A DNA stretch of 64,000 nucleotides from Sipunculus nudus (taxonomy: Eukaryota; Annelida; Sipuncula; Golfingiida; Sipunculidae), in the NCBI GenBank assembly GCA_026874595.1, contig CM049321.1, forward strand, positions 6,316,979 to 6,380,978, written 5' to 3'. The notes under the pieces were generated by a model. That model did not search any database. It was not told the DNA's origin and saw nothing but the letters and a program-made list of their open reading frames with translations. Shown here piece by piece: positions 1-64,000 of this stretch. Position 1 is the first letter of the stretch, and each line of letters opens with the position of its first letter. A program made the translations under genes and the position numbers.

Positions 1-2745
1 GCCTGTTTAATAGGGGAAGCATCTCCTACGTCTACATCATGCTGTAGTACATTAGTTCTACTGGGGACATCAGGAAATAAAGAGCCATAATTTATCAGGA
101 TTTCCTTCAACTCTGATAACTGATCGAAATCCAAATGTGACAATTTCTGATCTAAATTATTTAAAATATCAGAGTTGTTCAGTTTTACAGGATGTTCAGT
201 TTTCTTCATGAGAACATCCTCGGCATTCTTTTCAGTTTCTTTAATGAGTACCAAATTTGTTTGGGGAGGACTAGATCGACATGTTTCCGCTGATCTGTCA
301 TGATATTCTTTCAACATATTTATATGACAAAGTTGTTGCGACTTTCTACGATCAGGAGTATCAATTACATAATTCAAATCTGATTTCTTCTCAACAACTT
401 TGTATGGTCCAGAGTATTTTGCTTGCAGGGGATGTCCTGGAATTGGTAATAAAACCAGAACTTTATCACCAGGTTTAAATTCTCTTTTTGTCGTCTTTTT
501 GTCATACCATACTTTCATTTTGTTTTGGGCTTTCTTTAAATGTTCTTGGGCGATTTCATTTGCCCTACTTAATTTCTCCTTGAATTCCTGAACATATTTT
601 AACAAGCTACTTTGACAACTGTTTTCCATCCAAGTGTCTTTTAACACCGCCAGGGGGCCTCTTACACAGTGCCCATACACTAATTCAAAAGGGCTAAACC
701 CTAAGCTTTCTTGCACTGCTTCTCGGGCTGCAAATATCAGAAAGGGTAACCCCTCATCCCACTGGTTCCCAGTGTCAAGACAATAAGCTCTAATCATGTT
801 TTTGAGAGTTTGGTGAAATCGCTCTAGAGCACCTTGACTCTCAGGATGGTAGGCACTGGATTTGTAGTGTTTTATGCCTAGCTCTGCCATAACCTGGGCA
901 AATATATTTGACATGAAATTTGAACCTTGATCCGTTTGTATTGTTCTTGGTAAGCCAAAAGTAGTAAAAAATGTAACCAGAGCTTCAACAATTTTCTTTG
1001 CAGATATAGTTCTAAGAGGAATAGCTTCTGGAAATCTAGTTGCAGTACACATGATTGTTAGAACATATTCATTGCCATGTTTAGTTTTTCTTAGGGGTCC
1101 TACACAGTCAAGTATTATTGATTCAAACGCATCATGTGTTGTTGGTATGGGCGAGAGTGGCGCAAGACTAATTTGGTGGGTTGGTTTTCCAATCATTTGA
1201 CACACATGACAAGTTTTACAGTATTTCGCCACGTCTCGTTTTAACTTGGGCCAATAGAAATGTTGGAGAATTTTGTGTTTGGTTTTCCTGACACCCAAAT
1301 GTCCTGCCATAGGATGATCATGTGCAAGTTTTAAGATTTCTGGGCGATACTCGGGGGGAACTACAATTTGATTAAGAGTTTTCCACGTTCCGTCCGCTGG
1401 TATGGTGGGAGGTCTATATTTTCTGACTAGTACATCATTCTGTAAGGTGAAACAAGTTGGAACTTTATCTGCTTCCTCTTTAGTCAAGGCATTTTCTCTA
1501 AGGGAGGCAATATCAGGATCTTTCTTTTGCATTTCTATCAAATCATCAGTTTTCATGCTAACTTCTACATTCTTTACACTCCTATCCTTCTTTAACTGTT
1601 CATGCCCATTTTGATCAGGCGATTTCACGCCGTTTGTACTCCTTTGGAGATTTCTATTCAGGGTCTGTTTGCCCTGTACTACATTTGTAGTAGAGTCCTT
1701 TGGACTGGGTGTGCCACGTGGGTCACATGCGGGCGATTTAATATTTACTCGCGTAACGGGCTTTAAGCCACTGACGTCATCGTTTGAATGCGCCATAAAG
1801 GTTTGCGAGAGGTCAAGTACAGAACTCTCTGGTTTCAGACTTGCCTTTTTACTCATCGCTCGAATCACTACACAGCCTGGAAATACGCCCGGAAACTCCT
1901 GCTGGAGCAGGTCTGTGTCCCTATCAGTGCTCGGCAATTTTGTCATTCTGGGATCAATTTTCACTCTGTCACCAGCTAAATCGTTGCCTAGGAGGAGCGA
2001 AACGCCCTCTACTGGTAACTTTGAACAAACTCCTACAGTTACAAATTCAGAGACTAAATCAGATTCTAGTTTCACTCTGTGTAATGGAACTTCTAAAAAT
2101 TCCGAATTAACGCCCTGGACTAGAACTGAACACCCCGCGTAACTCTCTTGAGAGAAGGGAAGAACAGATTTCAAAACGAGGCTTTGGGTTGCCCCGGTAT
2201 CCCTTAAGATTTTAACACGGGCCTTTCTTGCATGGTTACCCTCTAACTGAACAAAGCCATCTGACACAAAGGGCTGAAAGCTCTCGTGGACAGGGCTTTG
2301 TGTTTCACCTTTAGTCTCTAGTTTACTGGGCATTGTTACCGGTTTCATGCCTTGCGTAACAGTTAACGCATTAGGTTTAGGCTTACTTTGACCGTATCTT
2401 TTTCTATAACACTCAGATTCAGTATGCCCCTTGAACTCACAGAATGTACAATATTTGGGTCCAGTCCTAGGTTGTCCCTCTTTATGTTGAGCAGGAGAGT
2501 CAGATTGACTTTTACACTGGGGTTTACCATGATCGGACTGTGGTTTACCTGAGCCGGAGTGACCCCGATAGTAGGGACTACCCTTTCTCCGACCCAGTTT
2601 TGGGCTTTTGCTACCTTCTCTTTTCTCACCATACCTCCTCCTGTGACTGGTATAACTGGGGCGGTGCGTCAAGGCAAATTTATCTGCCAGGACACCAGCC
2701 TCGTTTACATTCCTTACTTTATGTTCATCCAAAATATTTTAATGT
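1..2745 (-). mobile_element. Ty3/gypsy-type retrotransposon pol region: zinc knuckle, protease, integrase, start of RT (Gmr1-like order)
   Basis: Read on the minus strand this is one long open frame running off the left window edge. In order it shows a basic Arg/Gly/Ser-rich linker, a CX2CX4HX4C zinc knuckle (2409-2450), an aspartic protease active site DTGA (DTG at 2193-2201), an HHCC integrase zinc finger (about 1195-1325), and a DD35E integrase core with D near 1110, D near 930 and E near 825. After the integrase tail comes the acidic segment that precedes reverse transcriptase; RT itself lies beyond position 1. Integrase before RT is the Ty1/copia-like order, known in Ty3/gypsy elements only in the Gmr1-like group. 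I saw no stop codon in this frame, so the insertion looks fairly young, although gag upstream is in a different frame. The product would be a polyprotein for particle assembly, reverse transcription and integration. Confidence 0.85.
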
Positions 2746-3568
2746 CACTACGGATATGCCTTTTGAACTCTTCTATCAAAATTAGTTGTTTGAGTTTTTC
2801 AAAATCCTGATCAATTTTCATAGACTGACACCATCTATTAAATGCACTTTCTTTGTCTCTAGCATATTCAACATGAGTTTGATTTTCTCTTTTGGTGGCA
2901 TTCCTAAATTTTAAGCGATACGCTTCGGGGACTAATTCATAGGCTCTCAGAATGACCTCTTTTACAGTGTCGTAATCCCTGCATTGTTCGTCTGTGAGCG
3001 CAGTGTAAACGTCCTGTGCGCGACCAACCAGAACGCTTTGTAACAACAGGGTCCACAGGCCTTTAGGCCAAGCCATTAAAGTGGCCACCCGTTCAAAATA
3101 ACTGAAATAACGCTCCACTTCGTTTTCATTGAAGGGAGGTACTTTTGTCGAATTTCTGAATAGGAATTCAGACGGCTCATGTGCTTTACGATTTTGAGGA
3201 TTTTGTAACTCTAACTCTTTCAACTTAATTTGCGTTTCTCTTTCGATTTCACATCTACGGATTTCCGCTTCATATTTCAATTTAAGTTCATACTTTCTCA
3301 ATTCTAGTTCTATCGGGTCAATAGCCGTTGCCCCAAGAGGTTCCTTAATAGGTTTTTCCTCCAAATCAGATTCCTCTTTACTTTCTACATCGCCATATAA
3401 GGATTTCTTAAGTACATTTCTTAAACCCTCTACAGTGCATACATCCATGATGTCAATATTTAAATGTAGAGCAACAATTTCAAGTTCATTTTTCTTTAAC
3501 GTATACAATAAGCTCCTATTTTCTCTTAATTGTGGTATAATTTCATTTGGTTTAAATTCCGTACCCAT
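2714..3568 (-). CDS. Retrotransposon Gag-like protein (284 aa, frame-shifted before its nucleocapsid part)
   Basis: The ATG at 3568 opens a 284-codon frame. Residues about 1-80 are an N-terminal alpha-helical segment, residues about 90-150 are a highly charged coiled coil rich in Glu/Lys/Arg, and residues about 155-275 match the capsid-type domain of LTR retrotransposons (a PPF start, conserved aromatic and Trp residues, a VLVGRAQDVYTAL-type helix). The frame ends at 2714 in sequence that still looks like gag; the rest of the capsid domain, the basic linker and the zinc knuckle continue in another frame. I therefore infer a one-base indel near 2735-2745 rather than a normal gag end. No canonical X XXY YYZ slippery heptamer was seen there, so programmed frameshifting is less likely but not excluded. 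It would form the structural core of the retroelement particle. Confidence 0.8.
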   Translation of the reverse strand: MGTEFKPNEIIPQLRENRSLLYTLKKNELEIVALHLNIDIMDVCTVEGLRNVLKKSLYGDVESKEESDLEEKPIKEPLGATAIDPIELELRKYELKLKYEAEIRRCEIERETQIKLKELELQNPQNRKAHEPSEFLFRNSTKVPPFNENEVERYFSYFERVATLMAWPKGLWTLLLQSVLVGRAQDVYTALTDEQCRDYDTVKEVILRAYELVPEAYRLKFRNATKRENQTHVEYARDKESAFNRWCQSMKIDQDFEKLKQLILIEEFKRHIRSDIKIFWMNIK

Positions 3569-3726
3569 ATTTGGAAAGTATCAAGATAACGTGTCTGAGA
3601 AATATACGAGTTCAATTGCAGTTAAATACTAGTACAATAACTAGAAGTTATAGAGACCACTGTGAAATTTTACATCCAAATGTAGCCGTTATTACGAAAT
3701 ACAGGGTCTCGTCGCGGTCGCCATTA
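3569..3726 (-). other. Retrotransposon leader with putative tRNA primer-binding site
   Basis: Between the gag start and the LTR is a leader of about 155 bp. On the minus strand the sequence TGGCGACCGCGACGAGACC (3705-3723) begins with TGG and sits three bases inside the putative LTR end, as a primer-binding site complementary to a tRNA 3' CCA end should. I cannot name the tRNA from the sequence alone. Confidence 0.5.
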
Positions 3727-4750
3727 TGTTACGGTCCCTTTTCACACCCAAACAACTCAGGCCGAACTGTAACACATATACTCAGACACGTTCTCTTCAA
3801 ATGAAAACGTAACCAAAATATGGGTGCAAAAACAGTACTATATTACTAGATTACAATATTTACATTCATACACAAATAATATAATAGTCAATACATAACG
3901 TAATTTATAACCAAGTCTCTGACGAAAACTGAGTCTCTAAATAACGAACTGTAACGAAATACTTAACTGAATCCGGTATACGAGAAACTGAAGTCCATCA
4001 TCAACACATAATTCGGGCACACACAAAACTGAAGTCCTGTATTAATCCATGTGGCACCAAACAAACATAAAGTCTCTCCTCTTCCTAAATAATAAAGTTC
4101 ATGGCGTGGTTCATGGCATTCCGTGGGCTTGGGGACCAAGAGCCCACGGTCACGGTCCCCGGGGAAAACTGTAACGTTGCGTAGCAAAGTCAATAGTCCC
4201 GCCTCGTACTGCAGGCGAGTTCGTTTTATAGGCTTTCAACAATGGGTGAAAACCGCAGAAGTTTGTGGTTTTGCTTGAGAGAAACGATAGCGCCGGCAGA
4301 ACTGCAAAACCAGTACTGAATGGTCCAAGAATAGTTTTTATGTTTCTAAAAGCGCGTCAGTAGTCACTGATAGCGGGGTGGATCCATAAGCGTGGAAACG
4401 GGGGCGGCCACACCACTTCGTGGCGCCATCCTCCGATGTCCGGGTGACGTCCATGCAACAACGGTTTAATCAAGACCTGATTTATTCATAAATTGAGTAA
4501 AGACTGATTGAATGACTTATCTGGCCGATGCTCTCTGCAAAAATTACCTTACCAGTAGATGTGTTTATAGGCGACAAGATGAAACAAGCACCGGGGATGT
4601 GGCATACAGGTATTAATTTACATGACGCAGCAGCAGACTACATAGAGTGACAGGTACTGAGTTCACGCATTCACAGAGTTCTCGACTGGAGTTCGAGGGA
4701 ATGAATAATCCGTCGACGCCCTTCGAGAGACAGTTAAGACAGCTCTTCTT
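3727..4750 (-). repeat. Probable 5' LTR of the minus-strand gypsy-type element
   Basis: The LTR would start next to the primer-binding site; its inner edge on the plus strand reads TGTTACGG, fitting a TG...CA LTR end. A minus-strand TATAAAA lies at 4224-4230, a plausible promoter inside the LTR. The outer boundary cannot be placed because the partner LTR lies left of the window; 4750 is only an approximate limit, just before a C-rich tract. No host coding sequence is visible. Confidence 0.45.
4224..4230 (-). promoter_or_regulatory. TATA box of the putative LTR promoter
   Basis: TATAAAA on the minus strand, about 500 bp upstream of the putative primer-binding site. It fits initiation inside the LTR with the R-U5 part toward 3727. 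Position and motif are seen; the role is inferred. Confidence 0.35.
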
Positions 4751-7700
4751 TCCAAATTGCTAATACCGTATTTTACGTAATAAGCGCCCCCCCCCCACCC
4801 CGCGGTTTTGGGAGATCACTTTAAGAAAACTAAGGGATGAGCCATCCTAACCTCACTTTTCTCCCTCTCCAATATAACATGTGGCAACGTAATGCTTTCA
4901 TTTCTCACCGCCAAACTTAAAAGTTCCCGCCAGTTTTTATTCCATCTCCGTTAGGCTTTCTCATCTAATATAACGATAATATTAGTAACACACAACAGAA
5001 TCAGTGGTCAAGTGTGTCATAGATAATATTGACTGTGTCCCTGAAGGCCGACCCTGCAGGTGGCCATGCTGATCGGGGGACCTGAATTCAGGTACGTATG
5101 ATGTGTATTATGCAATGAAATATATATACCTACCGTATTTGCTCGTGTACAGGACGATAAATTTTATCCTAAAATATTTGGCAAAGAAGGGCGGTCGCCT
5201 TATATACGGGTACAGGGTTTTTAGCGTCCTCAGGGCCGCCAAGGATAATTTACGGCAATCAGCATTATTACGTCGGTCGAACTGGACGCCGTGAATATCG
5301 GTGATCATGTCCGTATGGTGGTAATATACACTCAATATAGAACATTATAATGCTTTGATTTTGTCTGAATTTATCGTTTATACATCAAATTTACATGTCC
5401 ACATTGTTGAATAATTGGTAAGAAAAGGTTTGCCTTTGCCGCATTGACACAAGGATTTTAACTTAATCAATACATGAAAGCCCTTCTGACTGTTGAGCCA
5501 GTGATTTTCCGCGATCGCGGACGGAATCGCGGAACTGACAGACCGAAACGGAATTCCCAGTCCTGAAAATATATAAGTTTTAATGTATTTTTTGCCAAAA
5601 ATATCTTGGCAATTCACGTGAAACATGTATGCAGTGATATAATTGCCGATGCCGCTAACAGCGTGCTGGGCTTACCCATTACTCAAGATCCCAGAGCCCT
5701 GGGTTTATTCGTGTGTATACAGCGCTCGCACAATGGATGCTTGGAGCTTGCCTACTTGGCTTAATGCCATCCAGTAGCACGTAATATGCATATTAAAACA
5801 AGGATGTTTTTTCATATGGTGCCGTATTAACCGCGTAAAAAGTTCACGGGTCCAGAGAATGCGGACGTTGTCAGCTGGCTTGCACACTGACATACCCGGA
5901 GACTCGCACATGGCACTTCGATTACAAGACAGTAAGTAACGCGCTATAATTATAAATATGAAGCGGCCTTTCCTCAGGTGACGCGACATTCAATGTTTGT
6001 CAAGCTTGTATTATTGGACTACGTCAAGAAATGAACGTATTATAACGGGTCAACAAGGTTCAAGAAAGGGACCGTGTTTCCGCGGGATATAAATATGACG
6101 AATTTTCTCACAAATTTTAAAACAAAACCCCGGATTTGGTGCGTATACGCACTGAATTTAATATAATACGCTGGAGTCTGAGGGCCAGTATTTCAGCTTT
6201 TCTTTTAATTTTTGCATGTAATATCATGCACAATGAAGGACAAAAAGGACAATTATTGGCGATGCCATTCCATGTCATACATCGGCTCAGCTGTCAAAGG
6301 TATTTGCGCAAGGTGGCTGACATATTCGGGGTACCGACGTCCCGTATTAAATACTGTTTTACATACTTTTATATGAACATTTTATATATTCTACTACCTT
6401 ATTAGGCGGAGACTTTTATTAAAGAGTTCATTTATTACCATCCTTATTTTTCCTCTTCACTTGCAAAGGAAATCTCGAACTGCAGTCATTCATACAATTC
6501 TCTCATAAGTCACAAAATAAAATCGTCTGCAAATCGGTATCACTTGGATAAGTTATTATTTTTCACACAACCATCGCTAAAAGATCGTTGTTTTTTTTTC
6601 TGAATTGTCCTAAATGTGCTGTGAAGTCAAACACGTGTACACGAGCCGCAGTGTTAAATAAGAGGATCGTAACGCACATTGGAAATTGTCAGATGTGGGG
6701 TTGGGGGTGGGGGTAGGGCGCTTATTAGGGCAAAAAATATTTGAAAATATACATATATAGATAGAATAAATATATTTATGACGAGGAGGCCGCACCTGGA
6801 GATATATCTATGTATGTGGTGCGGATATGCATAAATCTGACATAGTGAGGTTCTTTTACATAGTCTGTTTCTGTTATTTAATGTTTGATATTATAAGATC
6901 AATAATATCTTCTTATCTAAGATTCTTCAGTTACTGGATACAAATTCGAAACTTTTTTTCATGTCACCATGAATCTTACATATCATTTTATCAAATATCA
7001 CGAACCAAACTTGTTTCCCGTAAAAGTGATATTCAATATTAATGATGAACTAAAATCAACGAATGATGACAACTTTGAGATACTTGCAAATGAATGTTCA
7101 CTTTCATTGAATGTCATTACATATTTTAACTTTATTGTTGTTTAATTATCCACAGAACAGGGATATACGTGTTTGACTGTCCTCTCCTGGACAGCTAGGC
7201 AATCGTTGTGCCAAATACCAATCTGTAAATACAATACATGAATGCATTTATGTACATATAATACATAAATATTAATGTATACATGCAAACACATAAATTT
7301 ACAGATTGGTCAAAATTTTAAGGCAGAGCTAGCTGTGGGCATATTTTCTGACAATTTCACTTTTGTCTTTTAATTTTTAGAGGATGCATGCTGTTCTAGC
7401 TGACAATCGCTTAACGTAAATGGGCCCAATCCGCACATGTAGCTGTATTTATAAGAAAAAAAAAGAATAAGACAAAACATGTGCTCAGATAAACTTGCAA
7501 TATAGTGCCACCACCACAAGCGTGATATGACTAAATCACCTGGCAACGATGAACAAACCATTCCAGGAATCAGATTAACAGAGTGTCATAGGTTTATAAT
7601 ATCATTTTGATTAGAACCTTTTAAATGCGAAATGTTAATTTTCTGGGATTACTTTTTTTTCAAATGATAGGAAACACAGTCATAGGCAGCATATTGAAAC

Positions 7701-10700
7701 GAAGTATGTTGTGTATCAGAGCCTTTTATTTGCTAAAAAGTGTTTTTATTTAGTAACACATGCATCACGTTTTGCCCTTGATTTATCCACCAAAAATATA
7801 CATAGGAAAAAATATATAAGGAGCGTGTTGTTTAATAAATATCCAATTCACGCTCTCCAGACTTACCACGCAGATTTCGGACGGACAGACACTGCTGATA
7901 CCGTCATACGACCCGTCTATGAGATGGGCGTATAAAAGTATTAAATACATACTTTATTGCAAAATAAAAACAAAAACAAGCTAAATATAGTTGAATTTGC
8001 AAGCAATCTCAAGCTTCCCCTGCAGAGAGTCAGGAAACAGTAATCTGCTCATAAGTTTAAAAATTGCTTAGAGACAATGGGTACGTTTAATTATATTCTT
8101 AAAAAAATATATGGGAATTATGGTCAGTTGTAGGTTAACCAAAAGCTGCATAAATGTGATTGATCCAGTCAAGCATGCAAGCATTTCTGAACTCAGATTA
8201 GTATGAACAATATTAAGAACTAACCTGTGAAACTGAAGCTGTAGGCATAATGATAGAACTAGCAGTCATCAGATGATGTATAATATGAGCTGAAGATGGA
8301 CTGTTCAAGATTATTGAGCAGTGGGTCCAGGTAGTTGTAATATATCTGTAGTACACCAGTTACTGTGATTTGATTAAAAATACTGACATATATGGTGTCT
8401 AGGAGTGTTCTGTCAATGTATTTTTTTTAATTTAATGTGAATATCTGCATCTTTAAGGATATGACCCAATTTACATGCACAGATTGACCCAAAGTTAATC
8501 AACTTGTTAGAACGGTACTCTCAAGGTATTTACATAGTTTGGTACAAATCAGATATATGGTTAAGTCTCAAGCATGAGCGCAAAGAAAACTGCACGTTAA
8601 GCTAATTAGAATAATTAAGCTGTAGAAACAACTCTTGGAATCTTATCAGGTCCTGCCTCTTACTTAGTAAGAACACGTATGAAGTTACCGCCTGATTGGC
8701 CCTGCAGAACTTGACTTATCAAGGTGGCAAGATAATACATGTGGGAAGGTGATTAATACGCAAAAAAGGTATAATTAAGCAAATTAGGCATACATATACA
8801 AACGAGTTCATTAGTTTTCATTAGAATCTGGTTATAAAAAATTGTTATAAAAAAAAAGTTGAGTAATAAATTTTGCTTGGTGTCTCAAAGCAAATCATCA
8901 CGCTCAGTCACTTCAGATACTGAGGCCACGTTTATGAAAGTCCCAATGGTGGCCTTATTACATGAGTCCTTCTGTACGTCTACATTGTCTCGCATGAAAA
9001 ATTTGCTGCATGTTAAATTAAAAATACTAAACGTATTACTTACGCTTGCTTTTGTTTCTTTTTTTCATTAATTTTCCCTTTTAAAATTATGGAACTTGTT
9101 GGTCCTATTCAAAAACAATTTTGAAATATAACGGAACTTGTTGGTCCTACTTAATAACAATGGAAAATAGAAAATTTACACTTTGATCTAATGACATCAA
9201 TATTATGTACCTTACATTTCTTTACGGAAGGTTTTGCCCAATTAGTAATAATCCCGATTTTTCAATAAAACAAACCTCATAAATCCAGTAACGTATGTTG
9301 GATATATATTCAAAGAGTACTGTAATATTTGATGAATACTAAAATTGAGTCAATTAATAATTTGACAGCGACTCAGAATGAGCGAAAGAAAGGAGCACAT
9401 GAAAAAATGATGTTCAGTATGCTTTTTTGCTTGCTGGTTTCTAGCGCGATGACATTTCAGCTTGCATAGAAAACCGGCCTTATAGTTTTGAGGAAGGCAA
9501 GAAAGCCAGTTCCCTGCATTCAATATTGTCATGATTAACGAATACATGCTGGAAACAGATATTTGGGTAGATTCTAAGTAATATCATACTTCGGCACTGT
9601 AAAAAAAGTCATATATGTTATATAATAATAAATAGGCTGCCATTTATGTACATGACTGCCTCTATAATGACAGAATAAAGTGTGTACGTAGCGAAAACTT
9701 TATTTTACACTCTCATTACTGTAGTAAGTCTGCATTTTTCATTCTACATTTTATACCAAAACGTTGCATGTTTAAATTGATCAAAATGTTGTATAAGTTA
9801 AGGACAACAATAATATATGATTTGTTGAATGAAAATATATTGATGCAAACATATTTTTCGTCTTCTGAGACAAGTGTTCCTAATTTAATGATTATTCATT
9901 TGGAAGGCAATCGTATTATGGCGGTTCTGGAGATATTTATCAAATCGTAAACACTGTAAACATTACCTGTCCAGTGCTGTGTTTAATTGTTCACCATACA
10001 ATTTTACTGGCTGCATCAGTATTGCCTTGTTTCTTTTTTATTATGGTTCCAGTTGACTTCGAACGACAAACCAAAACAATAAATTTTGACTCGAAATATT
10101 AACAAACACATTATGTTTTCATTTTTAACAAATTGATTGCCAGACACATGTTCGCTAAAAGTGCAAGGATTATACTCACGGACCCAGGCAACCCCGACAG
10201 CTGCAATGGTTTTCAAACTCGGTGCTAATTATCTGGTAAGCTACCAATAACACAGGAGCAATAACACTTAAGGGAGCTGTGATGTTGGGCACTTGGCCAG
10301 ATGACCCCATCCTAGTCAGGGCATGCCCTTTGCATTCCTGGTTTCATACCCTTCACGTCCACACACGCACAAAGACTTACAATTGATTCAAATAAAGATT
10401 TATATTTATTGTAAATGATGAACAAATCTAAAAAGTCCATTGTGCGATTGCTCAACTGAGAGAAAAAAAAGTGACTTATAGGCACTATCATATGAACACA
10501 ACTAAAACTATGCAATGTTATATTGTAACTGTAAACAATCATCCTGTAGTGTGTCAGTATCACATATAAATATCTACAGGTTTCATCACTCAATTCCAAT
10601 ACATAATATACAGCTTTGCATGTACAGATCAGAGAGCATAATTGTGTCTTTCGAAGCCATACTAAAAATGCTCCAATAGGGAGACCGCTAAAGATTAAGG

Positions 10701-10943
10701 CGACTATATGTGCTCATCCTAATATTTCAACAGTTTTTAGAGATAAAACATCGAACATTGATCGATTTGCATTATTAACCATTTTGATTAGATAAGAATG
10801 ACTTGTTTACTGGCCATATTTTTTCCATATAAACGTTACAACGTGCCCCGAAGAACTAAAATAAATATGGCCCCCTTATATACTCTTAGTAGGGTTATAT
10901 ATATACCATATGTTAAAAATATAATATATATATGTGTATCAGT

Positions 10944-10945
<2 letters not shown>
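4751..10945. other. Non-coding region, about 6.2 kb
   Basis: Only short, unsupported open frames occur on both strands, with no splice-bounded conserved coding segment that I recognise. It is AT-rich, with C- or G-rich runs at 4790-4801 and 6697-6717. The motif AATAAGCGCCC occurs at about 4778 on the plus strand and near 6716-6726 on the minus strand, possibly the ends of a decayed MITE-like unit. A related sequence (ACCGTATTTGCTCGTGTA) lies near 5152. Two short direct copies of GGAACTTGTTGGTCCTA occur between 9090 and 9150. The rest is featureless to me. Confidence 0.6.
7217..7310. repeat. Perfect 14-bp inverted repeat, AT-rich hairpin
   Basis: ACCAATCTGTAAAT at 7217-7230 is the exact reverse complement of 7297-7310. 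The intervening ~66 bases are AT-rich and partly self-complementary, so the whole could fold as a long hairpin. It could be a tiny MITE or simply a fold-back sequence. Confidence 0.6.

Positions 10946-11011
<66 letters not shown>
10946..11011. repeat. (TA)n microsatellite at the truncated end of the second LTR element
   Basis: About 33 TA units. The recognisable 5' LTR of the plus-strand element starts directly after it, so the outer part of that LTR has been lost or replaced by the microsatellite. Confidence 0.9.
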
Positions 11012-11014
<3 letters not shown>

Positions 11015-11640
11015 CCAGTCTGCATTTTCTACGGTGGAGACAGCTGTGATGTGATGTTTATTAGCGTGAATGGTCGGTGTATGAGGAAGCTAAATCAAAT
11101 AGCGCATTTTGCCGACGGACTGGTAATCTGGCGGATTGATACTTGTTGTGTGCTTTTACAGGAACAGACCGAGGATTATATGTATACGCATTGCGGTAGA
11201 GGTACTGGACATTGTTGTTTGGAAGCTTATACTGATACCAGATACCAGAGACTGTGATTCAACCCTCAGAAGGAATAGCCTGTGTGCGATACGTGGACTA
11301 TGAAACGTGTATACACAGCGAGAGATTGAGGATTATAGAAATACAGGACAGGGTTACATCCCGGTGTTACGTTTGTGCGCGATAGCCAAGTGGTTAGGAA
11401 CCGACTGATCAGGAACTTAGCTATTTACGCCTTGATTGGAATCTGTGTATATATGTGATTACATTGATTGATGGTGTAAACGGAGCGCCTCACCAGAGCA
11501 TGTGTGTAACTAACTTGAATATATATATTTGTTTTGTTAACACAGGGCTTGTTCCTTTTTTGGAGTGTACGCATGTATGTGTTAAGCCTGTATGTTTGAT
11601 TCTTAAAAAATTCTGGATGTTCCAATCTTTAACAGTGTGA
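11012..11640 (+). repeat. 5' LTR (truncated) of decayed gypsy-type element
   Basis: This block aligns by eye with 15780-16400: both contain GGAACAGACCGAGGA, then CACAGCGAGAGATTGAGGAT, then the GTTAGGAACCGA-type motif, in the same order and spacing. The corresponding first ~500 bp of the 3' copy (15271-15780) are absent here. The two copies differ at many sites, so insertion is old. Confidence 0.75.
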
Positions 11641-11839
11641 CATTAAATAGCGAACATGCTCTCAGGATTGATTCAGCCGTTTGATAGCGAACACCCTCTC
11701 ATGAAATTTATTTCCTGAGTATTGGGTGAAATGTTTATACTGATTATTGATATAAATTCTTTGAACTGTTATATGTTTTGCAATAATTGAACTTGAAAGT
11801 TACTACTGAGACTTTAAGTCAAGCATAAGGGTATACAGA

Positions 11840-12560
11840 CGATGCAAGAATTTGTTTACAAGCGTTCAGAGGCTTCAGAAGCCAAGCAGCGGGAAGATTC
11901 CGAGCGCGATGAGAGTGTTTGATGGATATAGACATAACGTGATAGGAGAGAGAGAGATTTAACGGGAACGCGAAGCAGCAGATGGTGCACATGAAATAGA
12001 AGAGGAAGCCAGAGCCCTCGAGATAGAGGTGCTGAAGTTGAAATCAGCATCCAGTGCGAGCGATGTGGGTGATAGTAAACACAGAAGGAGTAGGTTCCGA
12101 AACTCAAGCTCTCTCCATGTGACAAGAAGAGCGACAGACTAGACGCGTTTTGGAGCGTTTTCAGCGTTTTGCGCTGTGTCAAAACTACGATCATGAAAGC
12201 TTGGCTTTGTACTTAAAACCTTTGTTGCGTGGTCAGGCGCTTGACACTTAATCTCAGATGGCAGTTGGTGACCCCATTAACTATGAAAAGCTTAAGGTTG
12301 CTCTTTCTATCGTAACAAGTTTCGTACTTGTAGGCCAAAGCGAGGCGAAATTCCCAGTCAGTTCGAGGTACGACCTAGCGGATACATTGACCATTGGATC
12401 GATATGGCAGGTATAGGTGAATTGCCGATGCGGAAACAGTACTTATACTGTTGCAGCAAGGACCTCTCTGTGTTTTTAAAAAAGAGAGACAGTGTCGCGA
12501 TATAGAAAGCATGGTCGAGATGGCCGAGCATTATACGGAGGCCTACGGCTTACACAGTTT
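11840..12560 (+). pseudogene. Decayed Gag region of plus-strand LTR element
   Basis: Translation in shifting frames gives recognisable gag-like pieces, best at about 12135-12250, where a helix-rich segment ends in an LLRGQALDT-type motif typical of retrotransposon capsid domains. Stops and frameshifts interrupt it throughout. An early open stretch starts near 11841 (MQEFVYKRSE). The region is a relic of the particle protein and cannot encode a full product. Confidence 0.55.
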
Positions 12561-12929
12561 TAAGGGGAGTTCCCGTATTAGTGCGCCCCGTGCAGGGCAT
12601 CAAGGATCTCAGAAGAGATAGAAACGTGACGTAGATCACGGATCACGTGATCAGTCAGTTAAACCATAGGGGAACTGACGTTGCTTTATACGTAACGGTT
12701 TGTGGCATAAGGGGCGTAAACTAAACTGACCAGGGCCAGGCATGGGCCATGGTCTACTCCACAAGCGTTGTACCCAGCTTTTGAACAATGTGGGGCTAAA
12801 CCGAGTAGTAGTCAGGGGGCTAGACCAAAGCGTGAGCCCGAGTCAATGTCAATGATGATTACGGAATCCGATTCGGGAACAATCCATAAGGCAGCCAAGG
12901 TGTAAGGCGATTCCGGTTGCTCTTCAGCA

Positions 12930-13260
12930 GGAGTTCGCGAGATATACGTAGATCCGGACCAGTACAGCGGACACAACGCCGAGAGTCGGTTGATTGATGG
13001 ATCTGTAAGACGTGTTCCCACGGCAATGATTAATGTAGATTTTACCTATTTTGCGGGAACTTTCAAGGCGATGGTAGTCGGCGATGCATTTTGCGACTTA
13101 GATCTCGGAAACATATCCGAATCTTTCGTAAAATTCATGTCATCACTCGAAGTTACGTCCGCAGTAGAGACCCGTACCGCTGTACGTAAGTGGAAATTAC
13201 TTACGCAAAATTTGCATTCGGCTAGTCTAGTCACTGTTTTAAGTTTGGTCAAATTTTGAA
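12930..13260 (+). pseudogene. Decayed protease region of plus-strand LTR element
   Basis: The frame over 12960-13260 keeps the strand around VPTAMINVDFTYFAGTFKAM and the DLDLGNI motif that belong to the retropepsin fold of gypsy-type elements. The segment ends in a stop at 13258. Upstream stops break the link to gag. Family assignment rests on the order gag-protease-integrase finger in the same strand. Confidence 0.5.
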
Positions 13261-13423
13261 GGTGCCGAAATAAGATCCGTCTTTAGCTCCAAATTGGAAG
13301 CTTCCTAAGTCTGCTAGCGGAAGTGATAGCACTTTCCGGATTAAGGACGGTTTCTTAGTCCGTATTGCGCGAGACATACGCGGTGATCCAGATGAATCAA
13401 GGTTCCTGGTACCCAAGTCATTA

Positions 13424-13936
13424 ATGACTGATGTTATGAGGATTGGTCATGAGGCGATTATGGCGGGCCATCATGGCGTAGGTCTACCACACGAACGTAT
13501 AAGTTCCCAGTTTAAATGGAAGGAAATGCACGGCGACATTGTAGAATTCTGCATATTGTGTTCCATTTGCATTACCAGAGCTGATCCTCAGCATGTCTGC
13601 GCAGCGGTCACCTTGAGTACAAACGAATCCGAACGAGAAGCGGATAATCCGGACCGTGAAACCGAATCTCCCTCAGTCGGAAAATTTAACCGCGAGGGAG
13701 TAGACGAAACCTCCCACGTATCTTTGCCATCAATGATGCGCAGCCAAACTGAGGGTGACATACAGGTTCCTGCCGAACTAGGCAAGCGACAACGGCGCGA
13801 AATTCACGATCTGTTGAGACAGTACTGGGAAGTATTTTCAGATGTCCTCGAATTCACCGATGTTATCGAATGTAATATTGGACTCACGTCTGATATTCCA
13901 GTGAAGTCTAAATCGTATCGGGTTCCGTTTAGTTGA
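13424..13936 (+). pseudogene. Integrase HHCC finger joined directly to the pre-RT segment; integrase core missing
   Basis: This 170-codon open frame begins inside the N-terminal integrase zinc finger: HEAIMAGHHG supplies the two His and CILCSIC the two Cys. About 20 residues later it passes into an acidic linker and then the LLRQYWEVFSDV-type motif that precedes reverse transcriptase. The catalytic DDE core and most of the C-terminal integrase region are absent, so an internal deletion of roughly a kilobase is inferred. With the finger before RT this element has the same protease-integrase-RT order as the element at 1-3568. Confidence 0.7.
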
Positions 13937-14600
13937 GACCAGGCTATCGGAAATCAACGAGATGTTAGATGTAGGCATCTTCCAGAAGTCGGAGTTAAGT
14001 TTTGCGTTACCTTGTATTATGCTACGTAAACCGGACGAAAAGATCAGATTCGTGATCGATAATCGTAAGTAAACCAGTCAGTCGTATTCGAACCAGAGCG
14101 GATGCCGGAAACACTGCGACGGAAATTGCCAATAACCGGTATTTTACCGCGATCAATATGACGCAAAGCTACTGTCAGATTTCGATGTCGGAGGAATCTA
14201 GAGACAAAGCGGCATATGTAACGCCTGACGGACATTACCAGTTCAGGGTAATGCCATTCGGATCAGTCACGATAGGGACGCGGAATGCGGACGCATGATG
14301 TAGAAGCTGTTCAGCGACATGCCGAATGTGATCTGCAACATAGACAACGTGCTAGTACACGCGGAATCGTGGAACGCACATGTTAGAATACTCGGAGAAG
14401 TGCTAGTTAGACTAGAGCGGGCCAACCTTGCGGCAAAACCAGAAAAACATTCCTAGGCTATCACAGTCTGGGCGGATACCTAGCTACAAACCCGTCGCTC
14501 CTTAATAAAATCCAGAGCACAAAAAGACCAAAAACCAAAAGAAACCTATAGACCTTATCGGCCATTACCGGAAGTTCGTGCCGAACTAACCGAAAATAGT
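13937..14600 (+). pseudogene. Decayed reverse transcriptase of plus-strand LTR element
   Basis: RT motifs appear in successive frames: a LRKPDEKIRFVIDNR-type motif near 14020-14070, TPDGHYQFRVMPFG near 14221-14265, and the active-site region near 14330-14365, where the expected YxDD reads NIDN. Several stops and frameshifts separate these blocks. The altered catalytic site and broken frames make the element non-autonomous. Confidence 0.75.
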
Positions 14601-14733
14601 GGTTCCGCTAACGAACCTTAAGCGGAAAGGACAACCGAACAAATAGGAAGTCCATGATAATACGTAGAACTCGCTTAAACCTAAGCTGGCTGATCCCCCG
14701 ATTCTGAGACTGCCAGATTTCAGTAAGACGTTC

Positions 14734-14940
14734 TACCTGAAATGCGACGCGTCGGATATCGATATCAAAAGTATCCTTATGCAGGAACACGATAGGATAA
14801 TGCATCCGATAGTTTATGCTAGCAGAAAATTACGGGCTAGAGAGAGAAATTACTCTACCTTTGAGAGGGTGGGTTGTGCAATTGTTTTGGCAGGTAAACA
14901 ATTGGATATGTACTTGTCATTGAGACCATTCAAGATTTAA
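14734..14940 (+). pseudogene. Decayed RNase H domain of plus-strand LTR element
   Basis: The frame from about 14734 shows KCDASDIDIKSILMQ, then IVYASRKL and a YSTFER motif, the usual order at the start of the RNase H domain following RT in gypsy-type elements. It ends at a stop near 14938. Only the N-terminal half of the domain is recognisable. Confidence 0.7.
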
Positions 14941-15251
14941 ATAGTTAATAAATCTCTCAAGTGTATTAGAAAAGCCAAGTGCGTGAACAATAAAGTAATA
15001 AGATGGGCTTTAGTGTTACCTGAGATTATATTTTAGGTACAGGCTGTTTCTGGTAAACGCAGCCATGGACAAGACTTTTTAAGCAGATAACCAGAGTGTT
15101 GCACTGTGATTCTATATTTTGGATCCTCATCAAGACAGTGTAAATAGAAAATGATGTATATTGTTTTCGCATAAGATGTAACGGATCAGTATTATATAAT
15201 GTTTGTACATATCTTGAAATGGATTGATTCTGCTTATCGAGCAAATCCTGT

Positions 15252-15270
15252 TTATTTTTTTTAAGGGGGA
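15252..15270 (+). other. Polypurine tract before the 3' LTR
   Basis: AAGGGGGAA follows a T-run and directly precedes TGATGTCACC, taken as the 3' LTR start. This is the standard place for the plus-strand primer of reverse transcription. Confidence 0.5.
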
Positions 15271-16410
15271 ATGATGTCACCAAAAAGCTGGAGCTTATGT
15301 ATTGTGTTACATATACTTGTAGGGATAATGGCCATATGTTTGTTCTGATTATGTATTGTGCATTAATAAGGTATATAATGTTTAGATAATATTGTGAGAT
15401 ATTTGGTTAAAGGACACACGGTCTCGTTAGAAGTAAATTTCAGGGCAGTTTAGTTGTGAGAGAGCACACGTGTCCCGTCTGATGTTAATGTTAGTACGGT
15501 TTAATTTATTCGGTGACGCCTCTGTTTTGGCGATCACTAATGTTTGCGGAGGAATTCAATGGGTGCACCTGTGTAAGTTTGGCTTTGTCACACTCTGTTC
15601 CTAGGGGCGTTTTGCGCAGTGTGTGACGGTCCGAATAATTAGGAGTAATGATTGCCCGTCGGATAATCGGCAGTTGTGATGTCAGCAAGCATTAATGAGG
15701 AGTGGTGTGGGACTTTTTCGAAAGGAGGGTCCGTTTCAGCGTACTGGTGTGGTAAAGTATGACGATACCTTCAGCAGTCCTTGTGCCTGCATATGTTACT
15801 GTAGAGACAGCTGAGATGCCTTCTAGCGAGGATGACCGGTGTTTGAAGAAGCCAAAACGTGATTTCTCTGTAAAGGACTTCAGAGCAAATAACTAATTTT
15901 GCCGTAGGACTGGTAATCTTACGGAATGATACATTTTGTGTGCGCTTCCAGGAACAGACCGAGGACTTGATATATACAGATCACCTAAGATGTACAGGAT
16001 ATTGCTGTGTTGAAGCTTTTTTGGGTACAATGTCTGGATGATCCAAGGAGACATCAGCTGCGAAAGACTACGATTCGACATTCATAAAGGTTAGTCTGTC
16101 CGCGGTACGTGGGCTGTGAAACGTGTAAACACAGCGAGAGATTGAGGATTATAGAAACTCCGTGAATACAAGGCAGTTTCACATACCGATGTTACATGTG
16201 TGCGGAATAGCAAAGTTGTTAGGAACCGAGTGATCAGGAACTTTTTTTGTCTGCCGGTATGATTAGACTCTGTGTAATAATGTGATTATAGTCATTGTTG
16301 GTGGAAAGGAGCGCCTCTCTAGTGAAAGCATGTATCTTATTTTAATAGTTATTACTAAAGGGCTTATGACTTTTCTAGAGTGTACATATGTATGTATGCC
16401 AGTTCAGCCT
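15271..16410 (+). repeat. 3' LTR of decayed gypsy-type element
   Basis: It starts at TGATGTCACC after the purine tract. Its second half matches the truncated 5' LTR at 11012-11640 in the same direction. The end is placed only approximately, where similarity to the 5' copy fades near 16400. No coding sequence inside. Confidence 0.65.
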
Positions 16411-16495
16411 TTACCGGTGTTACATATACAAAATAAATAAATACAATACCTATTATATAAGACATATAAGATATATTGATATATATGTGAATGAG

Positions 16496-16536
<41 letters not shown>

Positions 16537-19500
16537 CTTTCAGTCAATAGGTATATGCCATGTATATTTAAATTTATTAGACTACGTAATACATATATTA
16601 GCAAATAAACAAATGTAGGAATAATTAATCAAACTACGTTATACATTAACAAAAAAAGTAAAATATTTATAAATGGTCATAAAAGTCATTGAATGCCAAT
16701 TGTTTCAAACGTACGTGATTGTTGGCTGACCCACGCATGCCGCTATTACTTCGTCTCATTTTATTTTTTATTATTGTAAAACTAAAACTACTAAGATTTA
16801 CATCTTCTAGAGATTAGTTATTACGGTAACATGTACTTCTTCCTTCGGGAAATGCTATTCGCACAGTACGTACGCTAAGGTATATCCCCAACATTACGCT
16901 TCTGTAACGATCAGTTGTTAGCTGACAAATGTTGGCTTGATACAGGTTTTCGTTACCTAAAACTATGTGTATAAAGCACCATATCCGACGCCACTGATTT
17001 CATTTTATATTGCATCAGTAATATAATATATTATAGTAATATATATTTGTATTATTTTATACGGCAGCGTGGAAGCTATCTTTATGCATCAATCTGCATA
17101 TGAAATTTCGGGACCGGAGTGGTTTCAAATTAACCAGGCCTACATTATGCCGAGTGTACAGTTTTTAGAAGAATCTAAAGCTTCACAGAGCATGGATCAT
17201 TCTCCACCAAATTCTGCTGATCTGTCTATATATCGTTCTCCGTAAATACAAATTTTAGATACGTTTATCAGATCAGTTACTCATATAATCATAATAAACC
17301 CAGGCTACCACTGCCTGCGTGAAGAACGAGTTTACATCCGGCTTTTCTCTTAGTCACACCTCGAGCGTGATATGTCACACCAAGTATGCAAGGTTTGCTG
17401 GACCAAAAGAGCCGCAGAAAGAAAAAAAATAGTAATTCGTCTTACCGTCTCTACTTTTCCTTGATATCCCCGAAGCTTTCTGACTCGCTTTCGGCACCAT
17501 GGAGTAGCGCTTCGTGGACGTCCCCAACCGTAAATGTCAGGCGTCGTGGGTTCCGCGTCTTCTTGCTTATACTTGCTTTGGAATGACGCTTGTCTACAGT
17601 TAATTAGTTATATATGGTTAAATATACCCCTAAATCTCCCGAGGTGTTATTCACCATGAAATATAACGCCGAAAAATGTATATTTTAGAAAAAAATACTT
17701 ATTTTTTAATGACGTGAAAGCATGTGCATGGCAAAGGGAAATCCAATATATGACGTGTATGCCCGTCTTTGGCAGGGAAGCGTAAAGATATTTTTGAAAC
17801 ATGAATCCAATGCAGATTTGATTGGCAAATATAGTTTTTGCTCAAAAAGTGAAGCATGTCTCAATACGGCTCTTAGGTGACTTGCATCGACGAAACAGGC
17901 GTAACCCCATTATACATGGGACAAATATGCGATTTAAACTAAATAAATGGTTTAAATAGTAACATCTAAAGAAGTGTCTCATGTTTGACATTTATAATAT
18001 AATTATTACCCCATTAACCATTGAGTTTCTTCTGTTTGTTGAGAGCAGTTAAAAAAATTAAAGCATCAGAGAGTGACAAAATATTTGCCAAACAAAATGG
18101 GACAGAATTATGCTTTAAATAAATCATGCTTAAATAATGTCCTAAAATTTTATAGTGAATTTTTATTGGGGGAGGTAATGAACGGAGGAATTTGGCAGGG
18201 AGGTTAGACCACGCAAAATAATAGTAATTTTTTATCATTAATATTGTAAATCATCATAGGAAATGGAGTTACTGCATGAAGAGTCAGAGGTTTAACCCGT
18301 TTAACATTTCCTTTATTATAGTAGTTTTAATGTCTGGGCTATTCGTCATATTTATTGTCATTGCAATGGTAAAAGTCATGGCAAAAGGTTGATTGATACC
18401 GATTAAGGTAAATTGTATTGTCATGTTTTATATTGTGTATGGCCGAGTTGACAAGGTTAGTTTAAACAAATTTAGTATGAATTAACTAATTCAATATGTA
18501 AAATATTGTTCTAAATTGTAAAAAATGAATATAATTTATCAACCTTCATAACAGGTACAAATCATAAGATAATTTTTTGGCATTGAAACATTAATAAAAA
18601 AATTCTTCAATCAGTAGGGTGATCCTACATTGCCCGATGTTTCTCGCATATTGCCTGAGCAATCATAGGACCTAAGTCTATGAGCCAGGTGGCCTATTTT
18701 GGAATTTTGGTAGCACAAATGTGTCAAATTCTATCATACCTTTTTCGAAAACTTATAAACTCTATATTTCTGCATGATATCAGTGGCAAAAAGATAGGTA
18801 ATTATATATAACAGGGCTTTAGCCTCGGAAAACTAAAATGTCATTTTGAAAAAGTAGTAAAAGCAAATGGGGTTAGGAGAACAAAAATAACAAAACAATC
18901 AGTGGATGAGTAGTCAACCATTGATTAGTATTAAGTTGTGTATACTGAAGTAAATATGTTTTATAACCTTCTCAGGACAGCAATTAAAACATATGTACTG
19001 TTTTGTTTAGAGATTTCTCATAGGCTTTATGCTGAATTCGTTACCTCTGCATTGGCGTTGCCAGGGGTTTCCGCATGTAGCCACCAACCCCCCCCCCCCC
19101 CCCACTACGCCCCCCACCTACCCATCCATATCCCACTTTTCATGTTATATTGAGGACAAACCTGTGAGAACCAAAATATCTGTTTAGAAAAATATTGTAT
19201 GAAAGTAATTTTTAAAACGTCAAATAACCATGAAAGCAACAAAGTTTCAGGAAACTGTTCAGAAACCACTGCAGGTTACAATTTATGTATATAAAGAGAC
19301 AGATCTCGGAAAGGTTATTTCTAAAATTATTATGGGATGACTAAGAAACTGAAGATAATGATTCTAACCTTCCAAGGAAATGATATGTAATAATCATTAC
19401 TTTGATACGTGTCTTCTGGAGTTTTAGACTTCTTTTGTGTTCTAGATTAATTCTTATTTTAATGCTCTCTTCCGTCAGCTGGTATCCTTCACCCCACCCC

Positions 19501-21583
19501 TACAGCCCCTGTGGCACCCCTTTCGCGTAAATCATAGCTACGACCCTGCTCTCGGCTATATGGTTAATACGGATAAACAAGTGAAAAATAGCGTAGCCCT
19601 TGTGGAATTGATTACTGGCAAACTTGGGCTTGCGTAGTGTTCAATTTAATTAAGCAAATGTGATATGCAACATATATTATAAATCAATCCTGTTCGGGTA
19701 CTATGACAATCTAGACATCCGGTCAACTGGTATTTTATTCATGTAATTGATTGAAAAGTTGACCCACCTACCCCATCTGATTTTGCATCTACTATAAAGG
19801 GAAAACATTCAAGATGATTTATATGGGTATGCCCATATTTCTTCGTAATTTCTTTACCCTGGCTTATCGTCTGAACAGAGCCTCATAGTCAATCGAATTT
19901 GTTCAAATATCTCTAGTAAAGATATGATATTTGTGATTTTGCCTATCCTTTTAAAAAAAAAATAAATCTTAAATCCAGAAAGATAGATTTTTGCATTATA
20001 TCTTATGGAATCCTTTCCGTCTTATTCGGCAGACAATGCCTCCAACAAAACCTTACCCCCAATGTGGCAGGATAATCGACGCTTTCCAGAATATTTCCTG
20101 CGTCGTGGAGAATACCAAAGACGTTAGGAAGACCAGTTACTTGAAGTAAACATCACATATAGGGGGCGTAAACAAAGCAACATGTACTTGTCTAACTCAG
20201 AATCGAAACCTATAGTGTATCGGAAAGGATGGGTAGTTTAAATGCTATTTTGATATTCCTCGTTCTGTGCGGCCCAGGAAACCTGACATTGTTAATAAAC
20301 AGTTATTTAATAAACAAGCACACTGAAACCTAAGGGGAATGATTTATGTTGTGATGATAATTGTTTGTTGATATAGTTAATGGTACTTTCACTTACTTCA
20401 TGGCTTCGGTGGGTGCATAGCACATTCCGAACTTATATTTCGAACGTCAAATCAATATATCATTGGAGAACATCGTTCAAGATATTACTGGGTGTTCTTT
20501 ATGGGGCATGGTAAATATTACAAATTACAGGCATGCCAAATAGATATGTAAAATCAGATCGGTCTCCATACAATAAAATAATTAATTGCTTAAAGAAAAA
20601 TGTTAAAAGGTCATGTTCGGTTGCTTGACCTTTTGATGAATATACTTTCTATCGGCCCAAAAATATGGAATATAATACAATCGGCACTTATTACTAAAAC
20701 ACATAGCCGGATTTGGTATTTTAAACTGCCTCATACTGTGCCTTTAAATCTTAAACTTCAATTTTTCTTTTACACCATGTGGGGGAAACCCTTACGGTCG
20801 CCGTTAACCCCCCCCCCCCCCCGCCCGAAAAGATCAACGTTAATTTAAAACCAAGACAACCCCCCGCCCTTCGAAGCAGTTATCTTTGCCCAAATACCTC
20901 AACAATAACTTGTCCCCAGTCAATCAGCCCCACCCCAGATTATTTCCCCGAGAAATAGCCCGCCCGGATGCCCCCCGCCCCAGCCAATTACATCCCAAAC
21001 AGTAACCGGCAAGACATACCCAAACAAGAGGCAATTACCTCCCACTTAATAAATACCCCGATAATAACCCGTCCCAAGTCAATTTCCTCCGTCCGAGACA
21101 ACTGCCAACAGACAGTAGCCCCAACATACAATTATCCAAAGACCTCCACGCCGCCACCGAGATAATATTCTAACGGGACAATGCAAAGGACTACCGCTAG
21201 AACCCTCCACACACTCCCAAGATTTACCTCCTTTTGTCAAACAGGACAAATCCCCTTTCCCAGACTTTTATAATTTACCAATCCCAACGTACCACCGATG
21301 ATGAAATATTTTTCTATTTAACAAAATAAACTTTGCTTAATTTGATTAAGTGTGTTTTTTCGGGGAACGGATGGAGCTCACAGATAAAGCGCATGGTGTC
21401 TGCGATATAGTTATTACAAACCATATAAATCACCCACGTGCTTCATTGGTTATTGAACCATGCAGAACGCAGGTATAGGTGAACAAGTGATACATTAACT
21501 GAATTACTACACACCTGGCTCCACGTTTGTCACACCTATTTGTTGCGCATGTGCATGTGTGCAACGCCTGCCTATGAAGAAGA
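16411..21583. other. Non-coding region, about 5.2 kb
   Basis: A (TA)n tract lies at 16499-16534, and C-rich tracts at 19089-19104 and 20809-20822 followed by an unusually C-rich stretch to about 21300. Open frames are short and unsupported on both strands. I recognise no gene or RNA here; the last part is the upstream region of the vWD gene. Confidence 0.6.
16499..16534. repeat. (TA)n microsatellite
   Basis: About 18 TA units shortly after the 3' LTR of the decayed element. Confidence 0.9.
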
Positions 21584-21590
21584 TATATAA
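21584..21590 (+). promoter_or_regulatory. TATA box of the vWD gene
   Basis: TATATAA lies about 55 bp upstream of a good splice donor (AAG|GTAAGA at 21645/21646), giving room for a short first exon beginning near 21612-21620. The next exon carries the start codon and signal peptide. This spacing fits a conventional TATA-driven gene. Confidence 0.6.
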
Positions 21591-21612
21591 AGCCCCCCAA
21601 GAACTTGGCCTG

Positions 21613-21645
21613 AGAACGGAGAAAGAAGTCACTATAACTGACAAG
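21613..21645 (+). other. Exon 1 (5' UTR) of vWD gene A
   Basis: Short leader between the TATA box and donor AAG|GTAAGA. It contains no ATG in a useful frame. The start position is estimated from TATA spacing. Confidence 0.5.
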
Positions 21646-22645
21646 GTAAGAGGAACAGACATTTCATTATATTTAACTTAAATACTGTATTGATCTTTCT
21701 CAAATTTACTTGTTTGTAAACTTAGAGTATGTTGTGCCAGCAGTCGTCCAGGTATTTTTTTTCGTGTAACCGCTTCTTAGCATGGCACGTTTTGTTAGGC
21801 TCAAACTGCAGGGTGAACATAGAGAATTGTAATTGGAGCACTAAAGCGTACGTGGTATTACATTAAGAATCCAGCCAAAATCCAGCGAGTCTCTGGTATG
21901 TGAAGTCCGTTTGACCGTTACGAATATTTTATGTAACACATAGCGTGTTTTCATTAGGGTCCTTGCGCAGGTTTGTAGTCTCTGACTACTTTATGGTTAT
22001 TTGTTGCTTGTATGTAAGTGTAATATGGCAGCTTAAAAGCAGCAATCATAGCCGTTAAACCAAACAAAAAAAAGATTTTTCTGATGAAATTCTATTTGCA
22101 ATTTGAAATTATGAGATTTTCTTTAAGGGTAGGGACAACTATACAGTTGCTTTTATGTTATTTCTGACTTACTTTGGGTATGTACCAATAAATTTGAGTA
22201 ATTCGTGCTAATATTATTTCTCATCCCACCTCTGTAAATGTTGTATGAGCTTGTTCATCCACAAATTGATGTTGAACAACAGGCAGTAGTTACAAACATT
22301 ATTTACAACCAAATTACCTCCGCACCGGACTCTCTCTGGCTGCTTCTCTCGGATTTCTTGGGTTTTGCTTGAGATCGCCCTTGACGAAGCCTGTCAAGTT
22401 AATTTCCCCGCTTCTCGAAATCGTCGGGGCTGCCATTTTGCATACCCACTTAAAAAATAGGTGTCGCCAGTAGCATGTTGAAATTATGGGTACACTATTA
22501 GGAAAATTTAATATTCACACATTTAATCTTAAAACCTATAATAGTTATTAGTTTTTATTTCATATGTTTAGTGTTTATAGCTTTGGAAGTTATTTTAACA
22601 TTAACTTTTAATGTAATCATTGACGGATGTTATTATTTGCTGCAG

Positions 22646-22702
22646 GTACAGACGCCGCTATGATTTACAAAGGGACGTTACTCCTCCTTTCCGTGCTGTC
22701 AT
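22646..22702 (+). CDS. vWD gene A exon 2: start codon and signal peptide
   Basis: Acceptor TTTGCTGCAG, 14 nt of leader, then ATG at 22660 and codons for MIYKGTLLLLSVLS before donor GTGAGT at 22703. The exon ends in phase 1. A Lys at position 4 followed by Leu/Val/Ser is a typical signal-peptide n- and h-region. This is the first ATG after exon 1 and fits the next exon in phase. Confidence 0.75.
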
Positions 22703-24165
22703 GTGAGTAGTTTATTACATCCGCCATGTTATGTTTGTTTGTTTGTTTGTTTATTTTGTTTGTCTTATTGTTTGTTAGCAACATTACTAAAATTTATAAA
22801 ACGATTTTGATGATTTTTTAGGATAATGTTGTGGGTGGTCCGGATCACCAACTGGATTCAGGATTTATACATAAAATATTTATATATTTTAACGCTGAAA
22901 CCTGGTGTGACATTAGTAAACCCCATCAGTACCCCATATGATGATCTGATTTGTTTACTGATCACACGCCAGGTGGCAGTACGCGTATCCTGAGTGTGCT
23001 TGGTTTCAACGGGACTCCTCACCACCTGGATACACGCACTTGTTAAGAACTATGCTGCATTTTTGACAAAGCCATATGAGGGGAGTCAGCTGCCTTGGCG
23101 GAGGTCAATGCTCTCTCAGCACACTGCTGGCTCATTTAATAACTTATTTATTAAGACATGTATCGTTACTTATTCCAGTGCCATCTTACCAGATGAATGC
23201 TTTGTTATAAGCGTGGCCCAAGCCAGGAGCAAAATACAATCAATAAAATACTGATAAACTGAACGATGAAACAACGTTTGCAGCATATAGTGAAACTCAT
23301 TTAAAGATATATGTAAACTAAAACATTAAAAATAAGTCTATAATAAGAAAATTATAGTCATCTGGTTATGCTGGTGTACTAAGAGCGGAAATGGACCAAC
23401 AAACTTACTGACATGTTTAGGCAGAAATACTGGTTACATTAATGCATTATAAATAAGACTAAGATAACCTATGACGATTGAAGGAATGCGAACGTGATAC
23501 CGATTGAGAAGAAATGGGTTGGCTGCATATTTCATATTAGGCAGCAAGTCATTTCATAATTACGAAGCAGTTTCATATGTTATATCTCCGTAAATAAAAT
23601 TTATTCCTTTTCGTAGATCGTGCCGCGTAGTGTATAATTCGTTCTTGATCAGCTGTGTTCATTCTTTACTCAAAGCTTTTATACTCCATTCGTAACAAAA
23701 CTCCTACCTATCTACTGCTTGATAGAGTGGGCGGGGAAGAGGGTGGTCCAAGTTAGCAAAGGACGAAGAATATTCACCTTCATGAAAAACGAGGGTATCG
23801 CGAATGGAAATACACCTTATTATAACGAATTAGAAATAATGCCTCGTTATGCAAGTGATATATAGGGTACATGTTTTTGTATATGTTATATAAGCCTGTG
23901 AATTAACTAGCGATATATAAGTCCAAGAGAACTGTGTACACATCAAAAGGTGTGAACATATGGATTGGTATTTGTACAACATAATGAACATATCACAAAA
24001 ATAAAACTAATGAATATATCTATCTGTCTTATCTATCTATCTATCTGCAGTAAAACCTCCATAACGTGTACACCTTTGGGAACGGCTTTAACTGCCATAT
24101 ACAGAAATGCCATTTTTTATGAAGGTCAAGAGCAAAAACATATAATAAGAAGGAATAATATGGGA

Positions 24166-25650
24166 CTGTGAACCAGACAGGGGTGATTACTTGACATATG
24201 TAATCGATTACGATTCCGATTACCAAAATAAATTCATGTAATCGATTACGAATACGATTACTTTACGATTACTTAAAAAAATTAATCATAATTACAGCCA
24301 CGATAACAAATCTTAATATTGTCGTAAGGTTATGCAAGAATTGTATACTCTAACCTTTATTCAATGCATCAAAGGAAAAACAAATATACAGTAAACGTAT
24401 CTAAACATTAGTCTCATCAAGATATTAGATAGATAAAATAGTCTGAAGAATAACTGAAAACGATTTATATCATTTCAAATGCTTGTTGCACATTATTAAC
24501 ATAGTCTTGATTTAATGATTTTGCAGGGAGGGTCAAAGAAATTTCAACTGGGTGGTAGGGTGGGTCCGGGCTAAATGCTGGCATATACGGGGTAGGGTGG
24601 GCTACATGTATAAAAGTGGGTTTCTGTGAGTCAAAAATAAGGTTGTAATAACCGTGATCACCTTTAACAGAATCTAATGTCCATGTCTGTTTATGTTCCT
24701 TCAATTATTCAATTTTCTTAGGTATTTTTTTATATAAAATGCTCATGAAATCTTATATCTCTACTTTTTAGACAGACTCATATCTCCAGGCTCGACTGGA
24801 CAAGATGTTGTACAAATGTAACTGGCCATAATGTTCGGTACTGTAGGCTTAAACTTGTGGCCAGTATCACATATTACATAACAAGGCGTAGAGGAGAGCA
24901 CCAGTATGATTACATGTGACCTAATATAGGCCACTACAGGGGCTGCATCCGGCTTTGTCACCAGCTGGATATAGCTTTGCTTAACCCACAAAGGCTGAGG
25001 TTATCTCCTCAAAGATCTGCCAAAGACCAGTGGCTGGTTTAAAGCACTATATTGACAAACACTGCATGCAACAAAGAAGCCATGCGCTTTTGATATTTAT
25101 CTCTGTGTACACCTCCTGGATAAGAGCTGGGCTCCCTATGTAGTTCCATGGAGAATCTAATTCTATCTCAATTAAAGTACCATACCCTTCCCCCTTTCCA
25201 GCTAATTAGCTAAGCAATTAATCATGACTAGGTTTAAAGTCTTTGCTGATATACTAATAAGATGAATTGCACAAGAGGTAATTGGCAGGTGGCTATCACC
25301 TACCTTTCTGTATCTGCTCACTTGAGCACTTCACCATGGTCTTTAACAAAGTTATGATGACTATACTAAATATGACAAGAATTTAATTTTAAATGCTGAT
25401 TTTATTTATTCCTCACTTATTTCATTTCAAAATGCTCACACAAACAGTCCACCTTGCTTCCATTAGATACATCTACTACCTAAGTATGATATGATGGCTG
25501 TCAGGAGTCACAACAGCTGCATGCTTCACTCTTAATGAGGTTTTTAATCAGTGTTAAACATGAAAGATACGATTACGATTACTTTAAAAATGCAATCAAT
25601 TGTAATCGATTACGATTACTTATTACGATTACCCAATGTCTGCTGTGAAC
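24166..25650. mobile_element. Non-autonomous hAT-like transposon with perfect 8-bp target-site duplication
   Basis: The element spans 24174-25642 (1469 bp) and is flanked by identical CTGTGAAC copies at 24166-24173 and 25643-25650. Its ends are imperfect inverted repeats starting CAGACA (left CAGACAGGGGTGATTAC; right, reversed, CAGACATTGGGTAATC). Both ends carry subterminal repeats of TAATCGATTACGATTAC type. An 8-bp duplication and CAG-type ends are hAT hallmarks. The interior has only short unrelated frames and no transposase motif, so it depended on a partner enzyme. It sits inside the intron between the first two coding exons. Confidence 0.85.
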
Positions 25651-27015
25651 AACCGACAGTTATATACAGGTGCAAATAGAATCGCCCACAAAATCGCCAA
25701 TCCTGGACAAAGTCTTCTGTGATTATAACTCCGCCAGGTGTCGGGAGGTATAATATTTTACTCACTCGGGACTCCTCGGCTGGATTCGTATTCTAACCCC
25801 GGACGTATCTAGGACGCAGCCATGTTGCCCCCGAAAGTATTTGTACAGAGAAGTTCAAGACAGCATCCCCGTGCATTAAAAAACAAACCTACATTTAAAG
25901 AGACACGCTCTGCATATTATTGATATTATTGATTTTGTTTAAGGAATATATGATGACAGACTCTTAGATTTCTTGTAGTTCATGCATGTTTTGCATTAAG
26001 ATAGTTTCGCCTAGTTTTGCTGTATAATGATAAAGATAACGCAAGAAGTCGCCCTTTCTGGCCTGAACCTAACTCTCGTGATGTCTACTGTTCACCCCGT
26101 TGCCATTGTATACCTGGAGACGCCGTGCAGCACGAAATAATACCTTATTATAGCGCTTATAAAAAGAATCTCACAATTTTTGTAAATGTTACACACTTCG
26201 TGTATATTAATCCTTCGTTATGAAGTGTATTATAAACCGTGATTGTAGTACCCCGTACATCCGGCGCAGAAAATACCCATTCTTTGGTCATATCCTAGGG
26301 CCGTATATATATACCATATACCAGGAACTAAATCTCGAGGTTTTCCGAGAACACCCGGAAATGAAAAGATGTGTTCAGATACTTTACCCTTTGTTGTCTA
26401 ACCGTAAATGTATTGGATCACAATAGAAACATATTATTTCAGAGGGGCCGGTCCCAATTTACCGTAAAAAAGTAACTGAACGGTGTCAGCAGGTGGCTTT
26501 TAACTGGATGTTACCTGGAATTAATTTTCCTGAGGATCATTCATCGTGGAGCTTTGTTGTCTCCCACAGCATGATGTATTGCAAATATTTATTAATATAG
26601 TAAAGTTGTCCACTCCCTCCCAAGATCTTCGAGGCCATCGGTAATTGTCCACCAGTTACTTCCCATATAAGGCCACACACATAAACAAGTATTGTTCCCT
26701 TGCCTCTAAGATATTGCGCAAACGTGCGATTCGTTTTCCCTTTTTAACGGTTGCGCACAAAATGGGGAATGCTGCCAGCTTGTCTAAAAATTATAGAAAT
26801 GTGCATCAGTTTGTGAAAGAGGGCATCAAATAAATCAATATTTAGGCTTTTTTCCCATACCTTTAAGATATATATTACTTTGGGGATTTAATTTGCTCGA
26901 ACAACAAATCAGTTTGACAGGCACATAAACTGAAAAACGTCATTAAACAGACTAAACTACGTACATGCGCAATGGACCATGTTTACGTGTGTTTGGATTC
27001 AGTGACGCGGGATTT

Positions 27016-27016
<1 letters not shown>

Positions 27017-27073
<57 letters not shown>
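27017..27073. repeat. (TA)n microsatellite
   Basis: About 28 TA units within intron 2 of the vWD gene. Confidence 0.9.
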
Positions 27074-27075
<2 letters not shown>

Positions 27076-28323
27076 ATATACTTTTGAGTCTCATCTTTAA
27101 AGGGGGCTTATGGAGGGGGGACCACAAAGGACAGTGCCTATACCAACTCCCTTCCCATCGAACCCCACCCTCTTCCGACTCTCCATGTAATACTTAAGTA
27201 AATGTTCGTGGCTAGGAATATTATAATATAAAAATGTTTTTCGAATAAAAATATAATACTTGTCAAGTTTCCTTACTTAACCCTTTCATCTGCAACAGTT
27301 CATGCATAGATTTATATTCCAGGGAAACTATTTTGCTTAACATGTCATGATATAACTAAGAAACTGGAGAAAAGGTATCATGCATAGTAAACTAATCAGT
27401 CATTGATAGCAAAATTGACACTGTTTCACCTATATTAATTTAACGTTTCTCCTGTGGCTATTGTTCCCTTTATTAGAGTGTTAAAATTAGACCGGTTTAC
27501 AGATGTATGTTTCATGAGGTCAGCTCTGCAGCATAGTTTGCTGTCTGCAGAGGAAATAGCACCTGAATTGGGAGGAACTTAAAATTGATACAAATTTAAC
27601 TGATGCCCCGATGAGAGGTCTTTGGGAAATACTTACTCAAAATGAATGAGGCGGCCGAAGTTGAACATTTGAGCTTTTCAATATTGCTGATTTTTTTTTC
27701 CATTGCGCATATGAGAGTTGCAACTTCAGGTGTTTCAGAGGCGAGAAATAACTGAATATGTTGTCCTAAATGTTTGACTTGCATTTTAAGGGAATCCTGG
27801 TCAATAATTCGTATTACATTTATTGCTGTACATATATGAACATCTTAAAATTAAGCTACAGAAGAGGAACACAAGAAAAAATCATGTATATATAGATTAA
27901 AGTGTATATCACATATCTATGGCAACCGCCGTCATCTCTCACGACCTGGTGTCAATCATACAACCTGTGACAGATATGTTTTGTATAAGAATTCTTATCA
28001 AAGTATTTACATAACAAGGGAAAAAAGGGAAGAAGCCTTTGTCATAAAAAATAACAAATGGGTGTGATAGAGCCAAGAGACATATTTTGATAAGCAAGTA
28101 CATTTGAGCGTCGCTAATATGAACATCTGGGTGACAACAACTTTGTTCGGATAAAAGGCGATTCACTGTTTATTGTTATTTAAACGTCAGTTCAATTGAA
28201 ATGTGTGTGAAAATAAAACAAAACACCAATGATGAATAAAAAGACAAAATCTGTTTTCATTAATGTTATTTGGTTATGTTAATATAAAGTCAATATTGGT
28301 AATGTGTAACTGTTATCTTGCAG

Positions 28324-28350
28324 TTTTGGCAGAAGTTCACGGAGCAGGAG
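28324..28350 (+). CDS. vWD gene A exon 3: end of signal peptide
   Basis: A 27-nt exon between acceptor TATCTTGCAG and donor GTGAGT. In phase 1 it gives FLAEVHGAG, completing the signal peptide; AEVHG|AG is a credible signal-peptidase site. It exits in phase 1, matching the next exon. Confidence 0.7.
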
Positions 28351-28772
28351 GTGAGTATTTTTTTAAACACGACATTTGGGTATCAATCTGTACATCCGAT
28401 ATTTGTCACATTAAGTTTCAAATCTGATATATGTACTTGTCTGTAATTCGCAGAAGAGCACATATCAACGATAAATATGGAGATAATGTAGAATTGAATT
28501 GTCAAAAGTGTAAGCTTTTTTTGTATTATAATAATAACATATATCATTTAGTGATGATAATTCAGCAAATAAAAGCCAAGGTGATTAACTTTGGCCTAAT
28601 TTAGCAATGGTCATTTGTTTAAAATATAATGTTGGCGTGGATCCGAATGAAAGAGGGATCCAGTATAATAACTGACTGGAATTACAGTTTCTGCGGGGAT
28701 ATTTTGAATGTTTAACAGAAGGCTATTATGTGTGCCTATGAATACCTGTTGTTTATACATGTTTCCCTTCAG

Positions 28773-28814
28773 ATGACAGCACAGGTACTGATGTAAGTTT
28801 ATTTTTTTTCGCAG
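28773..28814 (+). other. Possible in-frame alternative extension of exon 4 (42 nt)
   Basis: CCCTTCAG at 28765-28772 is a usable acceptor in the same phase as the main one at 28814. The 42 nt between are free of stops in phase 1 and end in the polypyrimidine tract of the main acceptor. A 12-nt microexon ending at CAG|GTACTG (28773-28784) would also keep phase. Both are hypothetical. Confidence 0.3.
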
Positions 28815-29047
28815 ATATATGTTGCAAGCTGAGCGGTAACGGGAACTACAAACAATTCGACAATCCTCCGAGTGTACATTTTAGAAGCAACTGTGTGTAC
28901 AATTTTGCATCTGACATAAACGGAGAATTTCAAATCTGGGTCGATCCTGAATTCCATAAAGATAACCCTAAAGTGAGCTTCGCAAATAGTACGATCATTC
29001 ATTATGGCGGCAAGACGTACTATCTCAACTACACTGAAGTCCAGTTG
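28815..29047 (+). CDS. vWD gene A exon 4: N-terminal half of first vWD domain
   Basis: Acceptor TTTTTTTTCGCAG, 233 nt, donor GTATGT. It encodes about 78 residues beginning DICCKLSGNGNYKQFDN, then CVYNF and FQIWVDPEFH, the first strands of a vWD domain. The usual GDPH calcium motif is replaced by SGNG, so this domain may not bind calcium in the standard way. Two N-glycosylation sequons, NST and NYT, lie near the end. A second acceptor 42 nt upstream (CCCTTCAG at 28772) would extend the exon in frame by 14 residues. Confidence 0.8.
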
Positions 29048-31402
29048 GTATGTTGGATTTTTTTTTAATTCTATATGTTTCTGTCTAATTTTATGAGAAA
29101 CCTCTAGGTCATGTCATTCCAAAATGTATACCTTATGTTTCCGCCAAAGATCAAATAAAATCTGCTACAAGTGTTATTTTCAAATTCATATACGGGAAAA
29201 CAAAACCATTGATCCCTTATGTTTATTTCATATTTGACCAAGCATTTTTTAGGTGAAAGCATGGGTAATTTATGTAAGGTTTTCTATTGGAAGGAATGAA
29301 GTGTCCAGTGTCCACATCTATCTCTTTACCACTAATATTATCCTTTCTGTATGTTTGCTTGTACGAGAACTTCCACAGAAAAAGGCCATGACTGTGGGCC
29401 ACTTATCTATCAGCGTCAGTTATATGCCTTAACTGACATAACTTACACCAATTTGGCCCTTCCACTTGCAAACAATTGAATTCCTGCAACATCACACGGC
29501 GCTCGCAATTGCTGACCTTCACCTTGGCCCATCATAACAACGACGTGTATAGGTTGGTTCCATATCCGACACTGGATATCGCATCATTACTCATCTGCGG
29601 AGTTTGCTACACCTGGGGAACCAATCGGAGGCAATACACCCGTCCTCTGCTACTGGACCTAACAGGTCCTATTGCCCTTGTAACTCTCTAAACGTAAACG
29701 TATGTAAGTTCAAGGATCCTGTCTGTGTTACTTGCACCTCGTGTATTCGTCAAACTCACTTCCGCCATCCACCATGGGTAAATATTCAAGGTGTTCAATG
29801 TGGCTTCACAATCCTATGTTCATATGTTCTATGCGTTGTCATTGGCGAATCCATGTACCCCCCCCCCCCCTCCCGGCGAGCTGTAACATCTCCCATTTTT
29901 TTTCTACTGCTTTCCCCTTAAATTCGTATTTAATTTAAAATATATATATATATTTTTTATTTCCCAGCAATTATATAATTAAGTTTTCCACATTTTTTTT
30001 TGTACTTTCTAATACGTTGAGGATTTAAAAAAAACGGCTCTGCATATGGTCTGCTCCGTTAATTAACATATTTGTCTTCAAGAGTAAAGGGAGGGGGGGG
30101 GGGGCACTCGCATACACTGTCTTGTAAATATTGCATCCGGCAAATTTTAAGAATATTGTTGTATGTATGATACAGTTCAAACATATATACTCACATTTCA
30201 AATATATAACAATTACGGTTTTAAGAAAATAAAAAATTCTTATTTCGGTATAAGTTTAAATTCTAAATGAGGTTTAGCTATAACAGTTATAGTAAACTCA
30301 TAAATGGAACCAAAGTCTATCAATATATTTATCTACATTGACCATCCACCCTTGTTAAAAATGGGGGAAATCCCATCTCCCCATATATTGACGCCCCTTG
30401 ATAGAAATAAATTACAAATAACTTTTTGTACTGTTGGAGAAGGTCTTTCCATTCTTACACTGAGCTAGGTAATTAGAAGAAGGAACTACTACTTCATAGT
30501 GATGCTAATTTGTTAGAAGTATAAATATTTATGCCGGTTACCCATAAAGTTTGACTACGTAATGCAAAGATATTCAAAACAATACTAGCTGAGGAACAGA
30601 AATTCCTCATTTTTAAAGGTGCTTTTAAATGCCCTATTTAAATTTCATATTTAAAAATATGTTCAATATGTGGAGGAGACCTAAGACCTATTTTTATTTT
30701 TTATAGCAAGCTTTTCACCAAATTTTTTATATAGATTTATATTTGATTAAATTGCGAACACATTAATGAACTTTAGTTTTGCTGTCAAGAACAATTCTTT
30801 AAAAGTTTCTTTAACGTTTGTAAGAGTTTTTTTTTTCCAAAAATGTATATAAACACCGCAATGTTGTTAACAAAAAAATGTATCCTAGGTGATTGGCTGC
30901 ATGAATGTTGAATTATCATTTGTTGTAAAACATCCACAATTCTGGTTGGTCTGACTTGGTGCCAGGTAACCTTGTTAAATATGTTTCGTTTATTTGGTTC
31001 ACCACAAATGTAAAATAGGGGGGGGCAAAGAAATAAAGCAGCCTATGTGAGCATTGATCGTGGTTTTCCGTCCTATTTCTGTGAAGGTGTCAAGGGATTG
31101 TCTTCAGTTTTTAGACTTCAGAAATTGGAATAGGGTCTCTAAATATAAATACAATATAAACAAAACAGATGAATATTAATACCTATACCTAGGTGCACCC
31201 AATACATACACCATGGATCGATCAGAACTTTCCTAAACAATTCGAAGGTACTGTTGGAGTTATTATTGAAATGTTTTTGTGTTGTGTGTTTAGAATTGTT
31301 AAGATGTTTAGAACAATCCAGTTATCCAAACCGTTCTCGGATAAATATTTGTCGAGATAAAAAGATGATATATATTATATTTAGCTATAATTCACATTAC
31401 AG
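29048..31402 (+). other. Intron 4 of vWD gene A
   Basis: 2.35 kb, non-coding as far as I can see. It has a C run at 29858-29870 and a G run at 30092-30104 and is otherwise AT-rich. An open stretch at 29476-29921 has no codon or family support. Confidence 0.6.
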
Positions 31403-31617
31403 CCCAACGGCACGGTTGCCCCTATTCTGGGCTTCCCCACCCAAGATGATGGCATCATTCGCATAGAGAGCATCGGAGGAAACATAAAGTTTACGATTAT
31501 ACCTGAGGATGTGGAAATCTTTTGGCACGGGGCTTATAATCTGAAGGTCTGTGTAGGAGATCAATGGAGACAAAATCCGAGCAAGATGAACGGTTTATGT
31601 GGAAACAACAACGGAGA
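31403..31617 (+). CDS. vWD gene A exon 5: C-terminal half of first vWD domain
   Basis: Acceptor TTCACATTACAG, 215 nt, donor GTGAGT; phase 0 in, phase 2 out. It encodes PNGTVAPILGFPTQDDGI, IKFTIIPEDVEIFWHGAYNL and MNGLCGNNNG. The last is the hallmark GLCGNxxG turn of vWD domains. NGT is a glycosylation sequon. Confidence 0.85.
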
Positions 31618-32263
31618 GTGAGTTTAAGGCCGGTCAGGTCGATATGTTTTACTATAGCCATAAGGAAGGACCTGAAAATATGTGGGACGGTCGTAGTTTA
31701 ACCCATCTGGCGGTGAATAATACAACTAATTCTCACACTTCATGACATCAGGCATCACTTTGAGTCAACGAAGAAGTTTACGAATCAATTATGTCTTTTG
31801 AGAGATTAAATTACGTGTTGGTACATTTCAATGACAGATACAATAACCAACAATCCGATCTATGCGAGTCTATCTCCGGGTTGCATTTTGCCAAATTTTA
31901 TCTAGATATGGTTCATTTGAACTTTACCTAGCTGCCAGACACAGCCTTTTGCCATGCGTAGCAGCTAAGATATGTTATGCTGATTTTAATATAACATTTC
32001 AATCATTCTGATTATTCAACAGCACTATACTAAAGAGATAATGAGGTGATAAATTATCTTTAGCTTAAAAACTAAACTGGAGAAAAATATGGTTGTCATT
32101 TCATATGATTGGTTCGCTGGCATGAGGATCTCTAACATTCTCGTTCACTCATATCAGGTCGATATGAAAAACGTATATTCATTTATATAAACATATTACT
32201 AATAATATGTAAACTCTATGTGGGATAAGAGCTTCAGGAGATGAAAGATATATTTTTTTGTAG
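31618..32263 (+). other. Intron 5 of vWD gene A
   Basis: 646 bp, AT-rich, no recognisable feature apart from the splice sites (GTGAGT ... TTTTTTTGTAG). Confidence 0.6.
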
Positions 32264-32362
32264 CAAAACTGATGATCTGGTCACTAGCGATGGCGAGGTT
32301 CTCCTGGAAAGAAACTTTGATACGTACAAAAAATTCGGCGAAAGCTGGAATGTCACGGATGG
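32264..32362 (+). CDS. vWD gene A exon 6: tail of first vWD domain
   Basis: Acceptor TTTTTTTGTAG, 99 nt, donor GTATGT; phase 2 in and out. The residues DKTDDLVTSDGEVL and FGESWNVTDG form the DDL...DG...SW module that regularly closes a vWD domain after CGNxxG. NVT is a glycosylation sequon. Confidence 0.85.
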
Positions 32363-32917
32363 GTATGTTCATGAAAAGATTCTATTATAACATACCATTT
32401 CATTCTCACAAACGCAGACAAGCATACACGTACAGGCCCAGTGTAGAATGGAAACTGTCTGTAAGAGCAACCTTGAGTGAAACGGAAGCATTCACATAGG
32501 TCATACCTGACCTTTCTAATAAGACCAACATCGAACAAAGACCACATATGACCAGTCCGGGTTGGGGATGGGGGGGGGGGGGGTCTTATAACACAGGTTT
32601 CACTTTATATATTCAGTTAGGCTGTAACGATGCACCGATGTACCGCCTCATCGCGACACATAATCAAGTATGCTTCACTTCTCTCACTAGAAGCGACATC
32701 TGTCGGAGCGACAAACACTAAGGGCTTGTGTCCATAATATCGACAGAAAATGTGGTATTTTATATAGATCTTAAGAAAATTAAATTCTTACGATGTGCTG
32801 TTCCTATTGAAGTATCCGGCATTTATCTTGATTAAAATAACAATACTTGAAACGCTAGATCAGAGAGGACGACCGTCACGTGAAGTGCTCATGCTCGTGG
32901 AAATGGTGTATAGTCCC

Positions 32918-32973
<56 letters not shown>

Positions 32974-33030
32974 GGGTGTGTATCCTATTATTTTTAATTA
33001 ATCCATCCAATTTTTCACTTGTCATTATAG
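32363..33030 (+). other. Intron 6 of vWD gene A
   Basis: 668 bp, non-coding. A G run at 32569-32583 and a (TA)n tract at 32920-32971 lie just upstream of the next small exon. Confidence 0.6.
32920..32971. repeat. (TA)n microsatellite
   Basis: About 26 TA units in intron 6 of vWD gene A. Confidence 0.9.
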
Positions 33031-33053
33031 GTGCCACGGGGACACGATTCCAG
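33031..33053 (+). CDS. vWD gene A exon 7: 23-nt linker exon
   Basis: Acceptor CACTTGTCATTATAG and donor GTGAGT bracket 23 nt that read GCHGDTIP in phase 2 and leave phase 1, exactly what exon 8 requires. It adds one cysteine between the two vWD domains. Very short, so support is splice sites plus phase only. Confidence 0.6.
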
Positions 33054-33819
33054 GTGAGTACTTTGTTTTTAAGTTTTGGTTGGGGATGACGGCCTCCAAC
33101 TTAAAAACCTTTATCTATGAAGTTCTCAAGGTGACATCCTTTGTGGAAAGGGCTACCCAGCGTTTCAGTATTACAAGTACCCTAGTGTCTTCTAGGCCAG
33201 CCAACACTGGTGTACACCCCCAGCACGTTACCATTCCCCCATCCCCCGGAACCAAGCGTGCTGTAAAGGTTGTGCATCTGGAAAAATCATCCACTAAGGA
33301 ACATTATTCTGCATTCGCAGACCCACGGGTGTTGACCCGCGTCCCAAACTAACCGCCTCATGCGCAAGGTCCTTAGCAAAAGTCTATACCACAAAGGTGC
33401 GCTCTCATCACCAGGGTGTAAAGGGGTTCTGGTCATTTGAGGCAGGCAAATGTAGTTGAAATGCGCTTTTGGGTCCCATTATAGTTTATTGGGTTATATG
33501 CACTCGCACTTGTCAAAATGGGGGGTGGGGTGTGTGTGTGTGGGGGGGGGGGGGGGGGGGGCTTCGGAATCGATATAAACAGGCTCAGGACTAAAGACGG
33601 ATAGTTCGTTTCTGCCCTTGGATTGATGCTGTTGCTATAAACAGTATTTTTATTCTGCTGTAATGGTGAATTGTTAATAACGCATTTATGTCAATCTAAA
33701 ATACTATATTTAATCTCTTGCATGGACTTGATTATTTATCAGTTTTCCTTTCATAGTATTGTATGTTTCAATTAAGCATTTGTGCTTTTAACTGTACAGC
33801 ACTTTACGCAGGTTTTTTT

Positions 33820-33905
33820 CCTGGATTTAACGCTATATAAATATTTACAATAAAAATAAAAATTTAAAAAAATAAAAATAAAAATAAAAATAAAAATAAT
33901 AATAA
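33820..33905 (+). mobile_element. 3' tail of a LINE/SINE retroposon
   Basis: The sequence ending in AACGCTATATAAATATTTA followed by a (AAAAAT)n tail resembles the shared 3' end of L2/CR1-type LINEs and the SINEs that use them. The upstream body is not recognisable. Confidence 0.4.
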
Positions 33906-34479
33906 AATGAGCGCTGGAGGACCCCTCCCCATATATTTTGCATATTTTAGGAATTAGCTAAAAGTAAAGGATAATTAGTTTGATTAACGATAAAATATGC
34001 TAAAACTACAGTTGGCCAGGGCTTTTTATATTAGCCACCTGCCCCCCCCCCCCCCCCACCCCCATTCCACATCGGAAAGGATCAGGGAGGAGGGTCCAGC
34101 GGGTCCGGTTCACCTCCACCCTTTTTTTTAGCCACTTAAACCTTGTTATCAAGGGTTTCAGACCATTTTCCTGACCTGGACCTCCTCCCTCCCTTTCCGG
34201 AGGACCTTTCTAAGGTTTTTTTCCTTGGTCCTCCAGGATTGGACCCTTATTTTTTATAAATCCTGGATCCGCCCCTGCACATTATGACAGATGCCTGTCC
34301 CATTTCACCCAAGCGTATCTCCAAGGGTATTCTATAAAGGTCGATTTAAGATCGACTCTTAAAGATTATCCTTTCATATATGACTTATTCAAGTCGTAAA
34401 ACTCGTAAAAGTCGTAAACAATTGGCCAGATTTCACGTACATCATCTTCAAAACTTGGTGCTTTATGCAGAATCTGTGG

Positions 34480-34640
34480 TTTCTCGCCTGAGGATTATTT
34501 CTTAGGATCTATAAGGGCCTAATTCAGTCACAGTTTGACAACGGCAAGACAATATGAGGGTAAGCAACTGCTAACAGTTTTAACAAATTGCAGAAATTTC
34601 AAAGACGTGCCCTTCGTATTATCTGCCAGTTATTTGATAA
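34480..34640 (+). mobile_element. LINE reverse-transcriptase C-terminal remnant (non-LTR, CR1/Jockey-like)
   Basis: One frame gives GLIQSQFDNGKTI, then after two stops SFNKLQKFQRRALRIICQ. The second block matches the conserved LQxxQxRALRII helix after the RT domain of CR1/Jockey-type LINEs. Only about 50 codons are left. Confidence 0.45.
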
Positions 34641-35279
34641 TAATATAATGTAATGACCTAAGAAAATTACTGGCCGTTCACTTTTTTTTTATAAATGGCG
34701 CAGACACGGACGTCATTATAGGAGGATGGGGGTCTACTTTTTGACAAGGGGGAGTGGTCTAGGTAATAATCCCCCCCGGCAAACACTATTCAAAGAATAA
34801 GATTTATATTTTGCGTAAGAAATAAAGTTATAATATAAATAAACTATAATAAAGTATGGTTTCATTTATGGACTAATTATCAAATAATTAATATAGGTAT
34901 ATGGAATATTGTTAAGGATTAACCATACACATTAAACCTGATTTTCTAAAACCTTATACCTATTATAACATATTTGAAAAGTAATTAAGTAAATAATATT
35001 TTAAATGTGTCATACAGACGCTGAAAGTTATATATATATAATTTAGAAAATTAATACTCTAGTATATATGTTAAAGATAAAAAATATATCTTGGTATCAT
35101 TTACTGTATTTCAGTAAAGTATATTTTTAAAAACCTTATAATTTCTAATAAAATGTTGCCCTTTGAATGTAAGCAGAAAATGAAAAAAAAAATAAAAATT
35201 GCTCAAGATTATAATTATGTATGTTGAAAACTGAATATTTTTACAGTTGTTTTCTGACTGATGTTTTCTTCTATTGCAG

Positions 35280-35509
35280 AGTGGCCATGTTGTAGTGTCT
35301 GCGGAGACCCTCACTTTGAAACGCCTGATGGTAAGAGATTCAAAGTCAATGATATATGTACGTATGATCTCATTTTAACTGAAGATGGAAGCCTCAATAT
35401 CAGTATGATTACTGTACGACACCAAAGTCAGTATCTCAGCTGGGCCAAGAAAATCATCTTCAGGCAAAGAGGAGGCAAATACCGCCTAGGCCATACATCC
35501 GTCAATGTG
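35280..35509 (+). CDS. vWD gene A exon 8: N-terminal half of second vWD domain
   Basis: Acceptor TTTTCTTCTATTGCAG, 230 nt, donor GTGAGA; phase 1 in, phase 0 out. It opens with EWPCCSVCGDPHFETPDGKR, a canonical vWD start with CGDPH and the PDG loop, followed by TYDLILTEDGSLNISM and RHQSQYLSWAKKI. NIS is a sequon. The minus-strand partner at 62873-63102 has the same length and borders and 65 of 78 identical residues; most differences cluster around the GDPH loop. Confidence 0.9.
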
Positions 35510-35576
35510 GTGAGATATATTTTTATTACGTTTTTAACTTGTTTTTTTTAATCGTTACATATTTGGACTGTTATAT

Positions 35577-35665
35577 GATCGGTTGGTTAATCGGTTGGAT
35601 TGTTACCTGATCGGTTGGTTAATCGGTTGGATTGTTACCTGATCGGTTGATTAATTGGTTTTCTA
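35577..35665 (+). repeat. 32-bp tandem repeat, about 2.7 copies
   Basis: Units start with GATCGGTTGGTTAATCGG at 35577, 35609 and 35641. The third is diverged and partial. Located just after the exon 8 donor. Confidence 0.85.
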
Positions 35666-36027
35666 TCAGAGGCTTTACTTGGAACGTTGTTTAAGTTTCG
35701 TGGATCAAGCTTCTTTTGTTTAAGGGATTCTCTATCAATGTGAAACTTGTCAATATGTTCATCGGAGGGTCAGCCTTTGTTCTCGCAAGCAAATCTCACC
35801 TGTTAGGCAACGGTGGAGTCAGAGATTTTCAACCATACCTTTTCCTGTGCTTGCATAGCACACACCCGTTTCTTTGCATTATCCTTTGGGAGGTATACAA
35901 GCAATCTCTGATTTGATTCAACTGCACGTGTCGAACGGCTTCTGTGGCCGGGGGCGGGATAGGGGGATGGGATGAGGGTGGTTCAAATTTCACCTAAGGC
36001 GTTATGATTTATCACGGTTGGCAATAT

Positions 36028-36220
36028 CCAATGGTGAGCGCTCTGTAGGCTTACTGGGAAGGTCGTGCCCAACAAACTTGCCTCGCTTAAAACCAAGTGC
36101 GGGTCCCCGATTGATATGACCCAATAGTGGGCACGAGAACACCCACAGGGTACGGAGGTGCACTAATCACCGGGCCTGGTAACCACCAGGATATAAAATA
36201 AAAGGAAGCGTGTGACAGAG
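36028..36220 (+). mobile_element. tRNA-SINE, 5'-truncated copy
   Basis: It matches the body of the SINE at 44385-44650: GTGAGCGCTCTG, GGGAAGG(T/C)CGTGCCCAAC, CACCGGGCCT and CCAGGATATA in the same order. The tRNA-like head is missing. In arm B only the last ~40 bp of this copy remain (about 62780-62815), so either arm B lost the rest or boundaries moved. Confidence 0.7.
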
Positions 36221-36825
36221 CAGTGTCAAGTTGTCCCAAATCGGAATGGAATTCTGCAGACTTACGTATACTTATTCAAGTTTGCATAAGAACAATGAAC
36301 ACGACTATCATTTTTTGAAAGAAAAAGAAAAAAAATAAATTAATCCATTTGCGTTATAATAAAGGAAACATGTATCTTTTATTTGGTTTCATAATACAAC
36401 TGTTTTGTGTTATACCTAAATGTTCTAATGTACGAATGATTTGGATTTTATCTTTTTTTCATATGCCAGGGTCAGATGATATGGTACCCTATAAGCAATA
36501 CAAAAACACACACGCACACACACATATTTATATGATATCTGACGGTGGTTACACCCAGCAATTGTGATGGAACTCCTCTGTAACCACGCAGTGTCGGGAA
36601 TGGTGCAAGGGAGCCATTTCCCATACTTTCGCAATATGAGAAATTTGACATTATTTTGCAAAGGGTCAATCACATTGCCATCTTTTTTTAAACTACGCCA
36701 CTGAATGTGTTCTACGAAAAACCAGCCAAGCACCAGCGCCCAAAATCACGCAGCCCTTCCCAAACGCAAAAACAGGTAATATGCCACTATGAATGACCAG
36801 TGTTGTATCACCGGGTATTTATTAC

Positions 36826-37305
36826 GGCTGCGCGATATTATCGATATATCGGGTTATCGCGATACGGTGATTCGCATTTTGAGTATCGCGGTGGAATTTT
36901 TATATATCGATATCTGTCGATGTTTCGATAAACGTGTCTAAAACTGAGTTTCTGTAAAATTATTATATTTCTGTTACAAATATAGAAATCATCATTGATT
37001 GGGACAAATCAGAGGCTACATGTGAAAGGCGTTATCGTGCCTTTGGACAATTAGTAGGGAATGTTCAAGTTGGCCTGATATACCATATCTCTTAGTTCCA
37101 TCTAAGGGAATATACATGTCTGTTCTATGATTTTTGGAAATGCGAGAATATTTCTAGACATTAAAGAAAACTAAGTGCCGAACACGGTCATATTTATTTG
37201 TTTGTCAATTTTATATAATAAACATAGTGCGATATCTTTCACAATAGTATAACACATATCACAAAAACTTGCAATACTAAATTTGTAGGCGATACGCAGC
37301 CTTAA
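36826..37305. mobile_element. hAT-like MITE in arm A
   Basis: The 480-bp unit is flanked by a 10-bp direct repeat TATTTATTAC (36816-36825, 37306-37315). Its ends are inverted: GGCTGCGCGATA on the left and, reversed, GGCTGCGTATCG on the right, resembling GGCTGCACGATA-type hAT ends. The interior is rich in CGATATATCG palindromes. The same unit lies at the mirrored place in arm B (about 61442-62331), so insertion preceded the duplication. Confidence 0.65.
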
Positions 37306-38774
37306 TATTTATTACTCCAAATAAACTGCAGTTTTTTTTACTTATGAGGGCCACACGCCCTGAATATTGATGAATGACTCGAGTCCTGTTGGGACTAAAG
37401 TCCGGACTATAGTCCACTTTTTAAAAAGTCGGACTTAAGGACTCGAGAAATTAAGCCGAGATCATCTAGCTTACAGTAAAAAAAGACAAATGGGAAACAT
37501 TATATAACGATTGTATACATTGTGGACTATAACAAGAATATTATGACAGGTAAGACCATAAACAAATCAAGTTTTATCTCCTTGTCAGAAGCTAAACCTT
37601 CCTGATTTACGGGCTGGCAACCGCTCGCCAATGTAGGGCTTTTCCCACAGGTTAAAGAAAACAACACAGAAATTTAAGGCATAAATACCAGAATGGCCTA
37701 AATATCTCTCTCGGACATGGATATACTGCCAGTCTATTATAGTTAAATGTGGTAAACAGGGAGCCTAGAACAAATCGCGGCGGTAACTGAGTTTCACCAT
37801 ATGTCGATTTAATGTTTAGCCCCTGACCACGTCTAAATGACCTAACCAAATACAGGCCAGTGGCCCTCGTCTAAATCGTTCAATTACCAGCGGAAGAGAG
37901 GGCATATCTTTGCGCCCATCTCTCAGGGCCAGCCTAATTTACAATAAGGTGGCCTATTAATGGGTCATTCAAAATATAGGTAAGAGGGGTGGCTGGTATA
38001 GGCCTTATGTCTTACAGAGTCGCGTCTAGTCAGATCACCTCAGCTATTAAATGTTTGACCTGTCTGGTCTGGTCGCAACGAAATGCCGGCCTTAACACGT
38101 TACTACTGAAGAAACTGGCACAAATTAGCCCTAGAAGTCCAGACGGATATGGGGGAACCTGAACGAAACAGTGTTTTTTTTTTAATGTTGAACATCTGAC
38201 AGTTCACGCAAACGTCAGCACGTGAAAAGGTTAATCATAATTGGAGTAAATGTGTGTGTACCGTTTATTCATAAAACATGAAGAAGTTCATTTGTAATGA
38301 AATGACCAGATATACTGTTTTCTCATTAATGGAGTATCTGGCAAATGCATAAAAATACAGATTTACCTGCACTTTCATTGAATTCTGCATATCAATATAA
38401 TCATGCTCATTTTTTTTTTTCATTTTAAAGACAGGACATGATACCCACTATATATATATACCCGCACTTTCAACTATCAGGACATTCAAAAGATAATGTT
38501 ACCACGTGATATTAAACTTTGTGAAGTTTTACTAAAATTATTGTCCGTTCATTTTTTTTATGTATGGACTATATAGTATATTTTATGCCTGGCTGTACCA
38601 TATTTCACGTACATTGTCAAAAGCTGCGTTTTTACATCTTTTCTGTCTCGTAACAAAAAAAATGTTACCACATGTGTTGATTATTTTAATCGTCGGATGA
38701 TGTTACAAAACGGTTGAATGAATATGATAAAAAATTAATATACTCAGCAAGAATAAAAAAAAAAATATTGCTAC

Positions 38775-39212
38775 GTGCGTTTGCCAACAGGCGACTTTGA
38801 AAAAAGATTTATGGGTCAACAGAGTATACCAACAGACATACTCCGGCTTGCCAAGTCGGTTTATAGGGCCCTATCTCCTGAAAGGGATTTGGGGTTTAGG
38901 AGCTTAAGACATCTACTTTCTTATTACCACAGTGCCAGGGCCTATTTAATACAACGAACAACAATCATGGTCTCCATGATGTATGTTGATTTAATGAAAT
39001 CTTTCAGGGAAAGGGCACTTAAACGTAGTGTCGTCATTGTCCTCTATGACATCACGACTCGCACTCCAAATATGGCAATATCGTCATGTGGTACGTTCCT
39101 GTGTAAACCAACATGCAATAGACCCTGTTTAAACCCTGAAGCGCATTCCGAAGTTGTTTACGCCGGGATTGCCCCTATAAATTACTCAATTGTTCCTTGT
39201 ATCACTGCCTAG
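38775..39212 (+). other. Unrecognised open frame, 145 codons, in arm A intron 8
   Basis: The longest open frame outside the transposons and vWD exons in this arm. It has no signal peptide, membrane span or motif I recognise. I did not find a matching sequence in the mirrored part of arm B (about 60060-60500), which suggests an arm-A-specific insert or a chance frame. Confidence 0.2.
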
Positions 39213-39679
39213 CTATCCTTGAAATTTCATTAAACTCCGCTGAGAATTTTTTTTTTGTATAATTGTGCTATCAGACAAAAATTCACGGGCAAACAGACAC
39301 ACAGACAACCACCCGCTGCCAAAAATAAATAAAAAAATAACCCCCGCCGCTTGGTATGGCGGAGGTAAAATCAGTTGGTTAAATCAACTGACTCGGGCAC
39401 ACTTGTTTTACGCCGTTCCTGAATCAGTATTCTTACTGTTTTTAGATCAGATATTAAGCATTGCCATAAGGGTATCGAAATCTAGCCATTCAAAAATTAT
39501 TGTAAGTGCATCCCGTAATTCAATGTCAGTAATGATTTTTTTTAACCATAATGCGTGTTGTTAAATAGACGCCAGAGCGGCTCGATGAGGAAAGGTATCT
39601 GAAAGTGTATCTGGGCGTGATAACTGATTAATTCATTAGAACTTTAATACATGCTCATGGGTATTTCTTTTATTTACAG

Positions 39680-39873
39680 GAGAATACTCTTGTTGCACTC
39701 CCCTACGAGGATCCAGAGTTTGATTGCTACATAGATGACAAAGACGTGCTTTGCTGCGATTCCCTGCAAGAACCTATGAGAATTTGCTCGCCTAAACCAT
39801 TTTGTTACGACATTTGCTTTGATCATCAATTTGACGCAATAGTGTCTGGCTTGTGTGGAAACTGCAATGGCGT
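39680..39873 (+). CDS. vWD gene A exon 9: C-terminal half of second vWD domain
   Basis: Acceptor CTTTTATTTACAG, 194 nt, donor GTAAGT; phase 0 in, phase 2 out. It encodes ENTLVALPYEDPEFDCY, VLCCDSLQEPMRICSPKP, FCYDICFDHQFD and SGLCGNCNG. The arrangement mirrors exon 5 of the first domain, but with many more cysteines (about nine in 64 residues). The partner exon at 59210-59403 is of equal length. Confidence 0.9.
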
Positions 39874-40316
39874 GTAAGTGCATACTTAGCATCTAAAAGG
39901 ATACCAACGTATTCCTGTTATTTTTTTTAATCAGTAATATTTAAGGTTTGGCTCAAACAAGATCAAAGCAGTTATGAAGAACAAACATACGTTAAATGGC
40001 TTTGCACTATGAGTCCCTTAAGAAAGTCCAAAGTTTTTGACCTAAATGTTAATGTTGAAATAAACTCATCAATCTATAAAGCATCTCTACGCCGCTGAAG
40101 AACGGCTGAACTGAGATATCAGACCGAAACGGATGGCAGTTAGGGAAGGAAAAATGGAGTAGCTGAGTATAACTCAAACATAGTTATGATATGAGTGCCC
40201 GTGAGGGTAAACATTGAACTAAAATTACTAGCACAAAAACAGAAATTTTGTTGCTATTTCTTTGAGCATTGAATCTGTTATTGTATTGCTTGGCCATAAT
40301 GTCCATTTGCATACAT

Positions 40317-40375
<59 letters not shown>

Positions 40376-40527
40376 ATTATTATTATTATACAAAACCTGG
40401 TGTTTCATCAAGGTCCATAATGTGTCCAAAGATTTCATTATCAATAGGCGCTGTAGTCTGCGCTATGTCCGCTCAAGCTAGGGAATTCTGGCTTTCATGG
40501 CTTATATTTGACTTTGATGCATATTAG
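39874..40527 (+). other. Intron 9 of vWD gene A
   Basis: 654 bp. A (TA)n tract at 40319-40371 is followed by (TTA)n to about 40389; the mirrored intron of arm B has the matching (TA)n at 58741-58800 and (TAA)n near 58035. Confidence 0.65.
40319..40371. repeat. (TA)n microsatellite shared with arm B
   Basis: Mirrors 58741-58800 in the other arm, so the tract predates the duplication. Confidence 0.9.
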
Positions 40528-40620
40528 GGAAAACGACGACCTTATAACCAGGGAGGGTGAGGATGTGAACCACGACCCTGACGGGCTGGAAAAATTTATA
40601 AACAGCTGGAAAGTAGGAGA
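40528..40620 (+). CDS. vWD gene A exon 10: tail of second vWD domain
   Basis: Acceptor GATGCATATTAG, 93 nt, donor GTAAGT; phase 2 in and out. It encodes ENDDLITREGEDVNHDPDG and FINSWKV, the closing DDL...DG...SW module, paralogous to exon 6. The arm B partner (57800-57889) is shorter by one codon. Confidence 0.85.
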
Positions 40621-40977
40621 GTAAGTAAATATTAATCCTTTTAAAACGCCCAGTCTCATCTGAGCCACATCATCTCCGGTTTCATCAAAATTCAAATAAG
40701 TGTTGTATTTTGGGCACGAGGTCAGGTAAATACGTCAAAAGTTTCTATATCCCTATATCAATAAAAACTTTGTTCACATTTTAACATTTAAAGACACGCT
40801 ATTTTTAGCAGCCAGTAAGATTAAGTTATTTTTAGTGGACTAATATTGAACTACATGCTAATATTTCAGCAATTTTAAATGTGTTTTTCCTCTTTCATGT
40901 TTCTATCTACCCTGAAGCTAACATTTAAAATTGTATTCAATAATAATTGAAAAGGTCATTTTCAGCATGACAGATAT

Positions 40978-42656
40978 ACAGGAGAGGAAAACAGAAAAAC
41001 TAGACGACCATGGGTCGAACGCTTGCCGGAAATCGGAAGTGAAACACAGACGGACAGACAGAACATATTGTCGGTTTTCTATTAATGAAATGACTCTCAG
41101 GGACATTGCTGAGAATATGTGGCCCGTAGAATGACATATGAGACAAAAGAACAGGCAAGCAGACAAAGCTGACAACAAAAGACGAACAGACAGACATACT
41201 GACTTTGTGAGACAAGATTGACACCAGATGACATAACCTGGTGATTAAGAAGATTCAAAGGAAGAAAATGAGTTATAATTTATGTAATTTAGATTTATAA
41301 TTTTGGAGGTATGGCGAATTAATGATATACTAGAGAGGCTCGACTGTAGCGCCCTCTAGCAGACATATTCCGAAGACGACAAATGCGTTTCGTATTATTA
41401 GTGTATACCATGAGACGTCCCAGTTTCAAAAGGATTCCGTCAAAGCTGTGGCCTGTAGAATGCTATATGTAAGGCGTACGAACCAGCAAGCAGGCGACTT
41501 TGAGGATAACGGACAAACAGATGGACACACTGACAAAGTGACAGAAGATTGAAACCAGATGCCTTAATCAGGTTATTGAGAAGACTCAAAGGAAGAAAAT
41601 AAGCTATAGTTTATGTAACTGAGGCTTTGGGTGTAGAGATATGGCCAATACAATGGTATGTGTGTGAGGGTCGTGTGCAGCGCCCACTAGTGGCCATATC
41701 CGGAAAATGAAAAATTTATTTCTAGATATTAGTGTAAGACATAAGATGTAATAGTTTCAAAAGGATTCCGTCAAAACTGTGGCCTACAGAATACTATATG
41801 TGAGACGCAAGAGCCAACAAGCAGGCGAATTTGAGGACAACTGACAAACAGACGAAAACACTGACAAAGTGTCACAAAATTGTGACCAGATGACTACACT
41901 AGGTTATGGAGAAAACTCAGAGGAAGAAAATAAGCTATAGTTTATGTAATTGAGGCTTATAATTTTGGAGATATGGCCAAAATATGATATGTTCGGGAGG
42001 TTCGCATCCAGCCCCCCCTAGTGGCCCTATTCAAAAAATGAAAAAAAAAAACGATTTCGAGATCCTAGTGTAATACTTATAATATGTCAGTTTCAGAAAG
42101 ATTCCTGCAATAATGTGGCCTTTGGCGCAAGATGAATGAAATCTCGAAATATCTCTATTCACGAGATATTTTACGAGATACTGCAATACTTGTTATAAAA
42201 TCTTGTAGTACTAGTTGAATGCTACCTGATGCAAAAAAACTAGATCACACTAGCTTTAAAACTGACAAAGTTAGAAATATAAGACCCCTTATATTTGAAT
42301 ATCATGATTTTCCCCAAAATTTGTAACCATGGTTACGGCAAATTTGAGTCAGCTACACACCAGATGACAGGCCTTTGAATGACGATTAAAATGAGCTATT
42401 GTTGAAGTAGATACGACTAATAGTCACAAAGATATGAAGAAAAAACCGTTTTCAGAATTTTTGACGACCTTGACCTTTGATCTATTTTAACCAAAAACAA
42501 TAGGGCACCTAGAAATTTAATTTCCCATCATCTCTAAAAGTTTTAAGGTGATTGTGGCAAAATTGTGGCCAGGAGAGTGCAGACAAACAAACAGACAGAC
42601 AAACATACATACGCAAATGAGCAATATGCTTGCCGAAATCTTTGATTCCGGCAAGC
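40978..42656 (+). repeat. Arm-A-specific insertion with ~330-bp tandem repeats
   Basis: Arm B runs straight from the sequence matching about 40977 to that matching about 42657, so these ~1.68 kb are present only in arm A. Inside, TTTCAAAAGGATTCCGTCAA recurs at 41424 and 41755, with a diverged copy at 42090, giving a period of 331-335 bp. Each unit also carries a GCGCC(C/T)..CTAG(T/C)GGC-like block and runs of (GACA)n-type sequence. The right end is an 8-bp hairpin, GCTTGCCG (42628-42635) with CGGCAAGC (42649-42656). GCTTGCCGG also occurs near the left end. No coding sequence. Confidence 0.8.
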
Positions 42657-42898
42657 AAAAAACGCTTTTCAGATAGTGTCATATAATTAAATATTTGTCA
42701 ACTATAAAGATGGCGTTCTGATATTGGGCGCATTAAAAAATTAAGTTTTTCGTGTGCCCCATCAACACAGATCACTCCCAATATATATCCTCATCTCGTG
42801 CACGATATCCGAGCCTGCACGTCTGAAAGTAGAGAGGGTAATAGCACACGGTCTAGGTAGATAAAAGCAACTATACTAGACAAATATCTCCCTTGCAG

Positions 42899-43004
42899 GA
42901 TTTTGAAGCCTCAACGTTATTTGACTTTGACTAATTACATGAATCAGGAGGCTAAAATACACAGCAAACAAGCCTTTGTTTCACAATCAAGGAACCGAGC
43001 ATAA
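42899..43004 (+). CDS. Candidate terminal exon (exon 11) of vWD gene A
   Basis: Acceptor CAAATATCTCCCTTGCAG, then 106 nt in phase 2 reading EILKPQRYLTLTNYMNQEAK and ending in TAA at 43002-43004. The tail would be 35 residues with no cysteine. The arm B counterpart (57048-57153) has the same acceptor position, length and stop and differs by a single base (Tyr/His). The phase fit to exon 10 in both arms supports it, but no transcript evidence exists and I see no clear polyadenylation signal close by. Confidence 0.35.
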
Positions 43005-44384
43005 TTGCAAAATTAAAATTGATATTCTCTGTCATTCACAGCTGCCCTGCATAGTGATGTGACTGTCACGTAACAAAGGAAGACTTCTACCTATCAATTG
43101 CTACACCGTTGGGGATGTGTTTTCAGGAGCTTGGGCATCACTCGGGAAATAACAATCAAATCTTGATCACAGATCACGGTTCAGTATCAGGTTCAGAAGA
43201 GAATTAGGATGAAAGACTGTATCATGGCTGTGATGTTGAAAATTATTTAATTATATGGATATATAAATATATATGTAATCACCCAATTACATCATAACGT
43301 TTAAATTACTGATTAAAAAATGGCAATTTCCACGCACTGGGTCAGTCTGTCCTGCTCTGTTTCTAAAAATTCACTTGCACCAGGTGAAGTCTAGATAAAA
43401 ATAAAACACGCCGGTACATCCAATAAAGTCGTCTTTTGTCTTCAGTGTGATTTATGACTTTTCTTAATGTATCTGTCTGTGCCTTTGAGTGACCATTATT
43501 TGAATGTGGTGTAATATTTGAGTGTTTTGTAATGCAAAATTCAGAAGTAGAAAGCACTCACAGGGTGCATACCTCCGCCGTCACTTGGAGCGCTTCATGC
43601 CCCTCTCAAAATTTAATCGACCCACATCCCGACATTCAACAATAATATACTGAAACTCTTTGGAAAATTCGATCATATTGATATTAGCATTTATAAACAT
43701 AAATGACACTTTTCGTATCAATAGAAATTTTAATATATTTTAACACGTTATTTTCCTTTTTAATGTTTCTAAAAGTTATCGGGGCCAAATGTTTTTGCAG
43801 TATATGAAGTTGAAAATGGATACTTGTGATTGGTTGATTTTAACGGGGGGGGGGGGGGTAAAATTTATCTTATTAAAAGACAAAATGGCGATGGCATTTG
43901 TGAGGCGTGGAGCCAGTCCACACATAAATGGATTCTGCGTCAACAATGTATGATCGGCATGAAAATGCCCATATAAGAAGAGATACTGTATATTTATACA
44001 CAAAACTATATGTGCTATTTACCTCCTATAATCTAAACCATCAGTATTGCTAACAGGATTCTGAACAAAAATATGTACTATTTGCTACTCTCAACAGTTT
44101 TAAAATAACAAAGTTTAACTGTGTTTGTGATGCAATTAATGAACAAAAGATATTCCCCCTAAAATTCCTACAATTCTATCACATCCTATTTAATTTTCTC
44201 AAAAGGGCGACTGAAGAGATGACCTTGATGCTAGCAACTAACCTTACCATTGGCTAAATATATAGCCTCATGATAACTGTATTCGACCAGAATTTTTCAA
44301 TTTGCATTTTCAGCAGTAGGGACGCCAGAAGGTTTTAATGAAGTCATTTTCACAGCATCTAACTTGTACGACGTACCAGTTTCT
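43005..44384. other. Non-coding inner part of arm A
   Basis: 1.4 kb, AT-rich, mirrored by about 55620-57040 in arm B. A G run at 43846-43859 corresponds to a C run at 56161-56172 there. A more diverged copy of the stretch 42780-43700 occurs at 50420-51700 in direct orientation. Confidence 0.6.
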
Positions 44385-44650
44385 GTGGCTCAGGGGTAGA
44401 GCGCAGGATTCAAAGCCGGGATATCGCGAGTTCGAATCTCAGCCGGTGGGCGCCAACCCAGGGTGAGCGCTCTGCAGGGCTAATGGGAAGGCCGTGCCCA
44501 ACGGCCGTGTTCCACTCACAATCGAGTGCACCTTTCGGGGCTCCTCAGTGGTATGACCAAGCAATGGGAACGATTATACACCCAGGGCCCGCAGGTGCAG
44601 TAGTCACCGGGCCTAGTTAACGCCAGGATATAGATTGAGAGGAAGCGTAC
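44385..44650 (+). mobile_element. tRNA-derived SINE in arm A
   Basis: The head looks like a tRNA: A box TGGCTCAGGGGTAG (44386-44399) and B box GAGTTCGAATCTC (44428-44440). It continues into a body with GTGAGCGCTCTG, GTGCCCAACGGCCGTG and CACCGGGCCT. It ends next to a (TA)n tract at 44657-44708. The inverted copy lies at about 55300-55580. Too long, and with a tail too unlike a cloverleaf, for a functional tRNA gene. Confidence 0.8.
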
Positions 44651-44656
44651 GGATGT

Positions 44657-44673
44657 ATATATATATATGTATA

Positions 44674-44708
<35 letters not shown>
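44657..44708. repeat. (TA)n microsatellite behind the SINE
   Basis: Imperfect TA/TG repeats, mirrored at 55204-55265 in arm B. Confidence 0.85.
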
Positions 44709-44713
<5 letters not shown>

Positions 44714-45510
44714 TAAGTAAGCATTAAAAATAGAGGCAGTTACCTCCACCCAAAAATATTAAAAAAAACTTACACGAAATTGACATCACGATGACGCCAA
44801 GAAAACGTTCGTAACTCACTTTAAACGTTAGAGGTACCCATGCAAGTTAAAAGAACCTTCCCTTTTTGCAGCTTATCTAATAAAATCTTAATTGTTTCAA
44901 TAATATTGCGAGACCTGGTGGGCAATAGCGCTAGAAAGACGTATTTTAATATTATGGCGGATCAGTTCGATATTTTTGATATGATATGCCGAGAAACAAA
45001 GGAGTCAACAAGCAAAAATGGGCAATTAGATCGATCTGGATTCAGATTCATACTAAATCCACTAATTCATCTCAAATAAATCAAGCAGTACATTTTTTTT
45101 ATTCACCCCTGAAAAAATTTGCTGACAATATTAGAAAAACCATGCTAGGTATATTGAAAATCAAATCACTAATAAGAACATTAAACCACGTCATTCGATA
45201 GGATATAAGATTCCGTTTCAAATACGTTTTGAATATTTAATTATGTTCAACATGTAAGTAATTATGGGTTTTCGGTTCTTTTTGAGCAAAATTGTGAAGC
45301 AAATTAAATTCAAGCCCTAGGCTAAAGGTTTAATTGTATAATTGGACACTAGGTGGCAGCATGTACAAGTGACCACCCACCCTCCCCCGCCCCTAAAAGA
45401 GTTCAAAACCGGTCCAGACCTACACGTAGCCTGCAACTGATCCCGCATAATTCTGCCCATCCTGGCACGTATAAGTTTTTAAAAGGAATAACTGATATCA
45501 TATTTATTTC

Positions 45511-45984
45511 TTGTGTGTGAGAACAGTTTTTTATGCTTATTATTTAACTGCATGGACAATAATGAGACAAAGATCGCTCGTTATCATTCATTCAGTTCTA
45601 GATAGTCGGCGGCCTTTCTGCAAACCGTTGTCACGTTCCACTGATTGCTTGCTCACAAGCACAAAAAAGCAGTTGATATGCCATATGAACTCAGTTTTCT
45701 TTTTTTGTTTAATTGAAACAATAACATTAAAACTTGTTAATAGTTACAAATATGGAAGCATACAATTAAATACACAGGTGCTTATAACACATCCATGTTT
45801 ACATGAACAAAATAATGGAAACACCCTATTAATCGCGATTGGACTTATGGCATTAAGGTCTTGCGCGGATGGCCTGTTCGTTTTCAAAATCGCTGCCAAA
45901 TGGAGATGCATTTACGCGCACGAGCTTGTCGTAGCGAATAAATACAGCTCATTGGAGCTTTGCGTGGCCGCTATGAAGAACTGA
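45511..45984 (+). other. Unrecognised open frame, 157 codons
   Basis: One of the longest unexplained frames. The predicted protein is mixed in composition, without signal peptide, zinc-binding pattern or transposase triad that I can see. The sequence near 45810 (AATGGAAACACC) and its surroundings may be repeat-derived. I would treat it as a chance or transposon-derived frame. Confidence 0.2.
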
Positions 45985-47084
45985 TGAGTGCGCGTGATAC
46001 GACCTGTTGTAAGATTTGGCATGATAGGCTATATATTATTGCTTTTCATGTCACACTAAATGAGTACAATAGGCTTCTCTCTCCCATTTACTGTTGTTCT
46101 CAATAATATGAATATTTTAATTATTATTATAACTTTACTGTTTTGGGAATTTAATCTTTACTTTACATTCAAACCTCAGCATTACCTTGTGACATTTCAC
46201 TTGTCTTTGTTCCATGATGCCTGGGTACCGGTGCTTAATTTCATATTCATGGTCACTGGGCCCCTTATTTGTACAGACCAGGTCCTAATATGTTAAACTC
46301 ATCAGGGTAAACGTGTTGATCTCATCAGGGTGACCACTAATGAGGGGTCAGTGATGTTTAGGAGCACACACAGGTAGATGATATCACGATAACGTATAAT
46401 TACATTGTATGTTAACCTTGTATTTGTCAGGGTATAATCAACAAACTCTCCCTTCATTTCATTGGCCAGTATGGAGGGTGTAGTTCACCTTTCCCGTCGT
46501 CTGACCATTGGAGTAAATGGGGTGATGTTATCGGTTATATTCCAATGAGAGAGAATAAAAAGCCAGGATATAATTATGTAGGACAGAATCCGTTTAACCA
46601 CTCTGAACTGAGGACACTTTTTATGTATTGACTTTTTTATATTATTTGGATGCTACTAAAGAATATAAATGGTTACCAAAGTTGCCAAATGTGTCTGTTG
46701 TGGCTGTGTGCCACAAATACAACGAACTTACCTGAACGAGAGCGTGACAGGTAAAGTAACATAAGTTCACACGGTCGTCACTTGCGTCAGTAGAACACTC
46801 TCGCTGCAGCAGGTCACATCCGGTGGTAACTCATTAAGCATGGGTATACCAGTTGCAGTTATCCAGAGTATCTCAGACCCTGGACGGCAATGATAATATT
46901 ATAGGGGGGGGGGGGGCTAATAGGAGGGCGCTGAGTCATCTTGTACGAGCATCCAAAGATCTATAATATTATGGGGCTACCGACGCTATAATATTATAGG
47001 GTCCACGGGTTCTGATGCGAGGCGCAGGATGCAGTCTTATGTGTGAGTATATATCTATATATAATAAATGTAATATGAATATCT

Positions 47085-47087
<3 letters not shown>

Positions 47088-47138
<51 letters not shown>
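47088..47138. repeat. (TA)n microsatellite
   Basis: About 25 TA units in the spacer between the arms. Confidence 0.9.
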
Positions 47139-47142
<4 letters not shown>

Positions 47143-47799
47143 ATATATAATTGTCGCTGATTGGAATCTTGCTGTCATCATTTTGGGAATCATTTTGATG
47201 TTTAAATATAACATATTAAAATCATACAGTAAATTAAGTAATTATCATCTTTGATACTTTGTATTACACTGATACTTACACCCTATTATTATGATTGAAT
47301 GTCGTTTATAAAATAAACTACAACCTCATAAGAAAAAATTCCCTTTATGGGTCGCGAAAAAAAACACACATCCTGTGAAGTTCGTCTTGTGCAAAATAAT
47401 TCCCGTTAAAATAACAGGATTTATGAAGAAATAACAGGACATGAAAACTCTTCGCCTCTCTTTATTCGACTCACAAATGATCCGACTGATGTTAACTCAT
47501 ATGTCATATGCCTGCATAACAATAGGTGTTCAAATTATACAGTCATGGCATTTAAAATAAAATACTCTCAGCAGGCTGCATAAGGTTGGATGATTCGATG
47601 TAGTTTTGAAGAGAATGTATTAACTAGGCCTTTACTATAGGTGTATTTTGAATATATTACGCAGTAGTTACGAGAGATAACGAGAACAGGTTTGGGTATA
47701 GGATTTTAGAAAATGCGGGGGGGGGGGGTTGCTTAACTTGAACATTTCTTCGCAAATCTCCCGACGTCTGTGATATCGATCTGCATATTATACAGCTAA

Positions 47800-49260
47800 T
47801 TATAACTATAAATAAAATATAATAAGTGACATAGGAGGATGGTATCGCAGGTGAACTTTCATTAAAGATGGATTGTAGGTTTCAATTATTGTCAGCCAAT
47901 ATAAACAAATTATTAAGTGTCCCCCATTTCTTTTTGTTTTGAGAGGCAGTTTTACTATTTTCGGCAGCAATTTTCTTCTCAGTTTTATTGATCGTTCCAA
48001 TATATAATTTTAAACTAGTGAACACGGTTTTTTGCATTATTACACTTACAAGTGTAGATGTATATCTTTATTAGGTGGAACAACATATCAGTCATACGGT
48101 TATTGTTATTGATAAAAATGTCATTTGTTTCATTAAAATTTTTTTTTCATTTATTATGATATGAAATCTTGAAAGCATGTTCTTCATTTGGGAAATTAGG
48201 TTTTTTTTCCACACTCATAATCTACATGTAACAAAGTTTCCTTCTCAGACTTGCATAAGAGCAAATTGTTGTTTTATTCGGTTCATATCTCTATCATTTT
48301 TCTATAAGTTTCAAGGGTCTGGAATATTTGAATAATGAACTGATGAAATAATGAAAATAATGAACATACTCTGTATATACTGCATATTTAACTCTCTTCA
48401 TCTCAATGATTCTTTCAAGACTTGACATTTTTAGTTGCATTTGGATAATATGCAATAAGATAATATTTTATCACATGAATTAACATATTTACAGTGATAT
48501 TTCCCCGATTTCTTAAATACTTCTTTCCAGAATGCAATTTATTTTTTCTTGAAATAACAGAAATCTTAAGATTGCATTTGAATATGAAGGGGCCTATTTT
48601 TTAAGCTGCACATTAACTATTTGTCTCAATCCGTCATCAAATGGTCTAGAAACAAAAATTTTTATTCAACCTTGTCGCAACCTTGTTTATCATCGTTAGA
48701 GACTGATTTTATGTTTTCAAGTGATATAAAAACCTCTCTTATAATTTTCAATCTGTGTATACTTATAAAGGTTTAAAACTTTTAGAAGTATACACAGATT
48801 GATACAATCTAAATTGTTCCTGAAGGACGTCTTTTGTATTTGTTAGAATTTTACCATAATCGTCTTTGAGTCTTATTATAGATATATATTCGAAGTTTAT
48901 CTGTTCCATATTTAAAAAAAATATACATATATATTTAGTTGGTATATTACCTTCATTATACCATTTGTATCTACATCTGACAATAGCGCCTGAAGTTGCT
49001 TCCTCGATAATTTGCGTGTGTTTATTGACCGCAATTTCCCATAAAGCTTGTCTTCGGTGCTTTTTGGTAAATTATACTTATAATGTCCCGTTCGGTTTCT
49101 CTTTCAAATGTCAACATTTAATTGTTTTAATTATTCTTTCTATTTGCAGCAAGGGATATATTTTCTCCTCTAACTCCTCTAACATTTTACGGTGTCCCAT
49201 AACAGTGATGGGTTGGCATCTATATCATTCAGTACAATAGATTTGATACAGTTCTTAATT
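47800..49260 (-). mobile_element. L1-like LINE reverse-transcriptase remnants
   Basis: On the minus strand, about 48930-49090 reads RRQALWEIAVNKHTQIIEEA followed by GAIVRCRYKWYNEGN, matching the stretch just before the RT domain in L1/Tx1-type LINEs (SR-x-KW-x-EG pattern). Downstream in the element direction, 47806-48000 gives a frame with KLRRKLL...GG, like the C-terminal RT region. Many stops and frameshifts lie between. No intact ORF remains. Confidence 0.5.
48748..48802. repeat. Perfect 17-bp stem hairpin
   Basis: TCAATCTGTGTATACTT (48748-48764) is exactly reverse-complemented at 48786-48802, with a 21-nt loop. It lies within the LINE-derived block. It could be a fold-back insertion. Confidence 0.75.
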
Positions 49261-49307
49261 TGTTTAACATAATGTTTAATTGTTCAAGTACCTCAAATAT
49301 CTTTAGG

Positions 49308-50082
49308 GTTCTCAACATTCTGAGATTAATAACGAAATATCATAACTAAAATCATTCCGAGAATGATTAATGGTATAAAATTCAGTGATATACAATGGGG
49401 TACCTATTATAATGTCTTCAAGTTTTATCTGAATGATAATTGAATAGTTTTAGTTTGCTTGAAATAAATATTGAATATCAAAAATAGCAGTTTGTATGTG
49501 AGACAAATATTAGAAGTAGATCAAAAGTATCACATGTATATGCACTTTTTCAATACTGAAATTACATGATAAACATGTTTTCTTTATTTTTCCTTAGGGA
49601 AATGAAAGTATTTTTTTCTTTAAATATCCCAGGTGAAAGTTCTCATCTCTTGACCCATTGTATTACGAGATATATTGCACATAATGAAATGTGCTCATGG
49701 TCAAAATTAATAGATTAACAATAAAACATCCAAGTGGATACACGTGTATCACATATAAATTCGCTTTACGCAAAATAATTATAATTTGATCATGAGCTCC
49801 AGTCTGAAATCCACATCTAATAACCTGAAAGTGATTTGTTTATCCTTCAATTGGTTTTTCAGCAATGTAACTTCAATTTAAACGAAGAATAAAAACCAGT
49901 CCTTCTAATGTTTTAAGCAATGTAACTTCAATTTTAACTTTGGTTTTCAAGGTATGTATATCTTTGGCAAGGTTTGGCAAGAAATCTAATATGTAAAAAT
50001 AACATTAATGGATGACAATAATTTATAAATGATAATTAAACTAAACGTATATACGTTTTACACAATTAATAAACTAGAATAG
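49308..50082 (+). repeat. Left arm of inner inverted repeat
   Basis: It matches 52921-53740 in reverse orientation; landmarks include ATCATTC..GAGAATGATTAATGG at the outer end, AGAAGTAGATCAAAAGTAT, CTCATCTCTTGACCCATTGT and TTTTACAC.ATTAATAAACTA at the inner end. No coding potential seen. With its partner it encloses about 2.8 kb. Confidence 0.85.
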
Positions 50083-50419
50083 GGTGTGTCTTACCGAAAC
50101 ATGTCTAGTATATTGCCCATGAGGATATGATCTGCAGGTGAATGGCGGTCAGGAAAATTAAATATGATTTAAAATTGATCTTATATAACAAAAGCAGTCA
50201 ATAAGATTGCAAATCTAAAAATGTATTGGACAAATATGTCTAAAAAAATCTTAAAATGAAAAAAAAAAAATGAATCCTGATATTGTTTTAAACAAAATCT
50301 GTTTCGGTATTGGTATATATTGGTTGGATTAAAATTGTTGACATTCGGAAAAAGGGGAAAACTTCGTGAATAAGACGCCTTACCTACACAGATTAACCTT
50401 CCAAATATATACCTTCATA

Positions 50420-51700
50420 GACCAACATCTCGTGCACGTTATCCGTTGCCTGTAGGTTTGAAAGTAGAGAGAGTCCTGATAATATGAACAAAAGCAAGCC
50501 TTATAAAAATAGATCTGTTTATGTTATCCGTAAATAAAAAAAAATAAATGAAACATGAGATCAGACGTATATTGTCTACCAAAAATGAAGAAGGAATTTG
50601 TTTATTGTTCCCTGGGCTCATACACATTTTTGTTAAGATTTTGAGCGCATATAATAACATACATTTGTGGACATACAGTAAATCCTCAACATTAAGATCG
50701 CCTCCTAGTCTCAGCAGGGTTAGATATAAAGCGCAGCATTCGTAAAATAGGGGAGGTTATTTTCAGTTATTTGCTCATTTGAGATCGTCGCTAGATAAGG
50801 GATTACTGGTACTATATGAGCGTTTCTGTATGGTACAATCAGGAAAATTGATCCTCAACACAATTTTGGAAAAGTCTAAATTGCGAAAATTAAACATCAC
50901 GAATATTAACCCTATCACAGTACATGCAGATAAAACCACTAAAACGAACACATTTCTCTGACAAAGGATGTTAAAGCCTTAAATTTATTACACTTTCACT
51001 CATTAAATCAATCAGGAGCCTTAATATATACTACAGATATGCCGAATCGGCGATCAAAGGACCGCGCATAACTGCATAATTAAATTTCATATTCTCTATC
51101 ATTCGCAGTTGCCCTACATAGTGACAAGGCTGCCACGTGACAAGTGAACAGCCTTCCACCAATCACTAGCTACATCGCTGATGATGAGGCTAGGCGTCAC
51201 ACGGAACACTACTATCATATCTCGATAATACATTGAGCCACAGAATCTGGCAAAAAATATTTATTAAACAGAAACTTAGGACATATCTTTGCAGTTTTAT
51301 AACAGAATGAGGACATTAACCTGTATGATGGTGCTAATGTGATATATATATAATGATATCATTAATTATAATTAGTATTGATTACTTTATATAAAAATTT
51401 CCAATCTTAGAGTCAATATGTCTTGCTCTGATTCTCACATTCACTTGCACTAAGTGAAGTCTAGATAAAAACAAAGCACCCTGGTTCACCCTCTTAAATC
51501 GTTATTATTGCCCTCAGTGTGATATATGACTTTTTCGTGCATCTGTTTGTGCCTGTGTGTGAATGTATTGAGAGCTGTAATTCAAAATTCAGAAGTAGAA
51601 AGCTCTCACAGAGTGCATACTTGTATTCCTCCAGGGACGGCTCAAAATTTATTCAACCCATATCAGGAAATTTCACATTAGTACACTGAAATACATTAGA
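50420..51700 (+). repeat. Third, decayed copy of the arm A 3' segment
   Basis: The start, TCTCGTGCACG.TATCCG...GAAAGTAGAGAG, matches 42793-42840, and 50999-51240 matches 42930-43160, including GATATTCTCTGTCATTC-type sequence. The end, CACTTGCAC.A.GTGAAGTCT, matches 43370-43400. Orientation is the same as arm A, but divergence is much higher. About 460 bp (50530-50990) have no counterpart. The part equivalent to the candidate terminal exon (about 50960-51070) has lost its frame. Confidence 0.75.
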
Positions 51701-52155
51701 AACACTGTGTGATACGGACATATACATTTATTAACGTTTCTTTTCAGTTTTAATAGATAAAACAACGTTGGTTACTCACATAAAGCGCTGTATGTACCTT
51801 TGAACGTTAAATTTACCAATCCAGCAGGCATAGTTAAAAATCTCAATAGATTTTAACAATTGGATGAGATTTAATGGGCAAAAGACAAGTAACAAATGGT
51901 TATGGGGAATAAGTTTTATTTCGGAAACGATTTACGGAATAACAAACAAGACAGTTAATAGAGAGGGCCAATTTTAGATTAATCAAGGTCCGCATACTAA
52001 AGCCACTGAACCGTTCTGAAATGAAGTAAATCAAGCATTACATGCTGTTTGTTTTTCTTCCCTGAAAATGCTGTGTTATCAGGGTTAGAAATACATATTT
52101 TATTCACTAAATAAGGCAATCAGGTTATATCATCTTATAGGTTATCCGATGCAGT

Positions 52156-52237
<82 letters not shown>

Positions 52238-52920
52238 CCATATTCTATTTTAAGTGCAGAAATGTTAACACATATAATATCTTTCTTTAGTTCGATTAAC
52301 GGCAAACTCCTTGCATATTTAATTGATTATATACCCCCAGACTATGGTATAGCCGTAGTCACTCACCAAAATCTTATCGATGTTCATGAAACTCTGTGAA
52401 TATTTACCTAAATTGTTTCTCACCTTAATTCTTTTAGTAGCAATTTTTGCTCAAATCTTATCAGGTATTGTTTAACAAGACGGATGACAGTTTCATTATG
52501 CTCTCTTGCAATGATCTTGTTTATTAATTTATACGAATAGATTATCTCACCCGAGTTCGATTCAAACGTAGAATCCATGCATATTTAATGAGGACAGAGT
52601 TCACATGGCTTCCTTGTCGTGTGACTGCGAAAATATCCAGAAATAGGCTTGATTTTTAAAAACACTGTACAGCAATGTTAATTCGTGCCAATTTTTGCTC
52701 ATATCTAATAAAATGACATTTACAAACATATGGCGTGTTTATTATGCACTCTTGCGGTACTCTTATTTATTTATATGTATTGTTAAATATTCACCAGGTG
52801 ACAAGGAAAACCTAATGCCTGGCTTGGTGTCTACGACTTTGACAGCTTCGTTCTTGCAGCTCGTCCTAATAATCACGTCGACTGTGTCTTAAAGAGTTTG
52901 TATATAAATTCGATGTATGA
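51701..52920. other. Interior of the inner inverted repeat, right part
   Basis: AT-rich, non-coding, with a (TA)n tract at 52153-52234. Short unsupported frames only. Confidence 0.6.
52153..52234. repeat. (TA)n microsatellite, longest in the window
   Basis: About 80 bp of nearly pure TA. Confidence 0.9.
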
Positions 52921-53740
52921 TATTAGTTTATTAATAGTGTAAAACGTATATAAGTTTAGTTTAATTATGATTTATAAATTATTGTCATCCTTTGATGTTA
53001 TTTTTACATAAAAGATTTCTTGCCAAACCTTGCAAAAAGTATACATACATTGGAAATAAAGTTTAGTTTGAAGTAACATTGCTTAAAACAATAGAAGGAT
53101 TGGTTTTTATTCTTCATTTTACTTACAGGTAATTAGATGTGGATTTCAGACTGCAGCTCGCGATCAAATTATAATAATTTTACGTAAAGCCAAATTATAT
53201 GTGATACATTTGTATCCACTGAAATGTGTTATTGTTTAGCTATTAATTTTGACCATGAGCACATTCTCTTATATGCAATATGTCTCGTAATACAATGGGT
53301 CAAGAGATGAGAAATTTCCCCTGGGATATTTAAAGAAAAAATACTTATATTGCATTTCCCCAAGGAAAAAGAAAGAAAACATGTTAATCATGTAATTTCT
53401 GTATTGAAAAAGTGCATATACTGGTGAATACTTTTGATCTACTTCTAATATTTTTCTCAAATAGGAAACGCTATTTTTTATATTCAATATTAATTTCAAG
53501 CAAACTATTCAATAATCATTAACATAATACTTGCAGATATTATTATAGGTACCACATTGTATATCACTGAATTTAAAGACAGCAATATTTTTAATATTGA
53601 TTTATATGTCTAATATTGCATTAATACAATTAAGCATTCTTGTATTTATACCATTAATCATTCTCGGAATGGTTTTAGTTATGATATTCTATTATTAATA
53701 TGATATCAAATATATCGGAATGCTGAGAAGATCATATGTC
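52921..53740 (-). repeat. Right arm of inner inverted repeat
   Basis: Reverse-complement partner of 49308-50082 with moderate divergence and small indels. The match fades past about 53740, at the mirror of TCTCAACATTCTGAG. Confidence 0.85.
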
Positions 53741-54760
53741 AGTAAAATCATGCAAAAATTAATGAATTGATTTTTACCGAACAACAGTGCAGGCTTGTTT
53801 ACTAAGGGAAGGCATATGGTTTACCCAGTGTCATCGATAATTTTCCTATGTGGAGCACCGTTGATAATGCAGTATCCCTTGAGTTTGTTATTTTTACAAC
53901 TATTCCACGTCCAGTGATAATGTAACAGAGAACTATGCAGCGGTATATTAACATATTATGGGACCATTTCATTTGAATTAAATATAATAAGTGGTGCTCC
54001 ATATAAAGAACAAAATACATACCCACAGGGTACATAAATATATTTAAGATATGTAGATAATGATGTAATAGTATTTTATTAAAGTAGGTGCAGGGTATGG
54101 ACAGTGATATATGATGTTATATGGCACGCTCATTTCTGTTTATGTTTGACGTTCTTATGGATCAGAAAAAAAATATACTTACACATAAATATACAGGTTA
54201 TTTGAACTCTTTATTATTATACATCCTATGTCTGATATGGAATAAGTATTATGATATCAGATGACAACATTAGTTGACAGCGTACACAATAAAAACTACA
54301 GTCCTGTACGATTACTGAACATAGCAAACAAATCATACAGAACATTATTAATTATTTTTATCTAAAACTGCAAATTGTGCAAGAGCAACACTCTACTCCA
54401 TTACTGTACACCTATTTGTATACGTACACCAGTTCAAGCCATACTATATGGTAAACACTCTTCGTGTATAATAAGGACTTACTGTTCACCAACTTCTGGA
54501 AGTATCGAAGATATATGTTTCCTTTATATAGTATTCGTGTATGTTATCATATTTCAATTTATGTATTATCCTATAATGTTCAGTGTTCTGCTGTTACTTT
54601 TGCCATCATTATACATTATTGCTACTCACAGGTTTAAAATCAATATCATTCAGACTCAGTTTTTTTTTCTTACCAGCCATCTATATCTATAGTTAGATCA
54701 TTTAAAACTAAAACCAATAACAACAGGTACAGAGGGACACTTTTAGAATTTTTAACTTTT
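53741..54760. other. Non-coding stretch right of the inner inverted repeat
   Basis: About 1 kb without a recognised gene. An open frame at 54375-54692 is rich in Ile, Tyr, Phe and Leu as expected from AT-rich non-coding DNA. Confidence 0.55.
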
Positions 54761-54794
54761 GAGGAGTCTTTAAAAGGTTTAAAATCATCCACTT

Positions 54795-55104
54795 TTAATA
54801 TGGCAGACATATGTTATATTGTCTCCTTGAATGTTAGAGGTCTTGGCTGGCCCATGAAAAGAAGAGAATATTTAATTGGTTAAATAAAAACATGTTTAAT
54901 GTTATTTCTTTAAGTAAACACATAGCAATGTAGACTCTGATAATAGATGGAAATCAGAATTGGGTTATCAAATTCATTTTATTCATAGCAACCCCAGTCA
55001 AGAGGGGAATGCATATCGATAAAAAATAAAGCAGGTATCCAGATAAAGAATACCATATCAACTGAACATGGAAGATTTATGAGTAAATACAAAAATAAAT
55101 ATAC
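54795..55104 (+). mobile_element. LINE endonuclease (APE-type) N-terminal remnant
   Basis: From about 54799 the frame reads MADICYIVSLNVRGLG with a following KRREY, the invariant start of the apurinic endonuclease-like domain of L1-type LINEs (SLNVRGL..P.KR). It is followed after stops by W..ELG-like and SRG-type pieces. The relic ends where arm B begins (about 55105), as if truncated at the duplication breakpoint. Its orientation is opposite to the RT remnants at 47800-49260. Confidence 0.6.
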
Positions 55105-55200
55105 ATCGTGATGTCAACTTCGTACAAGTTTTTTTTTTTTTTTTTAACTTTTTTAATAATTTTTTTTTGGGTGGAGGTAACCGCCTCTTTAATACTTACT

Positions 55201-55203
<3 letters not shown>

Positions 55204-55265
<62 letters not shown>
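55204..55265. repeat. (TA)n microsatellite shared with arm A
   Basis: Mirror of 44657-44708, again at the SINE tail. Confidence 0.9.
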
Positions 55266-55268
<3 letters not shown>

Positions 55269-55299
55269 CATTCCGGTTTAGGACTACGTAAAAAGGGAG

Positions 55300-55580
55300 G
55301 TATAATACGCTTCCTCTCAATTTATGTCCTGGTGTTAACAAGGCCGGGTGACTACTGCACCTGCGGGCCCTGGGTGTGTTATCGTCCCCATTGCTTGGTC
55401 AGACCACTAAGGAACCCGGGAAGGTGCACTCGATTTTGAATTGAACACGGCCGTTGGGCACGCCCTTCCCAGAAAGCCTGCAGAGCGCTCACCCAGGGTG
55501 GGCGCCGACCGGCTTAGATTCCAATTCACGAACTACCGGCTTGTGCTTCTTCCTGCACTCTACCCCTGAGCCACAGAAAC
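55300..55580 (-). mobile_element. tRNA-derived SINE in arm B
   Basis: Minus-strand copy of the SINE at 44385-44650. The A box (CTACCCCTGAGCCACA on the plus strand, 55560-55575) is intact, whereas the B-box region near 55515-55535 is mutated. The body motifs GTGCAGTAGTCACC and GCCCAACGGCCGTG are preserved. Confidence 0.75.
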
Positions 55581-57047
55581 TGGTACGTCGTACAAGTCAG
55601 ATGCTATGACAATGACTTTCTGGCGTCCTTACTGATGAAAATGCAAGTTGAAAAATTCTGGTCGAATACAGTTATCATGAGGCTATATATTTGGCAAATA
55701 GTAAGGTTTGTTTCAAGGATCTAGGTCATCTCTTTGGCCGCCCTTTTGAGAAAATTAAAAAGAATGTATTAGAATTGTAGAAACTGTAGGGGAAACATCT
55801 TTATTCATTAATTTCATCACCAACACATATAAACTTTTGTGTTGAGAGTGGCAAATAGTACATATATTTGTTCAGAACGCTGTTAGTAATACTGATGGTT
55901 TAGATTATAGGAGATAATTAGCACATACACTTACTTTTGTGTCTAAATATACTGTGTCTCTTCTTATATATCGGCAATTTCATGCCGATCATATATTGTT
56001 GACGCCAGAATCCCTTTATGTGTGGACTGGCTCCACGCCTCACAAATGCCAGCGCCATTTTGTCTTTTAATTAGATAAATATTTAATTATGAATTTCTAT
56101 GAATATTAAGAATATTAGGAAAACATAGTGGTCAATATTTTTTAAATTGTGTAAATTTTACCCCCCCCCCCCAGTTAAAATCAACCAATCACAAGTATTC
56201 ATTTTCAACTTCATATACTGCAAAACTTTTGGCCCCGATAATATCACAAGACATGAAATGAAGATAACGTGTTAAAATATATATTAATTTCTATTGATAA
56301 GAAAAGTGTCATTTATGTTAATAAATGATTATATCGATAGCATCGAATTGACCAATGAGTTTCAGTGCATTATTGAATGTCGGGATGTGGGTTGATTATA
56401 TTTTGAGAGGGGCTTGAAGCGCTATAAGTGTCGGCGAAGGTATGCACCCTGTAAGTGCTTTCTACTTCTGAATTGTGCATAACAAAACGCTCAAATATCA
56501 CACCACATTCAAATAAATGACTGGTCACACAAAGGCACAAACAGATACATGGAAAAAGTCATATATCACACTGAAGACAAAAGAAGACTTTTTTTCGGAT
56601 GTACGAGCGTGCTTTATTTTTATCTAGACTTCACCTGGTGCAAGTGAATTTGAGAAACAGAGCAAGACAGACTGACCCAGTGCATGGAAATTGCCATTTA
56701 TGTAATCATTAATTTAAAAATGATGATGTTATTGGGTGATTAATTAAATATATTCATATATTCATATATCCATATAATTAAATAATATTTAACATCACAG
56801 CCAGGTACAGTCTTTGATCCTAATTGTCTTTAAATAATGCAAAGATGTAAGTCTTCTCAATCTGATACTGAACCGTAATCTGATATCAAGATTTGATTGT
56901 AATTTCTCGAGTGATGCCCAATCTCATGAAAACACATCTCCAATGGTGTAGCAAGTGATAGGTAGAAGTCTTCCCATGTCACATGACAGTCACCTCACTA
57001 TGCAGGGCAGCTGTGAATGACAGAGAATATCAATTTTAATCTTGCAA
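55581..57047. other. Non-coding inner part of arm B
   Basis: Mirror of 43005-44384. A C run at 56161-56172. No independent coding signal. Confidence 0.6.
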
Positions 57048-57153
57048 TTATGCTCGGTTCCTTGATTGTGAAACAAAGGCTTGTTTGCTGTGTATTTTAG
57101 CCTCCTGATTCATGTAATTAGTCAAAGTCAAATGACGTTGAGGCTTCAAAATC
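57048..57153 (-). CDS. Candidate terminal exon of vWD gene B
   Basis: On the minus strand an acceptor (CATCCTTCCAG) is followed by 106 nt ending in TAA (57048-57050). The predicted tail, EILKPQRHLTLTNYMNQEAK onward, differs from arm A by one residue. The phase fits the exon at 57800-57889. Confidence 0.35.
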
Positions 57154-57799
57154 CTGGAAGGATGATATTTGTCTGGTATAGTTGCTTTTATCTACATAGA
57201 CCGTGTGCTATTACACTCTCTACTTCCAGATGTGCAGGCTCGGAAATCGTGCTCGAGATGAGGGTATATATTTTGGGGTGATAGGTGTGGAAGGGGCGTC
57301 TATTTCATGAAAAACTTAAATTTTTAAAGCGCCCAATACCAGAACTCCATTTTTATAGTTGACAAATATTTAATTACATGACACCATCTGAAAAGCGTTT
57401 TTTTTGTATATCTGTATATCTGTAATGCTGAAAAATGACAATTTAAATTATTATTGAATACAATTTAAAATTTTAGCTTTAGGGTAGATAGAAACATTCA
57501 AGAGGAAAAACACACTAAAAATTGTTGAAATATTAGCATGTAGTTCAATATTAGTTCACTAAAAAATAACTTATACTGGCTGCTTCAAATATCGTATCTG
57601 TAATTGTTAAATGTTAATTGGGCCATCATATGGGTTTAAAATAAAGTTTTTATTGATATAGGGATAAAGAGGCTTTTGACAAAAAAAAAGAAACCTTAAC
57701 TTGTGTCCAAAATACAACACTTATTTGAGTTTTGAAGAAACCGGAGAAGATGTGCCCCAGATGAGACTGGGCGTTTTAAAAGGATTAATATTTACTTAC

Positions 57800-57889
57800 T
57801 CTACTTTCCAGCTGTTTATGAATTTTTCCAACCCGTCAGGGTCGACGTTCACATCCTCACCCTCCCTGGTTATAAGGTCGTCGGTTTCG
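57800..57889 (-). CDS. vWD gene B: tail of vWD domain
   Basis: Minus-strand exon between acceptor TGATGCATTTTAG and donor GTAAGT, 90 nt. It encodes NETDDLITREGEDVNVDPDG and FINSWKV, one codon shorter than arm A exon 10 through loss of a GGA near the donor. Phases in and out are unchanged, so the reading frame is kept. Confidence 0.85.
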
Positions 57890-58334
57890 CTAAAATGCAT
57901 CAAAATCAAATATAAGCCATAATAGCCAGATTCCCTTTGCTTGAGCGGACAGGGCGCAGACTACAGCGCCTATTGATGATGAAAAACTTATGATATTTAT
58001 TAATGGACTATGATTAAGGACCTGGTTTTGTATAATAATAATAATAATAAAAGTAATAATAATTACAATATATTCAATACATCAAAGTGAAAGTGCCCTA
58101 CCGTGCGAGGAGTATTAATAATATTATACTATGTGTATACTTTGCTTGATTTCATGATGTACTACAGTACTTGTCGTGGGTTCAGCTTGCCAGCCGGCCC
58201 ACTCCTAAAATGATAATGTGTGAACTAAGTCCGTTTAAAGTAGTTGCATAAATTACATTTTTTTTTATTTAACATGGAGTGTAATTTACCAGGCCACATT
58301 CACTAGACAAGACAATTAACACATCGAAACATAT

Positions 58335-58550
58335 ATAGAACTGGCAGAGAACAAATTTAAAACACGGTTCTACGGACACACCAGCAGCTTTCAAAATGAA
58401 CGAGAAATAGAGAAACAGCAGCACGTTATGCCACTATGTATGACTGACAGAGAACACATTTAAAACATGGTTCTACGGACACACCAGCAGCTTTAAAAAC
58501 GAACGAGAAATAGAGAAACAGCAGCACGTTAAGCCAGTATGTATGGACCC
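58335..58550. repeat. ~107-bp tandem duplication in arm B intron
   Basis: GGTTCTACGGACACACCAGC followed by AACGAGAAATAGAGAAACAG occurs twice, about 107 bp apart. Not seen in arm A. Confidence 0.7.
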
Positions 58551-58737
58551 TGAAAGACGAAAGGACACCATATGCCATCAGTTGGAAATATTCGCGAAAC
58601 GCAGGGCATATTTAACCACAACAAAGATATGTAATTTTTATGCAACACGGAGAAATATTTCATCAAATACAGGCCGGAACAGAGGACATTAAATAATATA
58701 AGCGGACTGACCTAGGTCATGAGGTAATTAAGTTGGA

Positions 58738-58740
<3 letters not shown>

Positions 58741-58800
<60 letters not shown>
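58741..58800. repeat. (TA)n microsatellite shared with arm A
   Basis: About 30 TA units, mirror of 40319-40371. Confidence 0.9.
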
Positions 58801-58803
<3 letters not shown>

Positions 58804-59209
58804 GCCCACAGAAATGTAAAAAGACAATATTTATATTTTTGCCAGCAATATCAGTTCAACGTTTACCCTCTCGGGCACACAAATCATAACTATATTTGAG
58901 TTTCTTATACTCAAATACTCAAGTATTGCTTCTCTTATTGCGAACCGTTTCGGTCTGATATGTCAGTTCAAAAGCCAGGAGATGCTTTTTAGATTGATGA
59001 GTTCATTTCAACATTAATATTTAAGTCAAACCTTTTAAAAGGTGGACTTTCTTATGGGAGTCAGAGTGCAAAACTATAAAACGTATATTTGTTCTTCTAA
59101 ACTTATTTGCTCTTGTTTGAGCCAAACCTGAAATATGGCTGATTAAAGAAAATAACTGGAATACTCAGCAATAGGTTAGTATCCTTTTAGATGTTAAGTG
59201 TGCGCTTAC

Positions 59210-59403
59210 TTGCCGTTGCAGTTTCCACACAAGCCAGACACTATTCCGTCGAATTGGTGGTCAAAGCAAATGTCGTAACAAAATGGTTTAGGCGAGCAAA
59301 TTCTCATAGGTTCTTGCAGGGAATCGCAGCAAAGCACGTCATCGTTATTTATGTAGCAATCAAACTGTGGATCCTCGAAGGGGAGTGACACACGAGAATT
59401 CTT
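59210..59403 (-). CDS. vWD gene B: C-terminal half of vWD domain
   Basis: Minus-strand exon of 194 nt, acceptor CTTTTATTTACAG, donor GTAAGC. It encodes KNSRVSLPFEDPQFDCY, VLCCDSLQEPMRICSPKP and SGLCGNCNG. The last ~40 residues are nearly identical to arm A exon 9, but 9 of the first 24 differ. All cysteines are conserved, so the fold should be intact. Confidence 0.9.
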
Positions 59404-59787
59404 CTGTAAATAAAAGAAATACCATGTGCATGCATATTTCTAAAGAAATAATCATTGGTATATATTGAAATGCGAATAGATCTTAACCATTAAACTTGTT
59501 CACTCGAGAGACGGTTACGGCTTAGGTAATCACGCTTTTTGGTTATTTAACATACATGGGGTAAGATCAATTAAACTAATGCACAATGACAACAGTTTAT
59601 CGGGTCATAAGAGACCTGACCTAGATACACTTTCAGATACCTTTCTTCATTGAGCCGCCCTGGCGTCTGTTTGACTGCACGCATTCTGGTTGAACTCATT
59701 AATGACAATGAATTACGGGATACACTTACAATGAATTATTTGACTAACCAGATTTTGATACCCTTATGGCAATGCTAAATATCTGAT

Positions 59788-60041
59788 CTGGAAATAGTAA
59801 CAGCTGTGTTTCATTAACGGCGTAAAACAAGAGTACGCGAGTCAGTTGATTTTACCAAAATCCTTGTTTATTACCTCCGCCAAGGAAAACGGCGGGGAAT
59901 TATGTTTTTTTTTTCTGGAAATAGTAACAGCTGTGTTTCATTTACGGCGTAAAACAAGTGTACGCGAGTCAGTTGATTTTACCAAAATCCTTGTTCATTA
60001 CCTCCGCCAAGGAAAGCGGCGGGGAATTATGTTTTTTTTTG
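59788..60041. repeat. 127-bp tandem duplication in arm B
   Basis: The unit beginning CTGGAAATAGTAACAGCTGT occurs at 59788 and 59915 with few differences. Each contains CTCCGCCAAGG...CGGCGGGGAATTATG. Arm A has a single diverged counterpart near 39330-39420. Confidence 0.85.
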
Positions 60042-61441
60042 TCTTTTGGTAGCCGGGTGTTTCCTGCCTGCCAGTTTGTCTGTCAATATTTTTGTTATAT
60101 TAGGGGACAGACGTTCTTTCATTTAATAATAATTCTGATAAAGTGCTACATATATAGATACAGTGTTAAAGTGCAGCTCTTTTATTTTAAAGTTGACATA
60201 AATACAAGATAAACAGAGCAAAATAAGGTAATATAAATATGTCTCGGTTTTAATCCAAACATCAACCATCAACATAATTTAAATTTCTAAAGTTAGAGTT
60301 AAATACAGTTTAAAGATAGTAATATCATTCTTCATTGTATATATTTGTTATATTAGTCAGGTTTAAATGCCTTTTCGGGTGTCTGAACAAGATCATAAAA
60401 TCCAGGGTCGACACCAGTTTAAGTCGTTTTCTTTTATTCCTGCCAGTGTCAGATAAAATCTTGTCCAGTTAAGGCGCGTCGTTCAGAAGCAGAGTCGGCA
60501 ACTAATAACAGCTACGTCTCTGACCACATGAGTACCTTCTGGGCCATAATCATAGGATGCAGAGAGAAAAAAATATTACATTACATTAGCTCTGTGCGTG
60601 TATTATATATGTATAGATCTAAATAGCTAGTGTCTCAAGTGCAATACCAGTATAAGATCAATATGATCCATGTTTTCTCTCCTTATAGAATATATTATGT
60701 TTATCAAATGATATTGACAAATATTTTTTAGACTAAAATTACTGTATATCAAACAAAAATTATTTAGCGTTTGGATGGCGAAAATTGGAAGGGCGTGGTA
60801 TAGATATATACATGTATACTGATAAATAAAATGACATGTGATAATAACTTTGCTTTCATGTGAAACAAACTTGCTTCCATTTTGTTCATTTGAATGAATA
60901 TGTGTATGCACCCAAGTTGTCGTCAGTCTGCAGGGGCCTACCTACATCAGAGACCGAGTGCAAGTCCTTGTCCGGGCAACTCCAGTCTAAGTCAAATTTC
61001 GAGTCCAACTGTGCCTTCTTTTAGTCCGAGGCAATTGAAACCAGAATTCATGACCAACTCCAATAAAAACAATCTTATTAAATAAATTATAAAAATGATG
61101 TTTCAGATAATCATGCTAAATTGTTTAGTTTAGAAGGGACCTATGCTTTACTTTTCAGTTAGGTTTAGCTCCAGATGAGATGATAAAACTTGATTTCTTT
61201 ATGGTCTTGTTTGTTAAAAATTTTCTAGTAAATAATAGTCCACATTGTATACAATCGTTATATGATTTTTTACCTATTCGTCTTTTCTACTAGACGGCTG
61301 ATGAACTAGGCTTGATCTTAAAAAGTGGACTATAGTCCGGACTTTAGTCCGAGTCCGGTCTCGAGTCATTCACCAATGTTTAGGATGTGTGGCCCTCATG
61401 AGATAAATAACCTTGAGTTTTATCTGGAGTAAAAAAATACT

Positions 61442-62331
61442 AGGGCTTGGTATCGTCTACGTTTTTTTATTGCAATATATAGCGATATGTGTTAGCGTAT
61501 TGCGAAACATATCGCGATATATTTGTATTAAATATATTTTTTCTTTGTCTGTATTCGGCACTTCTTTTGCTTTATTGTCTAGAAATATTCTCCCTTTTCA
61601 AAATACCACAGAACAAACATATATATTCCCTAAGACGGATCTTACGCTCCCGAGGCAGCAAAAATCTTGCGCTTCTAAAGAAGCTACTGATTCTCCGGTT
61701 GCCTGCTTTGAACGTTTTTGATGCACTTAAGCAGCACCAGGCGGTGGGCCTGTCGGCTGAAAAAATGCTGATGTGACTAGCAGCCAACCAAATACTAGTC
61801 AACACACTCGACAGGCATCAGGCTCCGCCCAGAAACCACGTGTAGGGCCATTCTCTCTTAGCCTGTGGCCTGTTCAAACGGTTGCCGGGGCGATCAACTG
61901 TCCCTCAAAACAAAATGAACAACGTTGGCTGTGTGTATTCCCCGCTTGGCAAGTAAACCGTTTTGTCTTCCAGGAAAGGGTCTCATCTGACCAAAATACA
62001 GTGCTCCCCTCTGTTGTAGCGAATCAGGATACGAGGTAAAACAAACAGCGCTTACGATATAGGTAGTAGGCCTATAGGAAAAGCGCTGGGTAAAGAGCGT
62101 AGACGGACCTATCAGAAGTGGTATTTTAGGCCAACTTAAACATTTCCTACTAAAACGTTCAAAGACACTGTAACCCTTTTACCTTTAGCCTCCTTTTTAT
62201 TCCAATCCACTATGATTTCTAAATTTGCAACAGAAATATGATAATTCTACAGAAACTCAGTTTAAGGCACGTTTAATAAAATATCGAAAGATATCAAACT
62301 TTAAACGATATATCGTTGATATCGCTCCGGC
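61442..62331. mobile_element. hAT-like MITE in arm B (longer copy)
   Basis: Ends AGGGCTTGGTATCG (left) and, reversed, GCCGGAGCGATA (right) correspond to the arm A ends, with CGATATATCG-type palindromes inside both. About 480 bp between roughly 61634 and 62110 have no counterpart in arm A; this is either a deletion there or an insertion here. The extra stretch is richer in G+C than its surroundings. Confidence 0.55.
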
Positions 62332-62872
62332 TTAATAAATACCCTGTGATACAACACTTGCTATTCATATTGGCATATTTCCCGTTTTTTGCGTTTGCGA
62401 AGAGCTGCGTGATTTCGGCCGATAGATGCTTGAATGGCTTTCGCAGGCAACATTATGTGGCTTAGTTTCAGAAATATGTCAGATAATGTTAAATTCCTCA
62501 TATTGCAAAAGTGTGGGAAATGGCCCCTTTGCCCAATTTTTGGTTAAAGAGGAGATCAATCACAACTGCTGAGTGTACCCACCGTCAGTTATTACAGATA
62601 CATGATTGCTGGATTATAAAGCAAATGGACACATTAAGATATCTTTTTTTTTCTTTTTAATTTTGTTTTTGTTGAAGGGAGTCGCCGTTATTTGGTTTAT
62701 GCAAGCTTGAATTCGTATATATGTAAATCTGCAGAATATCATTCCGGTTTGCATTACTTGACAAGGCGGTATCACACGCTTCTAATTATATAAATCCGGG
62801 TGTTAATCCAACCGATTTCCAAACCTTGTAACGAGTAATCCGAGTTAAAAACATAATAAAAGTAATTCTCAC

Positions 62873-63102
62873 CGCATTGACGGATGAATGGCCTAGGCGG
62901 TATTTGCCTCCCTTTTGCCTGAAGATGATTTTCTTCGCCCAGCTGAGATACTCGCTTTGGTGTCGTACGGTAATCATACTGATATTGAGGCTTCCATTTT
63001 CAGTTAGAATCAGATCATACGTACATGTATCATTCACACTGAAGCTGTTACCATCCGGCATGATAACGTGGGGGTCTCCGCAGACCCTACAACATGGCCA
63101 CT
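62873..63102 (-). CDS. vWD gene B: N-terminal half of vWD domain
   Basis: Minus-strand exon of 230 nt with acceptor TTCCTCTATTGCAG and donor GTGAGA. It encodes EWPCCRVCGDPHVIMPDGNS, TYDLILTENGSLNISM and RHQSEYLSWAKKI. CGDPH, PDG and all cysteines are kept. Any exons for a signal peptide or first vWD domain would lie right of the window, since homology to arm A stops near 63488. The gene may therefore be full-length elsewhere or a partial duplicate. Confidence 0.9.
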
Positions 63103-63324
63103 CTGCAATAGAGGAAAACATCAGTCATAAATCAACGGAACAAATATTCGATTTTTAACATACATAATCATAATCATGAATTATTTTATTTTCATTATCT
63201 GCTTACATTCAAAGGGCAACATTTTATTAGCGGTTTTTAAAAATATACTTTACTGAAATACAGTAAATGATACCATGATATATATTATCTCTTTAACAGA
63301 TATACTAGAGTATCAATTTTCTAG

Positions 63325-63325
<1 letters not shown>

Positions 63326-63368
<43 letters not shown>
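63326..63368. repeat. (TA)n microsatellite
   Basis: About 21 TA units near the outer edge of arm B. Arm A has only a short TATATATATATA here (35030-35040), so the tract expanded in B or shrank in A. Confidence 0.9.
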
Positions 63369-63371
<3 letters not shown>

Positions 63372-63519
63372 CTTTCTATCGTCTGAATGACATATTTCAA
63401 ATAATATCTTTTAATCACATTTCAAATCTGTTATGATAAGTATAGTTCTGTGGAAAATAAGGTTTAATGTATTTGGTTAATTCTAAACCTGACTTGGATA
63501 AATTATTTCATAGTACACT

Positions 63520-63900
63520 CAAAAAAACAGATTGGTTAAATATATAACCAATTTAATTCGTTAAGCCTGTTTTGGTTGTTTTAACCAAGATTGTGTTTAT
63601 CTTAACCAATTGTTAAAGTACTGACCAAACCAGTTGGTCAATTGATAACCAAAATATTAGTTACTTTAGCACACAATTATGACCAATTTGGTTGTTTGAG
63701 ATTATATTGGTTGATTTAACCAACATATTGGTAATTAGAACCAACCTGTAATCAAATTTTTATTGGTCGACCGTTTGATTGCATATATTTTACCAGTTTT
63801 CTTGGTTGATTTAAACATTGGTTAATTTTATCAACACATTAGTTATTTTACCAAATGATTGGTCAAGCACTGGCAAAACCGATTGGTCAGTTTTAACATC
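63520..63900. repeat. Degenerate array of TTGGTT / AACCAA palindromic repeats
   Basis: After ACACTCAAAAAAACAGATTGG, the motifs TTGGTT, TTAACCAA, TTGGTCA and ACCAAT recur roughly every 15-30 bases on both strands for about 380 bp. The spacing is irregular and the copies are diverged, so it is an old array or the sub-terminal region of a transposon. It begins just outside the duplicated arm. Confidence 0.75.
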
Positions 63901-63939
63901 AGACACAAAAGTGCTCCAAATCAGGCACAAGAGATGCAA

Positions 63940-64000
63940 GCTTCACTGGTTGAGGGGCAAAACGTCTGACTTGTATGCGAGCGGTCACAGGTTCTATTCC
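63940..64000 (+). mobile_element. tRNA-like SINE head, cut by window end
   Basis: A box TGGTTGAGGGGCAA (63947-63960) and B box GGTTCTATTCC (63990-64000) at the spacing of a tRNA-type pol III promoter. The sequence stops at the window edge, so a real tRNA gene cannot be excluded, but the head differs from a standard cloverleaf start. Confidence 0.5.

Follow-up and report, generated by a model that had tools for sequence, protein, structure and literature searches.

The A/B locus is best explained, with a probability of about 80% in our estimate, by a fold-back inverted duplication that ends an array in which VWD (von Willebrand D) genes are paired convergently. Its arms, its loop and its junction, the last at base level, are shown by the sequence, as is the unrearranged order of two sister pairs. 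The genome rearrangement is real and of a known kind, its breakpoint is unusually well preserved, and the locus makes a rich example. The window, i.e., the whole stretch of 64,000 nucleotides that was analysed, is part of a 1.43-Gb eukaryote assembly and shows only the middle of the inverted duplication.

Mirror Arms, Loop and Junction

The region 33.5–47 kb was compared by BLASTN with the reverse complement of 53.5–64 kb (window coordinates). In this inverted orientation 12 matches were obtained, 10 of which form a single collinear chain running from 34,911/63,488 to 44,793/55,104, with a gap-free identity of 85.5% over 5,464 aligned bases; the remaining two lie off the chain, one being due to a dispersed repeat (36,033 against 55,493) and one overlapping, with a tandem copy as its target. 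In direct orientation the two regions gave no BLASTN match, confirming the inverted match of arms A and B reported by the first-pass annotation. The arm ends given there were reproduced as the ends of the chain, but the duplication extends past both. Left of 34,911, 1.6 kb in A and 1.0 kb in B have no mutual match; the arm match then restarts at 33,319/64,510, with the B side just outside the window, and continues outward. With the flanks added, the arms are collinear from 8,852 to 50,076 (arm A side, plus strand, matched in pieces) against 89,463 to 52,924 (arm B side, minus strand, 52,924–64,000 being the part within the window), and separated matches reach −24.7 kb (−24,746) on the left and, in pieces, 104 kb (103,981) on the right.

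The innermost left arm (0.75 kb, 49,325–50,076, plus strand) pairs with the innermost right arm (0.78 kb, 52,924–53,699, minus strand) at 89% gap-free identity, and the unpaired fold-back loop between them measures 2.85 kb (50,077–52,923). The 10.3-kb spacer previously placed between the arms was therefore not borne out, since it contains these 0.75 and 0.78 kb of paired arm in addition to the true loop, together with about 4.5 kb left of the loop, common to A and array pair 4 and missing from B, and about 1.4 kb of B without a match in A.

The junction (50,076|50,077) was resolved by comparison with its parent in the neighbouring gene pair C/D. Segment X is 98.0% identical to pair C/D over 1,717 bases, and this match ends exactly at 50,076; from 50,078 rightward the sequence matches the far end of segment Y, reversed with respect to the C/D reference, while base 50,077 fits neither side and, judged against the C/D parent, the join shows no clear shared sequence. 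The loop segment is 87.8% identical to its copy in pair C/D over 2,757 bases and runs the other way round in two neighbouring gene pairs. Right of the loop, the intact X|Y border is found as its reverse complement. The unrearranged X|Y order is kept in pair C/D, where it was read directly (−38,095 to −32,970), and in array pair 4 (C16:6,206,926–6,215,513), where it was deduced from match positions among the best 39 of 1,791 candidates. Mirror arms, a single junction, an unpaired loop and a parental order recoverable elsewhere are the marks of a fold-back, and all are present here; uniform divergence of the arms, another such mark, was not found, the identity being 90–93% outside and 82–90% inside, and later exchange could be the cause.

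Genes A and B and Their VWD Cassettes

Genes A and B face each other, and each retains two three-exon VWD cassettes. The description of the locus as two convergent genes or gene halves holds for the convergent VWD genes, while "halves" are unneeded because both have a further cassette upstream, located at 28.8–32.4 kb in A and at 69.1–65.4 kb, outside the window, in B. In gene A, on the plus strand, the exons of the first cassette lie at 28,815–29,047, 31,403–31,617 and 32,264–32,362, and those of the second at 35,280–35,509, 39,680–39,873 and 40,528–40,620; in gene B, on the minus strand, the second cassette occupies 62,873–63,102, 59,210–59,403 and 57,800–57,889. The second-cassette exons are open in both arms and have AG/GT borders, as expected from the correct splice sites noted earlier, and the claimed equality of length stands for the first two exons (230/230 and 194/194 bp) but not for the third (93/90 bp), which differs by one codon. 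A last exon at 42,899–43,004 of gene A (plus strand), in fitting phase and also open in B (57,048–57,153, minus strand), is tentative because it fits A and B and was not found in gene C. Since the cassettes end in phase 2 and the next starts in phase 1, a linker exon is required; when A, B and C were compared between the cassettes, nothing exceeded the intron control. A scan of the window for RNA genes gave no Rfam family at gathering score and no tRNA. A COX1 search of the assembly yielded nine bacterial-looking genes, one on a small contig and one nuclear fragment.

The VWD assignment was tested with Pfam PF00094 (curated cut-off 22.9 bits), whose profile was covered almost fully, with 52.9 bits for the second cassette of A (E = 6.6e-14), 54.8 bits for the second of B (E = 1.8e-14) and 52.0 bits for the first of A. 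By sequence, the closest relatives of solved structure are VWF and FCGBP (Fc fragment of IgG binding protein), the latter matching the second cassette at 2.4e-28 and the first at 1.9e-11; a VWD-containing luciferase (24ne) matches the second cassette weakly (3.5e-4). Arm A contains 358 plus-strand open frames of at least 30 aa, 130 of which are intact in B; 93 of these, the omitted ones being mostly the shortest, were scanned. VWD was found in three frames, three retroelement families in one frame each, and ten more families at E values of 0.006–0.05 only. No C8, TIL or other Pfam domain that accompanies VWD was detected in the 93 frames, where short exons may escape, and hence a D assembly of the VWF/mucin type, with C8 and TIL after VWD, was not seen in them. 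The genes probably encode a secreted, cysteine-rich protein with two VWD domains.

Uneven Identity of the Arms

Over their whole length the arms are 90.9% identical, gap-free, across 32,822 aligned bases (computed over the BLAST matches between −25 and 46 kb, among them a few repeat matches off the chain). The identity is patchy, with 90–93% in the outer and 82–90% in the inner parts, so that a single duplication at one time is insufficient to explain all of it. The patchy range of 82–93% is compatible with gene conversion between the arms, which is possible, although such a pattern does not prove it; near-identity throughout, as in a gene-converted palindrome, was not observed, and the arms are not homogenised. 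Local alignment of A and B gave 86.9% at 39.2–41 kb; this value was preferred to the 79.6% of a three-way alignment of the second-VWD region, which was too low, an insert of about 0.7 kb in arm B having been forced into it.

The codon changes between A and B point to coding constraint. In the first VWD domain 12 of them are synonymous and 4 non-synonymous, in 180 codons (dN 0.012, dS 0.121); in the second the counts are 15 and 25, respectively, in 169 codons (dN 0.076, dS 0.185), and the two sets of counts differ (Fisher p = 0.017). A codon-position scan along the arms had few differences available.

The arms also differ by one-sided insertions. An interspersed repeat of about 1.65 kb with 331-bp tandem units (41,000–42,653), examined among other means by a whole-genome DNA search (best 39 of 15,896 candidates), is inserted in arm A, missing from arm B and represented by an empty site in array unit 4. 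As to the SINE, MITE and microsatellites said to be shared, a SINE-like repeat was found in both arms (44,444–44,648, plus strand, in A; 55,307–55,493, minus strand, in B), with a third copy at 36,015–36,211, and so were TA microsatellites, but a shared MITE was not confirmed.

The Surrounding Array

The mirror pair is not the isolated event that it had appeared to be: genes A and B are the terminal pair in a stretch of about 640 kb, an array in which about 15 related gene bodies follow each other in almost alternating orientation. Four plus-strand members are spaced every 81–85 kb, and the array units are near-identical (97.6–98.7%). Exon 35,280–35,509 of A was not found in these four copies, which appear to lack it; in array unit 4 the deletion was read directly. 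All matches of the four copies start at A 27,535–27,537 (best 38 of 4,328 candidates, arm B not being among the matches listed), and A and B share a flank left of 27.5 kb that these copies do not. For 8.8–20 kb, only matches of 63–80%, longer than 150 bases, were found elsewhere in the genome (best 38 of 2,629 candidates, arm B itself not being listed). On the basis of the shared outer flank, missing in the array copies, and of this lack of close matches elsewhere, gene B most likely originates from the A locus.

On the other hand, when 400-base windows are compared, 17 of 18 place A nearer to array unit 4 than to B, and exon 2 of A is 95.0–95.2% identical to all four array copies versus 81.0% to B. 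Plain distances would thus put the A/B split before the A/array split, yet the outer flank and the fold-back are exclusive to A and B. This would call for a different donor of the fold-back, or for exchange between A and the array at a later time than the fold-back.

Proposed Origin and Alternative Explanations

The events may have started from an ancestral plus-strand gene left of segment X|Y, with a minus-strand gene opposite. Through a break or template switch, the right end of X would have become fused to an inverted copy at the far end of Y, leading to X, reversed Y, reversed X and then the inverted plus-strand gene with its upstream flank, that is, gene B, while the original minus-strand partner would have been lost. 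Later insertions into one arm, and the approximately 4.5 kb beside the innermost arm that B lacks, would have made the arms unequal; the greater divergence of the second-VWD region compared with the outer arms could reflect either gene conversion or an exchange involving array copies, and part of the remaining array would have expanded by head-to-tail duplication of units of about 81–85 kb, each containing a convergent pair.

Fold-back read artefacts and haplotype joins are frequent in long-read assemblies, and array units at 97.6–98.7% identity could partly be assembly duplicates, so an inverted join of two haplotypes or a chimeric fold-back read had to be considered. However, near-identity is expected of artefact palindromes, whereas these arms are 7–18% divergent, gap-free; together with the one-sided insertions, namely the 1.65-kb repeat with its empty site and a 17.6-kb insertion carrying an LTR element, and with the absence of any N in the 224 kb of sequence read around the locus, this makes a misjoin highly improbable. 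Genes duplicated independently, convergent by chance and made alike by gene conversion with no mirror duplication would fit the patchy identity, the closeness of A to the array copies and the orientation that alternates across the whole array; but collinearity extends over 41 kb of the left arm and 36.5 kb of the right, intergenic DNA and repeats included, and the innermost arm ends at one base-precise junction, both arms sharing a mirror boundary at the loop. These findings render this origin unlikely.

The orientation of Y, opposite to that in the two sister pairs, and the inverted repeats that border it (49.3–50.08 and 52.92–53.70 kb) would also be expected if the 2.85-kb Y had simply been inverted between older inverted repeats, without fold-back duplication. 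We consider this quite improbable, because the sister pairs show a single copy of the flanking repeat and because in A/B the mirrored left arm begins 1.4 kb beyond the right copy, an arrangement that no local inversion would produce. The fold-back inverted duplication remains our preferred reading. Beyond it, a more general scheme can be offered only tentatively, and we regard it as doubtful: the family might grow as facing pairs, an ancestral fold-back creating the convergent pair, tandem duplication copying the pair together with its already broken partner, and fold-backs at the array edge swapping partners, while the broken mirror copies might serve as conversion donors or, via read-through, as sources of hairpin or antisense RNA that targets the working copy.

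Significance and Comparison with Known Systems

About 165 kb contain the junction, the unpaired loop and the parental order in two copies, so that an old inverted duplication can be read at base level and compared with some 15 related gene bodies. What looks like a single mirror pair within a window can be the visible fraction of a far larger alternating array, which is relevant to gene counts and assembly checks.

Gel-forming mucins, VWF and FCGBP share the VWD domain with genes A and B; the difference is that no C8, TIL or other companion domain was found here in the 93 frames. Primate Y-chromosome palindromes are large inverted repeats with genes on both arms, whose near-identity is maintained by gene conversion; the present locus resembles them in this layout, but its arms are not near-identical. 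In fold-back inversions and inverted duplications, a sequence is joined to an inverted copy of itself, the join shows little homology, and a small asymmetry leaves an unpaired loop. The A/B locus has the same self-inverted join, short unpaired loop and scarce junction homology, with the difference that the event is old, lies in an assembled chromosome and has its parental order surviving alongside. The human salivary amylase (AMY1) cluster is similar to the locus in that its gene repeats measure tens of kb and some of them are inverted. A report on it (PMC4498156) describes a middle copy that is inverted, as well as haplotypes having both tandem and inverted repeats, and states that the three reference AMY1 copies are >99.9% identical. 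The A/B locus differs in its arms, which are 82–93% identical, and in its array, which alternates orientation almost throughout and has four broken plus-strand members.

The inverted arms and their junction

The sequence read comprised the window (positions 6,316,979–6,380,978 of contig CM049321.1, here C16) with 60 kb of its left flank (negative coordinates) and 100 kb of its right flank (coordinates above 64,000), 224 kb in all with 0 N, from a eukaryotic assembly of 1.43 Gb in 153 contigs. The inverted match between arm A, carrying a plus-strand gene, and arm B, carrying a minus-strand gene that faces it, was borne out from 34,911/63,488 to 44,793/55,104, as the first-pass annotation had placed it, with 85.5% gap-free identity across the chain (5,464 bases); the comparison that gave this chain yielded no match between the arms in direct orientation. 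These positions are not, however, the ends of the arms, since collinear matching resumes beyond 34,911/63,488. After an unshared stretch of 1.6 kb in A and 1.0 kb in B, the segment 33,319 to 15,001 matches 64,510 to 83,803 at 77–91% (BLAST pieces longer than 36 bp, excluding one off-chain repeat match at 72.5%), and the match runs on to 8,852/89,463 and then, in separated pieces, to −24,746/103,981. Gap-free identity of the BLAST matches from −25 to 46 kb is 90.9% (32,822 bases, a small number of them in repeats lying off the chain); by segment, it is 90–93% from −25 to 33.4 kb, 82.3% at 34.9–37.7 kb, 86.9% at 39.2–41.0 kb and 90.4% at 42.6–44.8 kb. No identical stretch of the chain is longer than the 92 aligned bases at 42,919–43,010, which are partly conserved at 50,965–51,702, a third copy that has diverged, and may represent either a coding end or a conserved 3′ element.

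Further inwards, 49,325–50,076 pairs with 53,699–52,924 at 89% gap-free identity, leaving an unpaired loop of 2.85 kb (50,077–52,923). In C/D, the neighbouring convergent pair, two adjoining segments lie between the facing genes: X (−38,095 to −36,371) runs straight into Y (−36,371 to −32,970), which is followed by the minus-strand gene D. In A/B, X stops at 50,076, equivalent to position −36,371 of C/D, and is joined to the reversed far end of Y; past the join, Y returns to its X border and a reversed copy of X follows. Compared with the C/D parent, there is no clear common sequence at the join, and base 50,077 fits neither side. This layout is that of a fold-back inverted duplication. Judged by match positions, another pair of the same array, pair 4, is unrearranged like C/D (C16:6,206,926–6,212,090 forward, then 6,211,393–6,215,513, the latter being the reverse of 50.1–53.6 kb). 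As the order is unrearranged in both C/D and pair 4, A/B is most simply taken as the derived form. Beside the innermost arm, about 4.5 kb of A (44.8–49.3 kb) recurs in pair 4 but is unmatched in B, which has about 1.4 kb of different sequence at this place.

Insertions private to one arm and uneven identity

The arm divergence of 7–18% and the one-sided insertions in A and B do not agree with a mistaken join of two alleles. In arm A, a ~1.65-kb interspersed repeat (41.0–42.65 kb), whose copies, up to 94% alike, occur on many contigs, is absent from B and has an empty site in unit 4, the plus-strand unit of pair 4. The outer part of arm A holds an 11.4-kb insertion (−22.6 to −11.1 kb) and another of 17.6 kb (−8,807 to 8,852), opposed to 34 bp in B; the latter contains an LTR element (−2210 to 4460) that looks young, its 734-bp ends being 99.6% alike. 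B, in turn, has ~10 kb extra at 90.9–101.0 kb. Long minus-strand open frames of the LTR element appear gag-pol-like by eye. At 12.8–14.9 kb there is an older retroelement fragment, in which the reverse transcriptase and RNase H profile matches probably fall; it is also in B at 84.3–86.9 kb and, being common to both arms, it is older than the inverted duplication. Interspersed repeats at 24.2–25.6 kb and 46.0–46.7 kb also have copies on many contigs.

The identity of A to unit 4 is 95.3% and to B 91.8% in the first-cassette region; in the second-cassette region, the values are 96.7% and 82–87%, respectively. Of 18 windows, each of 400 bases, one (31.3–31.7 kb, holding exon 2 of the first cassette) has A closer to B than to unit 4. 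An A–B value of 79.6% from the three-way alignment was set aside, as it was distorted by an insert in B. The uneven identity could reflect either overwriting of the second-cassette region of A by array copies, or renewal of the outer arm of B from A, or a faster change of that stretch of B.

VWD cassettes of the facing genes

The exons annotated as open and of equal length in the two arms are indeed open, with consensus splice borders in both; two of the lengths agree (230/230 and 194/194 bp), and the third does not (93/90 bp). Each gene has a further three-exon VWD cassette upstream (A 28,815–32,362; B 69,079–65,447, beyond the window), and that of A has phases identical to those of the second cassette. 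Each translated cassette matched Pfam VWD well above the cut-off, the best relatives of solved structure being FCGBP and von Willebrand factor. The first VWD domain of A differs from that of B by 12 synonymous and 4 non-synonymous changes in 180 codons, and the second by 15 and 25 in 169 (Fisher p 0.017, on the basis of 56 changed codons); the first domain looks constrained and the second looser or diversifying. No signal peptide exon was found for these genes; domain and cysteines make a secreted product likely, for which mucus, adhesion, egg coat or defence would be candidate roles. If the tentative last exons hold (A 42,899–43,004; B 57,048–57,153), the 3′ ends would be ~14 kb apart, so the two transcripts need not overlap.

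The gene array on C16

In genome searches, A's second cassette gave 91 matches, with 150 of 160 candidates scored, and its first cassette gave 79, with 128 of 128. For the second cassette, every listed match exceeding 70% across 40 or more residues lies in C16:5.78–6.38 Mb; relatives of the first cassette at 70–74% occur also at C16 2.69, 3.64, 6.54 and 6.56 Mb and at C9 62.6 Mb. Along the array, 15 gene bodies were read, with strands + − − + − + − + − + − + − + −; pair 4, C/D and A/B make up the final six. Four plus-strand bodies have additional exons (a partial one of the first cassette and exon 1 of the second) 5–10 kb upstream. With these merged into the bodies, opposite-facing neighbours number 13 of 14; by hand recount with the exons kept separate, they number 13 of 18. 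Elsewhere in the genome, hand-read VWD profile matches starting at positions 1–3 with a neighbour within 200 kb (150 of 284 candidates scored) gave 13 opposite and 24 same-way neighbours (Fisher p 0.0003 versus 13 and 1 in the array), 13 and 13 when merged within 20 kb (p 0.013), and 13 and 10 within 30 kb (p 0.027). The VWD expansion is broad and goes beyond the C16 array: the whole-genome profile gave at least 125 matches in the same 150 candidates, many clustered on large contigs.

All six exons were matched in 9 of the 15 bodies, a match alone not proving each intact; at least one exon is missing in the other 6, among them D, which stop codons and a shift of frame disrupt. Four plus-strand bodies are spaced by 81.2, 85.4 and 83.4 kb, and the aligning parts of their second-cassette exon-2 regions are 97.6–98.7% identical to each other and 95.0–95.2% to A. 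On the minus strand, the first three are each paired with a C-type gene, at spacings of 81.1 and 84.4 kb, and a fourth such gene lies 107.9 kb to the left; C-type minus genes are 97.1–98.0% alike at exon 2. The partner of the fourth plus-strand body is a different partial gene (51–70% in the second cassette); hence the first three recur as whole pairs, and the fourth has just its plus-strand half in common with them. The genome search (150 of 160 candidates scored) found no A-type second-cassette exon 1 in the four plus-strand copies. Unit 4 (read at 6,193,000–6,205,068) has 40 bp in place of A 34,698–35,868, with a junction found also in unit 2, so that the deletion, being shared, predates at least some of the amplification. 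The deletion of unit 3 is larger, and in units 2 and 3 the match to A ends at 39,948, before exon 3; from the cassette search and exon-2 identities, unit 1 would resemble them. All six exons were found together in no A-type copy other than A.

Separately, nine bacterial-looking COX1 genes with near-equal scores were observed on eight contigs among C60–C89, with identities of at most 58% in the best 80 GTDB matches; they point to a co-assembled, poorly known bacterium, perhaps in several strains.

Comparison with known systems

Segmental duplication in inverted orientation, fold-back and amplification of inverted gene pairs are all established types of rearrangement. The present locus is of special value because the derived join lies close to two parental copies and because, in the amplified units, one of the two partners was already broken. 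AMY1 is a known case of inverted gene repeats (PMC4498156).
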